From Winogradskyella sp. (GTDB taxonomy: Bacteria > Bacteroidota > Bacteroidia > Flavobacteriales > Flavobacteriaceae): a stretch of 64,000 bases of DNA. The number at the start of each line of letters is the position of its first letter. The first letter of the stretch is position 1. This document shows, in pieces, positions 1 to 64,000 of the stretch. The position numbers were made by a program, and so were the translations under genes. The notes below the pieces were generated by a model. That model did not search any database, was not told the DNA's origin, and saw only the letters and a program-made list of their open reading frames with translations. The DNA is taken from assembly GCF_003712105.1 (NCBI RefSeq), contig NZ_RHLG01000002.1, forward strand, positions 1-64,000, given 5' to 3'.

Positions 1-1982
1 ATGTCAATGTCACTATTAGTCCAGAACCAATATTATCTACAACTTTAGATGCTACCGTATGTAGTGATGATGTAAGTGGTATTGTCTTAGATGTTGAGCC
101 AGGAAGTATAGCCGCTGCGACCTATAATATTATAGCAATTAATGATAATGGCTTAGTAGCCAGTGCAGGAGCACCAGTAGTAGGTAATGGATTTGGAGCC
201 AATGAAATCGCAGATGATGCCTATACCAATATGACTAATGCACCAGTAGTAGTGACGTATACTATAGTACCAGTGAGTGCAGATAATTGTGATGGAAACC
301 CATTTGATGTTAACCTAACAATTGACCCTGCACCAGCACCAAATTTAGGACCTCATGAGATACGGGTTTGTGACGATGACCCAACTCAAATTTTAGTTGA
401 GTTATTTAATTTGACACAATTAGAAGCGGTTATATTTGATGGTAACCTGGATTTATCGGCTGTTTATTTTAGAACATTACAAGATGCAATTGACAGGGTT
501 AATGGAATTCCAGACCCAATGAATTATCCTAATATAGACCCGGTTGAAACAATATATGTAAGGGTCGAAAACTCTTTCGATTGTTTTACTATAGTTGAAA
601 TTGAAATTGAAGTATTTGCATTACCAGATGCAAGTGTTGATGTCACCGACTGGCTAGTTTGTGAAAATGATACTGATTTTCTATTCGATTTTGAGCTGAA
701 TTCTAAAATACCTGAAATTCTTGGTCCTAGTCAAAGTGAAACTGATTTTGAAGTTACATTTTATTCGACACAAATTGCTGCTGATACTCAAGATCCTACA
801 TTTTTATTAGATGGTAATTCTCATCAGAATGTTGGTAATCCACAACCGATTTTTGTGGTCATAAGAAATAGAACGACAGACTGTATAGTTAGTTCACAAT
901 CATTTAATATTGAGGTGCAGGATGGAGCTGACGCTAACCCGGTATTTTACGAAGAATGCGATGTTGTTAATGATAATGATGGTTCAACTCAGTTTGATTT
1001 AGAATCTCAAATCCCTCTAATATTAGGCCCTGCTCAAAGTCTAGCTGATTTTAATGTTGATTTTTATGCTGATTTTGATGATGCCTTTGATGGTAATACC
1101 AATACATTACCTCTATTATATGAGAATATAGAAATACCTACCCAAATTATTTATGCCAGAGTTAGTAATGTACTAAGGCCTGATGAGTGCTTTGACATTG
1201 CTGAAATTACTCTACAAGTTAATCTTCTACCGATTGTTAATTTAGAACCTGATTATATTTTATGTCTTAATAGTACTCCAGAGGCTGTGGTTGATATACC
1301 TCCAATAATTGATACTGGTTTGTTAGACACGGACTATACCTTTATTTGGAGTTTAGACGGTGATGTCCTTGCGAGTGCCACAGGATCTAGCTTAGACCCT
1401 ACAAGTACTGGTGAAGGCTTATATTCTGTACTAGTCACCAATAACAATACTGGTTGTAATGATACGTTTAGCACTACGGTTACGGAGAGTGCATTACCTG
1501 ATAGTTTTGATGTAAGTTGGACAACGGAAACTTTTTCAGGAAATAATATAATTACTGTGAGTACTAGTGGGATTAGTACCTATGAATATAGTCTGGATAA
1601 TGGTCCATGGCAATTAAATAATGAATTTACTAATGTAACAGGAGGTTTACATACGGTTTTTGTTAGAGATATTAATGGTTGTGGTATGTTTTCAGAAGAT
1701 ATTGTTATTATTGACTATCCTAAATTTTTCACTCCAAATGGTGATGGTACTAATGATACATGGAAGATTAGTGGAATTGAAACACAAGCAGCAGCAGTTA
1801 TTTATATTTATGATAGATACGGCAAACTTCTAAAGCAATTAAGTCCTACAAGTCAAGGTTGGGATGGCACATACAACGGCAATCCTATGCCAAGTAATGA
1901 TTATTGGTTTACTTTAGAATATAGAGAGAATCTTACGAATGAAACTAGGACACTTAGTTCCCATTTCTCCTTAAAGCGTTAG
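1..1982 (+). CDS. Secreted repeat protein with type IX secretion type B sorting domain (5' partial)
   Basis: The reading frame is open from base 3, so the true start lies upstream of the window; the ATG at 231 is internal. What is visible is one complete about 102-residue repeat (bases 27-332), several Cys/Asp-rich adhesin-like modules, and a C-terminal gliding-motility-associated domain with the FTPNGDGTNDTW motif, a YDRYGKLLKQ strand and a terminal KR. This is the CHU_C/type B signal used for export through the type IX secretion system. The protein should be on the cell surface or released. Its C-terminal half closely matches that of the next gene, so the two are tandem paralogues. Ligand or adhesion target is unknown. 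Confidence 0.85.
   Translation, partial: VNVTISPEPILSTTLDATVCSDDVSGIVLDVEPGSIAAATYNIIAINDNGLVASAGAPVVGNGFGANEIADDAYTNMTNAPVVVTYTIVPVSADNCDGNPFDVNLTIDPAPAPNLGPHEIRVCDDDPTQILVELFNLTQLEAVIFDGNLDLSAVYFRTLQDAIDRVNGIPDPMNYPNIDPVETIYVRVENSFDCFTIVEIEIEVFALPDASVDVTDWLVCENDTDFLFDFELNSKIPEILGPSQSETDFEVTFYSTQIAADTQDPTFLLDGNSHQNVGNPQPIFVVIRNRTTDCIVSSQSFNIEVQDGADANPVFYEECDVVNDNDGSTQFDLESQIPLILGPAQSLADFNVDFYADFDDAFDGNTNTLPLLYENIEIPTQIIYARVSNVLRPDECFDIAEITLQVNLLPIVNLEPDYILCLNSTPEAVVDIPPIIDTGLLDTDYTFIWSLDGDVLASATGSSLDPTSTGEGLYSVLVTNNNTGCNDTFSTTVTESALPDSFDVSWTTETFSGNNIITVSTSGISTYEYSLDNGPWQLNNEFTNVTGGLHTVFVRDINGCGMFSEDIVIIDYPKFFTPNGDGTNDTWKISGIETQAAAVIYIYDRYGKLLKQLSPTSQGWDGTYNGNPMPSNDYWFTLEYRENLTNETRTLSSHFSLKR
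27..332 (+). repeat. 306-bp coding repeat, one unit
   Basis: This in-frame unit of 102 codons starts at Pro in PEPILSTTLDAT, contains GLVASAGAPVVGNGF, and ends just before the next Pro. It is the same unit that occurs three times in the downstream paralogue at 3085-4002. It probably encodes an immunoglobulin- or PKD-like surface domain. Confidence 0.75.
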
Positions 1983-2005
1983 TACATACATAAAACCTAA
2001 AATAA

Positions 2006-2035
2006 AAAAGCCTTTGAAGAAATTCGAAGGCTTTT
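2006..2035. terminator. Rho-independent terminator
   Basis: The arms GCCTTTGAA and TTCGAAGGC (one G-U pair) form a stem with loop GAAA, flanked by A and T runs. It ends the upstream gene. A nearly identical hairpin follows the paralogue at 6296-6328, so the terminator was duplicated with the gene. Confidence 0.85.
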
Positions 2036-2142
2036 TGCTTTATAAAAGACAAAAAGTTAGTCTTATAATGAAGAAGTTTTTAACCATTACTGGGGTTTTC
2101 TAATATATAATTGTTACATAATTAAATGCGTTATAGTTTAAG

Positions 2143-2150
2143 TAATTTTG
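2143..2150 (+). promoter_or_regulatory. Bacteroidota -7 promoter element
   Basis: TAATTTTG matches the TAnnTTTG -7 consensus of Bacteroidota sigma-70 promoters, 55 bp before the ATG at 2206. No convincing -33 TTTG is seen at the expected distance. Confidence 0.4.
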
Positions 2151-2205
2151 TTGTTACGCAATTTTAAGATTATTAATTTTAGAGTCTGAAACTTTCTGAA
2201 ACATT

Positions 2206-5200
2206 ATGATTAAAAAATACATTATCTGTTTTTTATTTTCAATTCTAACAATGGGGTTGACTGCCCAAATAAATTCTCCAGGTGGAGTAACATGTGATAT
2301 TGCTGGGCCTATTTGCTCTGATACATCAGGGAGTTTCGTTTTTGAAAACAATAATGATCCTAGTACAAATATTAATAACTCCATTGCTTGTCTACAGGAT
2401 GGCCCTAGACCTGCTTGGTTTTTTTTAAAAGTTGATCAGACCGGTGATTTAGAGTTTCAGATCATACAAGAAAGTACTGCAGGAGTTGGATTGGATGTAG
2501 ATTTCGTTTTATGGGGACCATTTTTATCAGAAACAGGTAATTGTAACAATATTGATTTCGTATGCAACCCACAATTTCCCAATAGTCCAGCAAATGGTTG
2601 CCCAAATAATACGACAAATCCTGGTGCATATCCCAACGCAAATACGAATATTGTGGACTGTAGCTATTCACCAAATTCTATCGAAAACATGACAATACCA
2701 AATGCTGTTTCCGGAGAATTTTATTTACTTCTAGTAACAAATTTTGATGGAGGAAATGGCACTATAGAAATTGTTCAAACAAATTTTGGTAACCCTGGTG
2801 GCGGTTCTACGGATTGTGACATAATAAATGCAGATGGTATTTTGGGACCAGATCTTAGTTTCTGCGGACCTGGATCAACAACTTTAGACGCCAACCCTGC
2901 TAATGATCCAAGTTTTGTTGATTTCGCTTGGGAGTTTAATGACGGTACGGGTTTTGCTCCAATAGCCGGCACTGATGGAATGTCTTCTATATCAGTATCT
3001 AATACAGGTGAATATCAGGTTACAATCACAGATACAAATGGAAACTCAGATGATGATTTAATACTAGTCACAATTTTCGACTTGCCTATCTTAGCTACCA
3101 CCTTAGATGCAACAATTTGTAGTGATGAAGTCAATAACGTTGTATTGGATGTTGAGTCGGGAAGCGTAGCTGCTGCTGCTTATAACATTACTGCTATTAA
3201 TACAAATGGACTAGTAGCTAGTGCAGGTGCACCAGTTGTTGGTAACGGATTTACTGCTAACGAAATTGCAGATGATGCATATACAAATACAACAAATACT
3301 CCAGTAATAGTTACTTACACAATAGTACCTGTAAGTGCTGATAATTGTGAAGGTAATCCTTTTGATATTAACGTTACAATCAATCCTGAACCTGTTTTGT
3401 CTACTACTTTAGATACTACCGTATGTAGTGATGATGCTAGTGGTATTGTATTAGATATTGCGGCAGGAAGTATTATGGCAACAACATATAACATTATAAG
3501 TATTGACACTAATGGTTTAGTAATCAGTGCTGGAACACCAACTGTAGGTGTCGGTTTTGGAGCTAATGAAATTGTAGATGATGCATATACCAATACAACA
3601 GGCGTACCCGTAGTAGTTACATATATCGTCGTTCCTGCAAGTGCCGATAATTGTGAAGGCAATCCAGTAGATGTTAATTTAACGGTTAACCCAGAACCAG
3701 TTTTGTCAACTACTTTGGATATCCCCGTCTGTAGCGAAGTACCTTCAGGACTCTTGCTAGATGTTGAACTAGGTAGTGTGGCAGCTGCCACATATAATAT
3801 TACAGCCATAAATACTAATGGTTTAGTTGCCAGCGCAGGATTACCTGTTGTGGGCATTGGTTTTGGTGCCAATGAAATAGCAGACGATGCGTATACAAAT
3901 AATACTAATGCACCAGTTATAGTAACGTATACAATTGTGCCAATTAGTGCTGACAATTGCTTAGGAGAGCCTTTAGATGTTAACTTAACGATTAATCCAC
4001 TTCCAGTTATAACAAATACAGTTGATTTGCTTCAATGCGATAATGATACTGACGGCTTTTCAGATTTTAATTTAACAGAAGCTGAGATTTTAATATCTAC
4101 AAATGCCGCTAATGAAACGTTCACTTACTATTTAACACCAGCAGACGCGGCTAATGGTACTAATGCGATTGCAAATCCAACAGCTTATACCAATACTGAT
4201 CCTTCTTCTAATCCAGATATTATATATGTAAGAGTAGAAAGTGCTGCTTTATGTTTTAGAGTAGCACAATTAAACCTGTTTGTATCTGCTACTCAGATAC
4301 CAGCAAATATTGAAATACTTTATGAAGTTTGTGATTCAGATGCGGTTGATAACGATATAGCAAATGGAATTGAAAGTTTCGATTTTAGTGATGCCGAAGC
4401 TCAAATTAGAACCCAAGCTATGTTGCCAGTAGGACAGAATTTAACGTTTACTTTCTATGAGTCTCAAGCAGATGCTTTAGCCGAAATTAATGCTATTCCA
4501 GATATATCAAATCATAGAAATGATGCATCTCCTTTTGAGCAGGAAATATATGTTAGGGTAGATAGTGATGTAGATAATGCGTGTGTAGGTCTTGGTATTC
4601 ATGTACGGTTAAGAACCATCAACCCTACACCAAACTTAAACCCAGATCCAATTATTCTATGCGATGATGTTACTGTGGGAGATCTGTCTGAAGAGTTTAA
4701 TTTAACCATAAGAGAAGCTTTTATTTTTAATGGAGATCCAGATGTTACTGCAACTTACCATACTACTTTTGCTGGCGCAAATGCATCTGATAACTCTATT
4801 CCAACGCCAGCGGCTTATAATAACACAAATCCATCCGAAACTATCTTTGTTAGAGTCACTAACACGATAACAACATGTTATGCTATAGTTGAATTAGATA
4901 TCCTTGTGAATCCATTACCAGATGACAATGTTGTAATTGCAGATTTCTTTGAATGTGAGAACAATACGGATTTTGTTGTTGGATTTGATTTAGATTCTAA
5001 AACGGATGAAATCCTTAATGGTCAAGATGCAATGCAGTTCGCGGTAACCTACCATGAAACTCAAGCAGATGCTGATAACTTAGTCAATCCATTAACAAGC
5101 CCGTATGATAATATAAGCAATCCGCAACCAATTTTTGTTGCAGTAACGAATACAACAACAGGATGCTCTATAAGTACGCTTTCGTTTAATATTGAAGTTA

Positions 5201-6267
5201 ATGAAGATGCTGAAGCGACTAACGATTTTTATGAAGAATGTGATGAGGTAAATGCGAATGACGGGTCTACTCAATTTGATTTGGCATCTAGAATCCCAAT
5301 TATTTTAAATGGTCAAGATCCAAATGCTTTTAGTATAGCATTTTTTGATGATCTTGATGAAGCTAATAATAATGAGTTATCTGAGCAACTACCTCTACTG
5401 TATGAGAATATTACTAATCCTCAGATCATTTATGCTAGAGTAAGCAATGTTATTAGGCCAGATGAGTGTTTTGCAGTAGCAGAGGTTATATTACAAACCA
5501 ATTTGCTTCCAATTTTCGATTTAGAAGATGAATATATTTTGTGCTTATCAAGTAATAACGAAGCTGTAGTGGATGTACCACCAGTATTAGATACTGGATT
5601 GTCAGATTCAGATTATACGTTTGAATGGAGTTTAGATGGTAATGTACTGCCAGCACAAACAGGATCAAGCCTTATTCCTATACAAGGCGGAACCTATGAG
5701 GTGGTTGTTACAGATGTGTCCACCTCTGCAGTTACGATGTGTACAGACTCTGATTCTGCAGAAGTCATAGAAAGCGCATTACCAGATACATTTGATGTAG
5801 ATGTTATATCAGAAGCATTTACGGGTAATAATATAATTCTAGCTACAGCTGGAGGTATAAGTACTTACGAGTATAGTTTAGATAATGGTGCATGGCAACT
5901 AGATAATGAGTTTAGCGATGTAGATGGAGGAGATCATGTCGTGGCGGTAAGAGATGTTAATGGTTGTGGTATAGTTACCAGAAATGTAACCGTTATAGAC
6001 TTCCCTAAATTCTTTACGCCAAATGGTGATGGTACAAATGATACATGGAATATAGAAGGCATAAGCACACAACCATCAGCGATTATATTCATATTTGATA
6101 GATATGGTAAACTATTAAAGCAATTAAGTCCAACTAGTCCTGGTTGGGATGGTACCTTTCAAGGAAATAATATGCCATCAACCGATTATTGGTTTAGACT
6201 AGAGTATATCGAACCTATTAATAACGAAATGAGAACCTTTACATCTCATTTTGCACTTAAACGATAA
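2206..6267 (+). CDS. Giant secreted repeat protein with type IX secretion type B sorting domain
   Basis: This 1353-residue protein has a signal peptide (MIKKYIICFLFSILTMGLTAQ). The N-terminal domain (about residues 25-200) is Cys-rich and resembles the domain often found before such repeats in Flavobacteriia. A PKD-like segment follows (about 205-290), then three 102-residue repeats (about 294-599), Cys/Asp-rich modules each containing YVRV-type strands (about 600-1190), and a C-terminal type B sorting domain (FTPNGDGTNDTW, about 1268-1353). Signal peptide plus sorting domain imply Sec export followed by type IX secretion to the surface. From about residue 900 onward it parallels the upstream paralogue almost module for module. 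Its function is probably adhesion or a gliding-related surface layer, which is inference. Confidence 0.88.
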   Translation: MIKKYIICFLFSILTMGLTAQINSPGGVTCDIAGPICSDTSGSFVFENNNDPSTNINNSIACLQDGPRPAWFFLKVDQTGDLEFQIIQESTAGVGLDVDFVLWGPFLSETGNCNNIDFVCNPQFPNSPANGCPNNTTNPGAYPNANTNIVDCSYSPNSIENMTIPNAVSGEFYLLLVTNFDGGNGTIEIVQTNFGNPGGGSTDCDIINADGILGPDLSFCGPGSTTLDANPANDPSFVDFAWEFNDGTGFAPIAGTDGMSSISVSNTGEYQVTITDTNGNSDDDLILVTIFDLPILATTLDATICSDEVNNVVLDVESGSVAAAAYNITAINTNGLVASAGAPVVGNGFTANEIADDAYTNTTNTPVIVTYTIVPVSADNCEGNPFDINVTINPEPVLSTTLDTTVCSDDASGIVLDIAAGSIMATTYNIISIDTNGLVISAGTPTVGVGFGANEIVDDAYTNTTGVPVVVTYIVVPASADNCEGNPVDVNLTVNPEPVLSTTLDIPVCSEVPSGLLLDVELGSVAAATYNITAINTNGLVASAGLPVVGIGFGANEIADDAYTNNTNAPVIVTYTIVPISADNCLGEPLDVNLTINPLPVITNTVDLLQCDNDTDGFSDFNLTEAEILISTNAANETFTYYLTPADAANGTNAIANPTAYTNTDPSSNPDIIYVRVESAALCFRVAQLNLFVSATQIPANIEILYEVCDSDAVDNDIANGIESFDFSDAEAQIRTQAMLPVGQNLTFTFYESQADALAEINAIPDISNHRNDASPFEQEIYVRVDSDVDNACVGLGIHVRLRTINPTPNLNPDPIILCDDVTVGDLSEEFNLTIREAFIFNGDPDVTATYHTTFAGANASDNSIPTPAAYNNTNPSETIFVRVTNTITTCYAIVELDILVNPLPDDNVVIADFFECENNTDFVVGFDLDSKTDEILNGQDAMQFAVTYHETQADADNLVNPLTSPYDNISNPQPIFVAVTNTTTGCSISTLSFNIEVNEDAEATNDFYEECDEVNANDGSTQFDLASRIPIILNGQDPNAFSIAFFDDLDEANNNELSEQLPLLYENITNPQIIYARVSNVIRPDECFAVAEVILQTNLLPIFDLEDEYILCLSSNNEAVVDVPPVLDTGLSDSDYTFEWSLDGNVLPAQTGSSLIPIQGGTYEVVVTDVSTSAVTMCTDSDSAEVIESALPDTFDVDVISEAFTGNNIILATAGGISTYEYSLDNGAWQLDNEFSDVDGGDHVVAVRDVNGCGIVTRNVTVIDFPKFFTPNGDGTNDTWNIEGISTQPSAIIFIFDRYGKLLKQLSPTSPGWDGTFQGNNMPSTDYWFRLEYIEPINNEMRTFTSHFALKR
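3085..4002 (+). repeat. Three tandem 306-bp coding repeats
   Basis: Units start at 3085, 3391 and 3697, each 102 codons, with matching landmarks TTLD..., AxTYNI, GLVxSAG, GFxANEI, DDAYTN and VTYxxVP. The period is an exact multiple of three and the frame stays open. They are diverged at synonymous positions, so the duplication is not very recent. They can drive recombination between the two paralogous genes. Confidence 0.85.
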
Positions 6268-6295
6268 GTAATGATGAACAACATTCGTTGAGAAT

Positions 6296-6328
6296 AAAAA
6301 AGCCTTTGAAGAAATTCAAAGGCTTTTT
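6296..6328. terminator. Bidirectional Rho-independent terminator
   Basis: A perfect stem GCCTTTGAA/TTCAAAGGC with loop GAAA is flanked by A and T runs, between the convergent repeat-protein gene and rho. It can serve both strands. Confidence 0.88.
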
Positions 6329-6346
6329 ACTTATGTACTAAAATGA

Positions 6347-7921
6347 TTAACCGTTCATGGAGATTAAAAATTCTTCATTATTTCTAGTTTGCTTGAAGCG
6401 ATCTTGAATGAATTCCATAGCTTCAACAGGATTCATATCAGCAAGATATTTACGCATTATCCACATACGCTGTATCGTTGCATCGTCAAGTAACAAGTCA
6501 TCACGACGTGTACTAGATGACGTTAAATCAATTGCAGGGAAAATACGACGGTTGGCAATTTTACGATCTAACTGTAGCTCCATATTACCAGTACCTTTGA
6601 ATTCTTCAAAAATTACTTCATCCATTTTTGAGCCTGTTTCTGTTAATGCAGTTGCAATAATTGTAAGAGAACCGCCATTTTCTATGTTACGAGCAGCACC
6701 AAAGAAACGCTTAGGTTTGTGTAATGCATTAGCATCAACACCACCAGATAATATTTTACCAGATGCAGGTTGTACCGTATTATAAGCACGAGCTAAACGT
6801 GTAATAGAATCTAAAAGAATAACAACATCATGGCCACACTCTACAAGGCGCTTTGCTTTTTCTAGAACAATATTTGCAATTTTTACATGCTCGTGGGCTT
6901 CTTTATCAAATGTAGAAGCAATTACTTCACCACGCACATTACGCTGCATGTCAGTTACCTCTTCAGGGCGCTCATCGATAAGCAGTATCATTTGGTAAAC
7001 TTCAGGATGGTTAGCGGCAATAGCATTAGCCACATCCTTTAGTAACATCGTTTTACCTGTTTTAGGTTGTGATACAATCATACCTCGTTGGCCTTTACCA
7101 ATAGGAGAGAACAAGTCCATAATTCTAGTAGAAATAGTACTCTGTCTCTCAGCTAGATTAAACTTCTCTTTTGGAAATAAAGGTGTTAAATGTTCAAATG
7201 CCACACGGTCTCTAACCACTTGTGGACTTAATCCGTTAATCTTACTGACTTTAATTAAAGGGAAATATTTTTCACCTTCTTTTGGTGGTCGTACATGACC
7301 TAAAACGGTATCTCCAGTTTTAAGACCAAATAATCTTATTTGAGATTGAGAAACATAGATATCGTCTGGTGAAGTCAAGTAGTTGTAGTCAGAAGATCTT
7401 AAAAACCCATAACCATCCTGCATAATATCTAGAACACCTTCGCTTTCTATGATTGCATCAAATTCAAAATCAGGCTCACGATAACGATTTCTGTTATCCT
7501 TATTACCATTATTTTTAGAATTGTTGTTAGTGTTATGTTGATTGTTGTTATTGTTTTTTTGACGATGTTGCTGACGGTTATTATTATTATGTTTTTGATT
7601 GTTATCTTTTTTATCGTCAGTTTTTGCCTCCTTATTATCAGAGAAATCCATAGTTTGTTGTTCTTTTGCCTCTTGCTGTGGTTTTTGAACACGTTCTCTA
7701 CGCTGTCTCTGTCTTTGTGGCTTTTGGTTATTTTTTTCTTCTGTAGCGTTTTCTTCTTTAGCTACAGCTTTTACAGCACCTGGGTTAGAAGCTTGATAAT
7801 CAAGAATTTGATAAACCAAATCAAGCTTTTTTAACGAGCGATACTTAGGTACTTTTAGTTGTTTAGCAATATCCTGTAATTCAGGTAGTTTCTTTGCTTT
7901 TAACTGAGAAATTTCAAACAT
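6347..7921 (-). CDS. rho: Transcription termination factor Rho
   Basis: ATP-dependent RNA helicase of 524 residues that ends transcription at Rho-dependent sites. The N-terminal helical Rho_N region (about residues 1-50, [19 protein letters not shown]) is followed by an unusual low-complexity insert of about 100 residues rich in Asn, Gln, Lys and Arg (about 60-150). Next come the cold-shock RNA-binding domain (about 155-230, [14 protein letters not shown]) and the RecA-like motor with Walker A PKTGKTML, Walker [17 protein letters not shown] and the Q/R-loop region. E. coli Rho has about 420 residues; the extra length is the insert, which is known in Bacteroidota Rho proteins. The gene is convergent with the repeat-protein gene and divergent from the DUF4293 gene. 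Confidence 0.97.
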
Positions 7922-8101
7922 TAGTATGTGTGTATAGTAATAATTATGATAATGATTAATTAAAATTTTCTATTAAAATCCGATAAAAGAAAATGAGAAA
8001 TTAAATCTGAAGAAATCTTAATCCGTAATTGTTTAATTGGATTAGTACTGCAAGTATACAATATTTATTTAAATTTTTCATACCAATTAAAAATAAACTA
8101 C

Positions 8102-8109
8102 TAATTTTG
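8102..8109 (+). promoter_or_regulatory. -7 promoter element of the DUF4293 gene
   Basis: TAATTTTG fits TAnnTTTG, 22 bp before the ATG at 8132. The -33 element is weak. Confidence 0.4.
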
Positions 8110-8131
8110 TGCTTCAATTTTATTAAAAGTA

Positions 8132-8542
8132 ATGATTCAACGTATACAAACCCTGTATTTAATAGTCGCAGTTATAGTTTCTGCAGGCTTAATTTTTGTA
8201 TTCGATCTGTTTACAAATAATAATCAGGAAGTTGTATTTGCAAGAGATAATTACCTGTATTTAGGTTTGTTTTTAGGCTCAGCGTTGTTATCTTTGATTT
8301 CGATATTTAGTTTTAAAAATAGAAAATCCCAGTTTATAATGGGACGACTTAATATAATATTAAACTTTATTTTACTAGGAGTGTTCGTGTATCAATCTCT
8401 AAATTTATCTGGAGAAACTGATGTTTCTGAGAAAGGTATTGGGATGATTCTTCCTATTTTTTCTATCGTGTTTTTAGCCTTAGCAAATAAGGCAATTAAA
8501 AAGGACGAAGATCTTGTAAAATCTGTAGATAGATTACGATAA
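8132..8542 (+). CDS. DUF4293 family membrane protein
   Basis: This 136-residue protein has four predicted membrane segments (about residues 6-26, 43-61, 71-90 and 104-122). The opening MIQRIQTLYLIVAVIVSAGL is the signature of the DUF4293 family, found next to rho in many Bacteroidota. Its function is unknown. It is divergent from rho and ends at a strong hairpin terminator. Confidence 0.88.
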   Translation: MIQRIQTLYLIVAVIVSAGLIFVFDLFTNNNQEVVFARDNYLYLGLFLGSALLSLISIFSFKNRKSQFIMGRLNIILNFILLGVFVYQSLNLSGETDVSEKGIGMILPIFSIVFLALANKAIKKDEDLVKSVDRLR

Positions 8543-8571
8543 ACACCTAAAATCTTAGTAGTATTAGTGCG

Positions 8572-8603
8572 AAAAGCCCAAGATGAATAATCTTGGGCTT
8601 TTT
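8572..8603. terminator. Bidirectional Rho-independent terminator
   Basis: AAGCCCAAGAT and its perfect complement ATCTTGGGCTT flank loop GAATA, with A and T runs on both sides. It lies between two convergent genes. Confidence 0.88.
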
Positions 8604-8606
8604 ATT

Positions 8607-9104
8607 TCAACGTCTATTAAATTCAATGACTTCTAAATTGTCGATCTTACCTTGTTCTATGGTAAAACGTAACATGGTTCTTATTTTATGAAAACCATGC
8701 TTGCCAACTGCACCAGGATTCATGTGAAGCAAACCAAGTGCTTTATCTGGCATAACCTTTAAAATATGCGAATGCCCACATATAAATAACTTTGGAGGAT
8801 TAGCAGTAATTTCTGCTCTTACTCTCGAGTTGTATTTTGGAGGATATCCACCAATATGAGTCATCCATACATCTAATCCTTCACAAGTAAATCGGTTTTG
8901 TTCTGGAAATTCTGCCCGAGCTTTTGCGTCATCAATATTGCCATAAACAGCTCGTAATGGTTTCAACGCTTTTATCGCATCCGTCACTTCAAGATTTCCT
9001 ATATCACCAGCATGCCAAACTTCATCCGATGATTTTACATATTTTAAAATATCGTCATCTATATAACTATGTGTATCCGAAAGCAGAAGTATTTTTTTAG
9101 TCAC
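8607..9104 (-). CDS. YfcE/MJ0936-type metallophosphoesterase
   Basis: This 165-residue cytoplasmic phosphodiesterase of the calcineurin-like fold has the metal motifs LSDTHS (residues 8-13), HAGDIG, YGNID, MTHIGGYPP and CGHSH in the usual order. The length is normal for the YfcE subfamily. The start is GTG (9102-9104); no in-frame ATG lies nearby and the protein begins MTKKILLLSDTHS as expected. Its physiological substrate is not known. It is divergent from truA. Confidence 0.9.
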   Translation of the reverse strand: MTKKILLLSDTHSYIDDDILKYVKSSDEVWHAGDIGNLEVTDAIKALKPLRAVYGNIDDAKARAEFPEQNRFTCEGLDVWMTHIGGYPPKYNSRVRAEITANPPKLFICGHSHILKVMPDKALGLLHMNPGAVGKHGFHKIRTMLRFTIEQGKIDNLEVIEFNRR

Positions 9105-9161
9105 GAAATATTTTGAAATAATGTTTTGTTAATATGGCGTTAGTCTTAGCAGGAATAGAAT

Positions 9162-9169
9162 TATCTTTG
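9162..9169 (+). promoter_or_regulatory. -7 promoter element of truA
   Basis: TATCTTTG fits TAnnTTTG, 28 bp before the TTG start of truA. This short leader supports the TTG start rather than any codon further upstream. Confidence 0.45.
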
Positions 9170-9197
9170 ATGATTCTAATTGCAAAAGTAACAGTTT

Positions 9198-9941
9198 TTG
9201 AGGTACTTTATTGAGTTATCTTATAATGGAAAGGCTTACCATGGATGGCAGATTCAGCCTAATGCGGTGACTGTGCAACAAACTATAGAAGATGCACTTT
9301 CAAAACTATTAGGTCAGCCATTAAATATTGTTGGTGCTGGAAGAACTGATACTGGTGTACACGCGTCACAAATGTACGCACATTTTGATTTTGATGAAGC
9401 ATTAGATGAAAAGCAACTTCAGTTCAAGCTAAATTCATTTTTACCAAAAGATATTGCAATACATTCGATCCAGCAGGTAAATGATGAAGCACATGCTCGA
9501 TTTTCAGCAATAAAGAGAACCTACGATTATAAAATAGCATTGACAAAAAATGTGTTTTTATATGACTATGCTTATCATGTTCATCAGCGATTGGATGTTG
9601 ATAAAATGAATGAAGCTGCTGCTATTTTGTTAGAATACCAAGATTTCCAGTGCTTCTCTAAGAGTAATACAGATGTTAAGACTTACATCTGTAACATTGA
9701 ATATGCTAAATGGAATCTAAAAGATAATCTTCTTGTGTTTACAATTAGCGCTGACCGTTTTTTACGCAACATGGTAAGAGCTATCGTTGGGACATTAGTT
9801 ACAATAGGTTTAGGGAAGTTAGAGGCAAAAGAAATGCATAGAATTATTGCATCAAAAGATAGAGGAGAAGCAGGTTTTTCGGTACCTGCAAAAGGGTTAT
9901 ATTTGACTGAGGTTCATTATCCAAATACTATTAAGGTTTAA
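9198..9941 (+). CDS. truA: tRNA pseudouridine(38-40) synthase TruA
   Basis: Converts uridine to pseudouridine at positions 38-40 of the tRNA anticodon arm. The 247-residue protein has the family opening RYFIELSYNGKAYHGWQ, the catalytic-Asp motif GAGRTDTGVHA (about residues 46-56) and the conserved FLRNMVRAIVG near the C-terminus. The start is TTG at 9198; the first in-frame ATG would delete the active site. The next gene begins 3 bp after its stop, so the two are probably cotranscribed. Confidence 0.96.
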   Translation: MRYFIELSYNGKAYHGWQIQPNAVTVQQTIEDALSKLLGQPLNIVGAGRTDTGVHASQMYAHFDFDEALDEKQLQFKLNSFLPKDIAIHSIQQVNDEAHARFSAIKRTYDYKIALTKNVFLYDYAYHVHQRLDVDKMNEAAAILLEYQDFQCFSKSNTDVKTYICNIEYAKWNLKDNLLVFTISADRFLRNMVRAIVGTLVTIGLGKLEAKEMHRIIASKDRGEAGFSVPAKGLYLTEVHYPNTIKV

Positions 9942-9944
9942 TAT

Positions 9945-11714
9945 ATGGCTGAACAGCAAAAGAAAATATTTGATTTAAGTTTATTTAAACGCTTACTAAA
10001 GTATGTAAAGCCATACAAGCTAATATTTGGCTTATCATTGATATGCGTTATTGGTTTAGCAGTTTTTGGTGCATTTAGACCATATGTGCTAAAAGAGGCT
10101 ATTGATGTAAATATTAAAACCCAGGTCTATGATGGTTTCCTGTTTTTCATCATTTTAATGATAGGGCTATTGGTGCTTGAGGTGATTTGCCAGTTATTCT
10201 TTATTTATTATGCGAGTTGGTTGGGACAATCTGTAGTTAAAGATATACGTGTTAAACTGTTCAATCGTATTCTTAAGTTTAAAATGTCTTATTACGATAA
10301 GTCGTCTGTAGGTGTTTTAATAACGCGTTCTGTTACGGATATGGAACGTATCGCAGATATTTTTGGCCAAGGGTTGTTTATGATATTTAGCGATATATTA
10401 AAAATGGCTGTAGTTGCAGGCGTCATGCTTTTTATCAATGCTAAATTGAGCCTTATTGTTTTTGTAACCTTACCAATCATTGTATTCGCAACTAAGATAT
10501 TTCAGAAGTATATGAAACGTGCTTTTGAAGATGTACGTAATGAGGTTTCTAATTTAAATTCCTTTGTACAAGAGCGTGTTACAGGTATGAAAATATTACA
10601 GCTCTTCACACGTGAAGACACTGAGTACAAGAACTTTACTAAGATAAATGAACGCCATAAAAAAGGCTGGTTGCGGACGGTCTGGTATAATTCTATATTT
10701 TTTCCTATTGCAGAATTTTTGTCATCGTTAACAATGGCAGCAATACTAATAATTGGAGGTTTTGATATCATTGGAGCAAATTCTACAGCCACTTTGGGAG
10801 AATTGATTTCTTTTACGATGTTTATTCCTATGTTGTTTAGACCTTTAAATCAGATAGCTAATAAGTTTAATACGCTTCAAATGGGTATGGTTGCTGCTGA
10901 TAGAGTGTTTAAAATATTAGATACCGATTCTAAAATAAATGATGAAGGCAAAGTCGTCGCTCAGGGCTTTAAAGGTGATATAGAATTGAAGAGCGTACGT
11001 TTTTCATACATCGAAAATGAAGAGGTTTTAAAGGGTGTATCAGTAGATATCAATGCAGGCGAAACAGTTGCTATTGTAGGAGCAACAGGAGCAGGTAAGT
11101 CTACTATAATCAATTTGCTTAACCGATTTTATGATATTGATTCAGGAGCCATCGAAATTGATGGTACTAATATTAATCAATTTACACTTAATTCGCTTCG
11201 TCAGCATATTGCGGTGGTTTTACAAGATGTATTCTTATTTGCAGATACCATCTTGAATAACATAACATTAAACAATCCTGACATCTCTGAGGAAGATGTT
11301 ATCAAGGCTGCAAAAGCTATTGGTATTCATGATTTTATATCAAGTTTACCAAATGGATACCACTATAACGTAAAAGAGCGTGGCGTAATGTTGTCTTCTG
11401 GTCAACGTCAGCTTATTTCTTTTTTAAGAGCTTATATGACTAATCCAAGCATTTTGGTCTTAGATGAGGCAACGTCTTCTGTAGATTCTTACTCTGAACA
11501 GTTAATACAAGATGCTACAGACAAAATTACTCAAGGCAGAACATCAATAATAATTGCACATCGTTTGGCAACTATTCAACAAGCTGATAAAATTATTGTT
11601 ATGGATGCCGGACAAATCGTAGAGATGGGTACGCACAACTCATTACTTGAAAATGAAAACGGTTACTACCGCAACCTTTACGAAGTTCAGTTCTTAAATG
11701 CCGAAGCCGTTTAG
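9945..11714 (+). CDS. ABC exporter, fused membrane and ATPase domains (MsbA-like)
   Basis: Half-transporter of 589 residues that should dimerise in the inner membrane. Six membrane helices occupy about residues 20-310. The nucleotide-binding domain (about 345-585) has Walker A GATGAGKST, Q-loop AVVLQDVF, signature LSSGQRQ (usually LSGGQ in this class), Walker B ILVLDEATSSVD and an H-loop IIIAHRL. It lies directly behind truA, an arrangement seen in related genomes. The substrate cannot be told from sequence; lipid or drug export is typical. Confidence 0.93.
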   Translation: MAEQQKKIFDLSLFKRLLKYVKPYKLIFGLSLICVIGLAVFGAFRPYVLKEAIDVNIKTQVYDGFLFFIILMIGLLVLEVICQLFFIYYASWLGQSVVKDIRVKLFNRILKFKMSYYDKSSVGVLITRSVTDMERIADIFGQGLFMIFSDILKMAVVAGVMLFINAKLSLIVFVTLPIIVFATKIFQKYMKRAFEDVRNEVSNLNSFVQERVTGMKILQLFTREDTEYKNFTKINERHKKGWLRTVWYNSIFFPIAEFLSSLTMAAILIIGGFDIIGANSTATLGELISFTMFIPMLFRPLNQIANKFNTLQMGMVAADRVFKILDTDSKINDEGKVVAQGFKGDIELKSVRFSYIENEEVLKGVSVDINAGETVAIVGATGAGKSTIINLLNRFYDIDSGAIEIDGTNINQFTLNSLRQHIAVVLQDVFLFADTILNNITLNNPDISEEDVIKAAKAIGIHDFISSLPNGYHYNVKERGVMLSSGQRQLISFLRAYMTNPSILVLDEATSSVDSYSEQLIQDATDKITQGRTSIIIAHRLATIQQADKIIVMDAGQIVEMGTHNSLLENENGYYRNLYEVQFLNAEAV

Positions 11715-11716
11715 TT

Positions 11717-12496
11717 TTATTTTGGTGGCGGCATAAAATCTTGCAGATTCAATTCACCGGTAAGTAAACCTAATATTACAAGCCCTATCGAGAATGCAAA
11801 AAATAAGAACGCAAAACAGAAAAAGAAGATTAGCAAATGCGCAAAAAACTCAATACCCCTTATGCCACTTATTTTGTAAAGTAACCAAGTTAAATAAATG
11901 GCTAGTACTAATAAGGTAATAAACGAATAATTCATGTAGGCATTAGGCATAATTATCATGACCAAGATAGATGGTAAAAAAGTAACTAAGCTAAACTCAG
12001 CCATAGTATAAGTAAATGCCACTGTGCGTTCAGCAAAGTTGTATTCCTTTTGTCTTAACATAAACCAACTCGCTATAACTAGCATTGGGATATACGATAA
12101 GAAAAAGAATGACGCATACTCTGAAGACGCATTTGCGATATTACTTTTAGCAGTTTCATCCATACCTTGATTAAAAACGTCAACATCTACTTCGAGGTTT
12201 ATTTTTTTCATTACAAAAAATACAACTCCAGAAAGTGTTAATGCTATTCCTAAGTAACTTATAGGGTTTACATACCGTTTTCTTACGCCACTTATATAAC
12301 TGCCAATAACAGCTTCAGGTTTTGCAATAAGGTCTGTAAATGTTCTAAGCAGTTTATTGTCATAGTTAAAAAACGTCTCACTAATATGTTCAAAAATATT
12401 TTTGAATGTTAAACGATTGCGTATGACTCTTGCTCCACATTTTTTACAGTAATCATCATGTTCATGCAATTCGGTATTACAATTTTTACAATTCAT
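11717..12496 (-). CDS. DUF3667 zinc-ribbon membrane protein
   Basis: This 259-residue protein starts with a four-Cys zinc ribbon (MNCKNCNTEL...YCKKCGARV, residues 1-24), then the DUF3667 signature RLTFKNIF (about 28-35) and an amphipathic region, then four to five membrane helices (about 80-245). Function unknown. It is a paralogue of the next gene upstream on the same strand (12508-13311), which it follows after an 11-bp gap, and ends 2 bp from the convergent ABC exporter gene. Confidence 0.85.
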   Translation of the reverse strand: MNCKNCNTELHEHDDYCKKCGARVIRNRLTFKNIFEHISETFFNYDNKLLRTFTDLIAKPEAVIGSYISGVRKRYVNPISYLGIALTLSGVVFFVMKKINLEVDVDVFNQGMDETAKSNIANASSEYASFFFLSYIPMLVIASWFMLRQKEYNFAERTVAFTYTMAEFSLVTFLPSILVMIIMPNAYMNYSFITLLVLAIYLTWLLYKISGIRGIEFFAHLLIFFFCFAFLFFAFSIGLVILGLLTGELNLQDFMPPPK

Positions 12497-12507
12497 GTTT
12501 TAAATAA

Positions 12508-13311
12508 TTAACTCGAAACTCCAATTATATAACCAACTAAGACAGCACCAATACCAATAGCTATTCCTATAATAACAAAGCACACCATTACTAGCATAAA
12601 ATAGGCTATGGCATTCCATATATCTAATTTAAAAATTCGCTTGAGTGTATAAAAAAGAAAAACAAAAGTAAGTAACGAAACTATCCCAGAAACCACTAAA
12701 TAGTTTAGGCCAAACAACAGAAAAAATATGCTTAATAAAGACGTTATGATTATAACCTGGCCGTAATAATAGATATTGATTACAAGATGTTCAGTAAAAT
12801 TAAAATGTCGATTAGGTCTTATTATAAAATTTGTAAGCCAAGTAGATATAGCATAAAATGGAGTGGTTATTATATAAATAATACTCTGGTATTTATTTAC
12901 ATCATTAAAGCTCTCAAAATTTAACGGGTTTTGTTTAGCATTTGCATTCTCCGGTAAAGTGTTGGCATCTATAGATTTTAAAAATTCGAAAGTAGAGTCT
13001 AACTCATCTTTAAAAAAACTCTCCATTAAAAATACCTGAATACCAGCAAGGGTTAAGGCAAGCGCAAAATACTGAATAACATTGCTGTACTTCTTTCGGG
13101 TGCCATCTATAAATCCATTGATGACTACTTCAGGTTTGGTAAATAAATGAATAAATGTCTTTAAGACTTTATTGTCTACAGAAAAAAATTCAACATTGAG
13201 TTGGCGAAAAAGTGATTTAAACGTTAACCTATTTTTAATAACTCTAGCACCACATGCAAAACAATACCGTTGGGATTTAGAAAGAGGTATGTCACAGTTT
13301 TTGCAGTTCAT
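12508..13311 (-). CDS. DUF3667 zinc-ribbon membrane protein, paralogue
   Basis: This 267-residue protein has the same architecture as its downstream neighbour: zinc ribbon (MNCKNCDIPL...YCFACGARV), the RLTFKSLF motif, then membrane helices. Its ATG overlaps the stop of the c-di-AMP synthase gene (TAATG), which indicates translational coupling. Function unknown. The pairing with the cyclase suggests a related role in the envelope, but that is inference. Confidence 0.85.
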   Translation of the reverse strand: MNCKNCDIPLSKSQRYCFACGARVIKNRLTFKSLFRQLNVEFFSVDNKVLKTFIHLFTKPEVVINGFIDGTRKKYSNVIQYFALALTLAGIQVFLMESFFKDELDSTFEFLKSIDANTLPENANAKQNPLNFESFNDVNKYQSIIYIITTPFYAISTWLTNFIIRPNRHFNFTEHLVINIYYYGQVIIITSLLSIFFLLFGLNYLVVSGIVSLLTFVFLFYTLKRIFKLDIWNAIAYFMLVMVCFVIIGIAIGIGAVLVGYIIGVSS

Positions 13312-14093
13312 TACACAAGGTCTTTCTTAATCTTATCTATGAGTTCTTCTTTGGTTTTGTACATTATAAACTCAGCATTTTTTACATAAGATAATGTGCC
13401 TGTTTCCTCACTTACAACTAGCGCAAGTGCATCTGTTTTTTCTGTTATACCCAATGCAGCACGATGGCGTAAACCAAAGCGTTTTGGTATGGTAACCTCA
13501 TTATTTACTGGCAAAATTACTCGTGTAGCTTTAACTACATTATTGTCAATAATAATTGCACCATCATGTAATGGGCTATTCTTAAAGAAGATACTTTCAA
13601 TTATGGGTTGCGAAACAGTTATGTTCATTTCATCACCTGTATTTGTGAGGAAATCTAAGTTGTTATTTCGTTCTATGACGATTAAGGCTCCTGTATTGGT
13701 TGTACCCATTTTAATACACGCATTGACAATAACTTCAACATCATTCGTGGTTTCGGTATCGCTATTTAAGAACTTAAAGTTTTTAAATATGCGGCGTTTA
13801 CCGGACAAATTAGTAGAACCTACCATGAGCAGAAACTTGCGTATTTCGGGCTGAAAAACCACAATCAAAGCAATAATACCTACTTTCATAAAACCATCTA
13901 CAATGCGGTAGAGTAGATGCATGTTGAGATAATCCGTCACTACCCAAACCAAGTAAATGATTAAGATTCCGATAAAAATATTTATCGCAACAGTACCTTT
14001 TACAAGCTTATAGATATAATAAAGAAGGATGGCAACTAAAAAAACATCGACAAAATCGATTAGTCTAAAATCCCAAAGTTTTAAGTCGCTCAA
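13311..14093 (-). CDS. cdaA: Diadenylate cyclase (CdaA/DacA type)
   Basis: Condenses two ATP into cyclic di-AMP, a messenger that controls osmotic balance and wall homeostasis. The 260-residue protein has three N-terminal membrane helices (about residues 14-95) and a cytoplasmic DisA_N domain with both catalytic motifs, DGAIII and RHRAALG. Length and layout match the CdaA family (TIGR00159). It is the first gene of a three-gene operon with two DUF3667 genes. The divergently arranged folP/DUF1599 neighbourhood is common in Bacteroidota. Confidence 0.95.
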   Translation of the reverse strand: MSDLKLWDFRLIDFVDVFLVAILLYYIYKLVKGTVAINIFIGILIIYLVWVVTDYLNMHLLYRIVDGFMKVGIIALIVVFQPEIRKFLLMVGSTNLSGKRRIFKNFKFLNSDTETTNDVEVIVNACIKMGTTNTGALIVIERNNNLDFLTNTGDEMNITVSQPIIESIFFKNSPLHDGAIIIDNNVVKATRVILPVNNEVTIPKRFGLRHRAALGITEKTDALALVVSEETGTLSYVKNAEFIMYKTKEELIDKIKKDLV

Positions 14094-14162
14094 AGGTTAG
14101 TGGTTTTTGCTAATTTAAAAAATTAACTCGAAAAGTGAGAGTTATTATAGATGAGATAAAAA

Positions 14163-14990
14163 TCAATCTATTTTTAATTGATTAAAAAGCCTAACACATT
14201 CCATAGCTTCTTTGACATCATGAACCCTTAAAATTGATGCGCCATTTTCTAAGGCAATCATATTAAGAGCTGTTGTTCCATTGAGTGCATGTTCAGCAGA
14301 AGTCTCTAGTGATTTATAAATCATCGATTTTCTGGATACACCAGCTAAAATAGGTTTGTCAGCGATTTTAAGTAGCTCAAGATGATTTAATAACTTAAAG
14401 TTTTGTTCCAGCGTTTTAGCAAAGCCAAATCCTGGGTCAATAATGATATCATTTATTTCTAACTGATGTGCTTTTGCAACTCGCTCACCAAAATAGCTTA
14501 TAATGTCTTTCAATAAATCATCATAACTGGTTTGTTGCTGCATTGTTTTTGGATTACCTCTCATATGCATCATAATGTATGGTACACGAAGTTTTCCGAT
14601 TACTGAAAGCATTTTTTCATCTAATTTTCCAGCAGAGATATCATTAATCAATGCAGCTCCAATGGCTACAGTTTCTTCAGCAACTTTACTACGGAAAGTA
14701 TCAATTGAGATCCAAGTATCCGGAAATTCTTTAAGTATGAGTTCTACAATGGGAACAACACGGTTTAACTCCTCATCTTCAGAAACAAAATCCGCACCAG
14801 GGCGCGAACTATAGCCACCAACATCGATAAAAGTGGCACCATTGTTAAGCATTAATTCTACCTGATTCAATACAATTGAAGCATCTTTGTACTTGCCACC
14901 ATCGTAAAATGAATCGGGAGTTACATTTAATATACCCATCACTTTCGGAGTGGATAATTCAACCAATTTACCCTTGCAGTTTATAGTCAT
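14163..14990 (-). CDS. folP: Dihydropteroate synthase
   Basis: Joins p-aminobenzoate to 6-hydroxymethyl-dihydropterin diphosphate in folate synthesis; this is the sulfonamide target. The 275-residue TIM barrel shows VMGILNVTPDSFYDGGKY (about 17-34), DVGGYSSRPGA, ISIDTFRS, NDISAG, MHMRG, DPGFGFAKT and GVSRKS. The length is standard. It lies 69 bp upstream of cdaA on the same strand and may be cotranscribed with it. Confidence 0.97.
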   Translation of the reverse strand: MTINCKGKLVELSTPKVMGILNVTPDSFYDGGKYKDASIVLNQVELMLNNGATFIDVGGYSSRPGADFVSEDEELNRVVPIVELILKEFPDTWISIDTFRSKVAEETVAIGAALINDISAGKLDEKMLSVIGKLRVPYIMMHMRGNPKTMQQQTSYDDLLKDIISYFGERVAKAHQLEINDIIIDPGFGFAKTLEQNFKLLNHLELLKIADKPILAGVSRKSMIYKSLETSAEHALNGTTALNMIALENGASILRVHDVKEAMECVRLFNQLKID

Positions 14991-15086
14991 GTTTTGCTAT
15001 AAAAAATTCTTGTAAAAACTTTAATCGTTAAACTTTGAACTTCTAATTTATTTGTCCGAAATTTACGCATAAATAAATTCAATTTA

Positions 15087-15629
15087 ATGCAAAATACGTC
15101 AAAACAATACGATGCCGTTATTGAAAAATGCAGAGCGCTTTTTGTGAATAAGATGAGTGATTATGGTAGCGCATGGCGTATACTTCGTTTGCCATCATTA
15201 ACAGATCAAATTTTTATAAAAGCACAACGTATAAGAAGTCTTCAACAGAACGAAGTAAGAAAGGTTGATGAAGGCGAAGTAAGTGAGTTTATTGGTATAA
15301 TTAATTACTGTGTAATGGCGCTCATTCAGTTAGAAAAAGGCGTTGTTGAACAACCCGATATGGATACTGATGAAGCTACGCAGCATTATGACGAAAAAGT
15401 AGCTGAGACACGGCAATTAATGCTAGATAAGAATCATGATTATGGTGAAGCATGGCGAGATATGCGCGTAAGCTCATTAACAGATTTAATACTTCAAAAG
15501 CTGTTACGAGTTAAGCAAATAGAAGATAATGCGGGCAAAACTATAGTTAGTGAAGGTATTGATGCCAATTATCAAGACATGATAAATTATGCAGTTTTTG
15601 CAATGATTCATTTAGGAGAAGGAAATTAA
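15087..15629 (+). CDS. DUF1599 domain protein
   Basis: This 180-residue protein is built of two similar halves: MSDYGSAWRILRLPSLTDQI (about 19-38) and NHDYGEAWRDMRVSSLTDLI (about 113-132), each followed by a helical RIRSLQ/RVKQIE segment and an INYxVxAxIxLxxG helix. This is the DUF1599 duplication, often found beside folP in Bacteroidota. No enzyme activity is established; it is predicted to be cytoplasmic and all-helical. Confidence 0.88.
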   Translation: MQNTSKQYDAVIEKCRALFVNKMSDYGSAWRILRLPSLTDQIFIKAQRIRSLQQNEVRKVDEGEVSEFIGIINYCVMALIQLEKGVVEQPDMDTDEATQHYDEKVAETRQLMLDKNHDYGEAWRDMRVSSLTDLILQKLLRVKQIEDNAGKTIVSEGIDANYQDMINYAVFAMIHLGEGN

Positions 15630-15636
15630 TTGTATT

Positions 15637-15699
15637 GGTCACTGAGGCTCTCGAAGTGACCTTTAATCATATTTTGTGGCTTCGAGAGCCTCAGCCACC
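15637..15699. repeat. REP-like palindrome pair in inverted orientation
   Basis: Hairpin 1 (15637-15661) has arms GGTCACT/AGTGACC around GAGGCTCTCGA. Hairpin 2 (about 15675-15699) has arms GTGGCT/AGCCAC around the reverse complement of that core. The 13-bp core TGAGGCTCTCGAA at 15643-15655 is repeated exactly inverted at 15681-15693. The composition is much more GC-rich than the surroundings. This resembles a BIME, two REP sequences head to tail, which are usually mobilised by RAYT transposases. There is no T run to make it a simple terminator. Confidence 0.65.
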
Positions 15700-15708
15700 A
15701 TAAGATTT

Positions 15709-17379
15709 ATGAAATATATAGTTCAAATAAGTCGTGTTTTTGTTGGAGTATTATTTATAATATCAGGATTCATAAAACTGAATGACCCTTTAGGGTTTTC
15801 TTATAAGCTTCAAGAATATTTTAGTACAGATGTGCTTAATATTCCTTTTTTAGAACCTTATGCTTTAGCGATTTCTGTTTTTGTAGTGGTCTTAGAAGTT
15901 GTTCTGGGCGTCTTTTTGCTTATTGGTTATAGGAGAAAATTAACCATTTGGTTACTACTGGGAATGATAGTGTTCTTTACATTTTTGACCTTTTATTCTG
16001 CATATTTCGATAAAGTTAAAGATTGTGGTTGTTTTGGAGATGCGCTTAAGCTTACACCGTGGGAAAGTTTTACTAAAGATGTCATTTTACTAGTTCTGAT
16101 TTTAATTCTAGTATTAGGTATAAAGCATATTAAACCCATTTTTAAGAAATTACCAAACGCTATAGTTGCCTTATTGAGTTTTATAATATCATTATGGTTT
16201 GGATATCATGTACTAATGCATTTGCCAGCTATCGATTTTAGAGCTTATAAGATAGGAAACAACTTATCTGATGAAATGGCTGTACCAGAAGATGCGGCTA
16301 AACCTGTAATTGAATATACCTGGACGTTTAATGTTAATGGTGAAGAAAAAGAATATGTCACAAATGGTAGTTACCCAACAGTTGATGGAGAATATGTTGG
16401 TGTTGAGACAAAAACAATTGACGAAGGTTATATTCCATCTATTCAAGATTTCTCTATCGAGTCTGATGACGAAGATTTAACCACTCACTTTCTAGGAATA
16501 GATAACCTAGTAATTGTAGCGATGTATAACATTTACAATTCTGAACAAGATGGTCTACAAAAACTTAAGGCGTTCACTGATGATGCTATAAGAAAAGGAT
16601 ATACGGTCATTGGCTTGTCTGCATCTGGAGACGATGCAAAGCAACAACTTAAAGCAGATTACGACCTAAATTTTGACACCTATTTGTGCGATGAAAAAGT
16701 GGTAAAAACTATTGTTCGTGCTAATCCTGGAATTGTAGTTCTAAATAAAGGAACAGTCTTGAACAAAGCACATTGGAATGATATTGAGGATGTTGAACTG
16801 CAAGAGCTGCCAAATGCATTACCTAATCTTAAATTCAACCTTAAGCGTCAACTTGATAGTGTTTTGGTAGAGGATCAACGCTACAGAAGTAATATGTCTA
16901 TGGAAACATGGAAAATGCAAATGGAAATCGATAGTTCAAACCTTAAGTTCATTAAAGCTATTATTGATAAAAATGGTTATCCAGGAAAATCTCTAGTTGG
17001 CGAACCTACAAATACTTCAGCTTGGTATGTTATTCAGCATTCTAATAGTATCGAAGAGTATCTTCCAGTAATTAAGGAAGCCGCAGCTAATGGAGAATTG
17101 CCTAAGCGACTAGCAGCTATGATGGAGGACCGTTATTTAATGGAGCGAGGTGAAGCTCAAATTTATGGAACACAAGGAAGCTCTTATGGACTAAATTCTG
17201 ATAATCCTATTAGCTTTATGTGGCCAATAAAAGATCTTGAAAATGTAAATAAACTTAGAAAAGAGGCTGGGTTTTTAGATACTGTCGAAGAAAATGCGAA
17301 ACGAATTTTTGGAGATGATTTTGAATTTAGAAACTACACAATCGAAGAGGTAAATAAAATTATCGCTTCCTATAAATAA
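15709..17379 (+). CDS. DoxX / thioredoxin-like / DUF6624 fusion membrane protein
   Basis: The start chosen is ATG at 15709 (556 residues), because the 11 codons before it are encoded by the REP-like hairpin and the protein then begins with a normal DoxX helix. Residues 1-140 form a DoxX-type four-helix membrane domain with the conserved DCGCFGDAL Cys pair, and a further helix lies at about 150-170. Residues about 220-340 resemble the thioredoxin-like part of BT_3928-type proteins without a CxxC. Residues about 400-556 match DUF6624 (GYPGKSLVGE, VIQHS, DRYLMERGEAQIYGTQ). The DoxX part suggests a redox or respiratory-chain role; the fused C-terminus is of unknown function. Confidence 0.82.
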   Translation: MKYIVQISRVFVGVLFIISGFIKLNDPLGFSYKLQEYFSTDVLNIPFLEPYALAISVFVVVLEVVLGVFLLIGYRRKLTIWLLLGMIVFFTFLTFYSAYFDKVKDCGCFGDALKLTPWESFTKDVILLVLILILVLGIKHIKPIFKKLPNAIVALLSFIISLWFGYHVLMHLPAIDFRAYKIGNNLSDEMAVPEDAAKPVIEYTWTFNVNGEEKEYVTNGSYPTVDGEYVGVETKTIDEGYIPSIQDFSIESDDEDLTTHFLGIDNLVIVAMYNIYNSEQDGLQKLKAFTDDAIRKGYTVIGLSASGDDAKQQLKADYDLNFDTYLCDEKVVKTIVRANPGIVVLNKGTVLNKAHWNDIEDVELQELPNALPNLKFNLKRQLDSVLVEDQRYRSNMSMETWKMQMEIDSSNLKFIKAIIDKNGYPGKSLVGEPTNTSAWYVIQHSNSIEEYLPVIKEAAANGELPKRLAAMMEDRYLMERGEAQIYGTQGSSYGLNSDNPISFMWPIKDLENVNKLRKEAGFLDTVEENAKRIFGDDFEFRNYTIEEVNKIIASYK

Positions 17380-17386
17380 TGAACAT

Positions 17387-18466
17387 CTGCTAACGTATCT
17401 TTTAAATAAAGTTTTTTATGCACTATTAACTCTAGTAGGAGTAGTAACCGTCATTTTTTTATTATTCACAGTTTTACCTGGTGATCCTGCAAAAATGATG
17501 TTAGGGCAAAATCAAACTGCTGAGCAGGTAGAAGCTGTTAAAAAGAAGTATGGCTTTGATAAACCATTGGAAACGCAATATCTTTATTATCTAAACGATT
17601 TATCTCCAGTGTCTTTTCATTCCACAAATAATGAAGATTACACGTATTTAGATAAAGAAAAATATATAGCAGCAAAACTATTTACAATAGGTGGTACAAC
17701 TACAGCAATTAAATTACCCTATTTACGAGCTTCATTTTCTAAACAAGGTAAAAGCGTAAGCCAGGTTATAGGAGAAACTTTACCCAATACTTTTGTTTTG
17801 GCAGTATCTGCCATTGCAATAGCAATGTTTTTAGGGTTAATATTTGGCGTAGTTTCAGCATTAAAAAAGGATACTTGGATTGATAGAGCTATACAAGTGT
17901 TTAGTACGTTTGGTATGAGTGTGCCTTCGTTTTTCAGCGCCATATTATTTGCATGGCTGTTTGGTTTTGTGTTACACAAGTACACAAATCTAGAAATGAC
18001 AGGTAGCTTATACGAGCTCGATAACTTTGGTGAACGCCTTAGTATAAAATGGAAAAACCTTATTCTTCCAGCAATAGTTTTAGGTATTAGACCATTGGCT
18101 GTGATTATTCAATTGATGCGAAATTCTTTATTAGAAGTTTTAACACAAGATTACATAAGGACAGCTAGAGCTAAGGGATTAACAGAGTTTCAAATAATTA
18201 AAAATCACGCAATTAAAAACGCTTTAAATCCAGTTGTTACTGCAATTTCTGGTTGGTTTGCCTCTATGTTAGCAGGAGCAGTTTTTGTGGAATATATTTT
18301 TGGCTGGAATGGCTTAGGCAAAGAAATTGTAAATGCATTAAATACGTTAGACTTGCCAGTGATCATGGGGGCAGTTTTAGTAATCGCAACGCTTTTTATC
18401 TCTATCAATATTTTAGTTGATATCATTTATGCATGGCTCGACCCAAGAGTAAAATTAAATTCATAA
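17387..18466 (+). CDS. DppB/OppB-type ABC transporter permease, start uncertain
   Basis: Inner-membrane permease of the peptide/nickel ABC family: N-terminal helix (LTLVGVVTVIFLLF), then VLPGDPAKMMLGQN, a family-specific periplasmic insert, and the binding-protein-dependent transport domain with the EAA loop (RTARAKGLTEFQIIKNHAIKNAL). The first in-frame ATG at 17495 would delete the first helix and the conserved LPGDP motif. The frame is open upstream to the stop of the DoxX gene but holds no ATG, GTG or TTG at a suitable place, so I mark CTG at 17387 tentatively. The ATG at 17379 is in another frame and hits a stop after four codons. No ATPase or binding-protein gene is adjacent. Confidence 0.8.
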   Translation: MLTYLLNKVFYALLTLVGVVTVIFLLFTVLPGDPAKMMLGQNQTAEQVEAVKKKYGFDKPLETQYLYYLNDLSPVSFHSTNNEDYTYLDKEKYIAAKLFTIGGTTTAIKLPYLRASFSKQGKSVSQVIGETLPNTFVLAVSAIAIAMFLGLIFGVVSALKKDTWIDRAIQVFSTFGMSVPSFFSAILFAWLFGFVLHKYTNLEMTGSLYELDNFGERLSIKWKNLILPAIVLGIRPLAVIIQLMRNSLLEVLTQDYIRTARAKGLTEFQIIKNHAIKNALNPVVTAISGWFASMLAGAVFVEYIFGWNGLGKEIVNALNTLDLPVIMGAVLVIATLFISINILVDIIYAWLDPRVKLNS

Positions 18467-18507
18467 ATAGTTGACGTAATTAATCTACCATTTTAGCTTA
18501 ATAATTT

Positions 18508-18515
18508 TATTTTTG
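18508..18515 (+). promoter_or_regulatory. -7 promoter element of tpiA
   Basis: TATTTTTG fits TAnnTTTG, 31 bp before the tpiA ATG. The -33 box is not clear. Confidence 0.4.
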
Positions 18516-18546
18516 TCAATTAAGAAACAAGCAATACACTTTTAAC

Positions 18547-19296
18547 ATGAGAAAACATATCGTAGCAGGTAACTGGAAGATGAATAATAATCATTCTGAA
18601 ACGCATCAATTACTTTCAGATTTAAAACAGCAAACAAAATCCTCAAATGCTGAGGTTATGGTAGCACCAACATATGTTAACCTTCAATATGCTGTTTCAG
18701 AATTAGGTGGGACTGATATAGAAGTGATTGCACAGAATATGCATTTTGCAGATAATGGTGCATATACAGGTGAGGTCAGTGCAAACATGTTAAACAGTAT
18801 TGGAGTAAAAACTGTGATTCTTGGCCATAGTGAGCGTCGTGCCTATTTTAATGAGACTGATGAGAGTTTGGCAAAAAAAGTAGACCAAACTTTAGCAAAT
18901 GGACTTAGGTCAATCTTTTGTTTTGGTGAGGAATTAGCAGATAGAAAAGCCGGTAATCAAGAAGCGGTAGTTGAAAGCCAAATTAAAAATGCATTATTTC
19001 ATTTAGAAGCTTCAGCATGGCAACATATCGTTTTAGCTTACGAACCCGTTTGGGCAATTGGTACTGGAGAAACAGCTACACCAGAGCAAGCACAAGACAT
19101 GCATGCTTTTATAAGAAAAACACTTCGTGACAAATATGGTGATGAAGTTGCTGAAAACACAACTATTCTTTACGGTGGTAGTGTAAAACCTAATAATGCA
19201 AAAGAGATTTTTGGCAAGCCAGATGTTGATGGTGGATTAATAGGAGGCGCTTCATTAAAAGCGGAAGACTTTTTTGCTATAGTTAATGCATTTTAG
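18547..19296 (+). CDS. tpiA: Triosephosphate isomerase
   Basis: Interconverts dihydroxyacetone phosphate and glyceraldehyde 3-phosphate in glycolysis. The 249-residue TIM barrel is of normal length and has the substrate Lys in GNWKMN, the catalytic His in ILGHSERR (about residue 97), the catalytic Glu in AYEPVWAIGTG (about 168) and the phosphate-binding YGGSV. The next gene, prmA, starts 2 bp after its stop, so they form an operon. Confidence 0.98.
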   Translation: MRKHIVAGNWKMNNNHSETHQLLSDLKQQTKSSNAEVMVAPTYVNLQYAVSELGGTDIEVIAQNMHFADNGAYTGEVSANMLNSIGVKTVILGHSERRAYFNETDESLAKKVDQTLANGLRSIFCFGEELADRKAGNQEAVVESQIKNALFHLEASAWQHIVLAYEPVWAIGTGETATPEQAQDMHAFIRKTLRDKYGDEVAENTTILYGGSVKPNNAKEIFGKPDVDGGLIGGASLKAEDFFAIVNAF

Positions 19297-19298
19297 TC

Positions 19299-20129
19299 AT
19301 GTCTATCTACATAGGCTATGAATTTTTAATAAAACCACTTCAACCAGCAACCGAAATTTTAATTGCTGAATTGGGTTATGCAGGGTTTGAAAGTTTTGTG
19401 GAAACACAAAATGGTCTTACTGCATATATACAAAAAGACGAATGGCGAGAAAATATTCTTGATGAGATTTTTATTTTGAAATCAGATGAATTCAAAATTA
19501 CATTCACTTTTCGAGATATAGAACAAACCAATTGGAATGCGGAGTGGGAAAAAAACTTCCAACCAATTATTGTAGATGATAAGGTAACCGTTAGAGCACC
19601 TTTTCATGATAAGCCAACTACCGATTATGACATTATTATAGAGCCAAAAATGAGCTTTGGTACTGGGCATCATGAAACTACTCATATGATGATTCAACAT
19701 ATTCTTCAAAATGATTTTACCGATAAATCAGTGTTAGATATGGGTTGTGGTACAGGTGTTCTTGCAATTTTAGCCGAAAAATGTGGTGCATCTAAACTAG
19801 ATGCTATAGATATTGATAATTGGTGTTATCTCAATAGTTTGGAAAACGTTGAACGAAATGATTGCAAAAACATTTTGGTTTATGAAGGTGATGTTTCACT
19901 TCTTGCTGATAAAAGCTATGATATAATTATTGCCAATATTAATCGAAATATTCTCTTAGCTGATATTCCAAAATATGCCGAGTGCTTAAACGCAAGCGGT
20001 ATTTTGTTTTTAAGTGGTTTTTACGAAGAGGATTTGCCTGTAATTACTTCGGTTTGCAATGTTAATAATTTAACATTTCAGGAGAAAATTGTTAAAAATA
20101 ATTGGATTTCAACGAAATTCGTCAAATAG
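19299..20129 (+). CDS. prmA: Ribosomal protein L11 methyltransferase
   Basis: SAM-dependent enzyme that trimethylates ribosomal protein L11. The 276-residue protein has an N-terminal substrate-recognition region (WNAEWEKNFQPI), MSFGTGHHETT, the SAM-binding motif LDMGCGTGVLAI (about 148-159) and the catalytic-loop motif IIIANINRNIL. It follows tpiA immediately, a frequent Bacteroidota order. Confidence 0.95.
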   Translation: MSIYIGYEFLIKPLQPATEILIAELGYAGFESFVETQNGLTAYIQKDEWRENILDEIFILKSDEFKITFTFRDIEQTNWNAEWEKNFQPIIVDDKVTVRAPFHDKPTTDYDIIIEPKMSFGTGHHETTHMMIQHILQNDFTDKSVLDMGCGTGVLAILAEKCGASKLDAIDIDNWCYLNSLENVERNDCKNILVYEGDVSLLADKSYDIIIANINRNILLADIPKYAECLNASGILFLSGFYEEDLPVITSVCNVNNLTFQEKIVKNNWISTKFVK

Positions 20130-20206
20130 AAAAATATCAATAAATAACTACTATTATTGAGATTGCTGTAAAAAATTATCATAATTTAACATAAAAAATT
20201 AATATA

Positions 20207-20225
20207 ATTACGGTTTTACCGTAAT
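20207..20225. promoter_or_regulatory. Perfect inverted repeat, possible operator
   Basis: ATTACGGT, TTT, ACCGTAAT: 8-bp arms with a 3-nt centre, in the 248-bp gap before the M57 protease gene. There is no T run, so a protein-binding site is more likely than a terminator. Confidence 0.4.
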
Positions 20226-20330
20226 CCAATCTTCATTTTAATACGTACATTTACGTAAATAATATTATTTATTCGTAGTCTTTTTATAGCAATTACCTCA
20301 TTGTATTTTGCCTAAATCTTCTACGCCCCA

Positions 20331-20342
20331 GATTACGTAATC
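20331..20342. promoter_or_regulatory. 12-bp perfect palindrome, possible operator
   Basis: GATTACGTAATC lies 36 bp before the ATG of the M57 protease gene. It shares the ATTACG/CGTAAT half-site with the inverted repeat at 20207-20225, so one regulator could bind both. This is inference only. Confidence 0.4.
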
Positions 20343-20377
20343 GAATAAAACAAATCATTAATTTTTAAACTTTTAAA

Positions 20378-21415
20378 ATGAAAAAGACTTTAAAACTTTG
20401 GACTTTTATGTTATGCCTTGGTACGTTTATTTTTACAGCCTGCCAAAAAGATGAGGCAAACGATGAACTCCTTAACTCGGAAACTGATAATATTATAAAT
20501 GCCGAAGGCGCTGCAAACAGAACACCGGTAACTGATCCTAATGTATTGAATGGTATCAAAGATCTAGATATTGATGTAGGTGCTATTACATTAGGAGATT
20601 TCCACTTACCTGATGGAACCATAGAAGAACGTATTTATATCGGAAATGATATTACGTTTACAAGAGAAGAGCTAAACTTGTTGATTGATGCAAGTTCTGC
20701 CGAAACCCGTCAGTATAGAACATTTAACTTAGTTGAAGGTGAGTTTCGAAATATAGATATCTTAGGATATACTGGTGGTACTCAAGCTCTATCAAGTAAA
20801 GCACAAACGGCATTGCAATGGGCAGTGAACAACTATAATAATTTGAATACTGCTTTACAATTTAACTTAACCTTTGGCACTAACTTTCAGGCTGCTGATA
20901 TGGTTGTGTATGACAATACCGTAAATAATCCTAGTGGAACAGGTGGTGTTGCTGGTTTCCCAACATCTGCAGGCAGACCAAATAAGTTTGTGCAAATTTA
21001 TGGTATTGAGCAATTCTCAACCAATGTTAATGAGCATGTAATTACTCATGAAATTGGTCACTCTGTAGGTTTTCGTCATTCGGATTGGTTTGACCGTTTG
21101 AGTTGTCCGCCGCAAGCTCAAGGTAATGAAGGTTCAGGATCTGATGGTGCAGTGCATATACCTGGTACACCAACAGGTAGAGATTTAACTTCTGTTATGC
21201 AAGCCTGCTTTTCGACAAGTGAAGACGGTGAGTTTAATGGTAATGACATCATAGCTTTAGAGTTTATGTATCCTGATACGCCTTCAGGACCATGTGATGG
21301 AGTACCAGAATGGCAAAGTGGTGTTAATTATAGCATAGGTGATCAAGTCACTTATTTCGGTAATCTATATGAACGCGTTTCCGGTGGTTGGACTTTATTA
21401 GGACCTTGTAACTAA
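20378..21415 (+). CDS. M57-like metalloprotease lipoprotein with CBM5/12-like C-terminus
   Basis: This 345-residue protein has a signal peptide with a probable lipobox ending at Cys22 (FTAC), so it is likely surface- or periplasm-anchored. Residues about 100-290 form a zinc-protease domain with HEIGHSVGFRHSDW (His224, Glu225, His228, His234), as in the M57 dual-action HEIGH family. Residues about 304-345 (WQSGVNYSIGDQVTYFGNLYE) look like a carbohydrate-binding module of the 5/12 type. It stands alone, with palindromes upstream and a strong terminator downstream. Confidence 0.85.
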   Translation: MKKTLKLWTFMLCLGTFIFTACQKDEANDELLNSETDNIINAEGAANRTPVTDPNVLNGIKDLDIDVGAITLGDFHLPDGTIEERIYIGNDITFTREELNLLIDASSAETRQYRTFNLVEGEFRNIDILGYTGGTQALSSKAQTALQWAVNNYNNLNTALQFNLTFGTNFQAADMVVYDNTVNNPSGTGGVAGFPTSAGRPNKFVQIYGIEQFSTNVNEHVITHEIGHSVGFRHSDWFDRLSCPPQAQGNEGSGSDGAVHIPGTPTGRDLTSVMQACFSTSEDGEFNGNDIIALEFMYPDTPSGPCDGVPEWQSGVNYSIGDQVTYFGNLYERVSGGWTLLGPCN

Positions 21416-21441
21416 TTAAATTGTTACACATATTAATCTTT

Positions 21442-21480
21442 AATGGATTGTTTGATTACCATCAAACAATCCATTTGTTT
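21442..21480 (+). terminator. Rho-independent terminator
   Basis: A perfect 15-bp stem, AATGGATTGTTTGAT with its complement ATCAAACAATCCATT and loop TACC, is followed by a T-rich TGTTT. It lies 27 bp after the M57 gene. Confidence 0.8.
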
Positions 21481-21581
21481 ATAGATCAATTAAATTTTAA
21501 CACTATAATCATATCTAATTGAAGTTCTTTTTCGTTTCACTATTAAATATTTTTTTAAATTAGCCGTAATCACAACTACAT

Positions 21582-21857
21582 ATGGGTTCACAGGAAAAAA
21601 CTCAAGAAGAATTATTAATAAAGGAAGACGTTGTTAAGCAAAACGAAATTGTTTTATTTAACGACGATGTCAATACGTTTGACCACGTTATTGATACACT
21701 CATTTATGCTTGTGATCATACTCCAGAACAAGCAGAGCAATGCTCTATTATAGTTCATTATAAAGGAAAGTGTACCGTTAAAACTGGACCTTACGAAGAC
21801 TTAAAACCGCGATGCTCTAAGCTTTTGCAAGCTGGCCTAAGCGCAGAAATCGTTTAG
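21582..21857 (+). CDS. clpS: ClpS protease adaptor
   Basis: Delivers N-degron substrates to ClpAP. The 91-residue protein has the ClpS core IVLFNDDVNTFDHVIDTL (about 23-40) and HYKGKCTVKTG. Length is normal. Its stop overlaps the stop of the convergent beta-barrel gene by 4 bp. Confidence 0.95.
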   Translation: MGSQEKTQEELLIKEDVVKQNEIVLFNDDVNTFDHVIDTLIYACDHTPEQAEQCSIIVHYKGKCTVKTGPYEDLKPRCSKLLQAGLSAEIV

Positions 21858-23065
21858 AAAAATTTAGAAAGTGTAAATCTTAGAAAACTGTCTTGACTGA
21901 AGTTAGACAGAATAAATTCTGATTGGTCTATACTGCTAAAAATTCGAGCTTCTAGCTCAGCCTTCCAGCTACTGCCAATGCGTCTTGAAGCTTCAATACT
22001 AAAAATCTTACTACTGGATTCTAAATCTGCAATTCCGCCAACAAGGATAGACGTGTCTTGAGTATCGTTTAGTGCAATTCTGCTTCCAAAGAAAAAATCA
22101 TTTTGAAGCGCATTTAATGCCAATTCATCTCTGTCATCATAAAGATATTCGCCCAAAAGACCAATATCCAAACCATTACCGTCAATGTTACTAAAGGTAT
22201 ATTCCAATCCTGCAGTCAATGCAAAGAAATCTTGTGCATCAGCACTGCGATAAATTGATTCAAACTTCCATAAAAACGCATTATGAGTTGCTTGAAGGTC
22301 TAAACCAATTTGGTTAATAACAGGATAAAAGGCATTAATTTGCCCATTAGGGTCAAATGTAAAAAGAGGTTCACGTCCATTACCGTAAAAATGAGAAATA
22401 CCGATATCAAAGGCACCTATGTAATGCGACCATCTAAAGGCCACGTCTTGCCGCCATTCTTCTGCACCACTTTCATAGCCTATATCATTTTCATCAATTA
22501 CCGTAGGAAATCTAAGTCGTCCTCTTTCACCTGGAAAAACACGTTTTCTATGAAACGGCATGTAGATAAAATCAAAATTACCATAATCAGTGGTTAAAGT
22601 AAATTGTAACATGGGTTGCCCAAGCTTAGCTTCACCATCAAATGACTCAACGGCGTCAGTCTGATTAATTATATCAACCAAATGATTACTTTCTGTAACG
22701 CCCCAAAATATTTTTTTTAGACCCGCACTAAACTCCCAATTATTGGCCGCTTTTTGATAATAAAGTTCTCTTATGTCCCAATGTGTTCTGTTATCGTCAC
22801 GATCTAATCTAAAGAAACCCGTAAAGTTGATGCTTTCATAACCTTTATTCCATTCTATGTTATACTCTGGAATTATGGCTATAGATGGAAAATGGTCTTT
22901 CTGACCTTGAAATTGAGGGCTATCCGTAAAATAACGATACTCACTTTGTACCTCGAGCTCAAAATCTTGAGTTGTGGATTTACTGTCTTCTTGAGCAATT
23001 ACAGTATTTAATGCAAATACTATGACAAGACTAAATAATTGAGTTATTATGTGTTTGATTCTCAT
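21854..23065 (-). CDS. Outer-membrane beta-barrel protein of an RND export operon
   Basis: This 403-residue protein has a signal peptide ending ALNTVIAQ and then alternating amphipathic strands to a C-terminal aromatic residue (LRFTLSKFF), as expected of an outer-membrane barrel. It resembles DUF1302-like porins, which typically occur with a lipoprotein-sorting-like protein and an MMPL-type RND permease, exactly the genes upstream here. It is the last gene of that operon, separated by a 112-bp gap. It is probably the outer-membrane part of the export route; substrate unknown. Confidence 0.7.
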   Translation of the reverse strand: MRIKHIITQLFSLVIVFALNTVIAQEDSKSTTQDFELEVQSEYRYFTDSPQFQGQKDHFPSIAIIPEYNIEWNKGYESINFTGFFRLDRDDNRTHWDIRELYYQKAANNWEFSAGLKKIFWGVTESNHLVDIINQTDAVESFDGEAKLGQPMLQFTLTTDYGNFDFIYMPFHRKRVFPGERGRLRFPTVIDENDIGYESGAEEWRQDVAFRWSHYIGAFDIGISHFYGNGREPLFTFDPNGQINAFYPVINQIGLDLQATHNAFLWKFESIYRSADAQDFFALTAGLEYTFSNIDGNGLDIGLLGEYLYDDRDELALNALQNDFFFGSRIALNDTQDTSILVGGIADLESSSKIFSIEASRRIGSSWKAELEARIFSSIDQSEFILSNFSQDSFLRFTLSKFF

Positions 23066-23177
23066 CTTAAATGAAATAAAAAAGAAAATGCCGAAAACTA
23101 TTGCTATTAATCAAATACTAAACTATAAATACCATGAAATTAAATAGTTAACGGCATTACTTTGCTTTTAAGAGTTA

Positions 23178-23975
23178 CTATTTTCCAGCTCTTTTTAAGG
23201 CTACTTGAGAAAAATCGTCTTCAGTAAGATTTACATCAAAGTTGTAATCATTAAAATCTAAACGCGTCTCTTTATTACTTTGATGATTTACCATATTGAA
23301 AACTGATGCTCTCCAGAACTTGCCTTTATATAATTTGTAACCTGAATAGGTCAAAGTTTTTAAAAGCGCATTCTTTCTATCGTAAAACTCTACTTTTTCA
23401 ATGCGATAGCCTTTATCTTTATTATAGCTTACTAGCCTTCTGGTGTATCCTGATTTTGGATCTACAGGATCTTGCTCAACAATAAGCAACGCACCATTTT
23501 CTTTTACGAACTTATAAGTGTACTTTTCTACTTCTTGTGATGACAAATCTTCGTAAGCAAACTCGCTTCCTACAAAAGGACCAGATTTGTTATTAGAAGA
23601 AATTCTTTTCACACGCTTAATAGAAGGTAGAAATAACCACTGGTCGTCAGAACCTACTTTGTGCGTAAATGTTAAAGTAGATGTGCCTTTTACATCTTTA
23701 GGGCTATTGAACACGATAAGAGATTTATCACCATCTTCGGTCAATTCTAAGGTCTTGGTGGTTAATGAACGCTCACTTGTTTGCCCATTTTTATTTTTTA
23801 AGGTCATTTTTAATTCTACTGTAGAGCTGTTAAATCCTAAGTCAGCTTGTTCAGCAGCTTTTGCTATTTCTAATCCGCGTTCTTCAGGAGTTTGTGCACT
23901 CAATACACCTACTATTGAAAATGCTAATCCAAAAAGCACTAATTTTTTTTTATGATTATGTTTTAAAAAATTCAT
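23178..23975 (-). CDS. Outer membrane lipoprotein-sorting protein (LolA-like, COG2834)
   Basis: This 265-residue protein has a signal peptide (LFGLAFSIVGVLSAQ) and a LolA/LolB-like half-barrel: MTLKNKNGQTSERSL, WLFLPSIKRVKRISSNNKSGPFVGSEFAYEDLS and YDRKNALLKTLTYSGYK. This family commonly partners with RND permeases and may shuttle lipid-like substrate across the periplasm. It starts 5 bp after the RND gene stop, so the two are cotranscribed. Confidence 0.88.
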   Translation of the reverse strand: MNFLKHNHKKKLVLFGLAFSIVGVLSAQTPEERGLEIAKAAEQADLGFNSSTVELKMTLKNKNGQTSERSLTTKTLELTEDGDKSLIVFNSPKDVKGTSTLTFTHKVGSDDQWLFLPSIKRVKRISSNNKSGPFVGSEFAYEDLSSQEVEKYTYKFVKENGALLIVEQDPVDPKSGYTRRLVSYNKDKGYRIEKVEFYDRKNALLKTLTYSGYKLYKGKFWRASVFNMVNHQSNKETRLDFNDYNFDVNLTEDDFSQVALKRAGK

Positions 23976-23980
23976 GATAA

Positions 23981-26341
23981 TTAATTTTTGTTGTTTGTGT
24001 TTATAATTGTTTTGTTACTACTTGTTAAAATCAGTAATGATGGTAATAGAATAAAATCAATGATTAATGCTGCAAGTATTATGATTACTGTAATTCTCGC
24101 CATATAACTATTTAAAGCAAATGACGAAGTTGACATTACTGCGAATCCAGTTAATAATACAATTGTTGTTGTAACCAAAGCTTTACCTACGGTTTCAAAT
24201 GCATAGACTACTGCTTCTTTTGCATTATAACCAAGCTCTCGCTGCGCTCTTAAAAATTTGCTCATAAAGTGAACAGTGTCGTCAACGATGATTCCTAAAG
24301 TCATTCCAAAAACGATAACCATTCCAGTATTGATTTGCCCTTTGTATAAAGCCCATAGTCCAAAGCCTACTAAAACAGGAGCTACGTTTGGAATGATGCT
24401 CAATACTCCAAGTTTTAAATTTCTAAGGGCAAAAATCAACACTATTGAGATTAAGATTAATGCGATAACATTTCCTTTAAACATGCTATCTGCTTGTCTA
24501 AATCCAAGTTTAGAGAACATTAGTGTTGGGCTAACGCCAATAGCATGCATAGCTTCGGGTGTATTATTTTTTAGCCAATCTTCACCACGTTTAGAGAATG
24601 CAATCATATCTGCACTTGTTACATTTTCTATAGTGACTGTTACTCGAGTTTCGGATTTGTCAACGTTGATTTGATTGTTAAGATCAAGTCCAAAAGGTAA
24701 TGATAGCTCATACAGTAAAAGGTATTGCGCAGCTTCCTCCCGATTATCAGGAATTCTGTAGTAAGCTTCATCATCACCATGCATAGAACGATTCACTCGT
24801 CTTGCAACTTCGCTAAATGCATTGACATGGACTACTTCAGGCTGTTGTTCTAACCAGGTTTCAAAAGCATTAAGATTGTTTAAATATTCGGGGTTATTTA
24901 TGCCACCGCTTTCGCCACTTCCAATGGAATATTCCACATTATAAATACCTGTTAAGTTTTCACTTATATAATCTGTGTCCGTTCTAAATTCAACACTTTC
25001 ATCAAAATAGTTAATGAACTCATCATTAAATTCGTTTTTAGTTGCCAAATAAGTTAATCCTGAAATAATAGCGAGAGATATAACCGTTAAACGCACAGGT
25101 TGTTTTACAATATAGTTACCCAAAGACGTATACCAATTTGCTTTTGGCGTTACAGTTTTTTCGGTCTTAACTTTAGATTTTACAGGCAGAATAGCCATTA
25201 ATGCAGGTAATGCCGTTGTTGAGTAAATAAAAGCCATGGTCATACCAAAAGCCGTGATATTTCCTAAGTCCCAAAACGGCGGAACATCTCCGAAATTCAT
25301 AGTAAGAAAACCGATAACAGTTGTTAAACTTGTAATGAAAACTGGCATAAAATTAAGTCGCATAGATTCGATTAAGGCATCTATTTTACTTAGGCCATCT
25401 TTCCGCATTTTTTGCAGCATGGTGATGAGTATATGAATACTATCAGCAACAGCTAAGGTTAGAATCATAGTTGGAAATACGGATGATGGTGGAGTGAGTT
25501 TAATACCCATTATTCCAACAAACCCAACCGCACTCATAATTGAGAACATTACAACCACTAATGTTGCTATAGTACTGTATATATTTCGGGTTAAAATAAA
25601 TGTTGTGATGATGACAATTACCAGCATTATCATTGTCAGCATTAAATCCTTCATAGAAGATTCAAAAAACGCAGTATTTAGAGGAACAAGGCCAGAGCTA
25701 TGCACTTCAAAGTTTGGGTGAGATTCTTTAAAGTTGGCTATCATTTCTCTAACAAACGTAGTTACTTCAGGGATTTCTGTGGCACTATCCTTTCCAGGTA
25801 ATCTTACCGTGATGTTTACCGCAGTAACACTACCAGACTCATTAACTATACGGTTAACAAGTAAAGGCTCTTTTAGTGCTTTTTCTTTTATTTGAGATAC
25901 GTCGGACTCGGTTTTTAAATGCGATTCGTATGATAAATCATCAACATAAAGATCATCACCTTGTGCACTTGTATGTTGAAAGTTTGTGAGCGCATCTACA
26001 CGAGATGAATAAGGTGTATTCCAAGCTTCGGCTGTAAGCTCTTCAATAGCTGTAAGATTCTCTTTGGTAAATACATTTTTATTTGAAGGTGATAAAACTA
26101 AGATTACATTATCGTCCTTGGTGTATTTCTCCTGGAGCGCATCAAAAGCTTCTAATTCTGGGTTGGATTTGCTAAAAAAGACATGATAATCGCCATCAAA
26201 TTCCATATTACCTTGAGAACCTAATCCCATGGCAAGAATAATTGAGGCGAGAAGTACATACCATTTTCTTTTGATTACAAATTTTGCCCAGTTTACAGCA
26301 AACTTGTTTGCGGAGTCTTTTACTTTTTTAAGTGCATTCAT
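23981..26341 (-). CDS. RND/MMPL-family transporter
   Basis: This 786-residue inner-membrane permease has two repeats, each of one membrane helix, a large periplasmic loop and five further helices (about 20-40 and 225-375; about 415-435 and 620-775). It carries the sterol-sensing-like motifs AVADSIHILITML and GIIVDDTVHFMSKF. It belongs to COG1033/MMPL rather than the AcrB class (about 1030 residues), so it needs no classical AcrA partner. The neighbours point to transport of a hydrophobic compound. A TetR operator pair lies in its promoter region. Confidence 0.92.
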   Translation of the reverse strand: MNALKKVKDSANKFAVNWAKFVIKRKWYVLLASIILAMGLGSQGNMEFDGDYHVFFSKSNPELEAFDALQEKYTKDDNVILVLSPSNKNVFTKENLTAIEELTAEAWNTPYSSRVDALTNFQHTSAQGDDLYVDDLSYESHLKTESDVSQIKEKALKEPLLVNRIVNESGSVTAVNITVRLPGKDSATEIPEVTTFVREMIANFKESHPNFEVHSSGLVPLNTAFFESSMKDLMLTMIMLVIVIITTFILTRNIYSTIATLVVVMFSIMSAVGFVGIMGIKLTPPSSVFPTMILTLAVADSIHILITMLQKMRKDGLSKIDALIESMRLNFMPVFITSLTTVIGFLTMNFGDVPPFWDLGNITAFGMTMAFIYSTTALPALMAILPVKSKVKTEKTVTPKANWYTSLGNYIVKQPVRLTVISLAIISGLTYLATKNEFNDEFINYFDESVEFRTDTDYISENLTGIYNVEYSIGSGESGGINNPEYLNNLNAFETWLEQQPEVVHVNAFSEVARRVNRSMHGDDEAYYRIPDNREEAAQYLLLYELSLPFGLDLNNQINVDKSETRVTVTIENVTSADMIAFSKRGEDWLKNNTPEAMHAIGVSPTLMFSKLGFRQADSMFKGNVIALILISIVLIFALRNLKLGVLSIIPNVAPVLVGFGLWALYKGQINTGMVIVFGMTLGIIVDDTVHFMSKFLRAQRELGYNAKEAVVYAFETVGKALVTTTIVLLTGFAVMSTSSFALNSYMARITVIIILAALIIDFILLPSLLILTSSNKTIINTNNKN

Positions 26342-26356
26342 TGTCTTTTGGTTATA

Positions 26357-26370
26357 TGACCAGTCAATTA
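26357..26370. promoter_or_regulatory. Probable TetR half-operator
   Basis: TGACCAGTCAATTA shares TGACCAGTC with the better site at 26458-26484 and lies only 16 bp before the RND start codon, in the leader region. Confidence 0.4.
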
Positions 26371-26457
26371 CTTATTAATGATGGTCGTTTGTTAGTTTTA
26401 TTTATAAGACGAATATGTTCATATGTTAGAGGACAAGAAATTAAAATTAATTATAAT

Positions 26458-26484
26458 TGACCAGTCGTCTATTAAATAAATAAA
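26458..26484. promoter_or_regulatory. Probable TetR operator of the RND operon
   Basis: Read on the minus strand, the core TAGACGACTGGTCA is preceded by TTTATTTA. It matches the tetR promoter site at 27112-27134 in 21 of 23 positions. The core has GAC and GTC arms five bases apart. It lies between tetR and the RND operon. Confidence 0.6.
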
Positions 26485-26489
26485 AAAAA

Positions 26490-27086
26490 TTATTTTAAAA
26501 GAACATTTTTAACCATGTTCATAAAATTATCTATTGGATATGAACTATTCATTTCTTTCATAGTTGTCATTGACCCTTTTCCAGCATCTTCAATAAATGC
26601 TGCTATATCAGCTGCTGGCATTATATTCGAAATCTCACCTAAGTCTTGTGCTTCTTGAATAACTCCAGTAATCAGTGACAAAATATATCCTTCTTTTTTC
26701 AATATTGTATTTCTAATCAGTTCACTATGCTCCGACATTTCATTTCCAATATTACAAGCCAAACACCCCATTTTACAATCCATTTCATTTTTTAGCATAT
26801 TATATCTGAAATCATGAAAGTTTAATAATCGTTGTTTTGGTGAAATCGATTTGTCAAGAAGAATACCCTTTAACGGTACAAAGTTTTGTTCAAAATATTT
26901 ATCAATGGCTTTTACCGCGAAATCTTCTTTGCTTTCAAAATAAAAATAGAAAGATCCTTTAGGCACATCAGCCGCTTTTACAATATCGTTGACGCTAGTT
27001 GCATTGTAACCCTTAGACCACAACAACTCCATACCTTTATCCAAAAGGGTATCAATCTTTATATCGCGTTTTAATGTTTTTTCCAT
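26490..27086 (-). CDS. TetR/AcrR-family repressor
   Basis: This 198-residue protein has an N-terminal helix-turn-helix (GYNATSVNDIVKAADVPKGSFYFYFESKEDF, about 25-55) and a ligand-binding region containing CKMGCLACNIGNEM, typical of the C-terminal TetR_C_6/AcrR class. It lies immediately upstream of the RND operon, on the same strand. Matching operators at both promoters suggest autoregulation and repression of the pump, relieved by an unknown ligand, possibly the pump's substrate. Confidence 0.93.
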   Translation of the reverse strand: MEKTLKRDIKIDTLLDKGMELLWSKGYNATSVNDIVKAADVPKGSFYFYFESKEDFAVKAIDKYFEQNFVPLKGILLDKSISPKQRLLNFHDFRYNMLKNEMDCKMGCLACNIGNEMSEHSELIRNTILKKEGYILSLITGVIQEAQDLGEISNIMPAADIAAFIEDAGKGSMTTMKEMNSSYPIDNFMNMVKNVLLK

Positions 27087-27103
27087 TTTTAAATTTGATG
27101 GTT

Positions 27104-27134
27104 CAAAGATATGACCACTCGTCTAGTAAATAAA
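27104..27134 (-). promoter_or_regulatory. tetR promoter with overlapping operator
   Basis: On the minus strand, TATCTTTG at 27104-27111 fits the -7 consensus, 17 bp before the tetR ATG. It abuts the operator core TAGACGAGTGGTCA (27112-27125), which fills the spacer. Repressor bound there would block RNA polymerase. Confidence 0.6.
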
Positions 27135-27216
27135 AATTTTCCGTGTTAAAATTATTATAAACGAAAAAATATATTTATAAAATACTGATAAACAAAGGGT
27201 TGTGTTTGTTACTCAA

Positions 27217-28623
27217 CTATAAACTAGAAGGGCAAACAAAGTCTGTAGTTGGTAGATCCGTTTTTTTGATGGCTCCAAATCCACCTGCTACATCAACAAG
27301 GTTATGAAAACCTCTAGCTTTTAAAATAGAGGCAGCAATTACCGATCTGTAACCACCAGCACAATGAATATGATATGTTTTATCTCTATCAATCTGATGC
27401 ATATTAGTATTAATATAATCCAATGCAAAGTGCTGTGCATTTTCTAAATGCATAGAATTGTATTCTCCATCTTTACGAACATCAAGAATATTTAAGTCCT
27501 TACGTTTTACTTCACTAGCAAATTCTTCAGCAGAGATAGATTCTAAAGTATCAATGTCTTTACCCGAAGCCTCCCAAGCATTAATACCACCTTCAAGATA
27601 TCCTAATGTGTTATCATAGCCTACACGAGATAATCTTGTAACAGCCTCAGCAGATTTACCTTCAGGTACAACTAATAAAATAGGTTGATTAATATCTGAA
27701 ATTAATGCACCTACCCATGGAGCAAATTGGCCATTAAGTCCAATAAAAATAGAGTTAGGTATATGCCCTTTTATATATTCTGATTGTGGTCTTACATCAA
27801 GAACAAGCGCAGATTTTTGATTAGCTAAATCTTCAAATTGTTTAGGACTGAGCGCAATATTTCCGGTTTCTAAAACCGTATCAAAATCTGCATACCCTTT
27901 TTTATTTAGCATTGCATTTTTTGCAAAATATTGTGGTGGTGGAGCAATGCCATCAAGCAATTCTTTTACAAATTCATCTTTAGTCATGTCTGACCGTAAT
28001 GCATAATTGGTTTGCTTTTGCTCACCTAAAACACCAACAGTTTCTTTACTCAAATTCTTACCACATGCAGAACCTGCGCCATGAGCAGGATATACAATAA
28101 CATCATCAGCCAAAGGCATGATTTTGTTTCTTAGAGAATCGTACATCATTGCAGCTAAATCTTCTTTAGTAAGGTCAGATTTTATGGCTAAATCGGGTCT
28201 ACCTACATCACCTAAGAATAATGTGTCACCAGAGAAAATAGCATAATCTTTTTCATTTTCGTCCTTTAATAAATACGTTACAGATTCCAATGTGTGCCCA
28301 GGTGTGTGCAAAACTTTGAAAGTAAGTTTACCTAGTTTTAATTCTTCTCCATCAATTGCAGAATGCATATCATAATCAGTTTGTGCACCTGGACCATATA
28401 CAATAGTAGCTCCTGTTTTTTTTGCTAAATCTACATGACCAGAAACAAAATCTGCATGAAAATGTGTTTCTAAAATATATTTGATTTCGCAATTATTTGC
28501 TTCAGCTTTGTCAATATACTGTTGAATTTCGCGTAAAGGATCAATGATTGCTACTTCACCATCAGACTCTACATAATATGCACCTTGTGATAAACATCCG
28601 GTATATAATTGTTCTATCTTCAT
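27217..28623 (-). CDS. Persulfide dioxygenase-like MBL hydrolase fused to two rhodanese domains
   Basis: The start chosen is ATG at 28621-28623 (468 residues): the protein then begins MKIEQLYTGCLSQGAYY as in the family, and a -7 box overlaps the longer TTG-start version. Residues about 1-220 are an ETHE1-like metallo-beta-lactamase fold with THFHADFVSGH (His54, His56, Asp58, His63), HTPGHT and VYPAHGAGS. The first rhodanese domain (about 265-350) has VPEGKSAEA in place of a Cys loop and is probably inactive; the second (about 365-455) keeps HCAGGYRS with the catalytic Cys. The likely role is oxidation of glutathione-like persulfide and sulfur transfer. Confidence 0.92.
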   Translation of the reverse strand: MKIEQLYTGCLSQGAYYVESDGEVAIIDPLREIQQYIDKAEANNCEIKYILETHFHADFVSGHVDLAKKTGATIVYGPGAQTDYDMHSAIDGEELKLGKLTFKVLHTPGHTLESVTYLLKDENEKDYAIFSGDTLFLGDVGRPDLAIKSDLTKEDLAAMMYDSLRNKIMPLADDVIVYPAHGAGSACGKNLSKETVGVLGEQKQTNYALRSDMTKDEFVKELLDGIAPPPQYFAKNAMLNKKGYADFDTVLETGNIALSPKQFEDLANQKSALVLDVRPQSEYIKGHIPNSIFIGLNGQFAPWVGALISDINQPILLVVPEGKSAEAVTRLSRVGYDNTLGYLEGGINAWEASGKDIDTLESISAEEFASEVKRKDLNILDVRKDGEYNSMHLENAQHFALDYINTNMHQIDRDKTYHIHCAGGYRSVIAASILKARGFHNLVDVAGGFGAIKKTDLPTTDFVCPSSL

Positions 28624-28641
28624 TTTCAATTTTTTGGAGTT

Positions 28642-28649
28642 CAAATTTA
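28642..28649 (-). promoter_or_regulatory. -7 promoter element of the MBL-rhodanese gene
   Basis: On the minus strand, TAAATTTG fits TAnnTTTG, 18 bp before the ATG at 28623. It suggests the gene can be transcribed independently of the TauE gene upstream. Confidence 0.35.
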
Positions 28650-28694
28650 CAAAACCTAGACTAGTTGTATTGTTTTTATTTCTTTTAAATGAAT

Positions 28695-29495
28695 TTACAG
28701 TAACTCTTTAAATGATATAATTATTGCCATTACTATAGTAAAATAGCCAAAGTAGGTTTTTAGATTCTTAGCGGACATTTTTTTAGCGATAGATAAGCCA
28801 ATAAATATACCGATAATAGAAATTCCTGTAAAAATCAATAAAAATTCCCAATCTATATCTAATGTTTTTACATCACCCAGAAAACCAATTAATGATTGTA
28901 TTGCAATGATGAATAGTGATGTGTTAATTGCTTTTTTAATTGGTAATTTGACTAACAATACTAGCGCAGGAACAATAAGGAAACCACCACCGGCACCCAC
29001 TAAACCAGCTAAGACTCCTATACCTATAGCTTGTGTTATAATTGTGAAATAATGAACTTTATCTAATTTGATTAACTCTTTCTCTTCTATAATGGGTTTC
29101 GATTTTATCATAGACCAACCTGCTAAAAACATTACAAGAGCAAAGAAGAGCATAATAAAAATGGAGTTTGTAAACTTAAACTCACCAATTTCGAAAAACA
29201 CCTTTGGTAGGTTAGGTATAACAAAGCTTCTAACTACATAAACCGTAATTATCGAAGGTATTGCAAAAACTATTGCCGTTTTAAAATCGATATATCTATC
29301 TTTTAGATTTCTTAAAGTGCCAATAGTTGCTGTGCTACCAACTATAAATAATGAATAGGCGGTTGCAATAATTGGATTAAAGCCTAACAAATAAACTAAT
29401 ATGGGCACAGTTAAAATAGAACCACCACCACCAATAAGACCTAAAACCAAGCCTACAAGTAAAGCTCCTAAATAGCCAATGATTTCGTTAAACAC
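28695..29495 (-). CDS. TSUP-family (TauE/SafE) sulfite/anion exporter
   Basis: This 266-residue membrane protein has about eight helices in two repeats, each starting with a Gly-rich motif (GLVLGLIGGGGSILTVPIL and GVLAGLVGAGGGFLIVPALV), the hallmark of TSUP carriers. The start is GTG at 29493-29495. It lies upstream of, and on the same strand as, the persulfide dioxygenase-like gene, so it probably exports the sulfite or thiosulfate that the neighbour produces. Confidence 0.92.
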   Translation of the reverse strand: MFNEIIGYLGALLVGLVLGLIGGGGSILTVPILVYLLGFNPIIATAYSLFIVGSTATIGTLRNLKDRYIDFKTAIVFAIPSIITVYVVRSFVIPNLPKVFFEIGEFKFTNSIFIMLFFALVMFLAGWSMIKSKPIIEEKELIKLDKVHYFTIITQAIGIGVLAGLVGAGGGFLIVPALVLLVKLPIKKAINTSLFIIAIQSLIGFLGDVKTLDIDWEFLLIFTGISIIGIFIGLSIAKKMSAKNLKTYFGYFTIVMAIIISFKELL

Positions 29496-29517
29496 GTATT
29501 GTGACTTTTTTTCAGTT

Positions 29518-29525
29518 CAAAAATA
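29518..29525 (-). promoter_or_regulatory. -7 promoter element of the TauE-type gene
   Basis: On the minus strand, TATTTTTG fits TAnnTTTG, 22 bp before the GTG start. Confidence 0.4.
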
Positions 29526-29550
29526 ACCAATTGAATTTTGAAATGAATAG

Positions 29551-29583
29551 TTTGGTTGTTTTTTAAATATTGTATTATATTTG
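29551..29583 (+). promoter_or_regulatory. tRNA-Arg promoter
   Basis: TATATTTG (29576-29583) is a perfect Bacteroidota -7 box, 15 bp before the tRNA 5' end. TTTGGTTG at 29551-29558 is at the right distance for the -33 box. Confidence 0.65.
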
Positions 29584-29598
29584 CACCCACTTAAAAAC

Positions 29599-29672
29599 GG
29601 CCTCGTGGCGCAACTGAATAGCGCATCTGATTACGGCTCAGAAGGTTACAGGTTTGAATCCTGTCGAGGTCA
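29599..29672 (+). tRNA. tRNA-Arg (ACG)
   Basis: A 74-nt cloverleaf. The acceptor stem GGCCTCG/CGAGGTC has one G-U pair. The anticodon loop TTACGGC is closed by TCTGA/TCAGA and gives anticodon ACG. The T arm is ACAGG, TTTGAAT, CCTGT, and the discriminator base is A. CCA is not encoded. Confidence 0.95.
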
Positions 29673-29682
29673 CGAATACATC

Positions 29683-29716
29683 AAAAAAGCAAGCAACATA
29701 TAAAGCTTGCTTTTTT
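29683..29716 (+). terminator. Terminator of the tRNA-Arg transcript
   Basis: AAAAAAGCAAGC pairs with GCTTGCTTTTTT around a 10-nt loop, starting 10 nt after the tRNA. Confidence 0.85.
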
Positions 29717-29762
29717 ATTTTATGTCTTTTTAATTTTCAGCCCGTAGTGCTAAGGCATTATT

Positions 29763-29775
29763 ATCCTGTCGAGGT
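29763..29775 (+). repeat. 13-bp copy of the tRNA-Arg 3' region
   Basis: ATCCTGTCGAGGT is identical to tRNA bases 29658-29670 and in the same orientation, 105 bp further on. Direct repeats of tRNA 3' ends are typical att sites or relics of a duplicated tRNA. No integrase gene is near. Confidence 0.45.
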
Positions 29776-30060
29776 GAAAAAAAGCAAAATCCATATGAAC
29801 TTATAATTTGTGTTTTTTTAGTTGCCTCAAACGACCTTAATTATTAGGGGTTTTTACTTTTAACTACTTAGGTTATTTTGATACCAAAAAGCAATTTAAG
29901 CGTTTGGTCTTATGATTTTGTAAGATTTTTAGATGACCCCATAATTTTAGATTATATTTCAGATAGATTTAGCTTGAAGCTTAATTTTCTTTTTATTAAT
30001 TATGATGCTGACAGCTATTGCAATTTTATCATTAAAATTATCTAATATTAAGTAAAACCT
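29776..30060. other. Non-coding gap before glpD
   Basis: I see no plausible gene on either strand; all frames are broken by frequent stops. It is AT-rich. It should contain the glpD promoter, but no clear TAnnTTTG stands out. Confidence 0.5.
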
Positions 30061-31647
30061 GTGTTTAATAGAGAATATCAGTTAGAACAGCTCAAAACCA
30101 TTAACCTTTATGATATTGTAATTATTGGTGGTGGCGCAAGTGGGTTAGGAGTAGCAGTTGATGCGGCTTCGAGAGGATTTAAAGTAGCCCTATTTGAAGC
30201 CTTTGATTTTGCCAAAGGTACATCTAGCCGGAGTACTAAACTGGTTCATGGAGGCGTTCGTTATTTAGCACAAGGAAATATAAAGCTGGTTAAAGATGCA
30301 TTAAAAGAACGTGGATTGATTGAGAAAAACGTAAATCATCTCTTCAAGCGACAAACCTTTTTAATCCCTAATTATGCATATTGGGATAAATACTTTTATG
30401 GTGTTGGGCTAAAAGTTTACGATTGGCTTTCTCAGAATTTATCAATTGGAAAATCAAAGATTGTTTCTGCCGAAGAAGCTTCAGAACATATAAAGGAATT
30501 AAAGACAGACGGACTCACAGGTGGCGTTACTTATTTAGATGGGCAATTTGATGATGCGCGCTTAGCACTTAATTTGGCGCAAACTGCTACAGAACAAGGT
30601 GCAGTAATTCTCAATCACTTTCAGGTCGTTGATTTTATAAAGAATAATAACGGCCAAATTGAAGGTGTTAAAGTGTTAGATACAGAAACAAACGACAATT
30701 TAACTGTCAAGGCTAAAGTTGTTGTTAATGCTACTGGCGTGTTTTCAAATAAGATATTAAAGTTGGCAGGCCGAAAGAAAAGAAGCTTAAAAGTAGTACC
30801 GAGTCAGGGCATTCATTTAGTTTTTGATCGTTCTTTCTTAAAAGGTGACACCGCATTAATGGTTCCTAAAACTAGTGATGGTCGTGTGTTATTTGCAATT
30901 CCTTGGCACAATAAGGTATTAGTTGGTACTACTGATACACCAGTCAACAAACCAAAATTTGAACCACTTGCTTTAAAGGAAGAAATTGATTTTATACTGT
31001 CAACAATGGCCGAGTATTTTCCTAAAGCGCCTACAAAAGATGATGTATTATCTGTTTTTGCTGGACTACGACCTTTAGTCGCACCAGAAGGAGATAAAAG
31101 CAATACAAAAGAGATTTCACGTAGTCATGAAATTATTCACTCCGATAGTGGATTACTTACAATTGTTGGCGGAAAGTGGACGACTTATAGAGAGATGAGT
31201 GAAGATGTCGTGAATAAAGCTATAACGGTGCATCAACTTGATAACGTTGAGGTAAAAACAGAAACACTAAAGATTCATGGTAGTATACCAAAAGCGCTTA
31301 AAAACTCTATTCCTAAAGATTTATGGTACTATGGAAATGACGCTATTGCACTAGAGTCTTTTGTAAACGCTAACCCTGAGTATAACACTTTACTTCATCC
31401 AAACTATAAATTTGTAATAGGACAAATATATTGGGCTATTAAGAACGAAATGGCACGTACAGTCGAAGACGTTTTGGCAAGACGAATCCGTTTGCTTTTT
31501 ATCGATGCAAAAGCAGCTGTTGAATGTTCAGAACTAGTTGCAGATATTCTTCAATCTGAACTTAAAAAATCACTAGATTGGAGAAATCAGCAAGTCGAAG
31601 ATTTTAAAAACTTAGCAAAAGGCTATTTAATACAAGACTATGACTAA
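30061..31647 (+). CDS. glpD: FAD-dependent glycerol-3-phosphate dehydrogenase
   Basis: Oxidises sn-glycerol 3-phosphate to dihydroxyacetone phosphate at the membrane and passes electrons to quinone. The 528-residue protein has the FAD-binding motif DIVIIGGGASGLGVAVDAASRG (about 17-38), SSRSTKLVHGGVRYL, VVNATGVFS and the IVGGKWTTYR motif, plus a C-terminal helical domain. The start is GTG. It overlaps glpK by 8 bp, indicating translational coupling. Confidence 0.95.
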   Translation: MFNREYQLEQLKTINLYDIVIIGGGASGLGVAVDAASRGFKVALFEAFDFAKGTSSRSTKLVHGGVRYLAQGNIKLVKDALKERGLIEKNVNHLFKRQTFLIPNYAYWDKYFYGVGLKVYDWLSQNLSIGKSKIVSAEEASEHIKELKTDGLTGGVTYLDGQFDDARLALNLAQTATEQGAVILNHFQVVDFIKNNNGQIEGVKVLDTETNDNLTVKAKVVVNATGVFSNKILKLAGRKKRSLKVVPSQGIHLVFDRSFLKGDTALMVPKTSDGRVLFAIPWHNKVLVGTTDTPVNKPKFEPLALKEEIDFILSTMAEYFPKAPTKDDVLSVFAGLRPLVAPEGDKSNTKEISRSHEIIHSDSGLLTIVGGKWTTYREMSEDVVNKAITVHQLDNVEVKTETLKIHGSIPKALKNSIPKDLWYYGNDAIALESFVNANPEYNTLLHPNYKFVIGQIYWAIKNEMARTVEDVLARRIRLLFIDAKAAVECSELVADILQSELKKSLDWRNQQVEDFKNLAKGYLIQDYD

Positions 31648-33124
31648 AGATATTATAATTGCATTAGACCAAGGCACCACATCTAGTAGGACAATAGCTT
31701 ATGATAGCGAGGGCAATGAAGTGACATCAGCACAACAAAGTTTTGAACAGTTATTTCCTGCGAATGGTTGGGTAGAACATGATCCAGAAGCGATATGGCA
31801 ATCGCAATATGATACAATTAAGAACGTACTTTCTCAAGGAATCAATGTTGAGCAAATTGCTGGTATCGGTATTACCAATCAACGCGAAACTACAATTGTT
31901 TGGAATCGTGTTACTGGTAAACCTTTATATAATGCCATCGTATGGCAAGACCGGAGAACAGCATCATTTTGTGATGAACTAAAATCAAACGGTTATTCAG
32001 ACTTAATTCAAAATAAAACAGGTCTAATCATCGATGCTTATTTTTCTGCATCCAAAGTACATTGGATATTAGATAATGTTGATGGCGCCAGAACATTAGC
32101 GCAAAACAGCGATTTATGTTTTGGTACGGTTGACACATGGTTGGTTTACAAACTGACTGAAGGACAGGTTTATGTTACAGATGTGAGCAACGCATCAAGG
32201 ACCATGTTGTTTAATATCCATGATTTATTATGGGATAATGAGTTGCTAGAATTATTTGATATTCCAAAAACAATGTTGCCTGAAGTTAAATCGTCTTCAG
32301 AAATATATGGTTATACCCGTTTATTTGGAGATAAGATTCCAATTGCAGGTATTGCTGGCGACCAACAAGCAGCGCTTTTTGGGCAGTTATGTACAAAAAA
32401 AGGAATGGTTAAAAACACCTATGGTACAGGTTGCTTTCTTCTTATGAATACAGGGAAAAAGCCTGTATTATCTCAAAATCAGCTATTAACTACCATTGCA
32501 TGGCAAATTAATGGAAAAACACATTATGCCTTAGAGGGAAGTGTTTTTGTTGGTGGTGCTGCCGTACAATGGTTACGAGATGGTATTGGCATTATTGATG
32601 AAGCTAAAGAAATAGAAGCTTTAGCTAATGAGGTAGAAGATAGTGGCGGGTTAGTAGTGGTTCCAGCATTTACTGGTTTAGGAGCACCATATTGGGATCC
32701 CTATGCTAGAGGAAGTATTATGGGTATTACTCGCGGTACAACAAGAGCGCATATTGCAAGAGCAACTCTCGAAGGTATTGCGCTTCAGGTTTACGATATT
32801 GTAAAGGCGATGGAAAATGATGCTAACATGCAGATAAAAGAGCTGCGTGTTGATGGTGGTGCATCAGCAAATGACTTATTGTTACAAATACAATCTGATA
32901 TTTTTAATTGTGAAGTTGTACGTCCAAAACATTTGGAGACAACTGCATTAGGTGCAGCTTATTTAGCCGGCTTGGCTGTAGGTCTTTATCAAAGTATAAA
33001 ACAATTAAGAATGCAATGGAATGCAGATAAAGTAATAGCGCCTAATACAGATACTTCAAAGCAAAAACAGCTAATCAATCAATGGCATAAAGCTGTGAAA
33101 AGATCTAAGAATTGGATGGAATAA
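31640..33124 (+). CDS. glpK: Glycerol kinase
   Basis: Phosphorylates glycerol with ATP, feeding GlpD. The 494-residue FGGY-family protein has ALDQGTTSSRTI at the N-terminus, GITNQRETT, WQDRRT, GDQQAALFGQ, and the C-terminal DGGASANDLLLQIQSD and ETTALGAAYLAGL. No glpF facilitator gene follows; the next genes are unrelated. Confidence 0.97.
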   Translation: MTKDIIIALDQGTTSSRTIAYDSEGNEVTSAQQSFEQLFPANGWVEHDPEAIWQSQYDTIKNVLSQGINVEQIAGIGITNQRETTIVWNRVTGKPLYNAIVWQDRRTASFCDELKSNGYSDLIQNKTGLIIDAYFSASKVHWILDNVDGARTLAQNSDLCFGTVDTWLVYKLTEGQVYVTDVSNASRTMLFNIHDLLWDNELLELFDIPKTMLPEVKSSSEIYGYTRLFGDKIPIAGIAGDQQAALFGQLCTKKGMVKNTYGTGCFLLMNTGKKPVLSQNQLLTTIAWQINGKTHYALEGSVFVGGAAVQWLRDGIGIIDEAKEIEALANEVEDSGGLVVVPAFTGLGAPYWDPYARGSIMGITRGTTRAHIARATLEGIALQVYDIVKAMENDANMQIKELRVDGGASANDLLLQIQSDIFNCEVVRPKHLETTALGAAYLAGLAVGLYQSIKQLRMQWNADKVIAPNTDTSKQKQLINQWHKAVKRSKNWME

Positions 33125-33187
33125 GCGGGTCTTTCAAAGCGTGTTATGATGTTATTATCTACAGATCATCAAAACAAGGATAAGATT

Positions 33188-33265
33188 ATGTTTACTTTTT
33201 ATTTTGAGTCTATATTGGTTTTATTAAATTTAGCCTTAATGTTTATAAGATATAACTCTAAATAA
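33188..33265 (+). CDS. Possible 25-aa membrane micropeptide upstream of the CHASE2 gene
   Basis: ATG at 33188 opens a 25-residue frame, MFTFYFESIL then VLLNLALMFIRYNSK: one hydrophobic helix followed by a positively charged end. Its stop TAA (33263-33265) overlaps the CHASE2 start as TAATG, the arrangement of translationally coupled genes. It could be a leader peptide or a small membrane subunit. It may also be chance, as it is short and no homologue is recognised. Confidence 0.35.
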   Translation: MFTFYFESILVLLNLALMFIRYNSK

Positions 33266-34431
33266 TGAGTAAGATTAAGGCAAACCAATTAGTTAAAGAT
33301 GCTTTTTTAAGCACCGTTATGACTTTTGTAATAGCTGGAATCTTATACTTCACTTTTATTAATCTTGCTGTTTTAGATCCTTTTGAAAAGGCGTTCAAAG
33401 ACTTCAAATTCACAGATATTTTTTATTCTGAACGCTTTAATTCATCCAAACGAAGTGATAATATAGTACTGGTAAACGTTAAACATGCTAATCGCTTTGA
33501 GTTGGCTCAAGCTATAGATAAGGTCAATGGTAATAACCCAAAAGCTCTAGGTGTAGATATCATTTTTAAGGATTTAAAATTAGCCTTTACAGACTCTATA
33601 CTCAAAGAGACATTATCTCGCACACCAAACCTAGTCTTATCGTATTATAAAGATGGAGATTCCATAGTCGAAAACCATGATTATTTTAATATTCCTGATG
33701 CATCCAAAGGTTATATTAATCTAGATTTAGAAGGGCAAAATACTGTAGTAAGAGATTTTTTAGGCTATAATAAAAATTTAGATGCGCATAGCTTTTCTGC
33801 TGAATTATTACTTAAATCAGGTCAGATAGATACCGATTTTATAGACCAGCGATTAAAAAAGCCTATTCCTATCAACTACATTGGTGGAGACGATATGTTT
33901 TTAAGTTTTGATATTGAAGAAGTCATGGCTTCAGAGACCATTCCAGCAATGAAAAATGCTATTGTTTTATTGGGGTATTTAGGTGATGAGAATCCTGAAT
34001 TTGATATTGAAGATAAACATTTCACACCTTTAAATAAAGCCTGGGTTGGTCGAGCAGTACCTGATACATATGGCGTTACAATACACGCAAACATTATGAA
34101 TATGTTTCTTAGTAAGTCGTTGCTTTATAGAGCACCAAATTTTATAATATATCTTATAGCAATTATACTTTGTTTTGGCCTTACGTATGTTACGATGAAA
34201 TTATATTTAAAGAATAATTTCGTCTTCGATATTATTCAGCGACCAATTCAACTCGTTTTTTCGGTACTACTTTTATATTTGGCTTTATTATTGTTACAAA
34301 CTAATATATACCTAGATGTAATTCCAATCATTTTGCTATGCCTTTTAGGCTTAGAAATGATAGATTATTATGTGTATTTGGTAGAATATCTAAACAAAAA
34401 ATTTGGATGGCAAAGTATGCTTTTATCTTAA
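33265..34431 (+). CDS. CHASE2-domain membrane sensor protein
   Basis: This 388-residue protein has one N-terminal membrane helix (about 15-35), an extracytoplasmic CHASE2 domain (about 36-290, with NIVLVNV, ALGVDIIFKD, AIVLLGYLGD, DTYGVTIHANIMNMFLS), then three C-terminal helices (about 293-385). CHASE2 is an extracellular sensor module, usually fused to kinases or cyclases; here there is no output domain. It overlaps the next gene by 25 bp. The pair converges on the caspase/CHAT operon, so it may sense the signal for it; that link is positional. Confidence 0.85.
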   Translation: MSKIKANQLVKDAFLSTVMTFVIAGILYFTFINLAVLDPFEKAFKDFKFTDIFYSERFNSSKRSDNIVLVNVKHANRFELAQAIDKVNGNNPKALGVDIIFKDLKLAFTDSILKETLSRTPNLVLSYYKDGDSIVENHDYFNIPDASKGYINLDLEGQNTVVRDFLGYNKNLDAHSFSAELLLKSGQIDTDFIDQRLKKPIPINYIGGDDMFLSFDIEEVMASETIPAMKNAIVLLGYLGDENPEFDIEDKHFTPLNKAWVGRAVPDTYGVTIHANIMNMFLSKSLLYRAPNFIIYLIAIILCFGLTYVTMKLYLKNNFVFDIIQRPIQLVFSVLLLYLALLLLQTNIYLDVIPIILLCLLGLEMIDYYVYLVEYLNKKFGWQSMLLS

Positions 34432-35183
34432 TCTTCTGCTTTACGTTTCAGAGTGCTTTTACTCAGGACAGTTTGTGCGTATTTAAAGTCAATGGCTCTG
34501 TACTAAAAACCAGTGCTAATGCTATACAGGTAGTTAAAAAAGGAGATTATATCATACGTTCAGATAAGTTTGTTTTAGACAATGCTTCAAATATTCTTAG
34601 TATCGATAAATTGGGTAACGCCTATGTGTTAAATCAAAAAGGGAATTATAGTTTTAAAGATTTCATTTCTAATAAAGAATCTAAATCTTCATCAGGACTA
34701 ACAAGTAAATACTTTAAACTTATTTGGAAAGAATTACGAAACGCCAATGGTAATGCTACACTTATTGGTGGCGTGTTTAGAGGTGAGCAGCTAATGATAT
34801 TCCCTCGAGATACAGTTAAAATTGCTAGCTCTAAGATTGCGTTTGGTTGGAAAAGAGCAGATGAAGATTCAAAGTATTACGTATTTATTAGAGATATTGA
34901 AAATGATAAGACAGCGAAGTTTGAACTCAACACAAACGAGTTAACACTTTATAAAGCTAATCCGATTTTTTCTAATGGAACCTTTTTTGAATGGGTTGTT
35001 ACTACTGATGAATTTCCTAACCTAGACAACCTCACATTTTTCTCTTTTGAGTTAATCAACAAATCTGAATATAAAAGCTTGATCAAAGATTACTCAGCTT
35101 TTCAACAAGAACTAAAAGCACTTGGTTTTTCTAGTGAGGACATAAAGAATGCTATTTGCGAAGCATACGGGATTTGTAATTAA
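34407..35183 (+). CDS. Secreted protein of unknown function, partner of the CHASE2 protein
   Basis: The start chosen is ATG at 34407 (258 residues), because a clean signal peptide (MAKYAFILIFCFTFQSAFTQ) follows; a longer frame adds residues that read as shadow of the CHASE2 gene. The mature N-terminus (about 21-95) looks like a small beta-domain of FecR or SH3 type (VNGSVL, VKKGDYIIRSDKF, LDKLGNAYVLNQKGNYSF). The middle is beta-rich, and a C-terminal helix resembles tails of caspase-locus proteins. Its stop overlaps the caspase-TPR gene stop by 4 bp. Confidence 0.7.
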   Translation: MAKYAFILIFCFTFQSAFTQDSLCVFKVNGSVLKTSANAIQVVKKGDYIIRSDKFVLDNASNILSIDKLGNAYVLNQKGNYSFKDFISNKESKSSSGLTSKYFKLIWKELRNANGNATLIGGVFRGEQLMIFPRDTVKIASSKIAFGWKRADEDSKYYVFIRDIENDKTAKFELNTNELTLYKANPIFSNGTFFEWVVTTDEFPNLDNLTFFSFELINKSEYKSLIKDYSAFQQELKALGFSSEDIKNAICEAYGICN

Positions 35184-38158
35184 TTTCTCAAAATATACTT
35201 TGAAACGGTAGACTTACTGTAATCGTCTTTGAGTTTATTGTCCTTAATTAAAAACGGATTTACTTTACTTAAAAGGCTGTTGTAAGCTGATAAATTACCT
35301 TTATAACTAGAGTAGACGGCAGCTAATAAAAAATCTTGTTGTTGGGTTTTAAGAGCTAACAAACCATTATAATACGCATCACATTTTTTACTGTCATTAG
35401 CATCAATAGTTGCTTTTACAAGCAGTTTTATAATGTCTATTTTATTGGCTTTTGTTTTAATTTTATCGGCTAGCGATTCAGCTATTTCTATAGATTGCGT
35501 TGTTTCTTCTTGTAGGTATAAAAACTTAGCATATTCATATCCTGTTGTAAATGTGGGATGAATATCATATGCCAGTTTGTAAAGCGCTTTTGCATCACTA
35601 GGTGTGCCAAAGCTCATTTTAGTTTTTGCGGCATTAATAATGTACGCGGCTATATCATCTAAGGCGTTTATGTCTTTATTTTGTGATGACGAAATGCTGA
35701 AGTGTTTTTTGGCAGTATCTACATCATTACTCTCAACGGCACTGTAACCAAGATTTGAATGAATTTTAGAATAAGACTCGTCAATAGCAATAGCTTTTTT
35801 ATAACTGTTTATAGCTTCGGTATAATTAGCATTAGCAAAATGAGTTTTCCCCAGAAGATTCCATAACTCAGGAACATTCGGTTGTTCCTGCATAGCTGTT
35901 TTAAGTAATGCAATTGACTTGTCGGTTTCCTTCAGTCTGTTGTATACATCCACAAGCTTTACATAAGCATTAATGTTGTTCTTGTTTTTGTCAATAGCGG
36001 TTTGGTATTGTGTTATTGCATCAGAATCGTTTTTGAATGCTACCTCTAAAAACTCACCGTACTTTAAGTGAATATCCGAATTAATAGGATTATTTGCAAT
36101 GCCGTCAATAAACCATTGTTTTGATTTTGCTTTTCTATTTAATTTGTAAAACAACCATGCGCGTCCAGCATAGGCAGCAATATTTTTTTTGTCGTTGACA
36201 ATCGCAGTTTTGTATAAAGAATCTGCAAGTTTTAGTCGTGTTAATTTAGATGTATTCGTTCTTAAATAGTCGGCATAGTCACTATATCTTTTCGATATTT
36301 CTGGTTCGGAATCAATAGCATTAAGTAAAAGTTGCTCAGCAGATTTATCATCTAATTTTTTGGCTTCGATATATCTTAATAGGTCAATAGTATTGGTCTT
36401 AGAGATTTTTGTATACCATTCATTAGCTGCCTGATTATTACCTTTAAGAGTTTCTATGTTAGCTAAACCTTCAAGTGCTTCGGAATTATTACGTTCAGTT
36501 TCTAATATCTCTTTATATATTTTTTCTGCTATATGGTATTTACCTTGGCTAATATTAATCTCGGCTAATCTTAGCTTACTATATATGTCATTTCCATTAA
36601 TACCAACTGCGGTGTTAAAGATTTCTGTTGCCTCATCGAACTTATATTGGTCTATATAATTATCGCCAAGATTTACTTGAGGTGTTTCCCAAGTGTTTAT
36701 AAGCTTTTTTGCTGTATTAAAATGGTAATAAGCACTATCGTAAACAGCTTCGTAGTTGTATACTATACCCATAGCATTATGCACATAAGCTGCTCGGGGT
36801 TCAATATTTAATGCATTGAGAAGTTTCTTTTTCGCTAAACCATATCTAGCTGTATTTCTATTTCTAATAATGCTGTAGGCTTCGAGCATTAGCTTACTCA
36901 CGGTAATTCTGTCCTTTAACAGGTTATCATCATCCATAAGTTCTAAACATATGTCAAGATGTTTTGCTTCTCTTTGAAATGTTCTCGCATTAGGTAACTT
37001 TTTTTCACCTGAAATGTATCTGTTAATGAGTTGCTGTGCCGAACTCGAAAGTTGTGAGAGCAACACTGTTTTCATTTTTTCTAGATATGATTCTGAAATT
37101 GAATTATCTGCTTTTGCCTTTTTATAGATGTCGTAAGCGCTTGAAGACTTTCCGTAATACGATTCACTTTTAATTGCATTAGCAAACTGAGTAACTTGAG
37201 CAGGAAGCGATTTATCAGTATCGGTAATACTTCTTGCAGCAATGACTTTTGTTTGGTCTATTGCTTTTTTTACATCTTCAAATGAAACTATTTTATCTTC
37301 TTCTTTGATTTTTTTGAGGATTGCACGAGCATCTTTAGTTCTTACAACCGGAGTTTGTTTTTGATTGTGTTTTTCTGAAACTGTACTGGCGACATTATCG
37401 TATAGGTAATCATCAATTTCTCTAAATTGCAACTCATTATCAGCATTATCATCTGCTTCTCCAGTGAGACCTTTTACAAAATAATGCGTAAAATAACCGT
37501 GTTGTAAATCACTGCTCTCGTAAGACAATTCATCAACACCACAGCTTAAAAACTTTGAAGTATTCTCAAACATTGCTTGTAGTGTGCCCATATTTTTTTG
37601 TGGACCATCTTCGAAAATAAAGCCAGAGCGACATGCATCAAGAATTAGGATAACATTCGCGTTTTTTTGAGTCAAGGCTCTAATAATTCTATTGTTTAGT
37701 CGATCTAAAGCTATTACGCCACCAGTACCAACATACTCTCTGTTAGCGTTAGAGTCAGCAGCAAGCAGATAACCTTCTTTATATCCAAAATCTTCAACCA
37801 CATCGCCATGACCGGCAAAGTAGACATATACAATATCATTCTCTGCTATTTTTTTGGCTATTTGTCTAAAGGCATTTTCTATATTAAGCGCAACAGCATT
37901 TTTATTGATTAAGAGCTCAATATTTTCTTCTGGAATTTTTTCAATATCGCTGAGGTAATTTTTAAATAACGCTGCATCGTTATCAGCATAATTGAGTTTT
38001 AAATTATCCTCAAAATAGTCCGAAATACCAATTATAATAGCATATTTATTGCCCTCAACTATATTTTCATTGCTTTCACCAACCGAACCTCGAGAATCGT
38101 CTTGAGAATAGCCAATCGCAAAGAAGAAAATTAATATGTATTTTATATGAGGTTTCAT
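35180..38158 (-). CDS. Secreted caspase-family protease with TPR array
   Basis: This 992-residue protein has signal peptide MKPHIKYILIFFFAIGYSQ, then a caspase p20-like domain (about 36-260): YAIIIGISDYFEDN, the catalytic His in YVYFAGHGD (His117), YLLAADS, and the catalytic Cys in LILDACRSG (Cys176). About 20 tetratricopeptide-like helical hairpins follow (about 390-980), e.g. GKYHIAEKIYKEIL and YTEAINSYKKAIAID. The motif SRGSVGE (Arg23) sits directly after the signal-peptide site. Caspase homologues of this metacaspase-like type usually cut after Arg or Lys. It is the last gene of the ten-gene operon. TPRs probably bind partner proteins. Confidence 0.9.
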   Translation of the reverse strand: MKPHIKYILIFFFAIGYSQDDSRGSVGESNENIVEGNKYAIIIGISDYFEDNLKLNYADNDAALFKNYLSDIEKIPEENIELLINKNAVALNIENAFRQIAKKIAENDIVYVYFAGHGDVVEDFGYKEGYLLAADSNANREYVGTGGVIALDRLNNRIIRALTQKNANVILILDACRSGFIFEDGPQKNMGTLQAMFENTSKFLSCGVDELSYESSDLQHGYFTHYFVKGLTGEADDNADNELQFREIDDYLYDNVASTVSEKHNQKQTPVVRTKDARAILKKIKEEDKIVSFEDVKKAIDQTKVIAARSITDTDKSLPAQVTQFANAIKSESYYGKSSSAYDIYKKAKADNSISESYLEKMKTVLLSQLSSSAQQLINRYISGEKKLPNARTFQREAKHLDICLELMDDDNLLKDRITVSKLMLEAYSIIRNRNTARYGLAKKKLLNALNIEPRAAYVHNAMGIVYNYEAVYDSAYYHFNTAKKLINTWETPQVNLGDNYIDQYKFDEATEIFNTAVGINGNDIYSKLRLAEINISQGKYHIAEKIYKEILETERNNSEALEGLANIETLKGNNQAANEWYTKISKTNTIDLLRYIEAKKLDDKSAEQLLLNAIDSEPEISKRYSDYADYLRTNTSKLTRLKLADSLYKTAIVNDKKNIAAYAGRAWLFYKLNRKAKSKQWFIDGIANNPINSDIHLKYGEFLEVAFKNDSDAITQYQTAIDKNKNNINAYVKLVDVYNRLKETDKSIALLKTAMQEQPNVPELWNLLGKTHFANANYTEAINSYKKAIAIDESYSKIHSNLGYSAVESNDVDTAKKHFSISSSQNKDINALDDIAAYIINAAKTKMSFGTPSDAKALYKLAYDIHPTFTTGYEYAKFLYLQEETTQSIEIAESLADKIKTKANKIDIIKLLVKATIDANDSKKCDAYYNGLLALKTQQQDFLLAAVYSSYKGNLSAYNSLLSKVNPFLIKDNKLKDDYSKSTVSKYILRN

Positions 38159-38191
38159 TTTAAGACTTAAAAATAGCGATTTGAATTTTTA

Positions 38192-41100
38192 TCACTCAAA
38201 TAATACAAAAGCAGCCCATTTTTCTGGGTTGTTTTTGTATGTATTAGACATGGTTAATTGGGTGTTTCTAAAGGCTTCTCTGATGTCTTGCCCATTAGAC
38301 CAATTAGTATAAAAATGTACCATAAATTCAGAAGTTTCCTTGTCTGGTACTTCCCAAAGGCTCATGATAATAACATCTACACCAGCCATTTTAAATGCAC
38401 GCTGTAAGCCATACACACCTTCACTACCATCAATATCACCTAAAGCGGTTTCACAAGCAGATAAAACAACTAATTCCGTGTTTCTTAAATCTAGATGCGA
38501 AATTTCATCCGCGGTTAATACACCATCAACGCCAGATGTTAAAGCCTTCATACCTTCATTTGCGTTGCTGAGCAAAATACCAGTGCGTTTCAGTGGATTT
38601 TGAGCAACAGTAAAATGCTTACCAAACTTTGAAGTACTGTTTCCAATTTCGTTATAAAATCCATGCGTAGCTATATGAAGTATTGAAGGTGATTTACCAG
38701 ATAGACTCCAAAAGAATTCTTCAGTTGCGTTTTTACCTGAATAGATTTTAGCGGCTGGAATTATTTCTTTGATTTTGTTTACTTCTTTCAGTGTGCCCGG
38801 TAAAAAACTGTAGCCTTTATTATCATCGTTGTCTTGGGAACCATTATAATCAATACCTCCAAAACAGAGCATACTATTAAAGTCGAATAATTTTTCTTGC
38901 TTATCAATTAGTGAATTCATATTTGATATTTGATGAAGTGTATATTTATTAATAAGCATTTCACCATCTGAATCTTGTAAGGTAGCTAGAGGTATTTTGT
39001 TTAAAAGACCATCGAATGAGAAGTATATTGTGTCTGAATTTGATATGACATCTTTTATTGGTTTCCACAAAAACTCATATAGGTGTTTACCTCCAATTGA
39101 AGTGCTATTGCCTGAAGAGCCGCGAATATCGTATGACAGATTTTGAACCGTACTCAATTTGGTTAATTCTTCGAGTCGACTTTCAGGACCTAGATAAACG
39201 ATATTCGGATTAGATTTTTTTTCTGAATATACATATGCTATGTATACATTTTCATTCTCAAAGTTTTTAACTCTTGTATAGTCTATGTAGACACTATTGG
39301 AGTTGAGATTGATAGATTTGTAATCGGGTACAACTATTAGATTTTCACCAAAAGTTTTAAAATAGAAATCGATTAGCGCAGCATAACCTTCCTGAATTCT
39401 GCTTTCAACACTGTTAATATTAATTTTAGACTCATTGATTATTTTCTTTTGTTCATCTTCCCAATCAACACGCTCTGCAAAGTCTATTAATTGCTTACGA
39501 TATTCAAATATTGAAGAGTATTTAAGTAAAATATTATTTAACCCTAAAATCTTTTTATCTAGCTCTTTATCATTAAGACTCCATAGCTTCTCAAAAATAG
39601 AGTTCATGGTATTCAGCCTAAGGTTTTTAACGGTGGATGCAGCGCGTATTGCTTTTTGGTTTAGTTCTGCATCAGATTGATTTAAAACATAATTTAAATA
39701 CTGTATCTGACCAAGTAAATCAAAAGCGTCATTTTGGAGTTTATAATCTTTACTAGAAGTAGCCTTATAGCGAATTTCGTTTTCGAGTTCTTTTAAATAA
39801 TAGGTATATGCTTTTGAGTAATATTGTACAGCAGTCTCATAACTTTCTTCTTGTGCTAATAACTGAGCGTACTCTGACACAACATAGCAATAGTCACTTT
39901 TATCCTCTTCATTTTCAAGTTCTTTTAAAGACTTTTCTAAATTTTCTTTACGATTATTTCCTTCAGAATCTTGTAATTCTTGGATGTAAAGTTCTACATT
40001 TTTGTATTCCTTTGTATCCGTTAAGTTTTCTTCTTCTAATTCTGTTTTGTAAGCATTTAATAATGCAAATCCTTCATCTGACTTACCAAGTATTATTAGC
40101 GTTAAAGATTTTACTGATATTACAGATTCTTTGTCGAGTAAATTAGTTGAATTGGAGTTAAAATAATCTAATGCTAAGTCTGCATAGCGTATGGCTTGTT
40201 CATGGTTTTTAGAGTTCATGTGTATCCAAGCAATAGTAGCATTTAAATAACCATATTCTTTTGGTAACGCATTTATAGTTTCTTGATTCTTGAGAAGTAA
40301 GTTTATATTTTTATCTACATCATTATTATCTATATAAAAGTTAGATAATAAGATGAAAAAATCCACATATTCTGATTTATATAAGTCTAAGGATTGGCAA
40401 TATTCTATAGCCGAAATTAAATGGTTTTTATAAATGTTTGTTTTTGTTTTATCATCTTTGATAAGAGACACATAATCGACTAGTACTTTTAAATAATCTT
40501 CATTTACTAATTTTAATGACTCATAAGCCTCAATCTCTTTTTCAAAAACTCTTTGTTTAGCGTTTTTTAGCTCTCTTTCATTTAAGAGGCTTAGGTAGTT
40601 ATTTCTTGTTACAATATAATCTGGGATACCAACGCTTTTATTAATTAAATAATAATTTATGGCATTTTCACCATACAGTTTAGCAAGTTTTAAATTATTA
40701 ATAGAATAATTGTAACCCATGAGTTCGTTATACATCCAAGCGGTTCTTAAGCTAAAATCACCATACTTAGCTGTATATAACTCAATTAATGTGTCTGAGT
40801 AGCTATTAACTCTAGCATTGTCTCTCAACTCATAGCTTGCAAGAAAAGCCTGCTCTAATAGTTTTTCTTTTTGTGCGGAGTTATTATCTATTGAAATTGC
40901 TTTTTCATAAGCAGACAGCGCTGATTCATAGTCTTTATTATTGAAATAAATATTACCATATAGAATAGCTGTATTGTGATATTCTGATTTAAAATGACTT
41001 AAATTGTTAGTTTCTATAGTTTCCCATTTTTCAAAAAAGTAAAGTGCGTTTTCATAATAATGATTTATAGATTCTATCAACGCTAAATCTTTGTAAATTC

Positions 41101-41536
41101 TATAGTCGGTATATACTTCATTTTCATTAGTAGCTAGATTAAAAATAGTCGCATAATACTTCGATAGTAGTGATTCTTCTGCATTGGTGTTATCCGAAAA
41201 TTTTTGTTTTAATTCTTCTCTTAGAATAGCATTGTCTTGATAGACATCATTGACATATTCTAAGAACATTGTGTCTATATTTTTACCAGAATTACTTTTG
41301 AGTAATTTGGAAGAATTTTCCAGTCTATCTACCGTTATTATTACACTTGGATTGTTGTTTGTGGATAATTCAAATGCTTTATTGTATTGGTCAATTGCAG
41401 AGACGTAATTTTTTGCATTGTGTAAGCTATCACCAATTTTAATAATGTCTTTCCATTGCTTATAATTATTACCCTCTTGGCACCAACTTAAAGCAAAGTT
41501 GAGTAATAGAATAGTTGCGAAAATAGAGTTCTTCAT
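38192..41536 (-). CDS. Secreted TPR-CHAT protease
   Basis: This 1114-residue protein has a signal peptide (IFATILLLNFALSWCQ), a long TPR region (about 25-640, e.g. YVSAIDQYNKAFEL, YESALSAYEKAISID, YETAVQYYSKAY), and a C-terminal CHAT domain of the caspase superfamily (about 770-1114) with the catalytic His in LHIATHGFY (His958) and the Cys in VVLSACETALGD (Cys1028). The motif IRGSSGNS (Arg805) lies in a loop just before the LYEFLWKPI helix of the CHAT domain. CHAT proteases with TPRs include Csx29 and HetF-like enzymes. The last about 105 residues nearly equal those of the next upstream gene (41547-45413), a recent duplication or conversion. Confidence 0.9.
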   Translation of the reverse strand: MKNSIFATILLLNFALSWCQEGNNYKQWKDIIKIGDSLHNAKNYVSAIDQYNKAFELSTNNNPSVIITVDRLENSSKLLKSNSGKNIDTMFLEYVNDVYQDNAILREELKQKFSDNTNAEESLLSKYYATIFNLATNENEVYTDYRIYKDLALIESINHYYENALYFFEKWETIETNNLSHFKSEYHNTAILYGNIYFNNKDYESALSAYEKAISIDNNSAQKEKLLEQAFLASYELRDNARVNSYSDTLIELYTAKYGDFSLRTAWMYNELMGYNYSINNLKLAKLYGENAINYYLINKSVGIPDYIVTRNNYLSLLNERELKNAKQRVFEKEIEAYESLKLVNEDYLKVLVDYVSLIKDDKTKTNIYKNHLISAIEYCQSLDLYKSEYVDFFILLSNFYIDNNDVDKNINLLLKNQETINALPKEYGYLNATIAWIHMNSKNHEQAIRYADLALDYFNSNSTNLLDKESVISVKSLTLIILGKSDEGFALLNAYKTELEEENLTDTKEYKNVELYIQELQDSEGNNRKENLEKSLKELENEEDKSDYCYVVSEYAQLLAQEESYETAVQYYSKAYTYYLKELENEIRYKATSSKDYKLQNDAFDLLGQIQYLNYVLNQSDAELNQKAIRAASTVKNLRLNTMNSIFEKLWSLNDKELDKKILGLNNILLKYSSIFEYRKQLIDFAERVDWEDEQKKIINESKININSVESRIQEGYAALIDFYFKTFGENLIVVPDYKSINLNSNSVYIDYTRVKNFENENVYIAYVYSEKKSNPNIVYLGPESRLEELTKLSTVQNLSYDIRGSSGNSTSIGGKHLYEFLWKPIKDVISNSDTIYFSFDGLLNKIPLATLQDSDGEMLINKYTLHQISNMNSLIDKQEKLFDFNSMLCFGGIDYNGSQDNDDNKGYSFLPGTLKEVNKIKEIIPAAKIYSGKNATEEFFWSLSGKSPSILHIATHGFYNEIGNSTSKFGKHFTVAQNPLKRTGILLSNANEGMKALTSGVDGVLTADEISHLDLRNTELVVLSACETALGDIDGSEGVYGLQRAFKMAGVDVIIMSLWEVPDKETSEFMVHFYTNWSNGQDIREAFRNTQLTMSNTYKNNPEKWAAFVLFE

Positions 41537-41546
41537 TATTTAATAT

Positions 41547-44500
41547 TCACTCAAACAACACAAAAGCAGCCCATTTTTCTGGGTTATTTTTGTATGTATT
41601 AGACATCGTTAATTGGGTGTTTCTAAAAGCGGTTCTAATGTCTTGTCCGCCTAACCAATTACTGTAAAAGGCTTTCATAAACTCGGCTGTTTCGGTATCT
41701 GGTACTTCCCAAAGGCTCATGATAATAACATCTACACCAGCCATTTTAAACGCGCGTTGCAAACCATATACACCTTCACTACCATCGATATCTCCAAGTC
41801 CAGTTTCGCAAGCAGAAAGCACTACTAAATCTGTATTAGATAAGTCCAGATTAGAGATTTCTAAAGCGGTAAGGATACCGTCATCTTCACTATTAGGATT
41901 TTCGCCTTTTGTCCATGCCTCATTTGCACCAGCAAAAATTAAGCCTGAGCGCAACAATGGGTCTTCTGAAACTTTATAAGCATTTTGATTATTAGTAGCT
42001 AATGTTGATGATTCTGCTGTTTTAGGATTTTCAAAAAAGAAACCATGAGTTGCAATATGGATAGTACTTGGGCTATTTCCACTTAGGTTTTTAAAGGCAG
42101 TTTCAGTTGCCTTTTTTGAGGTCAAAGTAGTACTGGTTTTATTACTGTTTTTAAATAAGCCTTCAATACTTGTAATTTCTTTTAGGGTTCCAGGTAAATA
42201 ATTCCATTTGCTATCCATACTTCGCGTACCTGAAACAGATTTAAGCATTGATAAATTTGGAGTATCATTTGAAGTAACTGAATTCCCCGATTCGGTATAA
42301 TCATAGTTAACACCACCAATAAATAAGGTGTTATCATTATTTGGTTTACCAGTTGTCTCAGTAAGGCTATAAGTGCTACTGAGCTGAATCAAATTATACT
42401 GACTTGCCAAAATAGGCTTCTCTTCGGTGTCTAAAGCTGCAAACGGTATTTGGTTTAACAATCCTGTAGGAGAGAAGTATACAGTTTCTATACCATCCAA
42501 ATAAGGTTCAATTGGTGACCAAATTAACTCATATAATTCTTCAGTATCTGTTGTTGTATTGCCTTGAGAACCTCTTGTTTTGTAGAGCGTATTTGGTGTT
42601 TGGTTTTTTAAAAGTTGCTTGAGTTCTTCCTCACCAGATAATCCAATGACTTTTGGCTTTTCCCAATCCTTATGAATAATATAAGCCGCGTATTTAATCT
42701 CCTCAGTTAAAAGATTATCAACTCTTATTTTATATGTGTCAAATTCAACAGCAACTTCTCTTTCTTTAAGATTTGATTTAATTGTTTTCCAGTCTTTATC
42801 AAAGTTTAGGTTACTATTTGTGAACTTTTCACTGTAAATTTTAACTAGCTCAACCTCAAGATTATTAATGGACTGCTTCAGTTCTTTTGTTAAGCTGTTA
42901 TTCTTTGAGTTATTTATAGAAGTTGTTTTAGTGAGTTTATTATTAAGTAATCTGTATTGACTGATCTTACTATTTGTTTCAGGTTCATTTAATTTTGAAA
43001 GTTCTGCAAAAAGATCTTTTGTGCTGTTAAGCAACAGTCCTTTCAATAGGTAATGATTGTTTAAGCTTATATCAAAAAGAGAATCATTCGCAAATTTAGG
43101 GTTTAGACTAAAATTATTAAACCATTGATTTGAGATACTAAAATTATTTATAAATGCTCTTTTTTCAGACTCACTTCTATAGGTAAATACATCTTTAAGT
43201 TGTTTAAGTACGCTTTCATTAAACTGTTGATATATTAAGACTGCTTTTTTGTTATTCCCCAATATTTCATTACATAATGCATAATTGAACAAGAAATTAC
43301 TGTAAGCATCACTATTGCCACCTATAGTTTCTAGCAGAGGTTTTTCTATTTCTTCATATATTATCAATGCTTCCTCATATTTTTGATCACTTAAATATGC
43401 ATTAGCCATTTGGAGTTTTGCCGTATTATATGGAAAGCTTTCTTTTCCGAAATTAACTTCAAAATTTTGTAATACAATGTCAAGGTATTTATAAGCTTCA
43501 TCATACTTTTTAATTGCGACAAAAACTTCAACATAATTAGTGAGTAGTTGTCCGTATGCTTTATGTCCATTTTTTAGACTTGCTTGAAACGATTTAAATG
43601 CAATGTCATAACATTCAAGGGCTTTCTCATATTCAAAATTATTATGATATACTAAACCTAGATTTTGAGCAATAGTGCCATACTCCATATGTGTTTCTCC
43701 GACTGATTCTTTTAGAACGTCTAAGCCTTTTTTAGTGAATTCCAAAGCTTCTTGATTTTGACCTAATCCTTGTAAAACTAGACCTTTACCGGCTAAAGCT
43801 ACCCCTAATCCCAGTGTAGGCTGTGATGTTCTATTTTTGTATATTCCTATTGCTTCTTCGTATGCCTCTAAAGCCTTCTTTCTTTGTCTTGTTGTTATAT
43901 AAAATCTACCAAGGTTAGCAAGTTGAGTTGCATAAAGTTGCCAGTTGGTTGTAGCATCTTTTTCAAAGATCTTAAGGGCTTGATTGAAGTACTTTTCTGC
44001 TCCGAAATAATCTCCAATTTCAGTTAGTACATTACCATAATTCATTTGAGCTAAAGCATATTCCGAACTATTTATTCCGAACATTTTTTCGTTTTCAACC
44101 AATACAGTTTGTTGAATATCTTTTGCTTTACCAAATGCACCAAGACTTAAATGTACAAGAGCTAAGTTGTTTTTTAAATTAAGGAGATTGTTAATATTGA
44201 ATAGATTCTCCTCAAGTTTTTCGATAATACTGATACTTTTAAGATAGTTATCGAGGGCATTTTTATAATCACCAGTGTTATAATAATAAAGACCGATTGA
44301 ATTGAGTGTTAGCGCATAATCTATACTCTCAGTATTATTCATGTCCTCATAGCTAGCTTTGGATTTTTTAAAGTGATTAATCGCATTTTTGTAATCTTCT
44401 ACACTCATGTAGTAATTTGCTAAATCATTTTCATGTCTAGCTTGCACCTCATAATCAATTTTCGAAAAATTTTGTAGCTTTTGTGATACGTCTTTTAAAA

Positions 44501-45413
44501 TGGCTAAACCTTCGTTGTACTTTCCTTTTTTTTCTAAGGAAATGGCGTAATTGTTTGCTAAAACTTGATACAAAACGAAATGGTCTGCAGTTTGATATTT
44601 TTTAAGCTCTAAAATAGCTGGCGTTAGTTTTATAACCTTATCAAAATTATTAAGATGATATTCTGATATTACAATTTGAGCTTTCATCAAGTCAAGATCT
44701 ACATCCTCGTCATTATCTAATAGTGATTTTAATTGCTCTGCTTTGTCAAGGTATTTTTTAGCATTTTTAAAGTTTTTCTGATTGTAAAAATCGTAGCCTA
44801 AATAGTAGCATGAATACGCGTAGAAATTACTACTTGTATCATTTAATTTTTTAAGTAAAGTCTCTACTTCAATGAGGTGCTTTATAAAATTATCCTTATC
44901 TCCTAAGTGCTTATAGTTAAAAGCTAAAACAAATAAATTTTGAGCATAAATTAAATGTTCCTTACCATAGCTTTCTTCAAGACTATTAACTAAATCAATT
45001 CTATAGTTTAAGGCTATTTGTAGATCTATATTTGAATAAGCGTATCCTAAATCTTCCCATATGGCTTCTCTATAAGTGTATTTTAATTTTTCATTGTTGT
45101 TTACTAGACCTAATACTTGTTCTAGCAGTGCCGCGCTAGTTTTATAATCTTCAGTTTTGAAATAACTCATCGCGAGGTTGTAGTAGTTTTCTACAGGGTA
45201 AGTTATTGTAGTGTCATCAGTTGAAAAATCAATTAACTCAATATATTTCAGAGCCTCTTGAAAGTGAGGAATAGCAGATGTATAGTCATTAGCATTGTAA
45301 AAGCCCATGCCTTTATTATAGCTTTCTAGCCAATAATCATACGCATTTTTCTCTTGAGTTATGGCGACAAACCAAGAGGTTGTAAATACAATACAAACAA
45401 ATAACTTTTTCAT
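41547..45413 (-). CDS. Secreted TPR-CHAT protease, larger paralogue
   Basis: The start chosen is ATG at 45411-45413 (1288 residues), which gives a proper signal peptide (MKKLFVCIVFTTSWFVAITQ); the longer frame adds 16 residues without one. About 15 TPRs occupy residues about 20-740 (e.g. YKNALDNYLKSISIIEKL, FGAEKYFNQALKIFEKD, YEKALECYDIAFKSF). The CHAT domain (about 900-1288) has the catalytic His in IHIATHGFF (His1123) and the Cys in VVLSACETGLGD (Cys1202). The motif TRGSQGNT (Arg947) is in the same pre-LYELIW loop as in the paralogue. It is separated from the short CHAT gene upstream by 11 bp. Confidence 0.9.
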   Translation of the reverse strand: MKKLFVCIVFTTSWFVAITQEKNAYDYWLESYNKGMGFYNANDYTSAIPHFQEALKYIELIDFSTDDTTITYPVENYYNLAMSYFKTEDYKTSAALLEQVLGLVNNNEKLKYTYREAIWEDLGYAYSNIDLQIALNYRIDLVNSLEESYGKEHLIYAQNLFVLAFNYKHLGDKDNFIKHLIEVETLLKKLNDTSSNFYAYSCYYLGYDFYNQKNFKNAKKYLDKAEQLKSLLDNDEDVDLDLMKAQIVISEYHLNNFDKVIKLTPAILELKKYQTADHFVLYQVLANNYAISLEKKGKYNEGLAILKDVSQKLQNFSKIDYEVQARHENDLANYYMSVEDYKNAINHFKKSKASYEDMNNTESIDYALTLNSIGLYYYNTGDYKNALDNYLKSISIIEKLEENLFNINNLLNLKNNLALVHLSLGAFGKAKDIQQTVLVENEKMFGINSSEYALAQMNYGNVLTEIGDYFGAEKYFNQALKIFEKDATTNWQLYATQLANLGRFYITTRQRKKALEAYEEAIGIYKNRTSQPTLGLGVALAGKGLVLQGLGQNQEALEFTKKGLDVLKESVGETHMEYGTIAQNLGLVYHNNFEYEKALECYDIAFKSFQASLKNGHKAYGQLLTNYVEVFVAIKKYDEAYKYLDIVLQNFEVNFGKESFPYNTAKLQMANAYLSDQKYEEALIIYEEIEKPLLETIGGNSDAYSNFLFNYALCNEILGNNKKAVLIYQQFNESVLKQLKDVFTYRSESEKRAFINNFSISNQWFNNFSLNPKFANDSLFDISLNNHYLLKGLLLNSTKDLFAELSKLNEPETNSKISQYRLLNNKLTKTTSINNSKNNSLTKELKQSINNLEVELVKIYSEKFTNSNLNFDKDWKTIKSNLKEREVAVEFDTYKIRVDNLLTEEIKYAAYIIHKDWEKPKVIGLSGEEELKQLLKNQTPNTLYKTRGSQGNTTTDTEELYELIWSPIEPYLDGIETVYFSPTGLLNQIPFAALDTEEKPILASQYNLIQLSSTYSLTETTGKPNNDNTLFIGGVNYDYTESGNSVTSNDTPNLSMLKSVSGTRSMDSKWNYLPGTLKEITSIEGLFKNSNKTSTTLTSKKATETAFKNLSGNSPSTIHIATHGFFFENPKTAESSTLATNNQNAYKVSEDPLLRSGLIFAGANEAWTKGENPNSEDDGILTALEISNLDLSNTDLVVLSACETGLGDIDGSEGVYGLQRAFKMAGVDVIIMSLWEVPDTETAEFMKAFYSNWLGGQDIRTAFRNTQLTMSNTYKNNPEKWAAFVLFE

Positions 45414-45424
45414 GAGTATTCGTT

Positions 45425-46774
45425 TTAATAGGGTACACCAAATATTGAGAACGCTGCCCAATATTTTGGGTCATCATTAACGTTGTTTTTATAATTCAAA
45501 ATGGCACGTCTTAGTGCTTCATGTGGCATAAGTTCTTTAGCGGTTTCTAATTCATTAAAGAAAAATTTCATCATGGTAGCAGTTTCGCTATCACTAATAT
45601 TCCATAAACTCATTAACACATGTTGTGCGCCTGCAATCTGAAATGCTCTTGCCAAGCCAATAATACCACCTTGATGCGACTTACCAAGACCTGTTTGGCA
45701 TGCACTCAATACAACGAGGTCTGCTTTTAGTTTACAAGTATGTCTTGTGTTCATGATTTCTCTCAATGAGAGATATGATGTTTCGGTATTATTATCTGCT
45801 AATACCAAAAAACTATGATCCATTGGTTGCTCGGAATTTGAGATACCGTGCGTTGCAAAATAGAGTAGGTCGTATTTACAGATACTATCTAATACATTTT
45901 CTTTTGTAGCTATCTTACCGCTTAATCTGTTGTATGCTTTTGGTTTAGATTTTTCTAAAACATAATTTACCTCTTGCTCAGCTCCTGGTAGGTCTGGAAA
46001 GTCCCATTTTAGGTTGTTAGGATATTCTGGGTTGGCCACAAATAATGCGTTGTCCCATTGGTAATTTACAAAGTTATTATCATCGTATCTATGCTCGTTC
46101 TTATCGCTTGAAAGCAGTAATTCGAATAAGTTTGGAGCGATTGAGTAGCTCATTTTATCAATGAGATATAGAGCTTCATCCGTAAATAAGTCCTTGATTT
46201 TAAAAGCACCAAAAGGTAAAGTTGCAATATTAAAAGTTGGTACAATGATAAGGTGATCAAATATGGATAACTCTAAACTATTTGGTAATAAGATTTCATT
46301 TAATATAGTGTATGACGCCTCTCCATCACTGGTATTACTATTGCCTTCTGCACCTCGTAATTTAGGTGCCCGATTTAAAAAGTTTGATGAAAATAAATAG
46401 TTGGCATTATTGACGTGGTTTTGTAAAAGGCTTGCATCAATTTGTACTTCATGCTCATTGTATTGCGCTTTGCCAAACCGTTTTGAAAACAAACTTATCT
46501 TTAAGGTGTTTTCATAGTAGGTATATACCAAAATCCCTACGTTTTTTAGGGTGTATTTTGCGAGTACTTTTTGTAGAAGTCTATCATCAAAATTATCTGT
46601 GGTTATCCAATCTTGTGGCGCGCCCCTGTAATCGTATAAAGCTCTAATATCTTTTTGGTGCTTTTTAATTAGGCTATCAATCTCAGGTGTATTAAAGAGG
46701 ACATCATTGTTTTGTGCAAGAACATTTAAATGACAACAAAAGATAATTGATATGGCTACTATTACAGACCTCAT
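45425..46774 (-). CDS. Short secreted CHAT protease without TPRs
   Basis: This 449-residue protein has a signal peptide (VAISIIFCCHLNVLAQ), a short alpha/beta N-terminal part (about 25-135), and a CHAT domain (about 150-449) with the catalytic His in LLYFATHGIS (His309) and the Cys in VVLSACQTGLGKS (Cys359), then IIGLARAFQIAGAQHVLMSLWNI. The motif LRGAEGNS (Arg140) precedes the ILNEILLPNSL helix, in the same position as in the long CHAT proteins. It may be the minimal active protease of the locus. Gap to the preceding gene is 9 bp. Confidence 0.9.
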   Translation of the reverse strand: MRSVIVAISIIFCCHLNVLAQNNDVLFNTPEIDSLIKKHQKDIRALYDYRGAPQDWITTDNFDDRLLQKVLAKYTLKNVGILVYTYYENTLKISLFSKRFGKAQYNEHEVQIDASLLQNHVNNANYLFSSNFLNRAPKLRGAEGNSNTSDGEASYTILNEILLPNSLELSIFDHLIIVPTFNIATLPFGAFKIKDLFTDEALYLIDKMSYSIAPNLFELLLSSDKNEHRYDDNNFVNYQWDNALFVANPEYPNNLKWDFPDLPGAEQEVNYVLEKSKPKAYNRLSGKIATKENVLDSICKYDLLYFATHGISNSEQPMDHSFLVLADNNTETSYLSLREIMNTRHTCKLKADLVVLSACQTGLGKSHQGGIIGLARAFQIAGAQHVLMSLWNISDSETATMMKFFFNELETAKELMPHEALRRAILNYKNNVNDDPKYWAAFSIFGVPY

Positions 46775-46783
46775 AACTTATTA

Positions 46784-48535
46784 TTAATTGACTGTTGGTA
46801 TTAGAAAGTCTCCTGTAACTTCATGTTTACCAAATTTTTTGAGTATAGGTAGAGTTGCATTACCTCTCACGTACGAAAAGATTTTACCAGGAGATATAAA
46901 TTTTTCTTCTTCTTCTAATGCTTTTATCAACTTATCTGCGAATGGTGAATGGTCACGGCTGTCATCCCAAAAATCTGGAACTTCATCTGCCCCAGAGGCC
47001 AGTATTACTCTAGAATGATAATTGTTCATGTCAGAAATAAACCTATCTATGCCATTATCAAACTTAGTATTGACATAATTTTCGGGTGCTAAGTTTTTTT
47101 CGTTTAGTTCCAAATTTCCTCCATAACAAATATCGAAAATTGAAAATACATGTTTTGAAGGTAAAGCATCAAGAATTTGCGTGACTCTGCCTAGTGATAA
47201 ATAACTTTTTAGTCGTGTGTCTTCATTTAAAGATTCACTATCCCTAAATACCAAATGCCCATAATTATATTCATCTTTATGTCCATGACCTGCAACAAAG
47301 AAAATCACTTTATCACTGGTATTTATTTTTTGTTTAAGTAAATCGAAGGTGTCTAAAAATTCATCTTGACTTTTATTATATACTTTGATAACTTCAAATC
47401 CATATTTTAGTTTTAAGATATTTGAAATACTTTCTGCATCATTAATTGGGTTCTTAAGATAAGACCAATCACTTTGGTTTTTGTTATACTCGTTTGTTGC
47501 TAAAACAAGGGCGTATTTTTTATTAGTGTTTTCATTATCTACGTTATTTTCTTTGTCTTGAGATATTCCATTGGAGCCACGAAATTTAGAATTATTACTT
47601 CTGGATGCCATTTTAAGTTGAATATCTCTGAAATCTTTTTCGTGATAAATTTTTGTGTAATCAGAATCTAATAATCCACAATAATCAAGAGATGTATTTA
47701 ATTTAAGTTCAAATTTTTTGTAATTGGTTATCATTTGGGTTATGTCATCTAATCTTAAAATGCTATGCATGAGTCGTCCATTACTAATGGTTTCAGTATT
47801 ACATTTTCCGCCCTCAAACCCTATACCTGTTGTGGTTAAAATAGTTCTCTCTCTTTCGGTTAATGCCATTATTCTTGGATTTGACTCAAACAAATTAAAC
47901 ATAAGGTTAAGACCAAATGCTTTGCCTGTTCCAGCTTCTGATATAACATATTGATTTTTGCATGGAATTTGTTCCATTAAAAGTGAGAGTTCTTTTAGTG
48001 AAAAAATGTGTTTAACAAATTCGGGCTTTTCTTCAAATTGTTCCGTTATTAACGGAAAGTTTGATTCTAAGTATGGGAATAAAAATGTGTTATTTTTTGA
48101 AGATTCAGCAGATATACCGCTGAAATTAAAAATAAAGGAGTCATTGGTTGTGGCTTTTGAAATTACGGTTTTAAATGCATTTCTGATGTTTGTTAGAGTT
48201 GCATCTTTGTCTAACAGGACGATAGGAATTATACTTTTTATTCTATACTTCTCACTCTTTTTTAGCTTTCTTAACGAATCTATTTTTTTCTCTGAAATTA
48301 ATTTTTTTACGAGAGCTTCATTTTTTTTATGGTCAGCTGTGAGCTTATTAGCAAATTCAGTCGCATCTTTTTTACAATACTGAAGATTAAAACCAAATGC
48401 CGTATTAATATCAATACCAACAGATATTACGTACAAATCTCCTGCAGCTATGGCTTTGTTTTTTGCACCAAAGTCCTCGGATGATGTAAATAAAAATGGG
48501 AGTAATAGTGTTAAAAGTAAGCTTTGTAGTTTCAT
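46784..48535 (-). CDS. Secreted tandem pseudocaspase-caspase protein
   Basis: This 583-residue protein has a signal peptide (LLLTLLLPFLFTSS) and two caspase-like domains. Domain 1 (about 30-265) keeps the fold motifs LYVISVGIDIN, DATEFANKL, VLLDKDATLTNIRNAF and FIFNFSG, but has Ile141 where the His of SGHG is expected and SEAGTG (Gly202) where DxCxSG is expected, so it should be inactive. Domain 2 (about 338-583) has YALVLATNEYN, His417 in FFVAGHGH and Cys470 in FDICYGGN. The motif FRGSNGIS (Arg319) lies in the polar linker between them. The dead domain may regulate or recruit. Gap to the upstream gene is 4 bp. Confidence 0.88.
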   Translation of the reverse strand: MKLQSLLLTLLLPFLFTSSEDFGAKNKAIAAGDLYVISVGIDINTAFGFNLQYCKKDATEFANKLTADHKKNEALVKKLISEKKIDSLRKLKKSEKYRIKSIIPIVLLDKDATLTNIRNAFKTVISKATTNDSFIFNFSGISAESSKNNTFLFPYLESNFPLITEQFEEKPEFVKHIFSLKELSLLMEQIPCKNQYVISEAGTGKAFGLNLMFNLFESNPRIMALTERERTILTTTGIGFEGGKCNTETISNGRLMHSILRLDDITQMITNYKKFELKLNTSLDYCGLLDSDYTKIYHEKDFRDIQLKMASRSNNSKFRGSNGISQDKENNVDNENTNKKYALVLATNEYNKNQSDWSYLKNPINDAESISNILKLKYGFEVIKVYNKSQDEFLDTFDLLKQKINTSDKVIFFVAGHGHKDEYNYGHLVFRDSESLNEDTRLKSYLSLGRVTQILDALPSKHVFSIFDICYGGNLELNEKNLAPENYVNTKFDNGIDRFISDMNNYHSRVILASGADEVPDFWDDSRDHSPFADKLIKALEEEEKFISPGKIFSYVRGNATLPILKKFGKHEVTGDFLIPTVN

Positions 48536-48539
48536 GGCC

Positions 48540-50645
48540 TTACTCTTTTCGTTTTAAAAATATAAATTCACCACCTTCGTGATTAGCATTTCTGATAACT
48601 CCATATTGTGGAATATTATCAGTATTTGCCAACACCACTTCTTGGATAGTACTAAACAAATCACTAGCCTTTAGGTGTATGGCATTATTCTCTTTGAGTG
48701 TTTTAAGTAGGTATTTTATAAATACGCTCTCGTCTGGTACAGGTTTGTCCAAACCGCTTGTCATGGCATTACGCGCATTTTTATTTAAAAGCTTTTCTAC
48801 AGCTTTTGTTGATGTTTCAGAGGTTACATCTCTATTAAATTCAAAAATCGAGCCACTAAAGCAAGCATCACTAATAAGCAAGGTGTGTTTTGTTTTAATG
48901 TTAGTGATGTAATCTTTAATATCTAGATTAGACATCCATGAACTTTTACTGTCTAACTCTGCATCAGAAGGCAACCAATAGCCGCGTTTAAAATCTGAGT
49001 CATATACACCATGTCCGGCATAGAATATTAGTAAATGGTCTTTGCTAGAGCTTATTTCGTAAAGTTGATGCAATGCATCAAAAATTTCTTTACGTGTTGG
49101 ATCTTTTAAAAATGTAACATTAGAGGCACTAAACGCATAATTATTTACTAACACGTCTTTAAATTCTTCGGCGTCTTTAATAGGGAATTTTAAATCGCTA
49201 ATGTTATCATCCTCATAGTTTTGTTCTGCTATGACTAATGCTCTATATGTATATTGAGATACAACATCTTTTTTCTCAGGGATAGGTTGAGCACCTCTTG
49301 TGGCTCCATTTCTACCAAGATTATTGGTTAAGTTTTGTACTTGTTTTTTGAGTGTGTTTATTTCTTTTTCGAGTTTCGAAATTTTAGCACGCATTGTTTT
49401 ATTTTCACCTTCAAGAAAAGCTACTTTTTCAGCATCAGAAAGTTTTGCATAGTATCTAGCACGTTTTTCAGCTTCACGTCTTTTTCTATTGGTAGATTTT
49501 TTTTGAGTCGACGCAATTTGAGCTTTCTTTTTAGCATTTTGTTCGGCTAAAATTCTATCTCTTTTCGCCATTTTTTTTAAAGTTTCTAAAGTCTTATAGG
49601 CATATTGTTTGGCGGCTTCTTCGTTTCCAAGTGCTTTATGTAAGGCAGTTATCTCTTTAAGCTTATCAATATGGGCATTACTTAATTCGCCATTAACTGA
49701 TTTAATATCTTCAAGCTCAGAAATAGCGGATTCCAGTTGCGGAGTAGTCTTTGGTTTGTATATGTCAACAGCAGTATTATAAGGCATTTTGCCGTTGTCA
49801 TCAACAATGTTATAGTCGAACTCATACGTATACATCTCTGTATACGAATCTTCGATGTACTCTAAAGAGCTACTATCTTCGTTTTTGATGATTGGATTAA
49901 AGTTTATTGGTTCTGGTGATGCAAAACCTTTGAGTGTTAGGGTTTCATAAGGTGGTGCAAACTGAAAAAAACAACTCTCGAAAGTGACCGTTTTCTTCGG
50001 AGGAATTTGACGCTCATTACCCAATAAAGCACAGTTAACATTTGGGATAAACCCTGTTAACTCACCTTTAGTATTGATTTCTACAACACTAAAGTATATG
50101 GGACTATCAGAATGATTTGTGACTTCTAAAATCGCAGCAGAATCACTAGTGTTAAAATTGAAAATTCCATCAGTTTCTATTGCATCAGTTCTTGGTGTAA
50201 TTTTTAGAGTCTCCTCATCATAACGAACAGGTAATAGTCTGAAACTAAACTTATAGTCTTCATTTTTTAGTTTTAAATTTTTAATTCTATACCCATATGC
50301 ATATTGGTTCATTTTATCCTCCAATATGCTTAAGACTTTATCAGGTTTTGAATTATCAATTTTGAAAATAACACGATTATCAGGCACTTGCGTAATAAGA
50401 TAATTAGTGCCGTCAAAAGATAAATCGAGATTGCTTTTAGTCTTATCATTAACGGTAAAGCCTAATCCTTTTAGAGACATAAATTTTTCAACGTCTTGTT
50501 TAAGATTTATGTTATTAAATGAAGTGTCAAAATTGACTTTGACGTCAACCGAATTATATGATGGAGCAGGCGCTGGCGGCGGTAAATCCTGAGCTATACT
50601 GGTGTAAAAGCTCAATAATAACAATATTCTCAGTAGCCTTTTCAT
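48540..50645 (-). CDS. Secreted DUF4384-coiled coil-caspase protein
   Basis: This 701-residue protein has a signal peptide (ILLLLSFYTSIAQ), a region like the C-terminus of its neighbour with a DUF4384-type domain (about 110-290; PIYFSVVEINTKGELTGFIPN, FAPPYETLTLKGFAS), a helical and charged coiled-coil segment (about 300-445), then the motif TRGAQPI (Arg450), and a C-terminal caspase domain (about 465-700) with YRALVIAEQNYED, His545 in FYAGHG and Cys595 in SDACFSG. The domain order is the reverse of the upstream gene's. The motif is placed so that cutting would free the caspase domain from the coiled coil. Confidence 0.9.
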   Translation of the reverse strand: MKRLLRILLLLSFYTSIAQDLPPPAPAPSYNSVDVKVNFDTSFNNINLKQDVEKFMSLKGLGFTVNDKTKSNLDLSFDGTNYLITQVPDNRVIFKIDNSKPDKVLSILEDKMNQYAYGYRIKNLKLKNEDYKFSFRLLPVRYDEETLKITPRTDAIETDGIFNFNTSDSAAILEVTNHSDSPIYFSVVEINTKGELTGFIPNVNCALLGNERQIPPKKTVTFESCFFQFAPPYETLTLKGFASPEPINFNPIIKNEDSSSLEYIEDSYTEMYTYEFDYNIVDDNGKMPYNTAVDIYKPKTTPQLESAISELEDIKSVNGELSNAHIDKLKEITALHKALGNEEAAKQYAYKTLETLKKMAKRDRILAEQNAKKKAQIASTQKKSTNRKRREAEKRARYYAKLSDAEKVAFLEGENKTMRAKISKLEKEINTLKKQVQNLTNNLGRNGATRGAQPIPEKKDVVSQYTYRALVIAEQNYEDDNISDLKFPIKDAEEFKDVLVNNYAFSASNVTFLKDPTRKEIFDALHQLYEISSSKDHLLIFYAGHGVYDSDFKRGYWLPSDAELDSKSSWMSNLDIKDYITNIKTKHTLLISDACFSGSIFEFNRDVTSETSTKAVEKLLNKNARNAMTSGLDKPVPDESVFIKYLLKTLKENNAIHLKASDLFSTIQEVVLANTDNIPQYGVIRNANHEGGEFIFLKRKE

Positions 50646-50646
50646 A

Positions 50647-52635
50647 TTATTTATCCTTTACGATCTCATAGACAAACTCCGTAGAATAACCTTCAACATT
50701 CGAGGTGTCAGATTCTCCAGTATTTCCACGTGTTTTAGTATAGGTCTGCCCAACAAAACGTTCTAATGGGTTGGTATTGGTATTGCCTCGTGTTTTTACT
50801 GTAGGTGCAAAATTAATAGGCTGAGATGTTGCGAAGCCTTTAAGAATTAAAGTCTCATATGGAGGTCCAAAGGTATATCTACATGTAGTGATAATTTTGG
50901 TTTGTCCAGGCATTAGTTTTAATTCTTGGGCATTAGGATTACAGCCACCACCTACATTTGGATTTGGCATAAATGCTGCGATTTCACCTTTAGAGTTAAT
51001 TTCTATAATACTGAAATACAACGGCTGGTCGCTTTTATTGGTGACTTCTAATCTAGCAGCTTGCTTTAAAGCATCATTTCTTTTTGACGCTTGTACCTGA
51101 AATTTACCTGCTTCATTAGTATAAGCACCTTCTTCTAACATTTCAATTTCATCAATATCGCTATCATATTCTGCAGGTAGTAGTCTAAACTCAAACTCAT
51201 AATCCAAATTATCTAAGGTTAATTGTTTTAGATAACTACCTTGTGCGTAATTAAAGATGGTTTCTTCAATTTGTTTTAAATTATAATTACCATCAATACG
51301 GGTTTGTGTATAAATGGAATTTCCACCATTAGCTGTTAATACAGATAGTTCTGTATTGTCTTTTTCGGATATAATTATGTCTGCCTCAGTGTCTTCTTTT
51401 ACGATGCTTCCAAAACTGTTGGTCTCTAAGAATGATTCAATATTATCCTTGACACTTTTAGTCTTAACCGATTTTTCAAAAAATACATTCAAAGAAATAT
51501 CACCATAACTAGGCTTATCTACAAATACCCAGTAGGCTTTATCATTTTTGTCTGGTAAAGCTTTATCTAATTTAATTAAGGCATCATTATAGTTGGCTTT
51601 AGTAATTTTACCTGAAGCGATAATTAAGTCTTGTGTTACTTTGCTCGTGCCTGCTGGCAAAACATGTACTGTAGTTTCTTTAAATAAACGCTGAAGCTTA
51701 CCGCCATTGATTTTTATAATATCTGGTCTTGCCACTCTATTGACAGAGAAATAAGGTTGTTGCTTTACATATTCGCCTTTAAATATTTTGTAGTTAACAT
51801 CACCTTCAATTGTTGGGTTTTGTTTAGGTGAAATGACATTCATATTGGCAGCAATTGATGAGAATAGCCTGCTGTATGTAAAGTCCGTACCTAATTGATT
51901 CATAGCTTTAGCAAATGCAAAACTCAATGAGCCATATCCTTCGTATTCGTAGTTAAGCTCATCTGCGGATGCGCCCGAGAACATTACAAATGGTGAAGCA
52001 TCATCCGACAGATTTACTTTTTCTACTAAACCACTTCCAGGTGTGTTTCGGTTAGAACTTGGCGTCCAATCTGGTGGTGCAAATGTACCTTGACCACCTC
52101 GCGCTTTGCCACCACGAGAAGCAGATCCAGAGTGACAACTATCTAATAGCATTAGTAATTGCCCATCTTTACCAATAGCATTTCTATAATTAGCAATGAT
52201 ATTGCCAAGCTCGTCATCTCTGATATGATTTTCACCTTTGTAATTAGATGTATATCTCACAAGAGCGTCATAAGGTACAAGTGCTTCGTCTTTATCATCG
52301 ATTTCGTCACCATTATTATCGAAAATTTGTTGTCCATGACCCGAGTAGTGAATCACAACAATATCGCCTGGTTTAAGTTTTTCCTGTAAAGCTTCAAAAG
52401 CGTTTAAAATGCCTAGTCGTGTCGCTTCGGCATCTTTTAATATTATAATATTTTCATCTTTAAAATCATGCTTTAAAAGTGCGCCTTTAATTAAAGGGAC
52501 ATCGTTAACTGAAGATATTTTAGACCAGCCTGTTTTTGGCTGATAGTCACCAACCGCAACAATTAGCCCGTACTTTTCAGCAAAAGTGCTTAACGAAAAT
52601 GTAAGGCATAATAAAAGAAGTATAATTCGTTTCAT
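50647..52635 (-). CDS. Secreted metacaspase-DUF4384 protein
   Basis: This 662-residue protein has a signal peptide (IILLLLCLTFSLSTFA), then a type I metacaspase-like p20 domain (about 21-290) with YGLIVAVGDY, the catalytic His in IHYSGHGQQ (His100) and the Cys in LLDSCHSGSA (Cys167). A Gly-rich loop with two RG sites (Arg174, Arg179; ARGGQGT) follows the Cys, where caspases carry their self-processing linker. Residues about 440-610 include a DUF4384 domain. The tail carries two further motifs, TRGNTNTN (Arg616) and TRGNTGES (Arg636), as insertions missing from the aligned region of the downstream neighbour. Gap to that neighbour is 1 bp. Confidence 0.92.
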   Translation of the reverse strand: MKRIILLLLCLTFSLSTFAEKYGLIVAVGDYQPKTGWSKISSVNDVPLIKGALLKHDFKDENIIILKDAEATRLGILNAFEALQEKLKPGDIVVIHYSGHGQQIFDNNGDEIDDKDEALVPYDALVRYTSNYKGENHIRDDELGNIIANYRNAIGKDGQLLMLLDSCHSGSASRGGKARGGQGTFAPPDWTPSSNRNTPGSGLVEKVNLSDDASPFVMFSGASADELNYEYEGYGSLSFAFAKAMNQLGTDFTYSRLFSSIAANMNVISPKQNPTIEGDVNYKIFKGEYVKQQPYFSVNRVARPDIIKINGGKLQRLFKETTVHVLPAGTSKVTQDLIIASGKITKANYNDALIKLDKALPDKNDKAYWVFVDKPSYGDISLNVFFEKSVKTKSVKDNIESFLETNSFGSIVKEDTEADIIISEKDNTELSVLTANGGNSIYTQTRIDGNYNLKQIEETIFNYAQGSYLKQLTLDNLDYEFEFRLLPAEYDSDIDEIEMLEEGAYTNEAGKFQVQASKRNDALKQAARLEVTNKSDQPLYFSIIEINSKGEIAAFMPNPNVGGGCNPNAQELKLMPGQTKIITTCRYTFGPPYETLILKGFATSQPINFAPTVKTRGNTNTNPLERFVGQTYTKTRGNTGESDTSNVEGYSTEFVYEIVKDK

Positions 52636-52641
52636 GATATT

Positions 52642-54075
52642 TTAATTTAAATCAAACAGGCTAAACGAAATACCAAAATAGTAACCAAAATCATATACGT
52701 TTTTGGTAAATGAATCGATATCGTTAAATGAGGTCGTGTCACCAATATTGGCACCATTTGTTAATTGCCTTACTGGTCCATAAGCTAGACCACCAGATAA
52801 GGACAATCTACTTTTACTACCGAAGAATAACGATGGGCCAAATAAGAAATTAACACCATTAATTTGATCATCTCCAGATATTGGGATAGATAAACCAAAG
52901 CTTCCGCCAATATTAAAGTTTTCTCCTATAAAAGGATAAAAATTAATCATTGTACTTAGGTTAGGTACAAAATAATCATTTTGATCAGCTCCAATTACAC
53001 CATTTTGGTCGATAAAAAAGTCTTGAGAATTATCGCCAAAATTATTCAGTGTAAAAGCAACACTTGTGTTGATTTTAAAACCACCTTTTGAGTATAGCTT
53101 AATATGTCTGGTTTTTAACGTATTTGCTTCATCATCATTTTCGATTTGTGTAGAAAACTCACTCTGAACAAACTTCAATTCAATATCAACCTTATCAGCA
53201 GAGATTTCATAGTCGTATGTTTGCTCAAAATTTGAAGCTTCTAGCAGGGTGTAAAGAGATTTAAGCTCGTTTAAGCTTTGTAAACTCTGATTAGTTGACG
53301 AATTTAAGTCATTCATCAAGCGTTGCAGATTATTAAGAGCAATGTTTCTTGAAACTAATTCGCCTCTAGATACGGTTTGCTCTGTAGCAATATTGCTTTC
53401 AATATCTTTAGACATAATGTCTATATTACTCTCAAGCTCTGCCTTACTATCCTTAATGGACTTCTCTACTTTAGTGATATATCTATAAAAATTATCCTTT
53501 GCACTAGGAAGTCTTACATCTTGCTCGGCATCGGCAGTATTTACAAGGTTTTCTATAATTTGTTCCTTGTCCAGATTTGGATTTAATAAGTTAGAAATAA
53601 ATGTTGTTTTTAAAGCCGAAACATTTGTAAGCGTATTATTTAAATCTTCAAAACTCGAACTAGCATTTGCACTACCTCTTGAAGCACCTTCGGACTTAAA
53701 CATTCCTGTTTCAGGCAAATTAGAGGTGTTGAGGTTAAGCTGGTCGCCAGTAAACGAGTTTAAACCACCTAATAAAGAACTAAAATTGAATCCTTGTCCT
53801 TTGCTAATCAAATCTTCTTCCTTAACATCCGTTTTTACTTGAACGGCGAAAGGATTTACATTTTGAAGTTTTAGCTCAACCTGACTATTGCGTTTTAATT
53901 TAGGGTTTTCTAACGTGTCAATAACCGTATTCGTTTTGTCTATGAGTAAGTAGTTCACTTTTTCTGTTTGGTAATCGTACTCAACTCTGTAATGCTTCTG
54001 AGCCTGTAATAGTGAAGTACTTATTAATACAATAGCAAAAAATGAGACTGTAGTTTTCAATAGTTTTGATTTCAT
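52642..54075 (-). CDS. Secreted outer-membrane-like protein with helical stalk
   Basis: The start chosen is ATG at 54073-54075 (477 residues), giving signal peptide LLKTTVSFFAIVLISTSLLQAQ. Residues about 27-90 are beta-rich. The motif SRGSANAS (Arg133) lies in a Gly/Ser/Asn-rich segment. A long helical, probably coiled-coil region follows (about 140-300), then beta strands ending in an outer-membrane-like C-terminus (NIGGSFGLSIPISGDD, LSLSGGLAYGP, YYFGISFSLFDLN). I do not recognise the family. As one of only two proteins of the operon without a recognised enzyme domain or protease fold, it could be an effector or anchoring substrate; that is inference. Gap to the metacaspase gene is 6 bp. Confidence 0.8.
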   Translation of the reverse strand: MKSKLLKTTVSFFAIVLISTSLLQAQKHYRVEYDYQTEKVNYLLIDKTNTVIDTLENPKLKRNSQVELKLQNVNPFAVQVKTDVKEEDLISKGQGFNFSSLLGGLNSFTGDQLNLNTSNLPETGMFKSEGASRGSANASSSFEDLNNTLTNVSALKTTFISNLLNPNLDKEQIIENLVNTADAEQDVRLPSAKDNFYRYITKVEKSIKDSKAELESNIDIMSKDIESNIATEQTVSRGELVSRNIALNNLQRLMNDLNSSTNQSLQSLNELKSLYTLLEASNFEQTYDYEISADKVDIELKFVQSEFSTQIENDDEANTLKTRHIKLYSKGGFKINTSVAFTLNNFGDNSQDFFIDQNGVIGADQNDYFVPNLSTMINFYPFIGENFNIGGSFGLSIPISGDDQINGVNFLFGPSLFFGSKSRLSLSGGLAYGPVRQLTNGANIGDTTSFNDIDSFTKNVYDFGYYFGISFSLFDLN

Positions 54076-54103
54076 AATTGATAAATAATAATTTTGAAAG
54101 GCT

Positions 54104-55510
54104 TTATTTCTTAACCTTCCAATAAATTTTGTCTTTAAGTTTTGTAAGGTAGAGATGTTTTCTGTTGATGGCACGTTTACCCGATTTTATAATATCGAAT
54201 ATATCTGCTATAATTGAGTTTGTATCTGCAAAGTATGAATGACTTAATAGGCTAGTATCAATACCAGTGGCGTCGATGGTTTCTACGCCGTCAATAAGTA
54301 CTAATTTTTCTCCAGCATCACCTGCACGCGCATTACCATGTATTAATTTGGATGCTTTTAATGCTAAATCATCAGAATTTACATAAAGCGTAATTGGTTT
54401 TTCTGTGGAACTAACCATTTTAGGAGCAATATTGTTTTTAAAGACATCTGCATCTATATCTGGTGCTGCTAATATGATTTCTTTAATATTAGCTTTGAGA
54501 TTCGGATTCTCATTCATGACATCGACTATTGCTTTAGTCAATCCGCGATTACCCATACTATGTGCTACTAAATAGATGTCATCAGCACCAGATTTAGATA
54601 AATAATCTTCTAAGAATAATTTTATGTTTTTTTGAGACCATTTTATGTTTTTTTCATCTCTTCCGTATCTAAATGTTGAGGCTTGAGATGGCCAACTGTA
54701 AAAGACAGGTTTACCTTCAAATTTTAAGTCATAAGAGATTTGTGCTGTTCGTTTTGCTGCTTCTTGGAAAGACGTATTATAACCATGTACAAATAAAAAT
54801 GAACTCTTTTTATCTGACCTTCTTATATCTTCTGCAAGCTTTTTAAAGAATTTAGTTCTATCCAGTAGTTTTACCTTTTGAAGCATCAAATGTTTTGATG
54901 GGTCTTCAGAAAATTCAAACTTCCATATCGACGGACTTTCTATCTCGCCAACTCTATGGTCGTGAGGTATACTCACCTCTACAATACCATATTTAAGTGA
55001 GGAACGTTTAACCCCAAAGCGCTTGTTTAGAGTGGTGTTTTTGGTATCATTACGATCAGTACCAAAATAGACATCAAGAGTCACATAATCTGGACTTTTG
55101 GTATCACCTCTATCGTTATCATCGGTAACTGAAACACGTTGCAAACAAATTGTAATAGTTTCATTACTAACTGTTCCGCCTACTGAATAGCGTATTAAAA
55201 TAATTAAATTATTTCCAGAATCGAATCCATTATTGGTTAACAACCAAAATTTAAAATCGAAAGCATTAAACGCTTCAATTGCATTAAAATTTTGAACATT
55301 GCCATTAACCGAAACATTTATATCTAAATCATTTATTGAAACATCTTCATCAAGAACTACTAATTGAAATTTTGAGTAATCGCTTGTGTTGGTTAAACAA
55401 TTTTCTTGATTAAAGCTATTGTCACTTATTCCAAAAACTGCTTGGTTTTGACTCCAACATACAGTGCAATTGAATATTGCAAAAAATAGTATGTAAAAAG
55501 ATGTTTTCAT
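54104..55510 (-). CDS. Secreted DUF900-type alpha/beta hydrolase
   Basis: The start chosen is ATG at 55508-55510 (468 residues), beginning with signal peptide SFYILFFAIFNCTVCWSQ. The N-terminal about 115 residues are beta-rich with three Cys. The motif DNDRGDTKSP (Arg134) marks the border to a hydrolase domain of the DUF900 family (about 142-440) with VDVYFGTDRN-like opening, SFLFVHGYNTSF, FYSWPS, nucleophile Ser318 in VAHSMGN, acid residue in AAPDID and probable His424. The substrate is unknown; lipase or esterase activity is possible, so this could be a membrane-damaging effector released by cleavage. Confidence 0.88.
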   Translation of the reverse strand: MKTSFYILFFAIFNCTVCWSQNQAVFGISDNSFNQENCLTNTSDYSKFQLVVLDEDVSINDLDINVSVNGNVQNFNAIEAFNAFDFKFWLLTNNGFDSGNNLIILIRYSVGGTVSNETITICLQRVSVTDDNDRGDTKSPDYVTLDVYFGTDRNDTKNTTLNKRFGVKRSSLKYGIVEVSIPHDHRVGEIESPSIWKFEFSEDPSKHLMLQKVKLLDRTKFFKKLAEDIRRSDKKSSFLFVHGYNTSFQEAAKRTAQISYDLKFEGKPVFYSWPSQASTFRYGRDEKNIKWSQKNIKLFLEDYLSKSGADDIYLVAHSMGNRGLTKAIVDVMNENPNLKANIKEIILAAPDIDADVFKNNIAPKMVSSTEKPITLYVNSDDLALKASKLIHGNARAGDAGEKLVLIDGVETIDATGIDTSLLSHSYFADTNSIIADIFDIIKSGKRAINRKHLYLTKLKDKIYWKVKK

Positions 55511-55531
55511 GATATACTGCTTCAATTAGTA

Positions 55532-57067
55532 CTAACGTCTTTTCTTTTTACGTTGCTTTTTAAGATACTTTCTTAAACTCTTATACCCAGCTTTTTTAGC
55601 TATAATTTCTGGGCGTTTACCGTCATTATTCTTAGCTCCAGCATATAGACCGTTATCTATTAAAAGTTTACAAAGGTTATAATTACCTGTTCTAGCAGCT
55701 TCGTGCAATAATGTATTGCCGTAGCTATCTTTTACAGATGTGTCGGCACCGTTTGCAATAAGTATAGCAGCTATTTCATATCGGTCATTACTTACAGCAC
55801 GTTGTAATAAAGTTTGTGAAGCATTAATGCCTGCATCAGCTAATATATCATTAGAAAGCAATAACTCTATTGCTTTTATGTTTCTTGAGCTGTAGGCCAT
55901 GTCTAATAATTCTCTGGCTAGGTCATCTGAAATATCTTTTTCAGCAGAAACTTTAAGTATTTTGCCAAGCGCATCAAGATTATTATTTTTTAGTGCTACT
56001 TTTTCTAATCTCGGTGCGGATGTATTATATTTTCCATTAAATATCCATTGGTAAATGCTCCAGCTATCAAAACGATCACTCAGATTATTTTCTATGGCGT
56101 ATTCTATATTTTCATAAACGGCAGTAATTAAGGCATGGCTTGGTACTGCTGTGATTTTATGTGATTGGCAACCAGCAGTGTATTTTACTTGATCCCATTG
56201 TACTGTTTTTACACAATTACATGATGCATCGTAGATATAATCACCGGTATAACCAGCGCTACTATATTTTACTGCACCTCGTACAAGAATACCTTCAATA
56301 AATCCGTTTTGGTCAAACACTGGACCACCTGAGTTACCAGGGAAAGAATCTATATCACTTTTAAACCATTTACTTGGTGAGTTGTCAATTACTACTGCAT
56401 CCGTAGCAAATTTTAGTGGTAAACCTGTTGGGCAACCAATAGTGTTAATTGCACCACCTTCTAACACTTTTCCGCTAGTTCTAAATCTATAAGGCGCTCT
56501 ATCAGATTTGCGTTTAAGCCTCAAAACAGCGTAATCATCATCTGATGTGTTTTCTATATACTCTGAAGTGATAATACTCTCAACTTCAAAGATGTTTTCT
56601 TTTTTAAATTGTAGTTTTCTATTATTTACAAATTCAGACTCGCTGGTATAATCAAACACCCAAACAAATTGGTTTGCATCTTCCATTGAATTAATACAAT
56701 GACCAGCGGTAACTAAGATGTCTGGAGCAATTAAAAATCCTGTACAAGAGCCAATAGCAGGTTGGTCTAAAAATCGCACATCATCAGCAAAGTTCGATGT
56801 TCCAAATTGCCTAGTCAGTTTTTCTCTCAACGACCAAGAGTAAAACTCGTCTTCGTAAATGTTTTGTTTTGAGATCATAACAGCAGTAGCTCTTACAAAG
56901 TCTTCGTAGCCTTCTGCATCTTTTACTTCTACACGACCGTCTTTACCAAAGACGCCTCTTGAAACCTTTGAACCGGGTTCTGCAAATGGGTATTCTATTT
57001 CGGTATTTTGCGAGAAATTAAATGCACAAACTAATAGTGCACTTAATAAAAGTGTAAGTTTTTTCAT
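55532..57067 (-). CDS. Secreted trypsin-like serine protease with ankyrin repeats
   Basis: This 511-residue protein is the first gene of the operon. Signal peptide KKLTLLLSALLVCAFNFS is followed by a short propeptide-like stretch with SRGVFGKDGR (Arg37, Arg45), then a V8/trypsin-like domain (about 55-320) with catalytic His123 (VTAGHC), Asp178 (DDDYAVLRL) and Ser246 (FPGNSGGPV). Three to four ankyrin repeats (about 385-505, e.g. NTLLHEAARTGNYNLCKLLIDNG) and a basic tail (KKQRKKKRR) end the protein. Chymotrypsin-fold proteases are often activated by cutting near the N-terminus, so the Arg-Gly motif is well placed for activation. Upstream lies the gene-poor 57-58 kb region. Confidence 0.92.
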   Translation of the reverse strand: MKKLTLLLSALLVCAFNFSQNTEIEYPFAEPGSKVSRGVFGKDGRVEVKDAEGYEDFVRATAVMISKQNIYEDEFYSWSLREKLTRQFGTSNFADDVRFLDQPAIGSCTGFLIAPDILVTAGHCINSMEDANQFVWVFDYTSESEFVNNRKLQFKKENIFEVESIITSEYIENTSDDDYAVLRLKRKSDRAPYRFRTSGKVLEGGAINTIGCPTGLPLKFATDAVVIDNSPSKWFKSDIDSFPGNSGGPVFDQNGFIEGILVRGAVKYSSAGYTGDYIYDASCNCVKTVQWDQVKYTAGCQSHKITAVPSHALITAVYENIEYAIENNLSDRFDSWSIYQWIFNGKYNTSAPRLEKVALKNNNLDALGKILKVSAEKDISDDLARELLDMAYSSRNIKAIELLLSNDILADAGINASQTLLQRAVSNDRYEIAAILIANGADTSVKDSYGNTLLHEAARTGNYNLCKLLIDNGLYAGAKNNDGKRPEIIAKKAGYKSLRKYLKKQRKKKRR

Positions 57068-57343
57068 GTTGCAAGTTTGTTAATAGCGCACTAAAGTTAA
57101 AATTTTTAAGTCAGAATCCTTTAAAATTAGCAACTTAATAATGCGTAATTGATTAATATTTCGATTGATAAAAATTTGATTTTAGACCCAAACTATATCA
57201 AATAGCTTTTCTAAAATCGAATAGAAAAAATCAATTTCCTTGCCAAAATAAAATTATGTAATGTTCTTAGAGTTAGTAATTTAAAGGTAATCCCTTTAGA
57301 AATAAGGGTTTGAATCAGTTGATAATTTTTTTTGAAAATATCG
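57068..57343. other. Intergenic region upstream of the protease operon
   Basis: I see no gene. The region must contain the operon promoter (minus strand); a sequence TAACTTTA at about 57093-57100 (minus strand) is near the -7 consensus, but no good -33 box accompanies it. Confidence 0.4.
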
Positions 57344-57496
57344 CTAATCTAAGGATTGCATGGTAACATATGCACGCCAAGCTATGATAACAAGTTGAAG
57401 TTTTGAAGCCTTAGAGATATCTAATTGTCTCTTAGTAAATGATGGTAGAATTATCTTGTTTAAACCTGCCAAAAACTTAAAGATTCCTTTTTTCAT
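57344..57496 (-). CDS. 50-aa basic protein of a small Flavobacteriia family (often labelled SsrA-binding protein)
   Basis: ATG at 57494-57496 to TAG at 57344 encodes 50 residues: MKKGIFKFLAGLNKIILPSF, then TKRQLDISKASKLQLVIIAW and RAYVTMQSLD. I recognise the pattern of a small protein widespread in Flavobacteriaceae that annotation pipelines often call SsrA-binding protein although it is far shorter than SmpB and unlike it. It has an amphipathic, positively charged N-terminal helix and a conserved W-R-x-Y-V-T end. Function unknown. It stands alone between the protease operon and the hairpin at 57531-57554. Confidence 0.75.
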   Translation of the reverse strand: MKKGIFKFLAGLNKIILPSFTKRQLDISKASKLQLVIIAWRAYVTMQSLD

Positions 57497-57530
57497 GATT
57501 CTATTAATATTCGAATATAATCAAAAAAAG

Positions 57531-57554
57531 AAAACTTAGCTTTTGCTAAGTTTT
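57531..57554 (-). terminator. Hairpin with T run on the minus strand
   Basis: AAAACTTAGC, TTTT, GCTAAGTTTT is a perfect 10-bp inverted repeat. On the minus strand it is followed by CTTTTTTTG, a terminator-like tail. It lies upstream of the 50-aa gene, so it would end a short transcript from the gap to its right or act as an attenuator. Confidence 0.55.
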
Positions 57555-57581
57555 TAGATTGATTGATTTGATTGATTGGTC

Positions 57582-57629
57582 TTAAATTGAGAAAATAATT
57601 TCTACAATTACCTTTACAATTGTTAGCAT
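57582..57629 (-). CDS. Possible 15-aa hydrophobic peptide
   Basis: ATG at 57627-57629 opens MLTIVKVIVEIIFSI and ends with TAA, 27 bp before the minus-strand hairpin. Valine/isoleucine-rich tiny peptides with a terminator occur in small toxin or small-RNA loci, but the frame is too short to be sure and could be chance in AT-rich DNA. Confidence 0.2.
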   Translation of the reverse strand: MLTIVKVIVEIIFSI

Positions 57630-58022
57630 GTTTTTAAGTTTTTAAAAGTTAATAATTTCTACTATTTCTTGATTGAGTTTTCAATATATATAGCGAGTAT
57701 ATCTTCCTCCAAAAAGTTTTGGATAAATCTGTGAATTTGAATATTAATATATAAGTAAAAAAATCAATTAACTATTTAAATTGTGTGACTTCTCTACAAT
57801 GAAGTTTTAATTTGTAATTATAATTATCTATTTATGTTATAAATATTAATAATTGTAGGGGTATTTTGGATGTGTTTTTTAAATCGTAGAGGGAAATTTG
57901 CCAAAAAACACCAATTTTTGAGGTTTTCATCTTTTAGAAGCAACAATTACTAAAACTAGATTATCAACTATTTATAAAATTTTATAATCTATAAATTAAC
58001 ATTTTGAAGGATGTTTTAACTG
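57630..58022. other. AT-rich non-coding gap
   Basis: About 390 bp without a plausible gene on either strand; stops are dense in all frames. Apart from the promoter at its right end I see no repeat or RNA motif. Confidence 0.5.
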
Positions 58023-58030
58023 TATATTTG
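58023..58030 (+). promoter_or_regulatory. -7 promoter element of the nuclease gene
   Basis: TATATTTG is a perfect TAnnTTTG, 13 bp before the ATG at 58044. TTTTG at 58002-58006 may be the -33 box, although the 16-bp spacing is slightly short. The leader would be very short. Confidence 0.5.
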
Positions 58031-58043
58031 CAAAAAAACCCCA

Positions 58044-60023
58044 ATGCGTATTTTAGTTTATTTATTAATTTCATTTTTTACGTTTTCAAGCTATTCTCAA
58101 GTTTTGGTTATTAATGAGATTGATGCAAACGACCCAAGTGTAGATGATGAAGAATTTATTGAGATTAAATCTCAGACAGCTAATTTTTCTACAGATGGGT
58201 ACATTCTTGTTTTTTTTAATGGAAATGATACTTCTGTTGGTAATAATTTAAGTTACCTGACTCTGGATTTAGATGGTTTAGTTACAGACAGTAATGGTTT
58301 GTTAGTTTTAGGAAATAGAAATGTATCACCATTTCCTCAGATACTTTTAAATGATGGATTATTTCAGAATGGTCCTGATGGTGTGGCCATATACCAAACA
58401 TCACCAAGCAATTTTCCAGGAGATACACCAGCAACTACTAGTTTTAATTTAATAGATGCGTTGGTGTATGATACAGGAAGTAATAGTGCAGTTGATCAAG
58501 ATCTATTGGATGCACTTGGAGAAACCACACAGTATTTTGAAGGCTCAAATACAACCCGTTCTATACAAAGGCAAAGTGACGGTACTTATGTGTCGGCCAC
58601 ACCAACTCCAAGACAATTAAACGATGGTTCAGGTATAGTTTTTAATCCAATAGAAATTTCGACTACCGCTACCGAGTTTAATGAAGGTGAAGCATTTACA
58701 ATTACATTTACTGCTCAGCAAAATGTTACTTCTGATGTGACTTTTAATATCTCGCTATCAAGCGGAACTTTTACAGTGGGTGATTTTACAGGATCTACAA
58801 ATGTTACTATACCAAATGGTCAAAGTACTGCGAGTACAATTATTACATTAACAGACGATGTAGATGATGAAGGTGATGAAGAATTGGAAATTCAGTTTTT
58901 AGATTTGGTAGAACCTATAGTTGCGTCTAATAACTTTATTATAATAAGAGTTGTAGATAACGATTTTTCGGTTGCACCATGGAATTTACCAACAGAAGAA
59001 AATCTGGGTATTGTACAAAGTACTGAACCAGCAGGTTATTATGATAGTTTAATAGGAAAATCAGGCAATGATTTAAGGCAAGCTATCCAAGATATTATAG
59101 CGGATGAAAATGTTGTTAGGACGCATAGCTATGCCGATGTTATTGATATTTTAAAAGAGGCGGACCAAAATCCTGAAAACAGTAATCAAGTTTGGTTGGT
59201 ATACACCGAAGAAGGACGCTCAAAATTAGATTTACAAACTTCAAGTTTTAGTGCTGGAAAATGGAATAGAGAACATACGTTTCCCAGATCAAGAGCCGGA
59301 TATGATGATTGGGAAGATTTTGATGACTTTGCTACGGGTATAAATACGTTTATTTCTACCAATGCAGATTCTTTACGTCATGGCAATTCTGATGCTCATG
59401 CATTAAGAGCAGCAGATGCTTCAGAGAATAGTAGAAGAAGTAATAGACATTACAGTAATAACTTTGACTCGGATGAATACAATGGATCTGTGGGCACATT
59501 AGGAAGTTTTAAGGGTGATGTAGCTAGAGGTGTTTTGTATTTAGATTTACGTTATAATGGACTTCAAATTGTTGATGGTTTTCCGAGTTCTTCACCAACA
59601 GGTAATCTTGGCGATTTAGCAACACTTTTACAATGGCATGCAAATGATGCTCCGGATGATTATGAAATGAATCGTAATAACGTCATATACAACTGGCAAC
59701 GTAATAGAAATCCACTAATAGACTTACCAGATTTAGTAGATTATATTTGGGGAAGTCGAGTAGGAGAAGTGTGGAATGGTGCTTTAAGTACTGAAGATAG
59801 AGAAATTAATAATTTAAGTCTTTACCCTAATCCTACTGCAGGTAAATTATATATTAACGGAGCAAATGTAGTAGACGTTGAAGCATATTCTATAGATGGT
59901 AAACTTCTAAAACGTTTTGATAGAATAGAAAATTACATTGATTTAGATTTGGCTTCAGGATTATATCTTATAAAATTGATTAGTGATAATAGCGCAATTG
60001 TTAGAAGAGTAGTCATAGAATAA
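58044..60023 (+). CDS. Secreted endonuclease I-type nuclease with type IX secretion type A domain
   Basis: This 659-residue protein has signal peptide MRILVYLLISFFTFSSYSQ. Residues about 20-195 form a lamin-tail-like domain (VINEIDANDPSVDDEEFIEI). Residues about 205-310 are a Calx-beta-like repeat (FNEGEAFTITFTAQ, DDEGDEELEIQF). Residues about 315-575 are an endonuclease I/NucM domain with WNREHTFPRSR and DAHALRAAD holding the probable catalytic His and metal ligands. The C-terminal about 75 residues are a type A sorting domain (LSLYPNPTAGKLYI, GLYLIKL). It likely degrades extracellular DNA for phosphate and carbon. Confidence 0.9.
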   Translation: MRILVYLLISFFTFSSYSQVLVINEIDANDPSVDDEEFIEIKSQTANFSTDGYILVFFNGNDTSVGNNLSYLTLDLDGLVTDSNGLLVLGNRNVSPFPQILLNDGLFQNGPDGVAIYQTSPSNFPGDTPATTSFNLIDALVYDTGSNSAVDQDLLDALGETTQYFEGSNTTRSIQRQSDGTYVSATPTPRQLNDGSGIVFNPIEISTTATEFNEGEAFTITFTAQQNVTSDVTFNISLSSGTFTVGDFTGSTNVTIPNGQSTASTIITLTDDVDDEGDEELEIQFLDLVEPIVASNNFIIIRVVDNDFSVAPWNLPTEENLGIVQSTEPAGYYDSLIGKSGNDLRQAIQDIIADENVVRTHSYADVIDILKEADQNPENSNQVWLVYTEEGRSKLDLQTSSFSAGKWNREHTFPRSRAGYDDWEDFDDFATGINTFISTNADSLRHGNSDAHALRAADASENSRRSNRHYSNNFDSDEYNGSVGTLGSFKGDVARGVLYLDLRYNGLQIVDGFPSSSPTGNLGDLATLLQWHANDAPDDYEMNRNNVIYNWQRNRNPLIDLPDLVDYIWGSRVGEVWNGALSTEDREINNLSLYPNPTAGKLYINGANVVDVEAYSIDGKLLKRFDRIENYIDLDLASGLYLIKLISDNSAIVRRVVIE

Positions 60024-60049
60024 TTGAGTAAGAAACTATAATGATATTA

Positions 60050-60084
60050 AAAAAGCCAAACTGTAATACTCAGTTTGGCTTTTT
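60050..60084. terminator. Bidirectional Rho-independent terminator
   Basis: AAAAAGCCAAACTG and CAGTTTGGCTTTTT form a perfect 14-bp stem around TAATACT, between convergent genes. Confidence 0.9.
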
Positions 60085-60113
60085 CCGTTTTGATTGATTG
60101 ATGAAATTTAAGT

Positions 60114-62036
60114 TTAGTTTTTCTTAGTCTTTATAATAACAACACCATCTTTACCTTTTTTACCATACTTTTTAATAGCACTTTCGTCTTTTAAAACGGT
60201 AACTGATTCTATATTTTTAGGGTTCATTTTAGTGAACTCTTTTTTAGAAACTTCTTTACCATCTAGTATAAATAAAGGGTCTTTACCTTCATCAGTTGAT
60301 ATAAAGATATTTTCGTCGTCACTATCGTTTTTTAAAACAATTACGTTGTTATCGTCGTCGTCATTTACCCAAATTTTTTCTACTACAATATCTTTGTTCT
60401 TATCATCTATTTTCACGCGTTTTCCGTTTACAATAATAATTTCCTCTTCATTTTCGCCATCATCTTCTACTATGATTTCAACCTCTGCATCATCTCCTGA
60501 GATCACTTCAACATTCTTAGAACGCTTTATTCTCTTAACTTTTCCTTTCTTTCCTTTCTTTCCTTTTTTACCTCTTATTACAATTTTTGTGTCATGCTCA
60601 TGCTCACCTTCATCATCAGATATTACAAATACATTACTTTCACTACCTGATTTATGAATCTTATACTTGCCTCCTTTGTGTGTTTCGTAAACAAATGCGT
60701 TACCTACATGCTTACTATGACCATTACCAATAGATATAGAGTTATTCTCATTATCGAAGACGATTTTTACGGAATCAATACCTTCATCATCAGAATCTAC
60801 ACTATAACTGCTACTTGAGTTTTTTGATTTAGCTTCAATTTTTATAGCGGTGATTTCGCCATTATCATTGCGTTTTACGCCTTTAAATTTTACACTTAGG
60901 CCTTCTTTTTGTAAGTCTGCTTTAATCTTTTCTAACTCAGAGTCTGAAGTATTTTTATCAATTACTGTAATTGATACGTCTTTTTTAGTCTTAGCAACGT
61001 TGTTACTTGTTTTTATTTGAGCTTTAGAAATTGCTTTATTCGTCGTTTTAGTTTTAATCGTCTTTGGTTTTTCTTCCGGCTTGTCTTCATTTTCAGCTAC
61101 AATTTCCTCATAAAATGTATTTAAGTGTATTGGAGTTTCAATCTTTGGAGTTGCATTCGAATCTTCTATGCTTTCAGCTTCAACAAATATCTTTTTTGTA
61201 TTAAAGCTCATTAGAAACAACCCTAATACAGGAATAACTAATATATATTTCCAAGCGTTTAATTTTCTAGATTTCGATTTGTGTAACATAATTATTCTTT
61301 TTTTGATTTGTGAATTATAAAAATTATTTGTGATTAAAAATTTGTGTTTAGGTACGCTAGATTTAAGTAATACGAGCTGATAGCTTTTATGGCAATCGGA
61401 AAAATGTTGCGCCTTTTTATCAGCAATAAATTCAAGATTCTGTTCTAAATCTCTTTTGTACAGCCATGAAATAGGGTTAAACCAAAAAATAACACATGCA
61501 ATATGGGCAATTATGATGTCTATTGAATGTAAGTCTTTAGCATGTGCTTTTTCATGATTTATAATATGATTTAATTCTTCTTCAGAATATTTTGAAGGGT
61601 TAAAAACAATCCAGTTAAAGAAAGAAAATGGAGGTATATCATCTTCGGTTTCGATAAAGTTTAAAGAATCATTTTTATAATATCTGTACTTACTAAATAG
61701 CAATTTAAGTGAACTTAACTCTAATAAAAACTTTGTAGAAAATACGATAACACCTAAACCATATATTATTGATATTAACTGTGTCCAATCAAAACTCGAA
61801 ACTGAAGTTGGCGTATTAACAGTAACTGCAGAGTTTAATATTGGTACATATTCTGAACTATTGGGTGTGTATTCTACATAAATAGGAATTACAATAAACG
61901 GAACTACAACAGATAAGAATAATCCTAGGAGTAAGTATAGCCTATTCGATTGAAAAAAGGTTTCTCTTTGTAAAAAAGCTCTATAGGATATATAGAATAT
62001 TAATAATACAGCCGATGATTTAATTAAGTACTCCAT
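60114..62036 (-). CDS. M56/BlaR1-type membrane metalloprotease with TonB-plug-like C-terminus
   Basis: This 640-residue protein has three N-terminal membrane helices (about 5-25, 33-52, 85-108), a cytoplasmic M56 zinc-protease loop with the HExxH motif NHEKAH and the downstream EFIADKKA, and a fourth helix at about 263-280. The extracytoplasmic part (about 285-640) has no penicillin-binding domain. It is highly charged (runs of Lys-Gly, Asp, Glu) and ends in a segment like a TonB-receptor plug (DPLFILDGKEV, IESVTVLKDESAIKKYGKKGKDGVVIIKT). It pairs with the BlaI-type repressor 3 bp upstream and should cleave it on a signal that is probably not a beta-lactam. Confidence 0.9.
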   Translation of the reverse strand: MEYLIKSSAVLLIFYISYRAFLQRETFFQSNRLYLLLGLFLSVVVPFIVIPIYVEYTPNSSEYVPILNSAVTVNTPTSVSSFDWTQLISIIYGLGVIVFSTKFLLELSSLKLLFSKYRYYKNDSLNFIETEDDIPPFSFFNWIVFNPSKYSEEELNHIINHEKAHAKDLHSIDIIIAHIACVIFWFNPISWLYKRDLEQNLEFIADKKAQHFSDCHKSYQLVLLKSSVPKHKFLITNNFYNSQIKKRIIMLHKSKSRKLNAWKYILVIPVLGLFLMSFNTKKIFVEAESIEDSNATPKIETPIHLNTFYEEIVAENEDKPEEKPKTIKTKTTNKAISKAQIKTSNNVAKTKKDVSITVIDKNTSDSELEKIKADLQKEGLSVKFKGVKRNDNGEITAIKIEAKSKNSSSSYSVDSDDEGIDSVKIVFDNENNSISIGNGHSKHVGNAFVYETHKGGKYKIHKSGSESNVFVISDDEGEHEHDTKIVIRGKKGKKGKKGKVKRIKRSKNVEVISGDDAEVEIIVEDDGENEEEIIIVNGKRVKIDDKNKDIVVEKIWVNDDDDNNVIVLKNDSDDENIFISTDEGKDPLFILDGKEVSKKEFTKMNPKNIESVTVLKDESAIKKYGKKGKDGVVIIKTKKN

Positions 62037-62039
62037 AAT

Positions 62040-62399
62040 CTATTTTTTCTTTTCGATTAAATCAATGATTTCCTTAAGCTCTTCTACACTAATCTTTTCT
62101 TCTCTAGCAAAAAATGAAACTACATTTTTGTAAGAGTTATTAAAGTAATTCTCAATTGCAGTAGTCATAAAGCGTTTTTTATAATCTTCCTTTTGTATTA
62201 TAGGATAGTATTGATGCGTTTTGCCATATGCATTATAACTCACATATCCTTTCTCTTCAAGATTCCTTATTATAGTAGATAAGGTATTGTAATGGGGTTT
62301 GTCTGACTTAATTTTAGCTAAGACATCTTTTACAAAGGCTTTTTCAAGGTCCCAGAGAATATGCATTATTTCCTCTTCTTTGTTAGTTAATTTTTGCAT
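62040..62399 (-). CDS. BlaI/MecI-family transcriptional repressor
   Basis: This 119-residue protein has a winged helix-turn-helix (LTNKEEEIMHILWDLEKAFVKDVLAKI, then HYNTLSTIIRNLEEKGYVSYNAYGKTHQYYPI), followed by a helical dimerisation tail. In the family, the partner BlaR1-like protease cleaves and removes the repressor. It is the first gene of the two-gene operon. Confidence 0.95.
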   Translation of the reverse strand: MQKLTNKEEEIMHILWDLEKAFVKDVLAKIKSDKPHYNTLSTIIRNLEEKGYVSYNAYGKTHQYYPIIQKEDYKKRFMTTAIENYFNNSYKNVVSFFAREEKISVEELKEIIDLIEKKK

Positions 62400-62429
62400 T
62401 GGTACAGATTATGGTTTTATAATTGAATT

Positions 62430-62461
62430 CAAATATAACGGTTTTTTTAGTTATAAAACTA
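62430..62461 (-). promoter_or_regulatory. blaI-blaR1-type promoter with operator
   Basis: On the minus strand, TATATTTG (62430-62437) is a perfect -7 box, 30 bp before the repressor ATG. The inverted repeat TAGTT-ATAA-AACTA (62448-62461) lies in the spacer upstream of it. Similar TAGTTA-like half-sites follow at about 62468-62475. The placement fits autorepression. Confidence 0.6.
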
Positions 62462-62563
62462 TTTTTGTAGTTATTTAACGATATTTTTAGTTTTAATTAC
62501 TCTTAAAAGAAGTGTTATATTCGTTCTTTATATCTATTTTGAATTAAACGTATTTAAGGTTAA

Positions 62564-63511
62564 ATGAATCTATTACTTATTATTGCAGGCTTAATTGTTC
62601 TAGTTATTGGTGGTGAGTTTTTGGTAAGAGCATCTGTGGCATTATCTTTTAAAATGAAGATATCCAAACTAGTAATAGGCATGACAGTAGTATCATTTGC
62701 TACGTCTGCGCCAGAACTTTTAGTAAGTCTTAAAGCAGCACTCGATGGTGTAAGTGATATCGCTTTAGGAAATGTTATTGGCTCTAACATAGCTAATATT
62801 GGTCTTGTACTTGGCATAACTGCAATAATATCACCCTTAACAGTAGACAAGGAATTTTACAAGCTTAATTGGCCAATGCTCATGTTTATGTCCTTTGCAC
62901 TATACTTTTTTCTTAAAAATGATAAGTTACTGTCATTTAGTGAAGGCTTAATATTGTTTGCTGTATTAATTATTTTCTTGGTATTACTGATTAGAGATTC
63001 AAGAAAAAAGACAAAATTAGTCTTGGCTGACGAAGTTGATGATGCGTTATCATTAACTTCAAATTTTAAAATAATGGTCTGGCTAATTATAGGAGCAATC
63101 GGTTTGTTTTATGGTTCTGAATGGTTGGTTGATGGGGCTAAAGGGTTAGCAAAATCAATTGGAGTAAGTGATTATGCCATTTCTGTTACAGTAATAGCCA
63201 TAGGTACGAGTGTGCCAGAACTTGCAGCTTCGGTCATTGCTGCTCTTAAAAGAGAGAAGGCATTATCATTGGGTAATCTCATTGGTTCCAACATCTTTAA
63301 TATAGCATCTGTACTTGGTCTCACTGCTATAATTAAACCAATTGAAGTAAACGCTCCAGTAATTTTATCTACTAATATATTCTGGATGATTGGTTTTTCG
63401 GCACTATTAATACCATTAGTTTTTTTAGGTACACGATTTGAAATAGGTAGGAGAAAAGGCCTATTGTTATTTATTGCCTATCTCATATTTATTAGTCTAA
63501 CCTTTGTATAA
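62564..63511 (+). CDS. Calcium/sodium antiporter (CaCA family, YrbG-like)
   Basis: This 315-residue inner-membrane protein has about ten helices in two inverted repeats. Both alpha motifs are present: FATSAPELLVS with GNVIGSNIANIGLVLG (about 45-90) and IGTSVPELAASV with GNLIGSNIFNIASVLG (about 210-260). It exchanges Ca2+ for Na+ or H+. It is divergent from the repressor gene and ends in a terminator. Confidence 0.94.
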   Translation: MNLLLIIAGLIVLVIGGEFLVRASVALSFKMKISKLVIGMTVVSFATSAPELLVSLKAALDGVSDIALGNVIGSNIANIGLVLGITAIISPLTVDKEFYKLNWPMLMFMSFALYFFLKNDKLLSFSEGLILFAVLIIFLVLLIRDSRKKTKLVLADEVDDALSLTSNFKIMVWLIIGAIGLFYGSEWLVDGAKGLAKSIGVSDYAISVTVIAIGTSVPELAASVIAALKREKALSLGNLIGSNIFNIASVLGLTAIIKPIEVNAPVILSTNIFWMIGFSALLIPLVFLGTRFEIGRRKGLLLFIAYLIFISLTFV

Positions 63512-63514
63512 TAA

Positions 63515-63542
63515 AAAAACGACCCACAATGGAGTCGTTTTT
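63515..63542. terminator. Bidirectional Rho-independent terminator
   Basis: AAAAACGAC and GTCGTTTTT flank a 10-nt loop, between the antiporter and glutamine synthetase genes. Confidence 0.8.
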
Positions 63543-63565
63543 ATTTTCTATTCGTTTATTGATGT

Positions 63566-64000
63566 TTATACATCTGCAGACTTTACTGTCTGAACAATAA
63601 TTCCTGCAACTTTGTATGGGTCTGCATTAGAAGCAGGTCTTCTGTCTTCTAACCAACCTTTCCATCCTTTTTCTACAGTAATAATAGGGATTCTAATTGA
63701 AGCACCTCTATCAGATACACCATAGCTAAAGTCGTTGATTGACGCTGTTTCGTGTAATCCTGTTAAACGTTGATCGTTAAACTCACCATAAACAGCAATG
63801 TGATCTTTTGCTACTGGACGGAAAGCCTCACATACTTTCTCGTACACATCTTTAGAACCAGCAGTTCTTAATAGTGTATTGGAGAAGTTTGCGTGCATAC
63901 CAGACCCATTCCAGTCACCTTTAATTGGTTTAGGGTGATATTCAATATAGTATCCGTAATCTTCAGTTAATCTATCGAGCATATAACGAGCTACCCAAAT
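63566..64000 (-). CDS. Glutamine synthetase, GSII-like (5' partial)
   Basis: The frame is open through base 64000 (IWVARYMLDRL), so the N-terminal part lies beyond the window. The visible C-terminal about 145 residues include GDWNGSGMHANFS, AVYGEFNDQRLTGLHETA, the substrate-binding DFSYGVSDRGASIRIP and LEDRRPASNADPYKV, all typical of the eukaryote-like type II enzyme of about 340 residues. It makes glutamine from glutamate, ammonia and ATP. Confidence 0.93.
   Translation of the reverse strand: MWVARYMLDRLTEDYGYYIEYHPKPIKGDWNGSGMHANFSNTLLRTAGSKDVYEKVCEAFRPVAKDHIAVYGEFNDQRLTGLHETASINDFSYGVSDRGASIRIPIITVEKGWKGWLEDRRPASNADPYKVAGIIVQTVKSADV

Follow-up and report, generated by a model that had tools for sequence, protein, structure and literature searches.

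Does a short Arg-Gly peptide that recurs in all ten proteins of one caspase/CHAT operon mark them as substrates of a common protease, and if so, of which one? The operon lies in a 3.15 Mb Winogradskyella genome, within the window (the whole stretch of 64,000 nucleotides that was analysed, on contig C9), where its ten ORFs occupy 57067 to 35180 on the minus strand.

Ten predicted exported proteins of unrelated kinds

ORF1 (55532..57067, minus strand, as are all ten) encodes a trypsin-like protease with ankyrin repeats (Pfam Trypsin_2, 5.2e-17; Ank_2), ORF2 (54104..55525, first ATG five codons in) a DUF900 alpha/beta hydrolase (9.7e-48), and ORF3 (52642..54174, likely start ATG at 54075) an outer-membrane-barrel-like protein that belongs to the conserved core of the operon and has no Pfam match. 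ORF4 (50647..52635), a metacaspase-like C14 protein with a C-terminal DUF4384-like part, is proposed below as the hub that reads the tag. ORF5 (48540..50645) joins a copy of this C-terminal part to a coil and a C14 caspase (1.3e-17), and ORF6 (46784..48535) an N-terminal part without assigned fold to a C14 caspase (339-557, 2.2e-22); the idea that ORF6 joins a dead caspase to a live one was discarded, BLASTP between its halves being empty. They are followed by a short CHAT protein, ORF7 (45425..46774, 5e-54), by the TPR-CHAT proteins ORF8 (41547..45461, 1.6e-62, likely start ATG 16 codons in) and ORF9 (38192..41536, 2.4e-62), and by ORF10 (35180..38158), a C14 caspase with TPR (C14, 5.2e-20), whose type closes most related operons as the final gene. 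The only contig-level match for ORF7 is that of Winogradskyella ouciana, 71% identical.

As judged by eye, each of the ten ORFs begins with a signal-like hydrophobic stretch (when read from an inner ATG in the case of ORF2, ORF3 and ORF8), and the proteins are thus predicted to be exported or envelope proteins. Their Pfam matches fall into several unrelated kinds (trypsin, DUF900 hydrolase, C14 in ORF4, 5, 6 and 10, CHAT in ORF7, 8 and 9, none in ORF3), which bears out the view of an earlier, sequence-only reading that the peptide spans unrelated folds. Searches of the operon proteins against PADLOC, PHROGs and NCBIfam gave generic or sub-cut-off matches alone, and the CHAT part had no match by sequence among solved structures.

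A convergent gene pair adjoins the operon, consisting of a CHASE2 protein without RG (33265..34431, plus strand, Pfam CHASE2 1.2e-20) and a partner (34338..35183, plus strand) that is predicted to be exported, belongs to no Pfam family and has one RG in its sequence. In 8 of 10 Winogradskyella operons the pair faces ORF10 in convergent orientation, and in G042 it lies directly downstream of ORF4; it is a candidate sensor.

Position of the Arg-Gly sites and their background frequency

The 12 Arg codons and peptides listed by the sequence-only reading are all correctly placed, all on the minus strand. In ORF1 the tag is SRGVFG (Arg37, 56954..56959) and in ORF2 DRGDTKSPDY (55106..55111), the least like the others, while that of ORF3 (SRGSANAS, 53674..53679) lies between a beta domain and helices, inside a segment with pLDDT<50. 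ORF4 has sites at Arg179 (52096..52101, pLDDT<50), Arg616 (50785..50790) and Arg636 (TRGNTGES, 50725..50730, with 637-644 at pLDDT<50), and one further site absent from the earlier list, Arg174 (52111..52116), just past the catalytic Cys at the p20/p10 junction, the region in which caspases undergo processing. From ORF5 to ORF10 the tag stands 11-28 residues ahead of the caspase or CHAT match: TRGAQPIP in ORF5 (49293..49298, 18 residues ahead of C14), FRGSNGIS in ORF6 (47576..47581, 20 residues ahead of C14), LRGAEGNS in ORF7 (46352..46357), TRGSQGNT in a removable loop of ORF8 (42570..42575, 11 residues ahead of CHAT), IRGSSGNS in ORF9 (39119..39124) and SRGSVGES in ORF10 (38087..38092), the last about four residues past the likely signal-peptide cut. 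The tag peptides are of the type LYQTRGSKAKSTT. The sites were thus found at borders of catalytic domains or in disordered loops, much as had been proposed.

A stricter motif had also been claimed for all ten proteins, and here the claim fails: its formula fits, by eye, 4 of the 12 peptides (TRGNTGE, LRGAEGN, TRGSQGN, SRGSVGE), and what ORF1 and ORF2 have in common with the other tags is just [small/acidic]-R-G. This weakness of the extended consensus in ORF1 and ORF2 speaks against a common cleavage site. Four kinds of Arg codon (AGA, CGA, CGT, CGC) are used across the tags, so that the likeness is one of protein and not of a copied DNA element, an origin ruled out by these codons together with the differing folds.

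The RG dipeptide itself is not enriched. Its density is 2.49 per 1000 residues in nine operon ORFs (ORF2 was removed by the overlap filter), against 2.07 in a background of ORFs of at least 150 residues from 382.5 kb of own-genome stretches and the rest of the window (123.5 thousand residues), where 152 of 320 proteins contain RG; enrichment was therefore dropped as evidence for a tag. The pattern RG[SNAG]xG[NEIT][STF], fitted post hoc when the peptides were already known, occurs seven times in the nine operon ORFs and not once in the 320 background ORFs (shuffle mean 0.007). A whole-genome DNA scan with [ST]RG[SA]xG, which recovers just two of the operon's own sites (ORF8, ORF10), gave 11 + 1 matches and five in-ORF peptides, these two included; none of the three extra ORF matches, which we take to resemble a SusC plug, a dUTPase tail and a ketoacyl synthase, is convincing as a client outside the operon. 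Since RG density is ordinary and only 4 of 12 peptides follow the strict formula, the case for a tag rests on conservation.

The tag is conserved in related operons

Within the genus, ORF3 relatives with at least 66% identity are encoded by 11 of 68 genomes (own included), and within the family 8 of 397 genomes have an ORF3 match at E<=1e-10; for ORF4 relatives, with E<=1e-25, the figures are 2 of 395 genomes in the order and 24 of 395 in the class, the own genome again counted. Most of the ORF3/ORF4-bearing loci from these genus, family, order and class searches were compared. Near operons of the same type keep RG at the aligned place in nearly all proteins: ORF1 13/14, ORF2 12/12, ORF3 16/16, ORF4 16/16 at each of four sites, ORF5 5/5, ORF6 5/5, ORF7 6/6, ORF8-type CHATs 21/21 and ORF10 12/14 (own operon counted, genes broken at sequence edges set aside, and loci taken other than those of G395, G042, G138, G105 contig C7, G015 contig C202 and G002 contig C24). 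An ORF9 relative in G197 has NTRGSEGSN at a like place. The one ORF1 loss is a truncated copy in G025 with RD instead of RG; of the two ORF10-type losses, a G080 protein has SRG ahead of its own C14 part and that of G105 is a true exception. Four operon-embedded genes lack a border tag (13881-17246 and 20307-24632 in G013, 19773-21446 in G078, 5882-10000 in G105).

The dipeptide stands out from its surroundings. Among the ORF3 matches listed (120 of 263), R is kept in 120/120 and G in 118/120, while the flanks average 0.53, and for ORF10 (81 of 109 matches after a length filter) R is kept in 79/80 and G in 80/80, the flanks averaging 0.38. The observation of a common RG tag is therefore real, and because RG is conserved amid changing flanks, these comparisons point to a shared, selected recognition tag of the protease type, a reading of the alignments in which we place high confidence.

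ORF3 has a second RG site, SRGELV, invariant in 120/120 (again 120 of 263 matches), which may mark another cleavage site or else cap a helix. Its structural model (pLDDT 75.1) comprises a beta domain (28-86), disorder (88-135), helices (135-280) and barrel strands (about 319-471). The fold search gave no confident match (best Foldseek E 2.5e-3, and one match to a generic helix bundle), and no function was assigned from the fold for this reason.

The CHAT loop behaves as a cassette that tracks the ORF3/ORF4 system

Relatives of the ORF8 CHAT part fall into two groups, with RG in the loop in 90/120 and a shorter loop without RG in 30/120 of the matches listed. Full-length-type CHATs outside the operon comprise five with RG (L140, L141, L144, the broken gene L154, and L148), nine without it (L142, L143, L145, two in L146, L149, L150, L151 and L152) and one exception to the rule that follows; solitary congener CHATs aligning over the C-terminal half only are not counted here, nor is the CHAT of the own genome in L068. 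The genomes of the tagged five (G002, G086, G076 and G197) all encode ORF3 and ORF4 elsewhere, whereas the seven genomes with the nine untagged CHATs have a match to neither; the exception is L050 of G015, a tag-less CHAT despite an ORF3/ORF4 system. The association gives a Fisher p of 0.002 with kinship ignored, and as tagged and untagged CHAT genes are mutually related the counts are not independent. With contigs matched by their length, one that also bears a listed ORF3 or ORF10 match was found for 28/90 CHATs with RG and 0/30 without, a comparison biased by the closer relation of RG-containing proteins to the query. The proposal had called for a comparison with homologues outside such loci, and related CHATs do lack the motif where the genome lacks the system.

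These data bear on the simplest alternative, namely chance or plain inheritance, RG being common and the site simply old within the CHAT and C14 groups. It would accord with an RG density no higher in the operon than elsewhere, with the strict formula fitting 4 of 12 peptides and with the homology of CHAT and C14 members among themselves; yet RG stays invariant in several unrelated families while its flanks vary, and is lost in related CHATs without the ORF3/ORF4 system, and we regard this alternative as extremely improbable.

Flanking residues co-vary within operons

If a single protease read all tags, unrelated proteins encoded in one operon should resemble each other in the residues after RG. 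The preference is RGSxG[NE][ST] in the window's operon, RGSKAK or RGSKPK in most congeners, and RGAEA in G971. Within-class permutation of sites between operons gave p 0.011 with all classes, 0.0024 when ORF1-3 are removed and 0.0016 within the genus; once the window's operon is taken out, p rises to 0.035, and to 0.067 if just the caspase and CHAT classes are kept (113 hand-chosen sites in 15 operons; seven tests, uncorrected). The sample was drawn from outside G081, G015, G138, G105 and G395 (a near copy of G197) and from RG sites at tag positions. Co-variation of the flanks between non-homologous proteins of one operon is, on these sequences, supportive and not decisive, and it leans on the window's own operon.

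ORF4 as the proposed protease that reads the tag

ORF4 has a caspase fold and a His-Cys dyad, as metacaspases do: the presumed catalytic His100 (SGHG, 52336..52338, minus strand) and Cys167 (52135..52137, minus strand), in a DSCHSG that aligns with the metacaspase DSCHSG, are invariant in an alignment of 30 sequences with 27-69% identity, as is Asp165. This Asp lies two residues ahead of Cys167, which is presumably also the place of Asp211 in TbMCA2; metacaspase cleavage after Arg/Lys is often Ca2+ dependent. Asp211 is the S1 residue of TbMCA2 in the available text of PMC4357240, and the suggested metacaspase link is borne out in that ORF4 belongs to a class that cleaves after Arg/Lys (PMC3501461, available text). 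In the same 30 sequences R174, G175, G180, R636 and G637 are invariant and R179 is kept in at least 90%, Arg616 being less fixed across the class than in near operons (16/16).

In the ORF4 model, loop 169-180 has pLDDT<50 except at residue 174, and the conserved RG sites lie in the only strongly disordered loops besides the signal peptide. The ORF3 and ORF4 models thus place their sites in disorder, predicted to be exposed, where buried Arg would have spoken against cleavage. ORF5 is 34% identical to ORF4 375-661, and the ORF4 loops are absent from the ORF5 copies of this C-terminal part in 4/4 alignable cases, a fifth being unalignable. In the ORF5 of W. ouciana, an SRG lies close to the place of the missing ORF4 loop.

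The tag might also remain uncut and serve as a pseudosubstrate or docking peptide in an Arg-binding cleft, keeping the proteins in an inactive complex. For a fixed Arg-Gly in a floppy loop, docking is as plausible as cutting, and the available text of PMC4357240 describes a prodomain loop Arg in the S1 pocket of the gingipain RgpB, though one that is later cut. The invariance of Gly after Arg, the location of tags at domain junctions and the ORF4 site directly past the catalytic Cys favour cutting, and make docking a distinctly unlikely account.

A maturation or turnover site, at which a capped N-terminus is removed or domains are split without any switch, would suit ORF10, whose tag follows so closely on the likely signal-peptide cut. 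It would also suit exported Bacteroidetes proteins in general, which mostly begin with pyroglutamate, a residue that raises stability (PMC5837995, PMC10653852, as far as their available text goes). Maturation leaves unexplained that the tag tracks the ORF3/ORF4 system and that a site lies within the ORF4 catalytic domain, and we hold it to be very unlikely.

The more serious competitor to ORF4 is the operon's own trypsin-like protease, ORF1, with the caspases and CHATs all as its clients. ORF1-type proteins have AGHC or AAHC, GNSGG and an Asp six residues ahead of Ser in 16/17, within DxF(P/G)GNSGGP, the 17th being truncated; this Asp, which we take to occupy the place of trypsin Asp189 and to set the Arg/Lys preference, is thereby kept in 16/17 relatives. 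ORF1 is present in 5/5 Flavobacteriaceae systems examined outside the genus (G197, G395, G139, G160, G152), and activation of a co-encoded proenzyme by a trypsin-like protease has a precedent in the available text of PMC12799240. Against it, an ORF1 match (E<=1e-12) is missing in 15/22 ORF4-bearing genomes, which keep the ORF4 tags, and tags also occur in neighbouring C14 proteins of G971 (RGAEA) and in the CHAT of G1079, genomes without an ORF1 match, where an unrelated trypsin could substitute. ORF1 as the cutter of the tags therefore seems unlikely.

ORF4 is favoured as the hub because it is the constant partner and has a tag at its own junction, and we consider it reasonably likely, from these sequences, that the tag is cut by the metacaspase-like ORF4 and that the cut activates the clients. 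An envelope signal, perhaps received via the CHASE2 pair or the outer-membrane protein ORF3, would render ORF4 active; ORF4 would then cleave its own p20/p10 junction and, next, the tags of about nine co-encoded envelope proteins, presumably between R and G, which would free caspase, CHAT or other domains, with ORF1 and its Arg/Lys-preference Asp as a possible second cutter or amplifier. The freed caspase and CHAT domains would serve as executioners, and our best guess at their role is envelope defence or regulated death. ORF10 fits poorly, as a cut there would take off only about four residues and not release a domain. A protease cascade linking all ten proteins had been proposed; we infer that one hub protease with many clients fits at least as well as a multi-step cascade. 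Taken as a whole, we would give even odds to an envelope zymogen network in which a metacaspase hub drafts unrelated exported proteins, also from elsewhere in the genome, through a transplantable Arg-Gly cassette, its clients (caspases, CHATs, trypsin, hydrolase and outer-membrane protein) joining or leaving by gain or loss of a loop of about a dozen residues.

Comparison with known systems

To our knowledge, bacterial caspase systems known so far pair one protease with one or few substrates. By TPR-CHAT architecture ORF8 and ORF9 resemble Csx29 of Craspase, which acts with Cas7-11; the comparison is one of architecture and model score, and with the type III-E Csx29 model ORF7 scores 28.5 bits against a cut-off of 300, ORF8 and ORF9 not being listed. 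The model for EACC1-associated caspases (NF047832, cut-off 140 bits) gives 72.4 for ORF5, 64.5 for ORF10, 43.6 for ORF6 and 18.2 for ORF4. No Pfam match to gasdermin was found in the ten ORFs, and the fold search with ORF3 gave no confident match.

With metacaspases and orthocaspases (C14B), ORF4 shares a like fold, the His-Cys dyad and D-x-C, and differs from them by an extra C-terminal part with further tags and by an operon of clients; the four C14 proteins encoded here compare with at most three metacaspases per operon in a 2012 survey (PMC3501461, available text). The predicted conflict systems of PMC7159879 have a similar gene set (trypsin, caspase and alpha/beta hydrolase) and a proteolytic cascade was proposed for them; the proteins described here differ in having signal peptides and no vWA, MoxR or STAND Pfam matches among the ten, and a shared cleavage tag is not mentioned in the available text of that source. 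Literature searches, with bioRxiv and most subscription journals outside their scope, returned no paper in which we recognised a tag or an operon of this kind.

Among published systems, the closest in logic are the canu caspase-nuclease loci and the trypsin-gated pro-nucleases of Hachiman and AVAST, in which, according to the available text of PMC12799240, a caspase or trypsin cuts disordered insertions with conserved glycines and thereby activates a co-encoded proenzyme, much as proposed here. The operon itself lies outside canu, since a metallo-beta-lactamase-fold nuclease is missing from the Pfam matches of the ten ORFs and six flanking ones (ORF3 being without a family match). What sets it apart from canu is that ten predicted exported proteins are involved, that one tag extends over several unrelated families and that the clients are themselves proteases. 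Here the sequence alone indicates a substrate tag, a likely protease and about ten predicted envelope clients, which bears on the function of secreted caspase and CHAT proteins in bacteria and on the wiring of their activation, and relatives with and without the cassette provide a natural comparison set.

Gene content of the operon and recurrence of the ORF4 C-terminal part

Across the operons of loci L031-L050 and L071-L080, whose gene content was compared, most of those from the genus share a frame with ORF1-4 at the start and the C14 caspase gene ORF10 at the end; the CHAT and caspase genes enclosed by this frame differ from one operon to the next. In two Flavobacteriaceae genomes outside the genus (G197 and G395) the row consists of ORF3-ORF4-ORF10 only, and ORF1, encoding the trypsin-like protein, lies about 8 kb from it on the opposite strand.

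The C-terminal part of the metacaspase-like ORF4 is repeated at the N-terminus of the caspase ORF5 (window 48540-50645) and, in G080 (14869-17025), is joined to a relative of the short CHAT protein ORF7. In the alignable ORF5 copies of this part, the loops that carry the ORF4 tag, i.e., the Arg-Gly motif proposed as a protease cleavage site, are trimmed out. One contig (G081:C110, 60898 bases, including L044 and L153) has ORF4 at both ends, without the middle of the gene; either the replicon is circular or the assembly broke there.

ORF3 and a candidate counterpart

The second SRG of the outer-membrane-barrel-like ORF3 (SRGELV; Arg270 in ORF numbering, codon 53365-53367) is invariant among the relatives listed (120/120) and is placed between two long helices by the structure model. 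Directly upstream of ORF4 in seven class-level genomes (G1140, G1030, G914, G984, G1106, G1009 and G885; loci among L089-L101) lies a gene for a protein of 489-519 aa with LGxRG conserved around residues 52-83, which is perhaps the counterpart of ORF3.

Neighbouring genes

An endonuclease I gene whose product has a type IX secretion tail lies upstream of the operon (window 58044-60023, forward strand). At the other end, a CHASE2 gene and a small gene with a predicted exported product (window 33265-35183, forward strand) adjoin ORF10 tail to tail. This pair adjoins 8 of 10 Winogradskyella operons; it was not found beside the G087 operon, nor within the 3.3 kb examined past that of G080. In another ORF4-bearing genome (G042, L082) the pair follows ORF4 immediately and is co-oriented with it, and it also neighbours the tag-less CHATs of L142 and L143, loci outside operons in genomes without the ORF3/ORF4 system. 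The CHASE2 pair is a candidate sensor.
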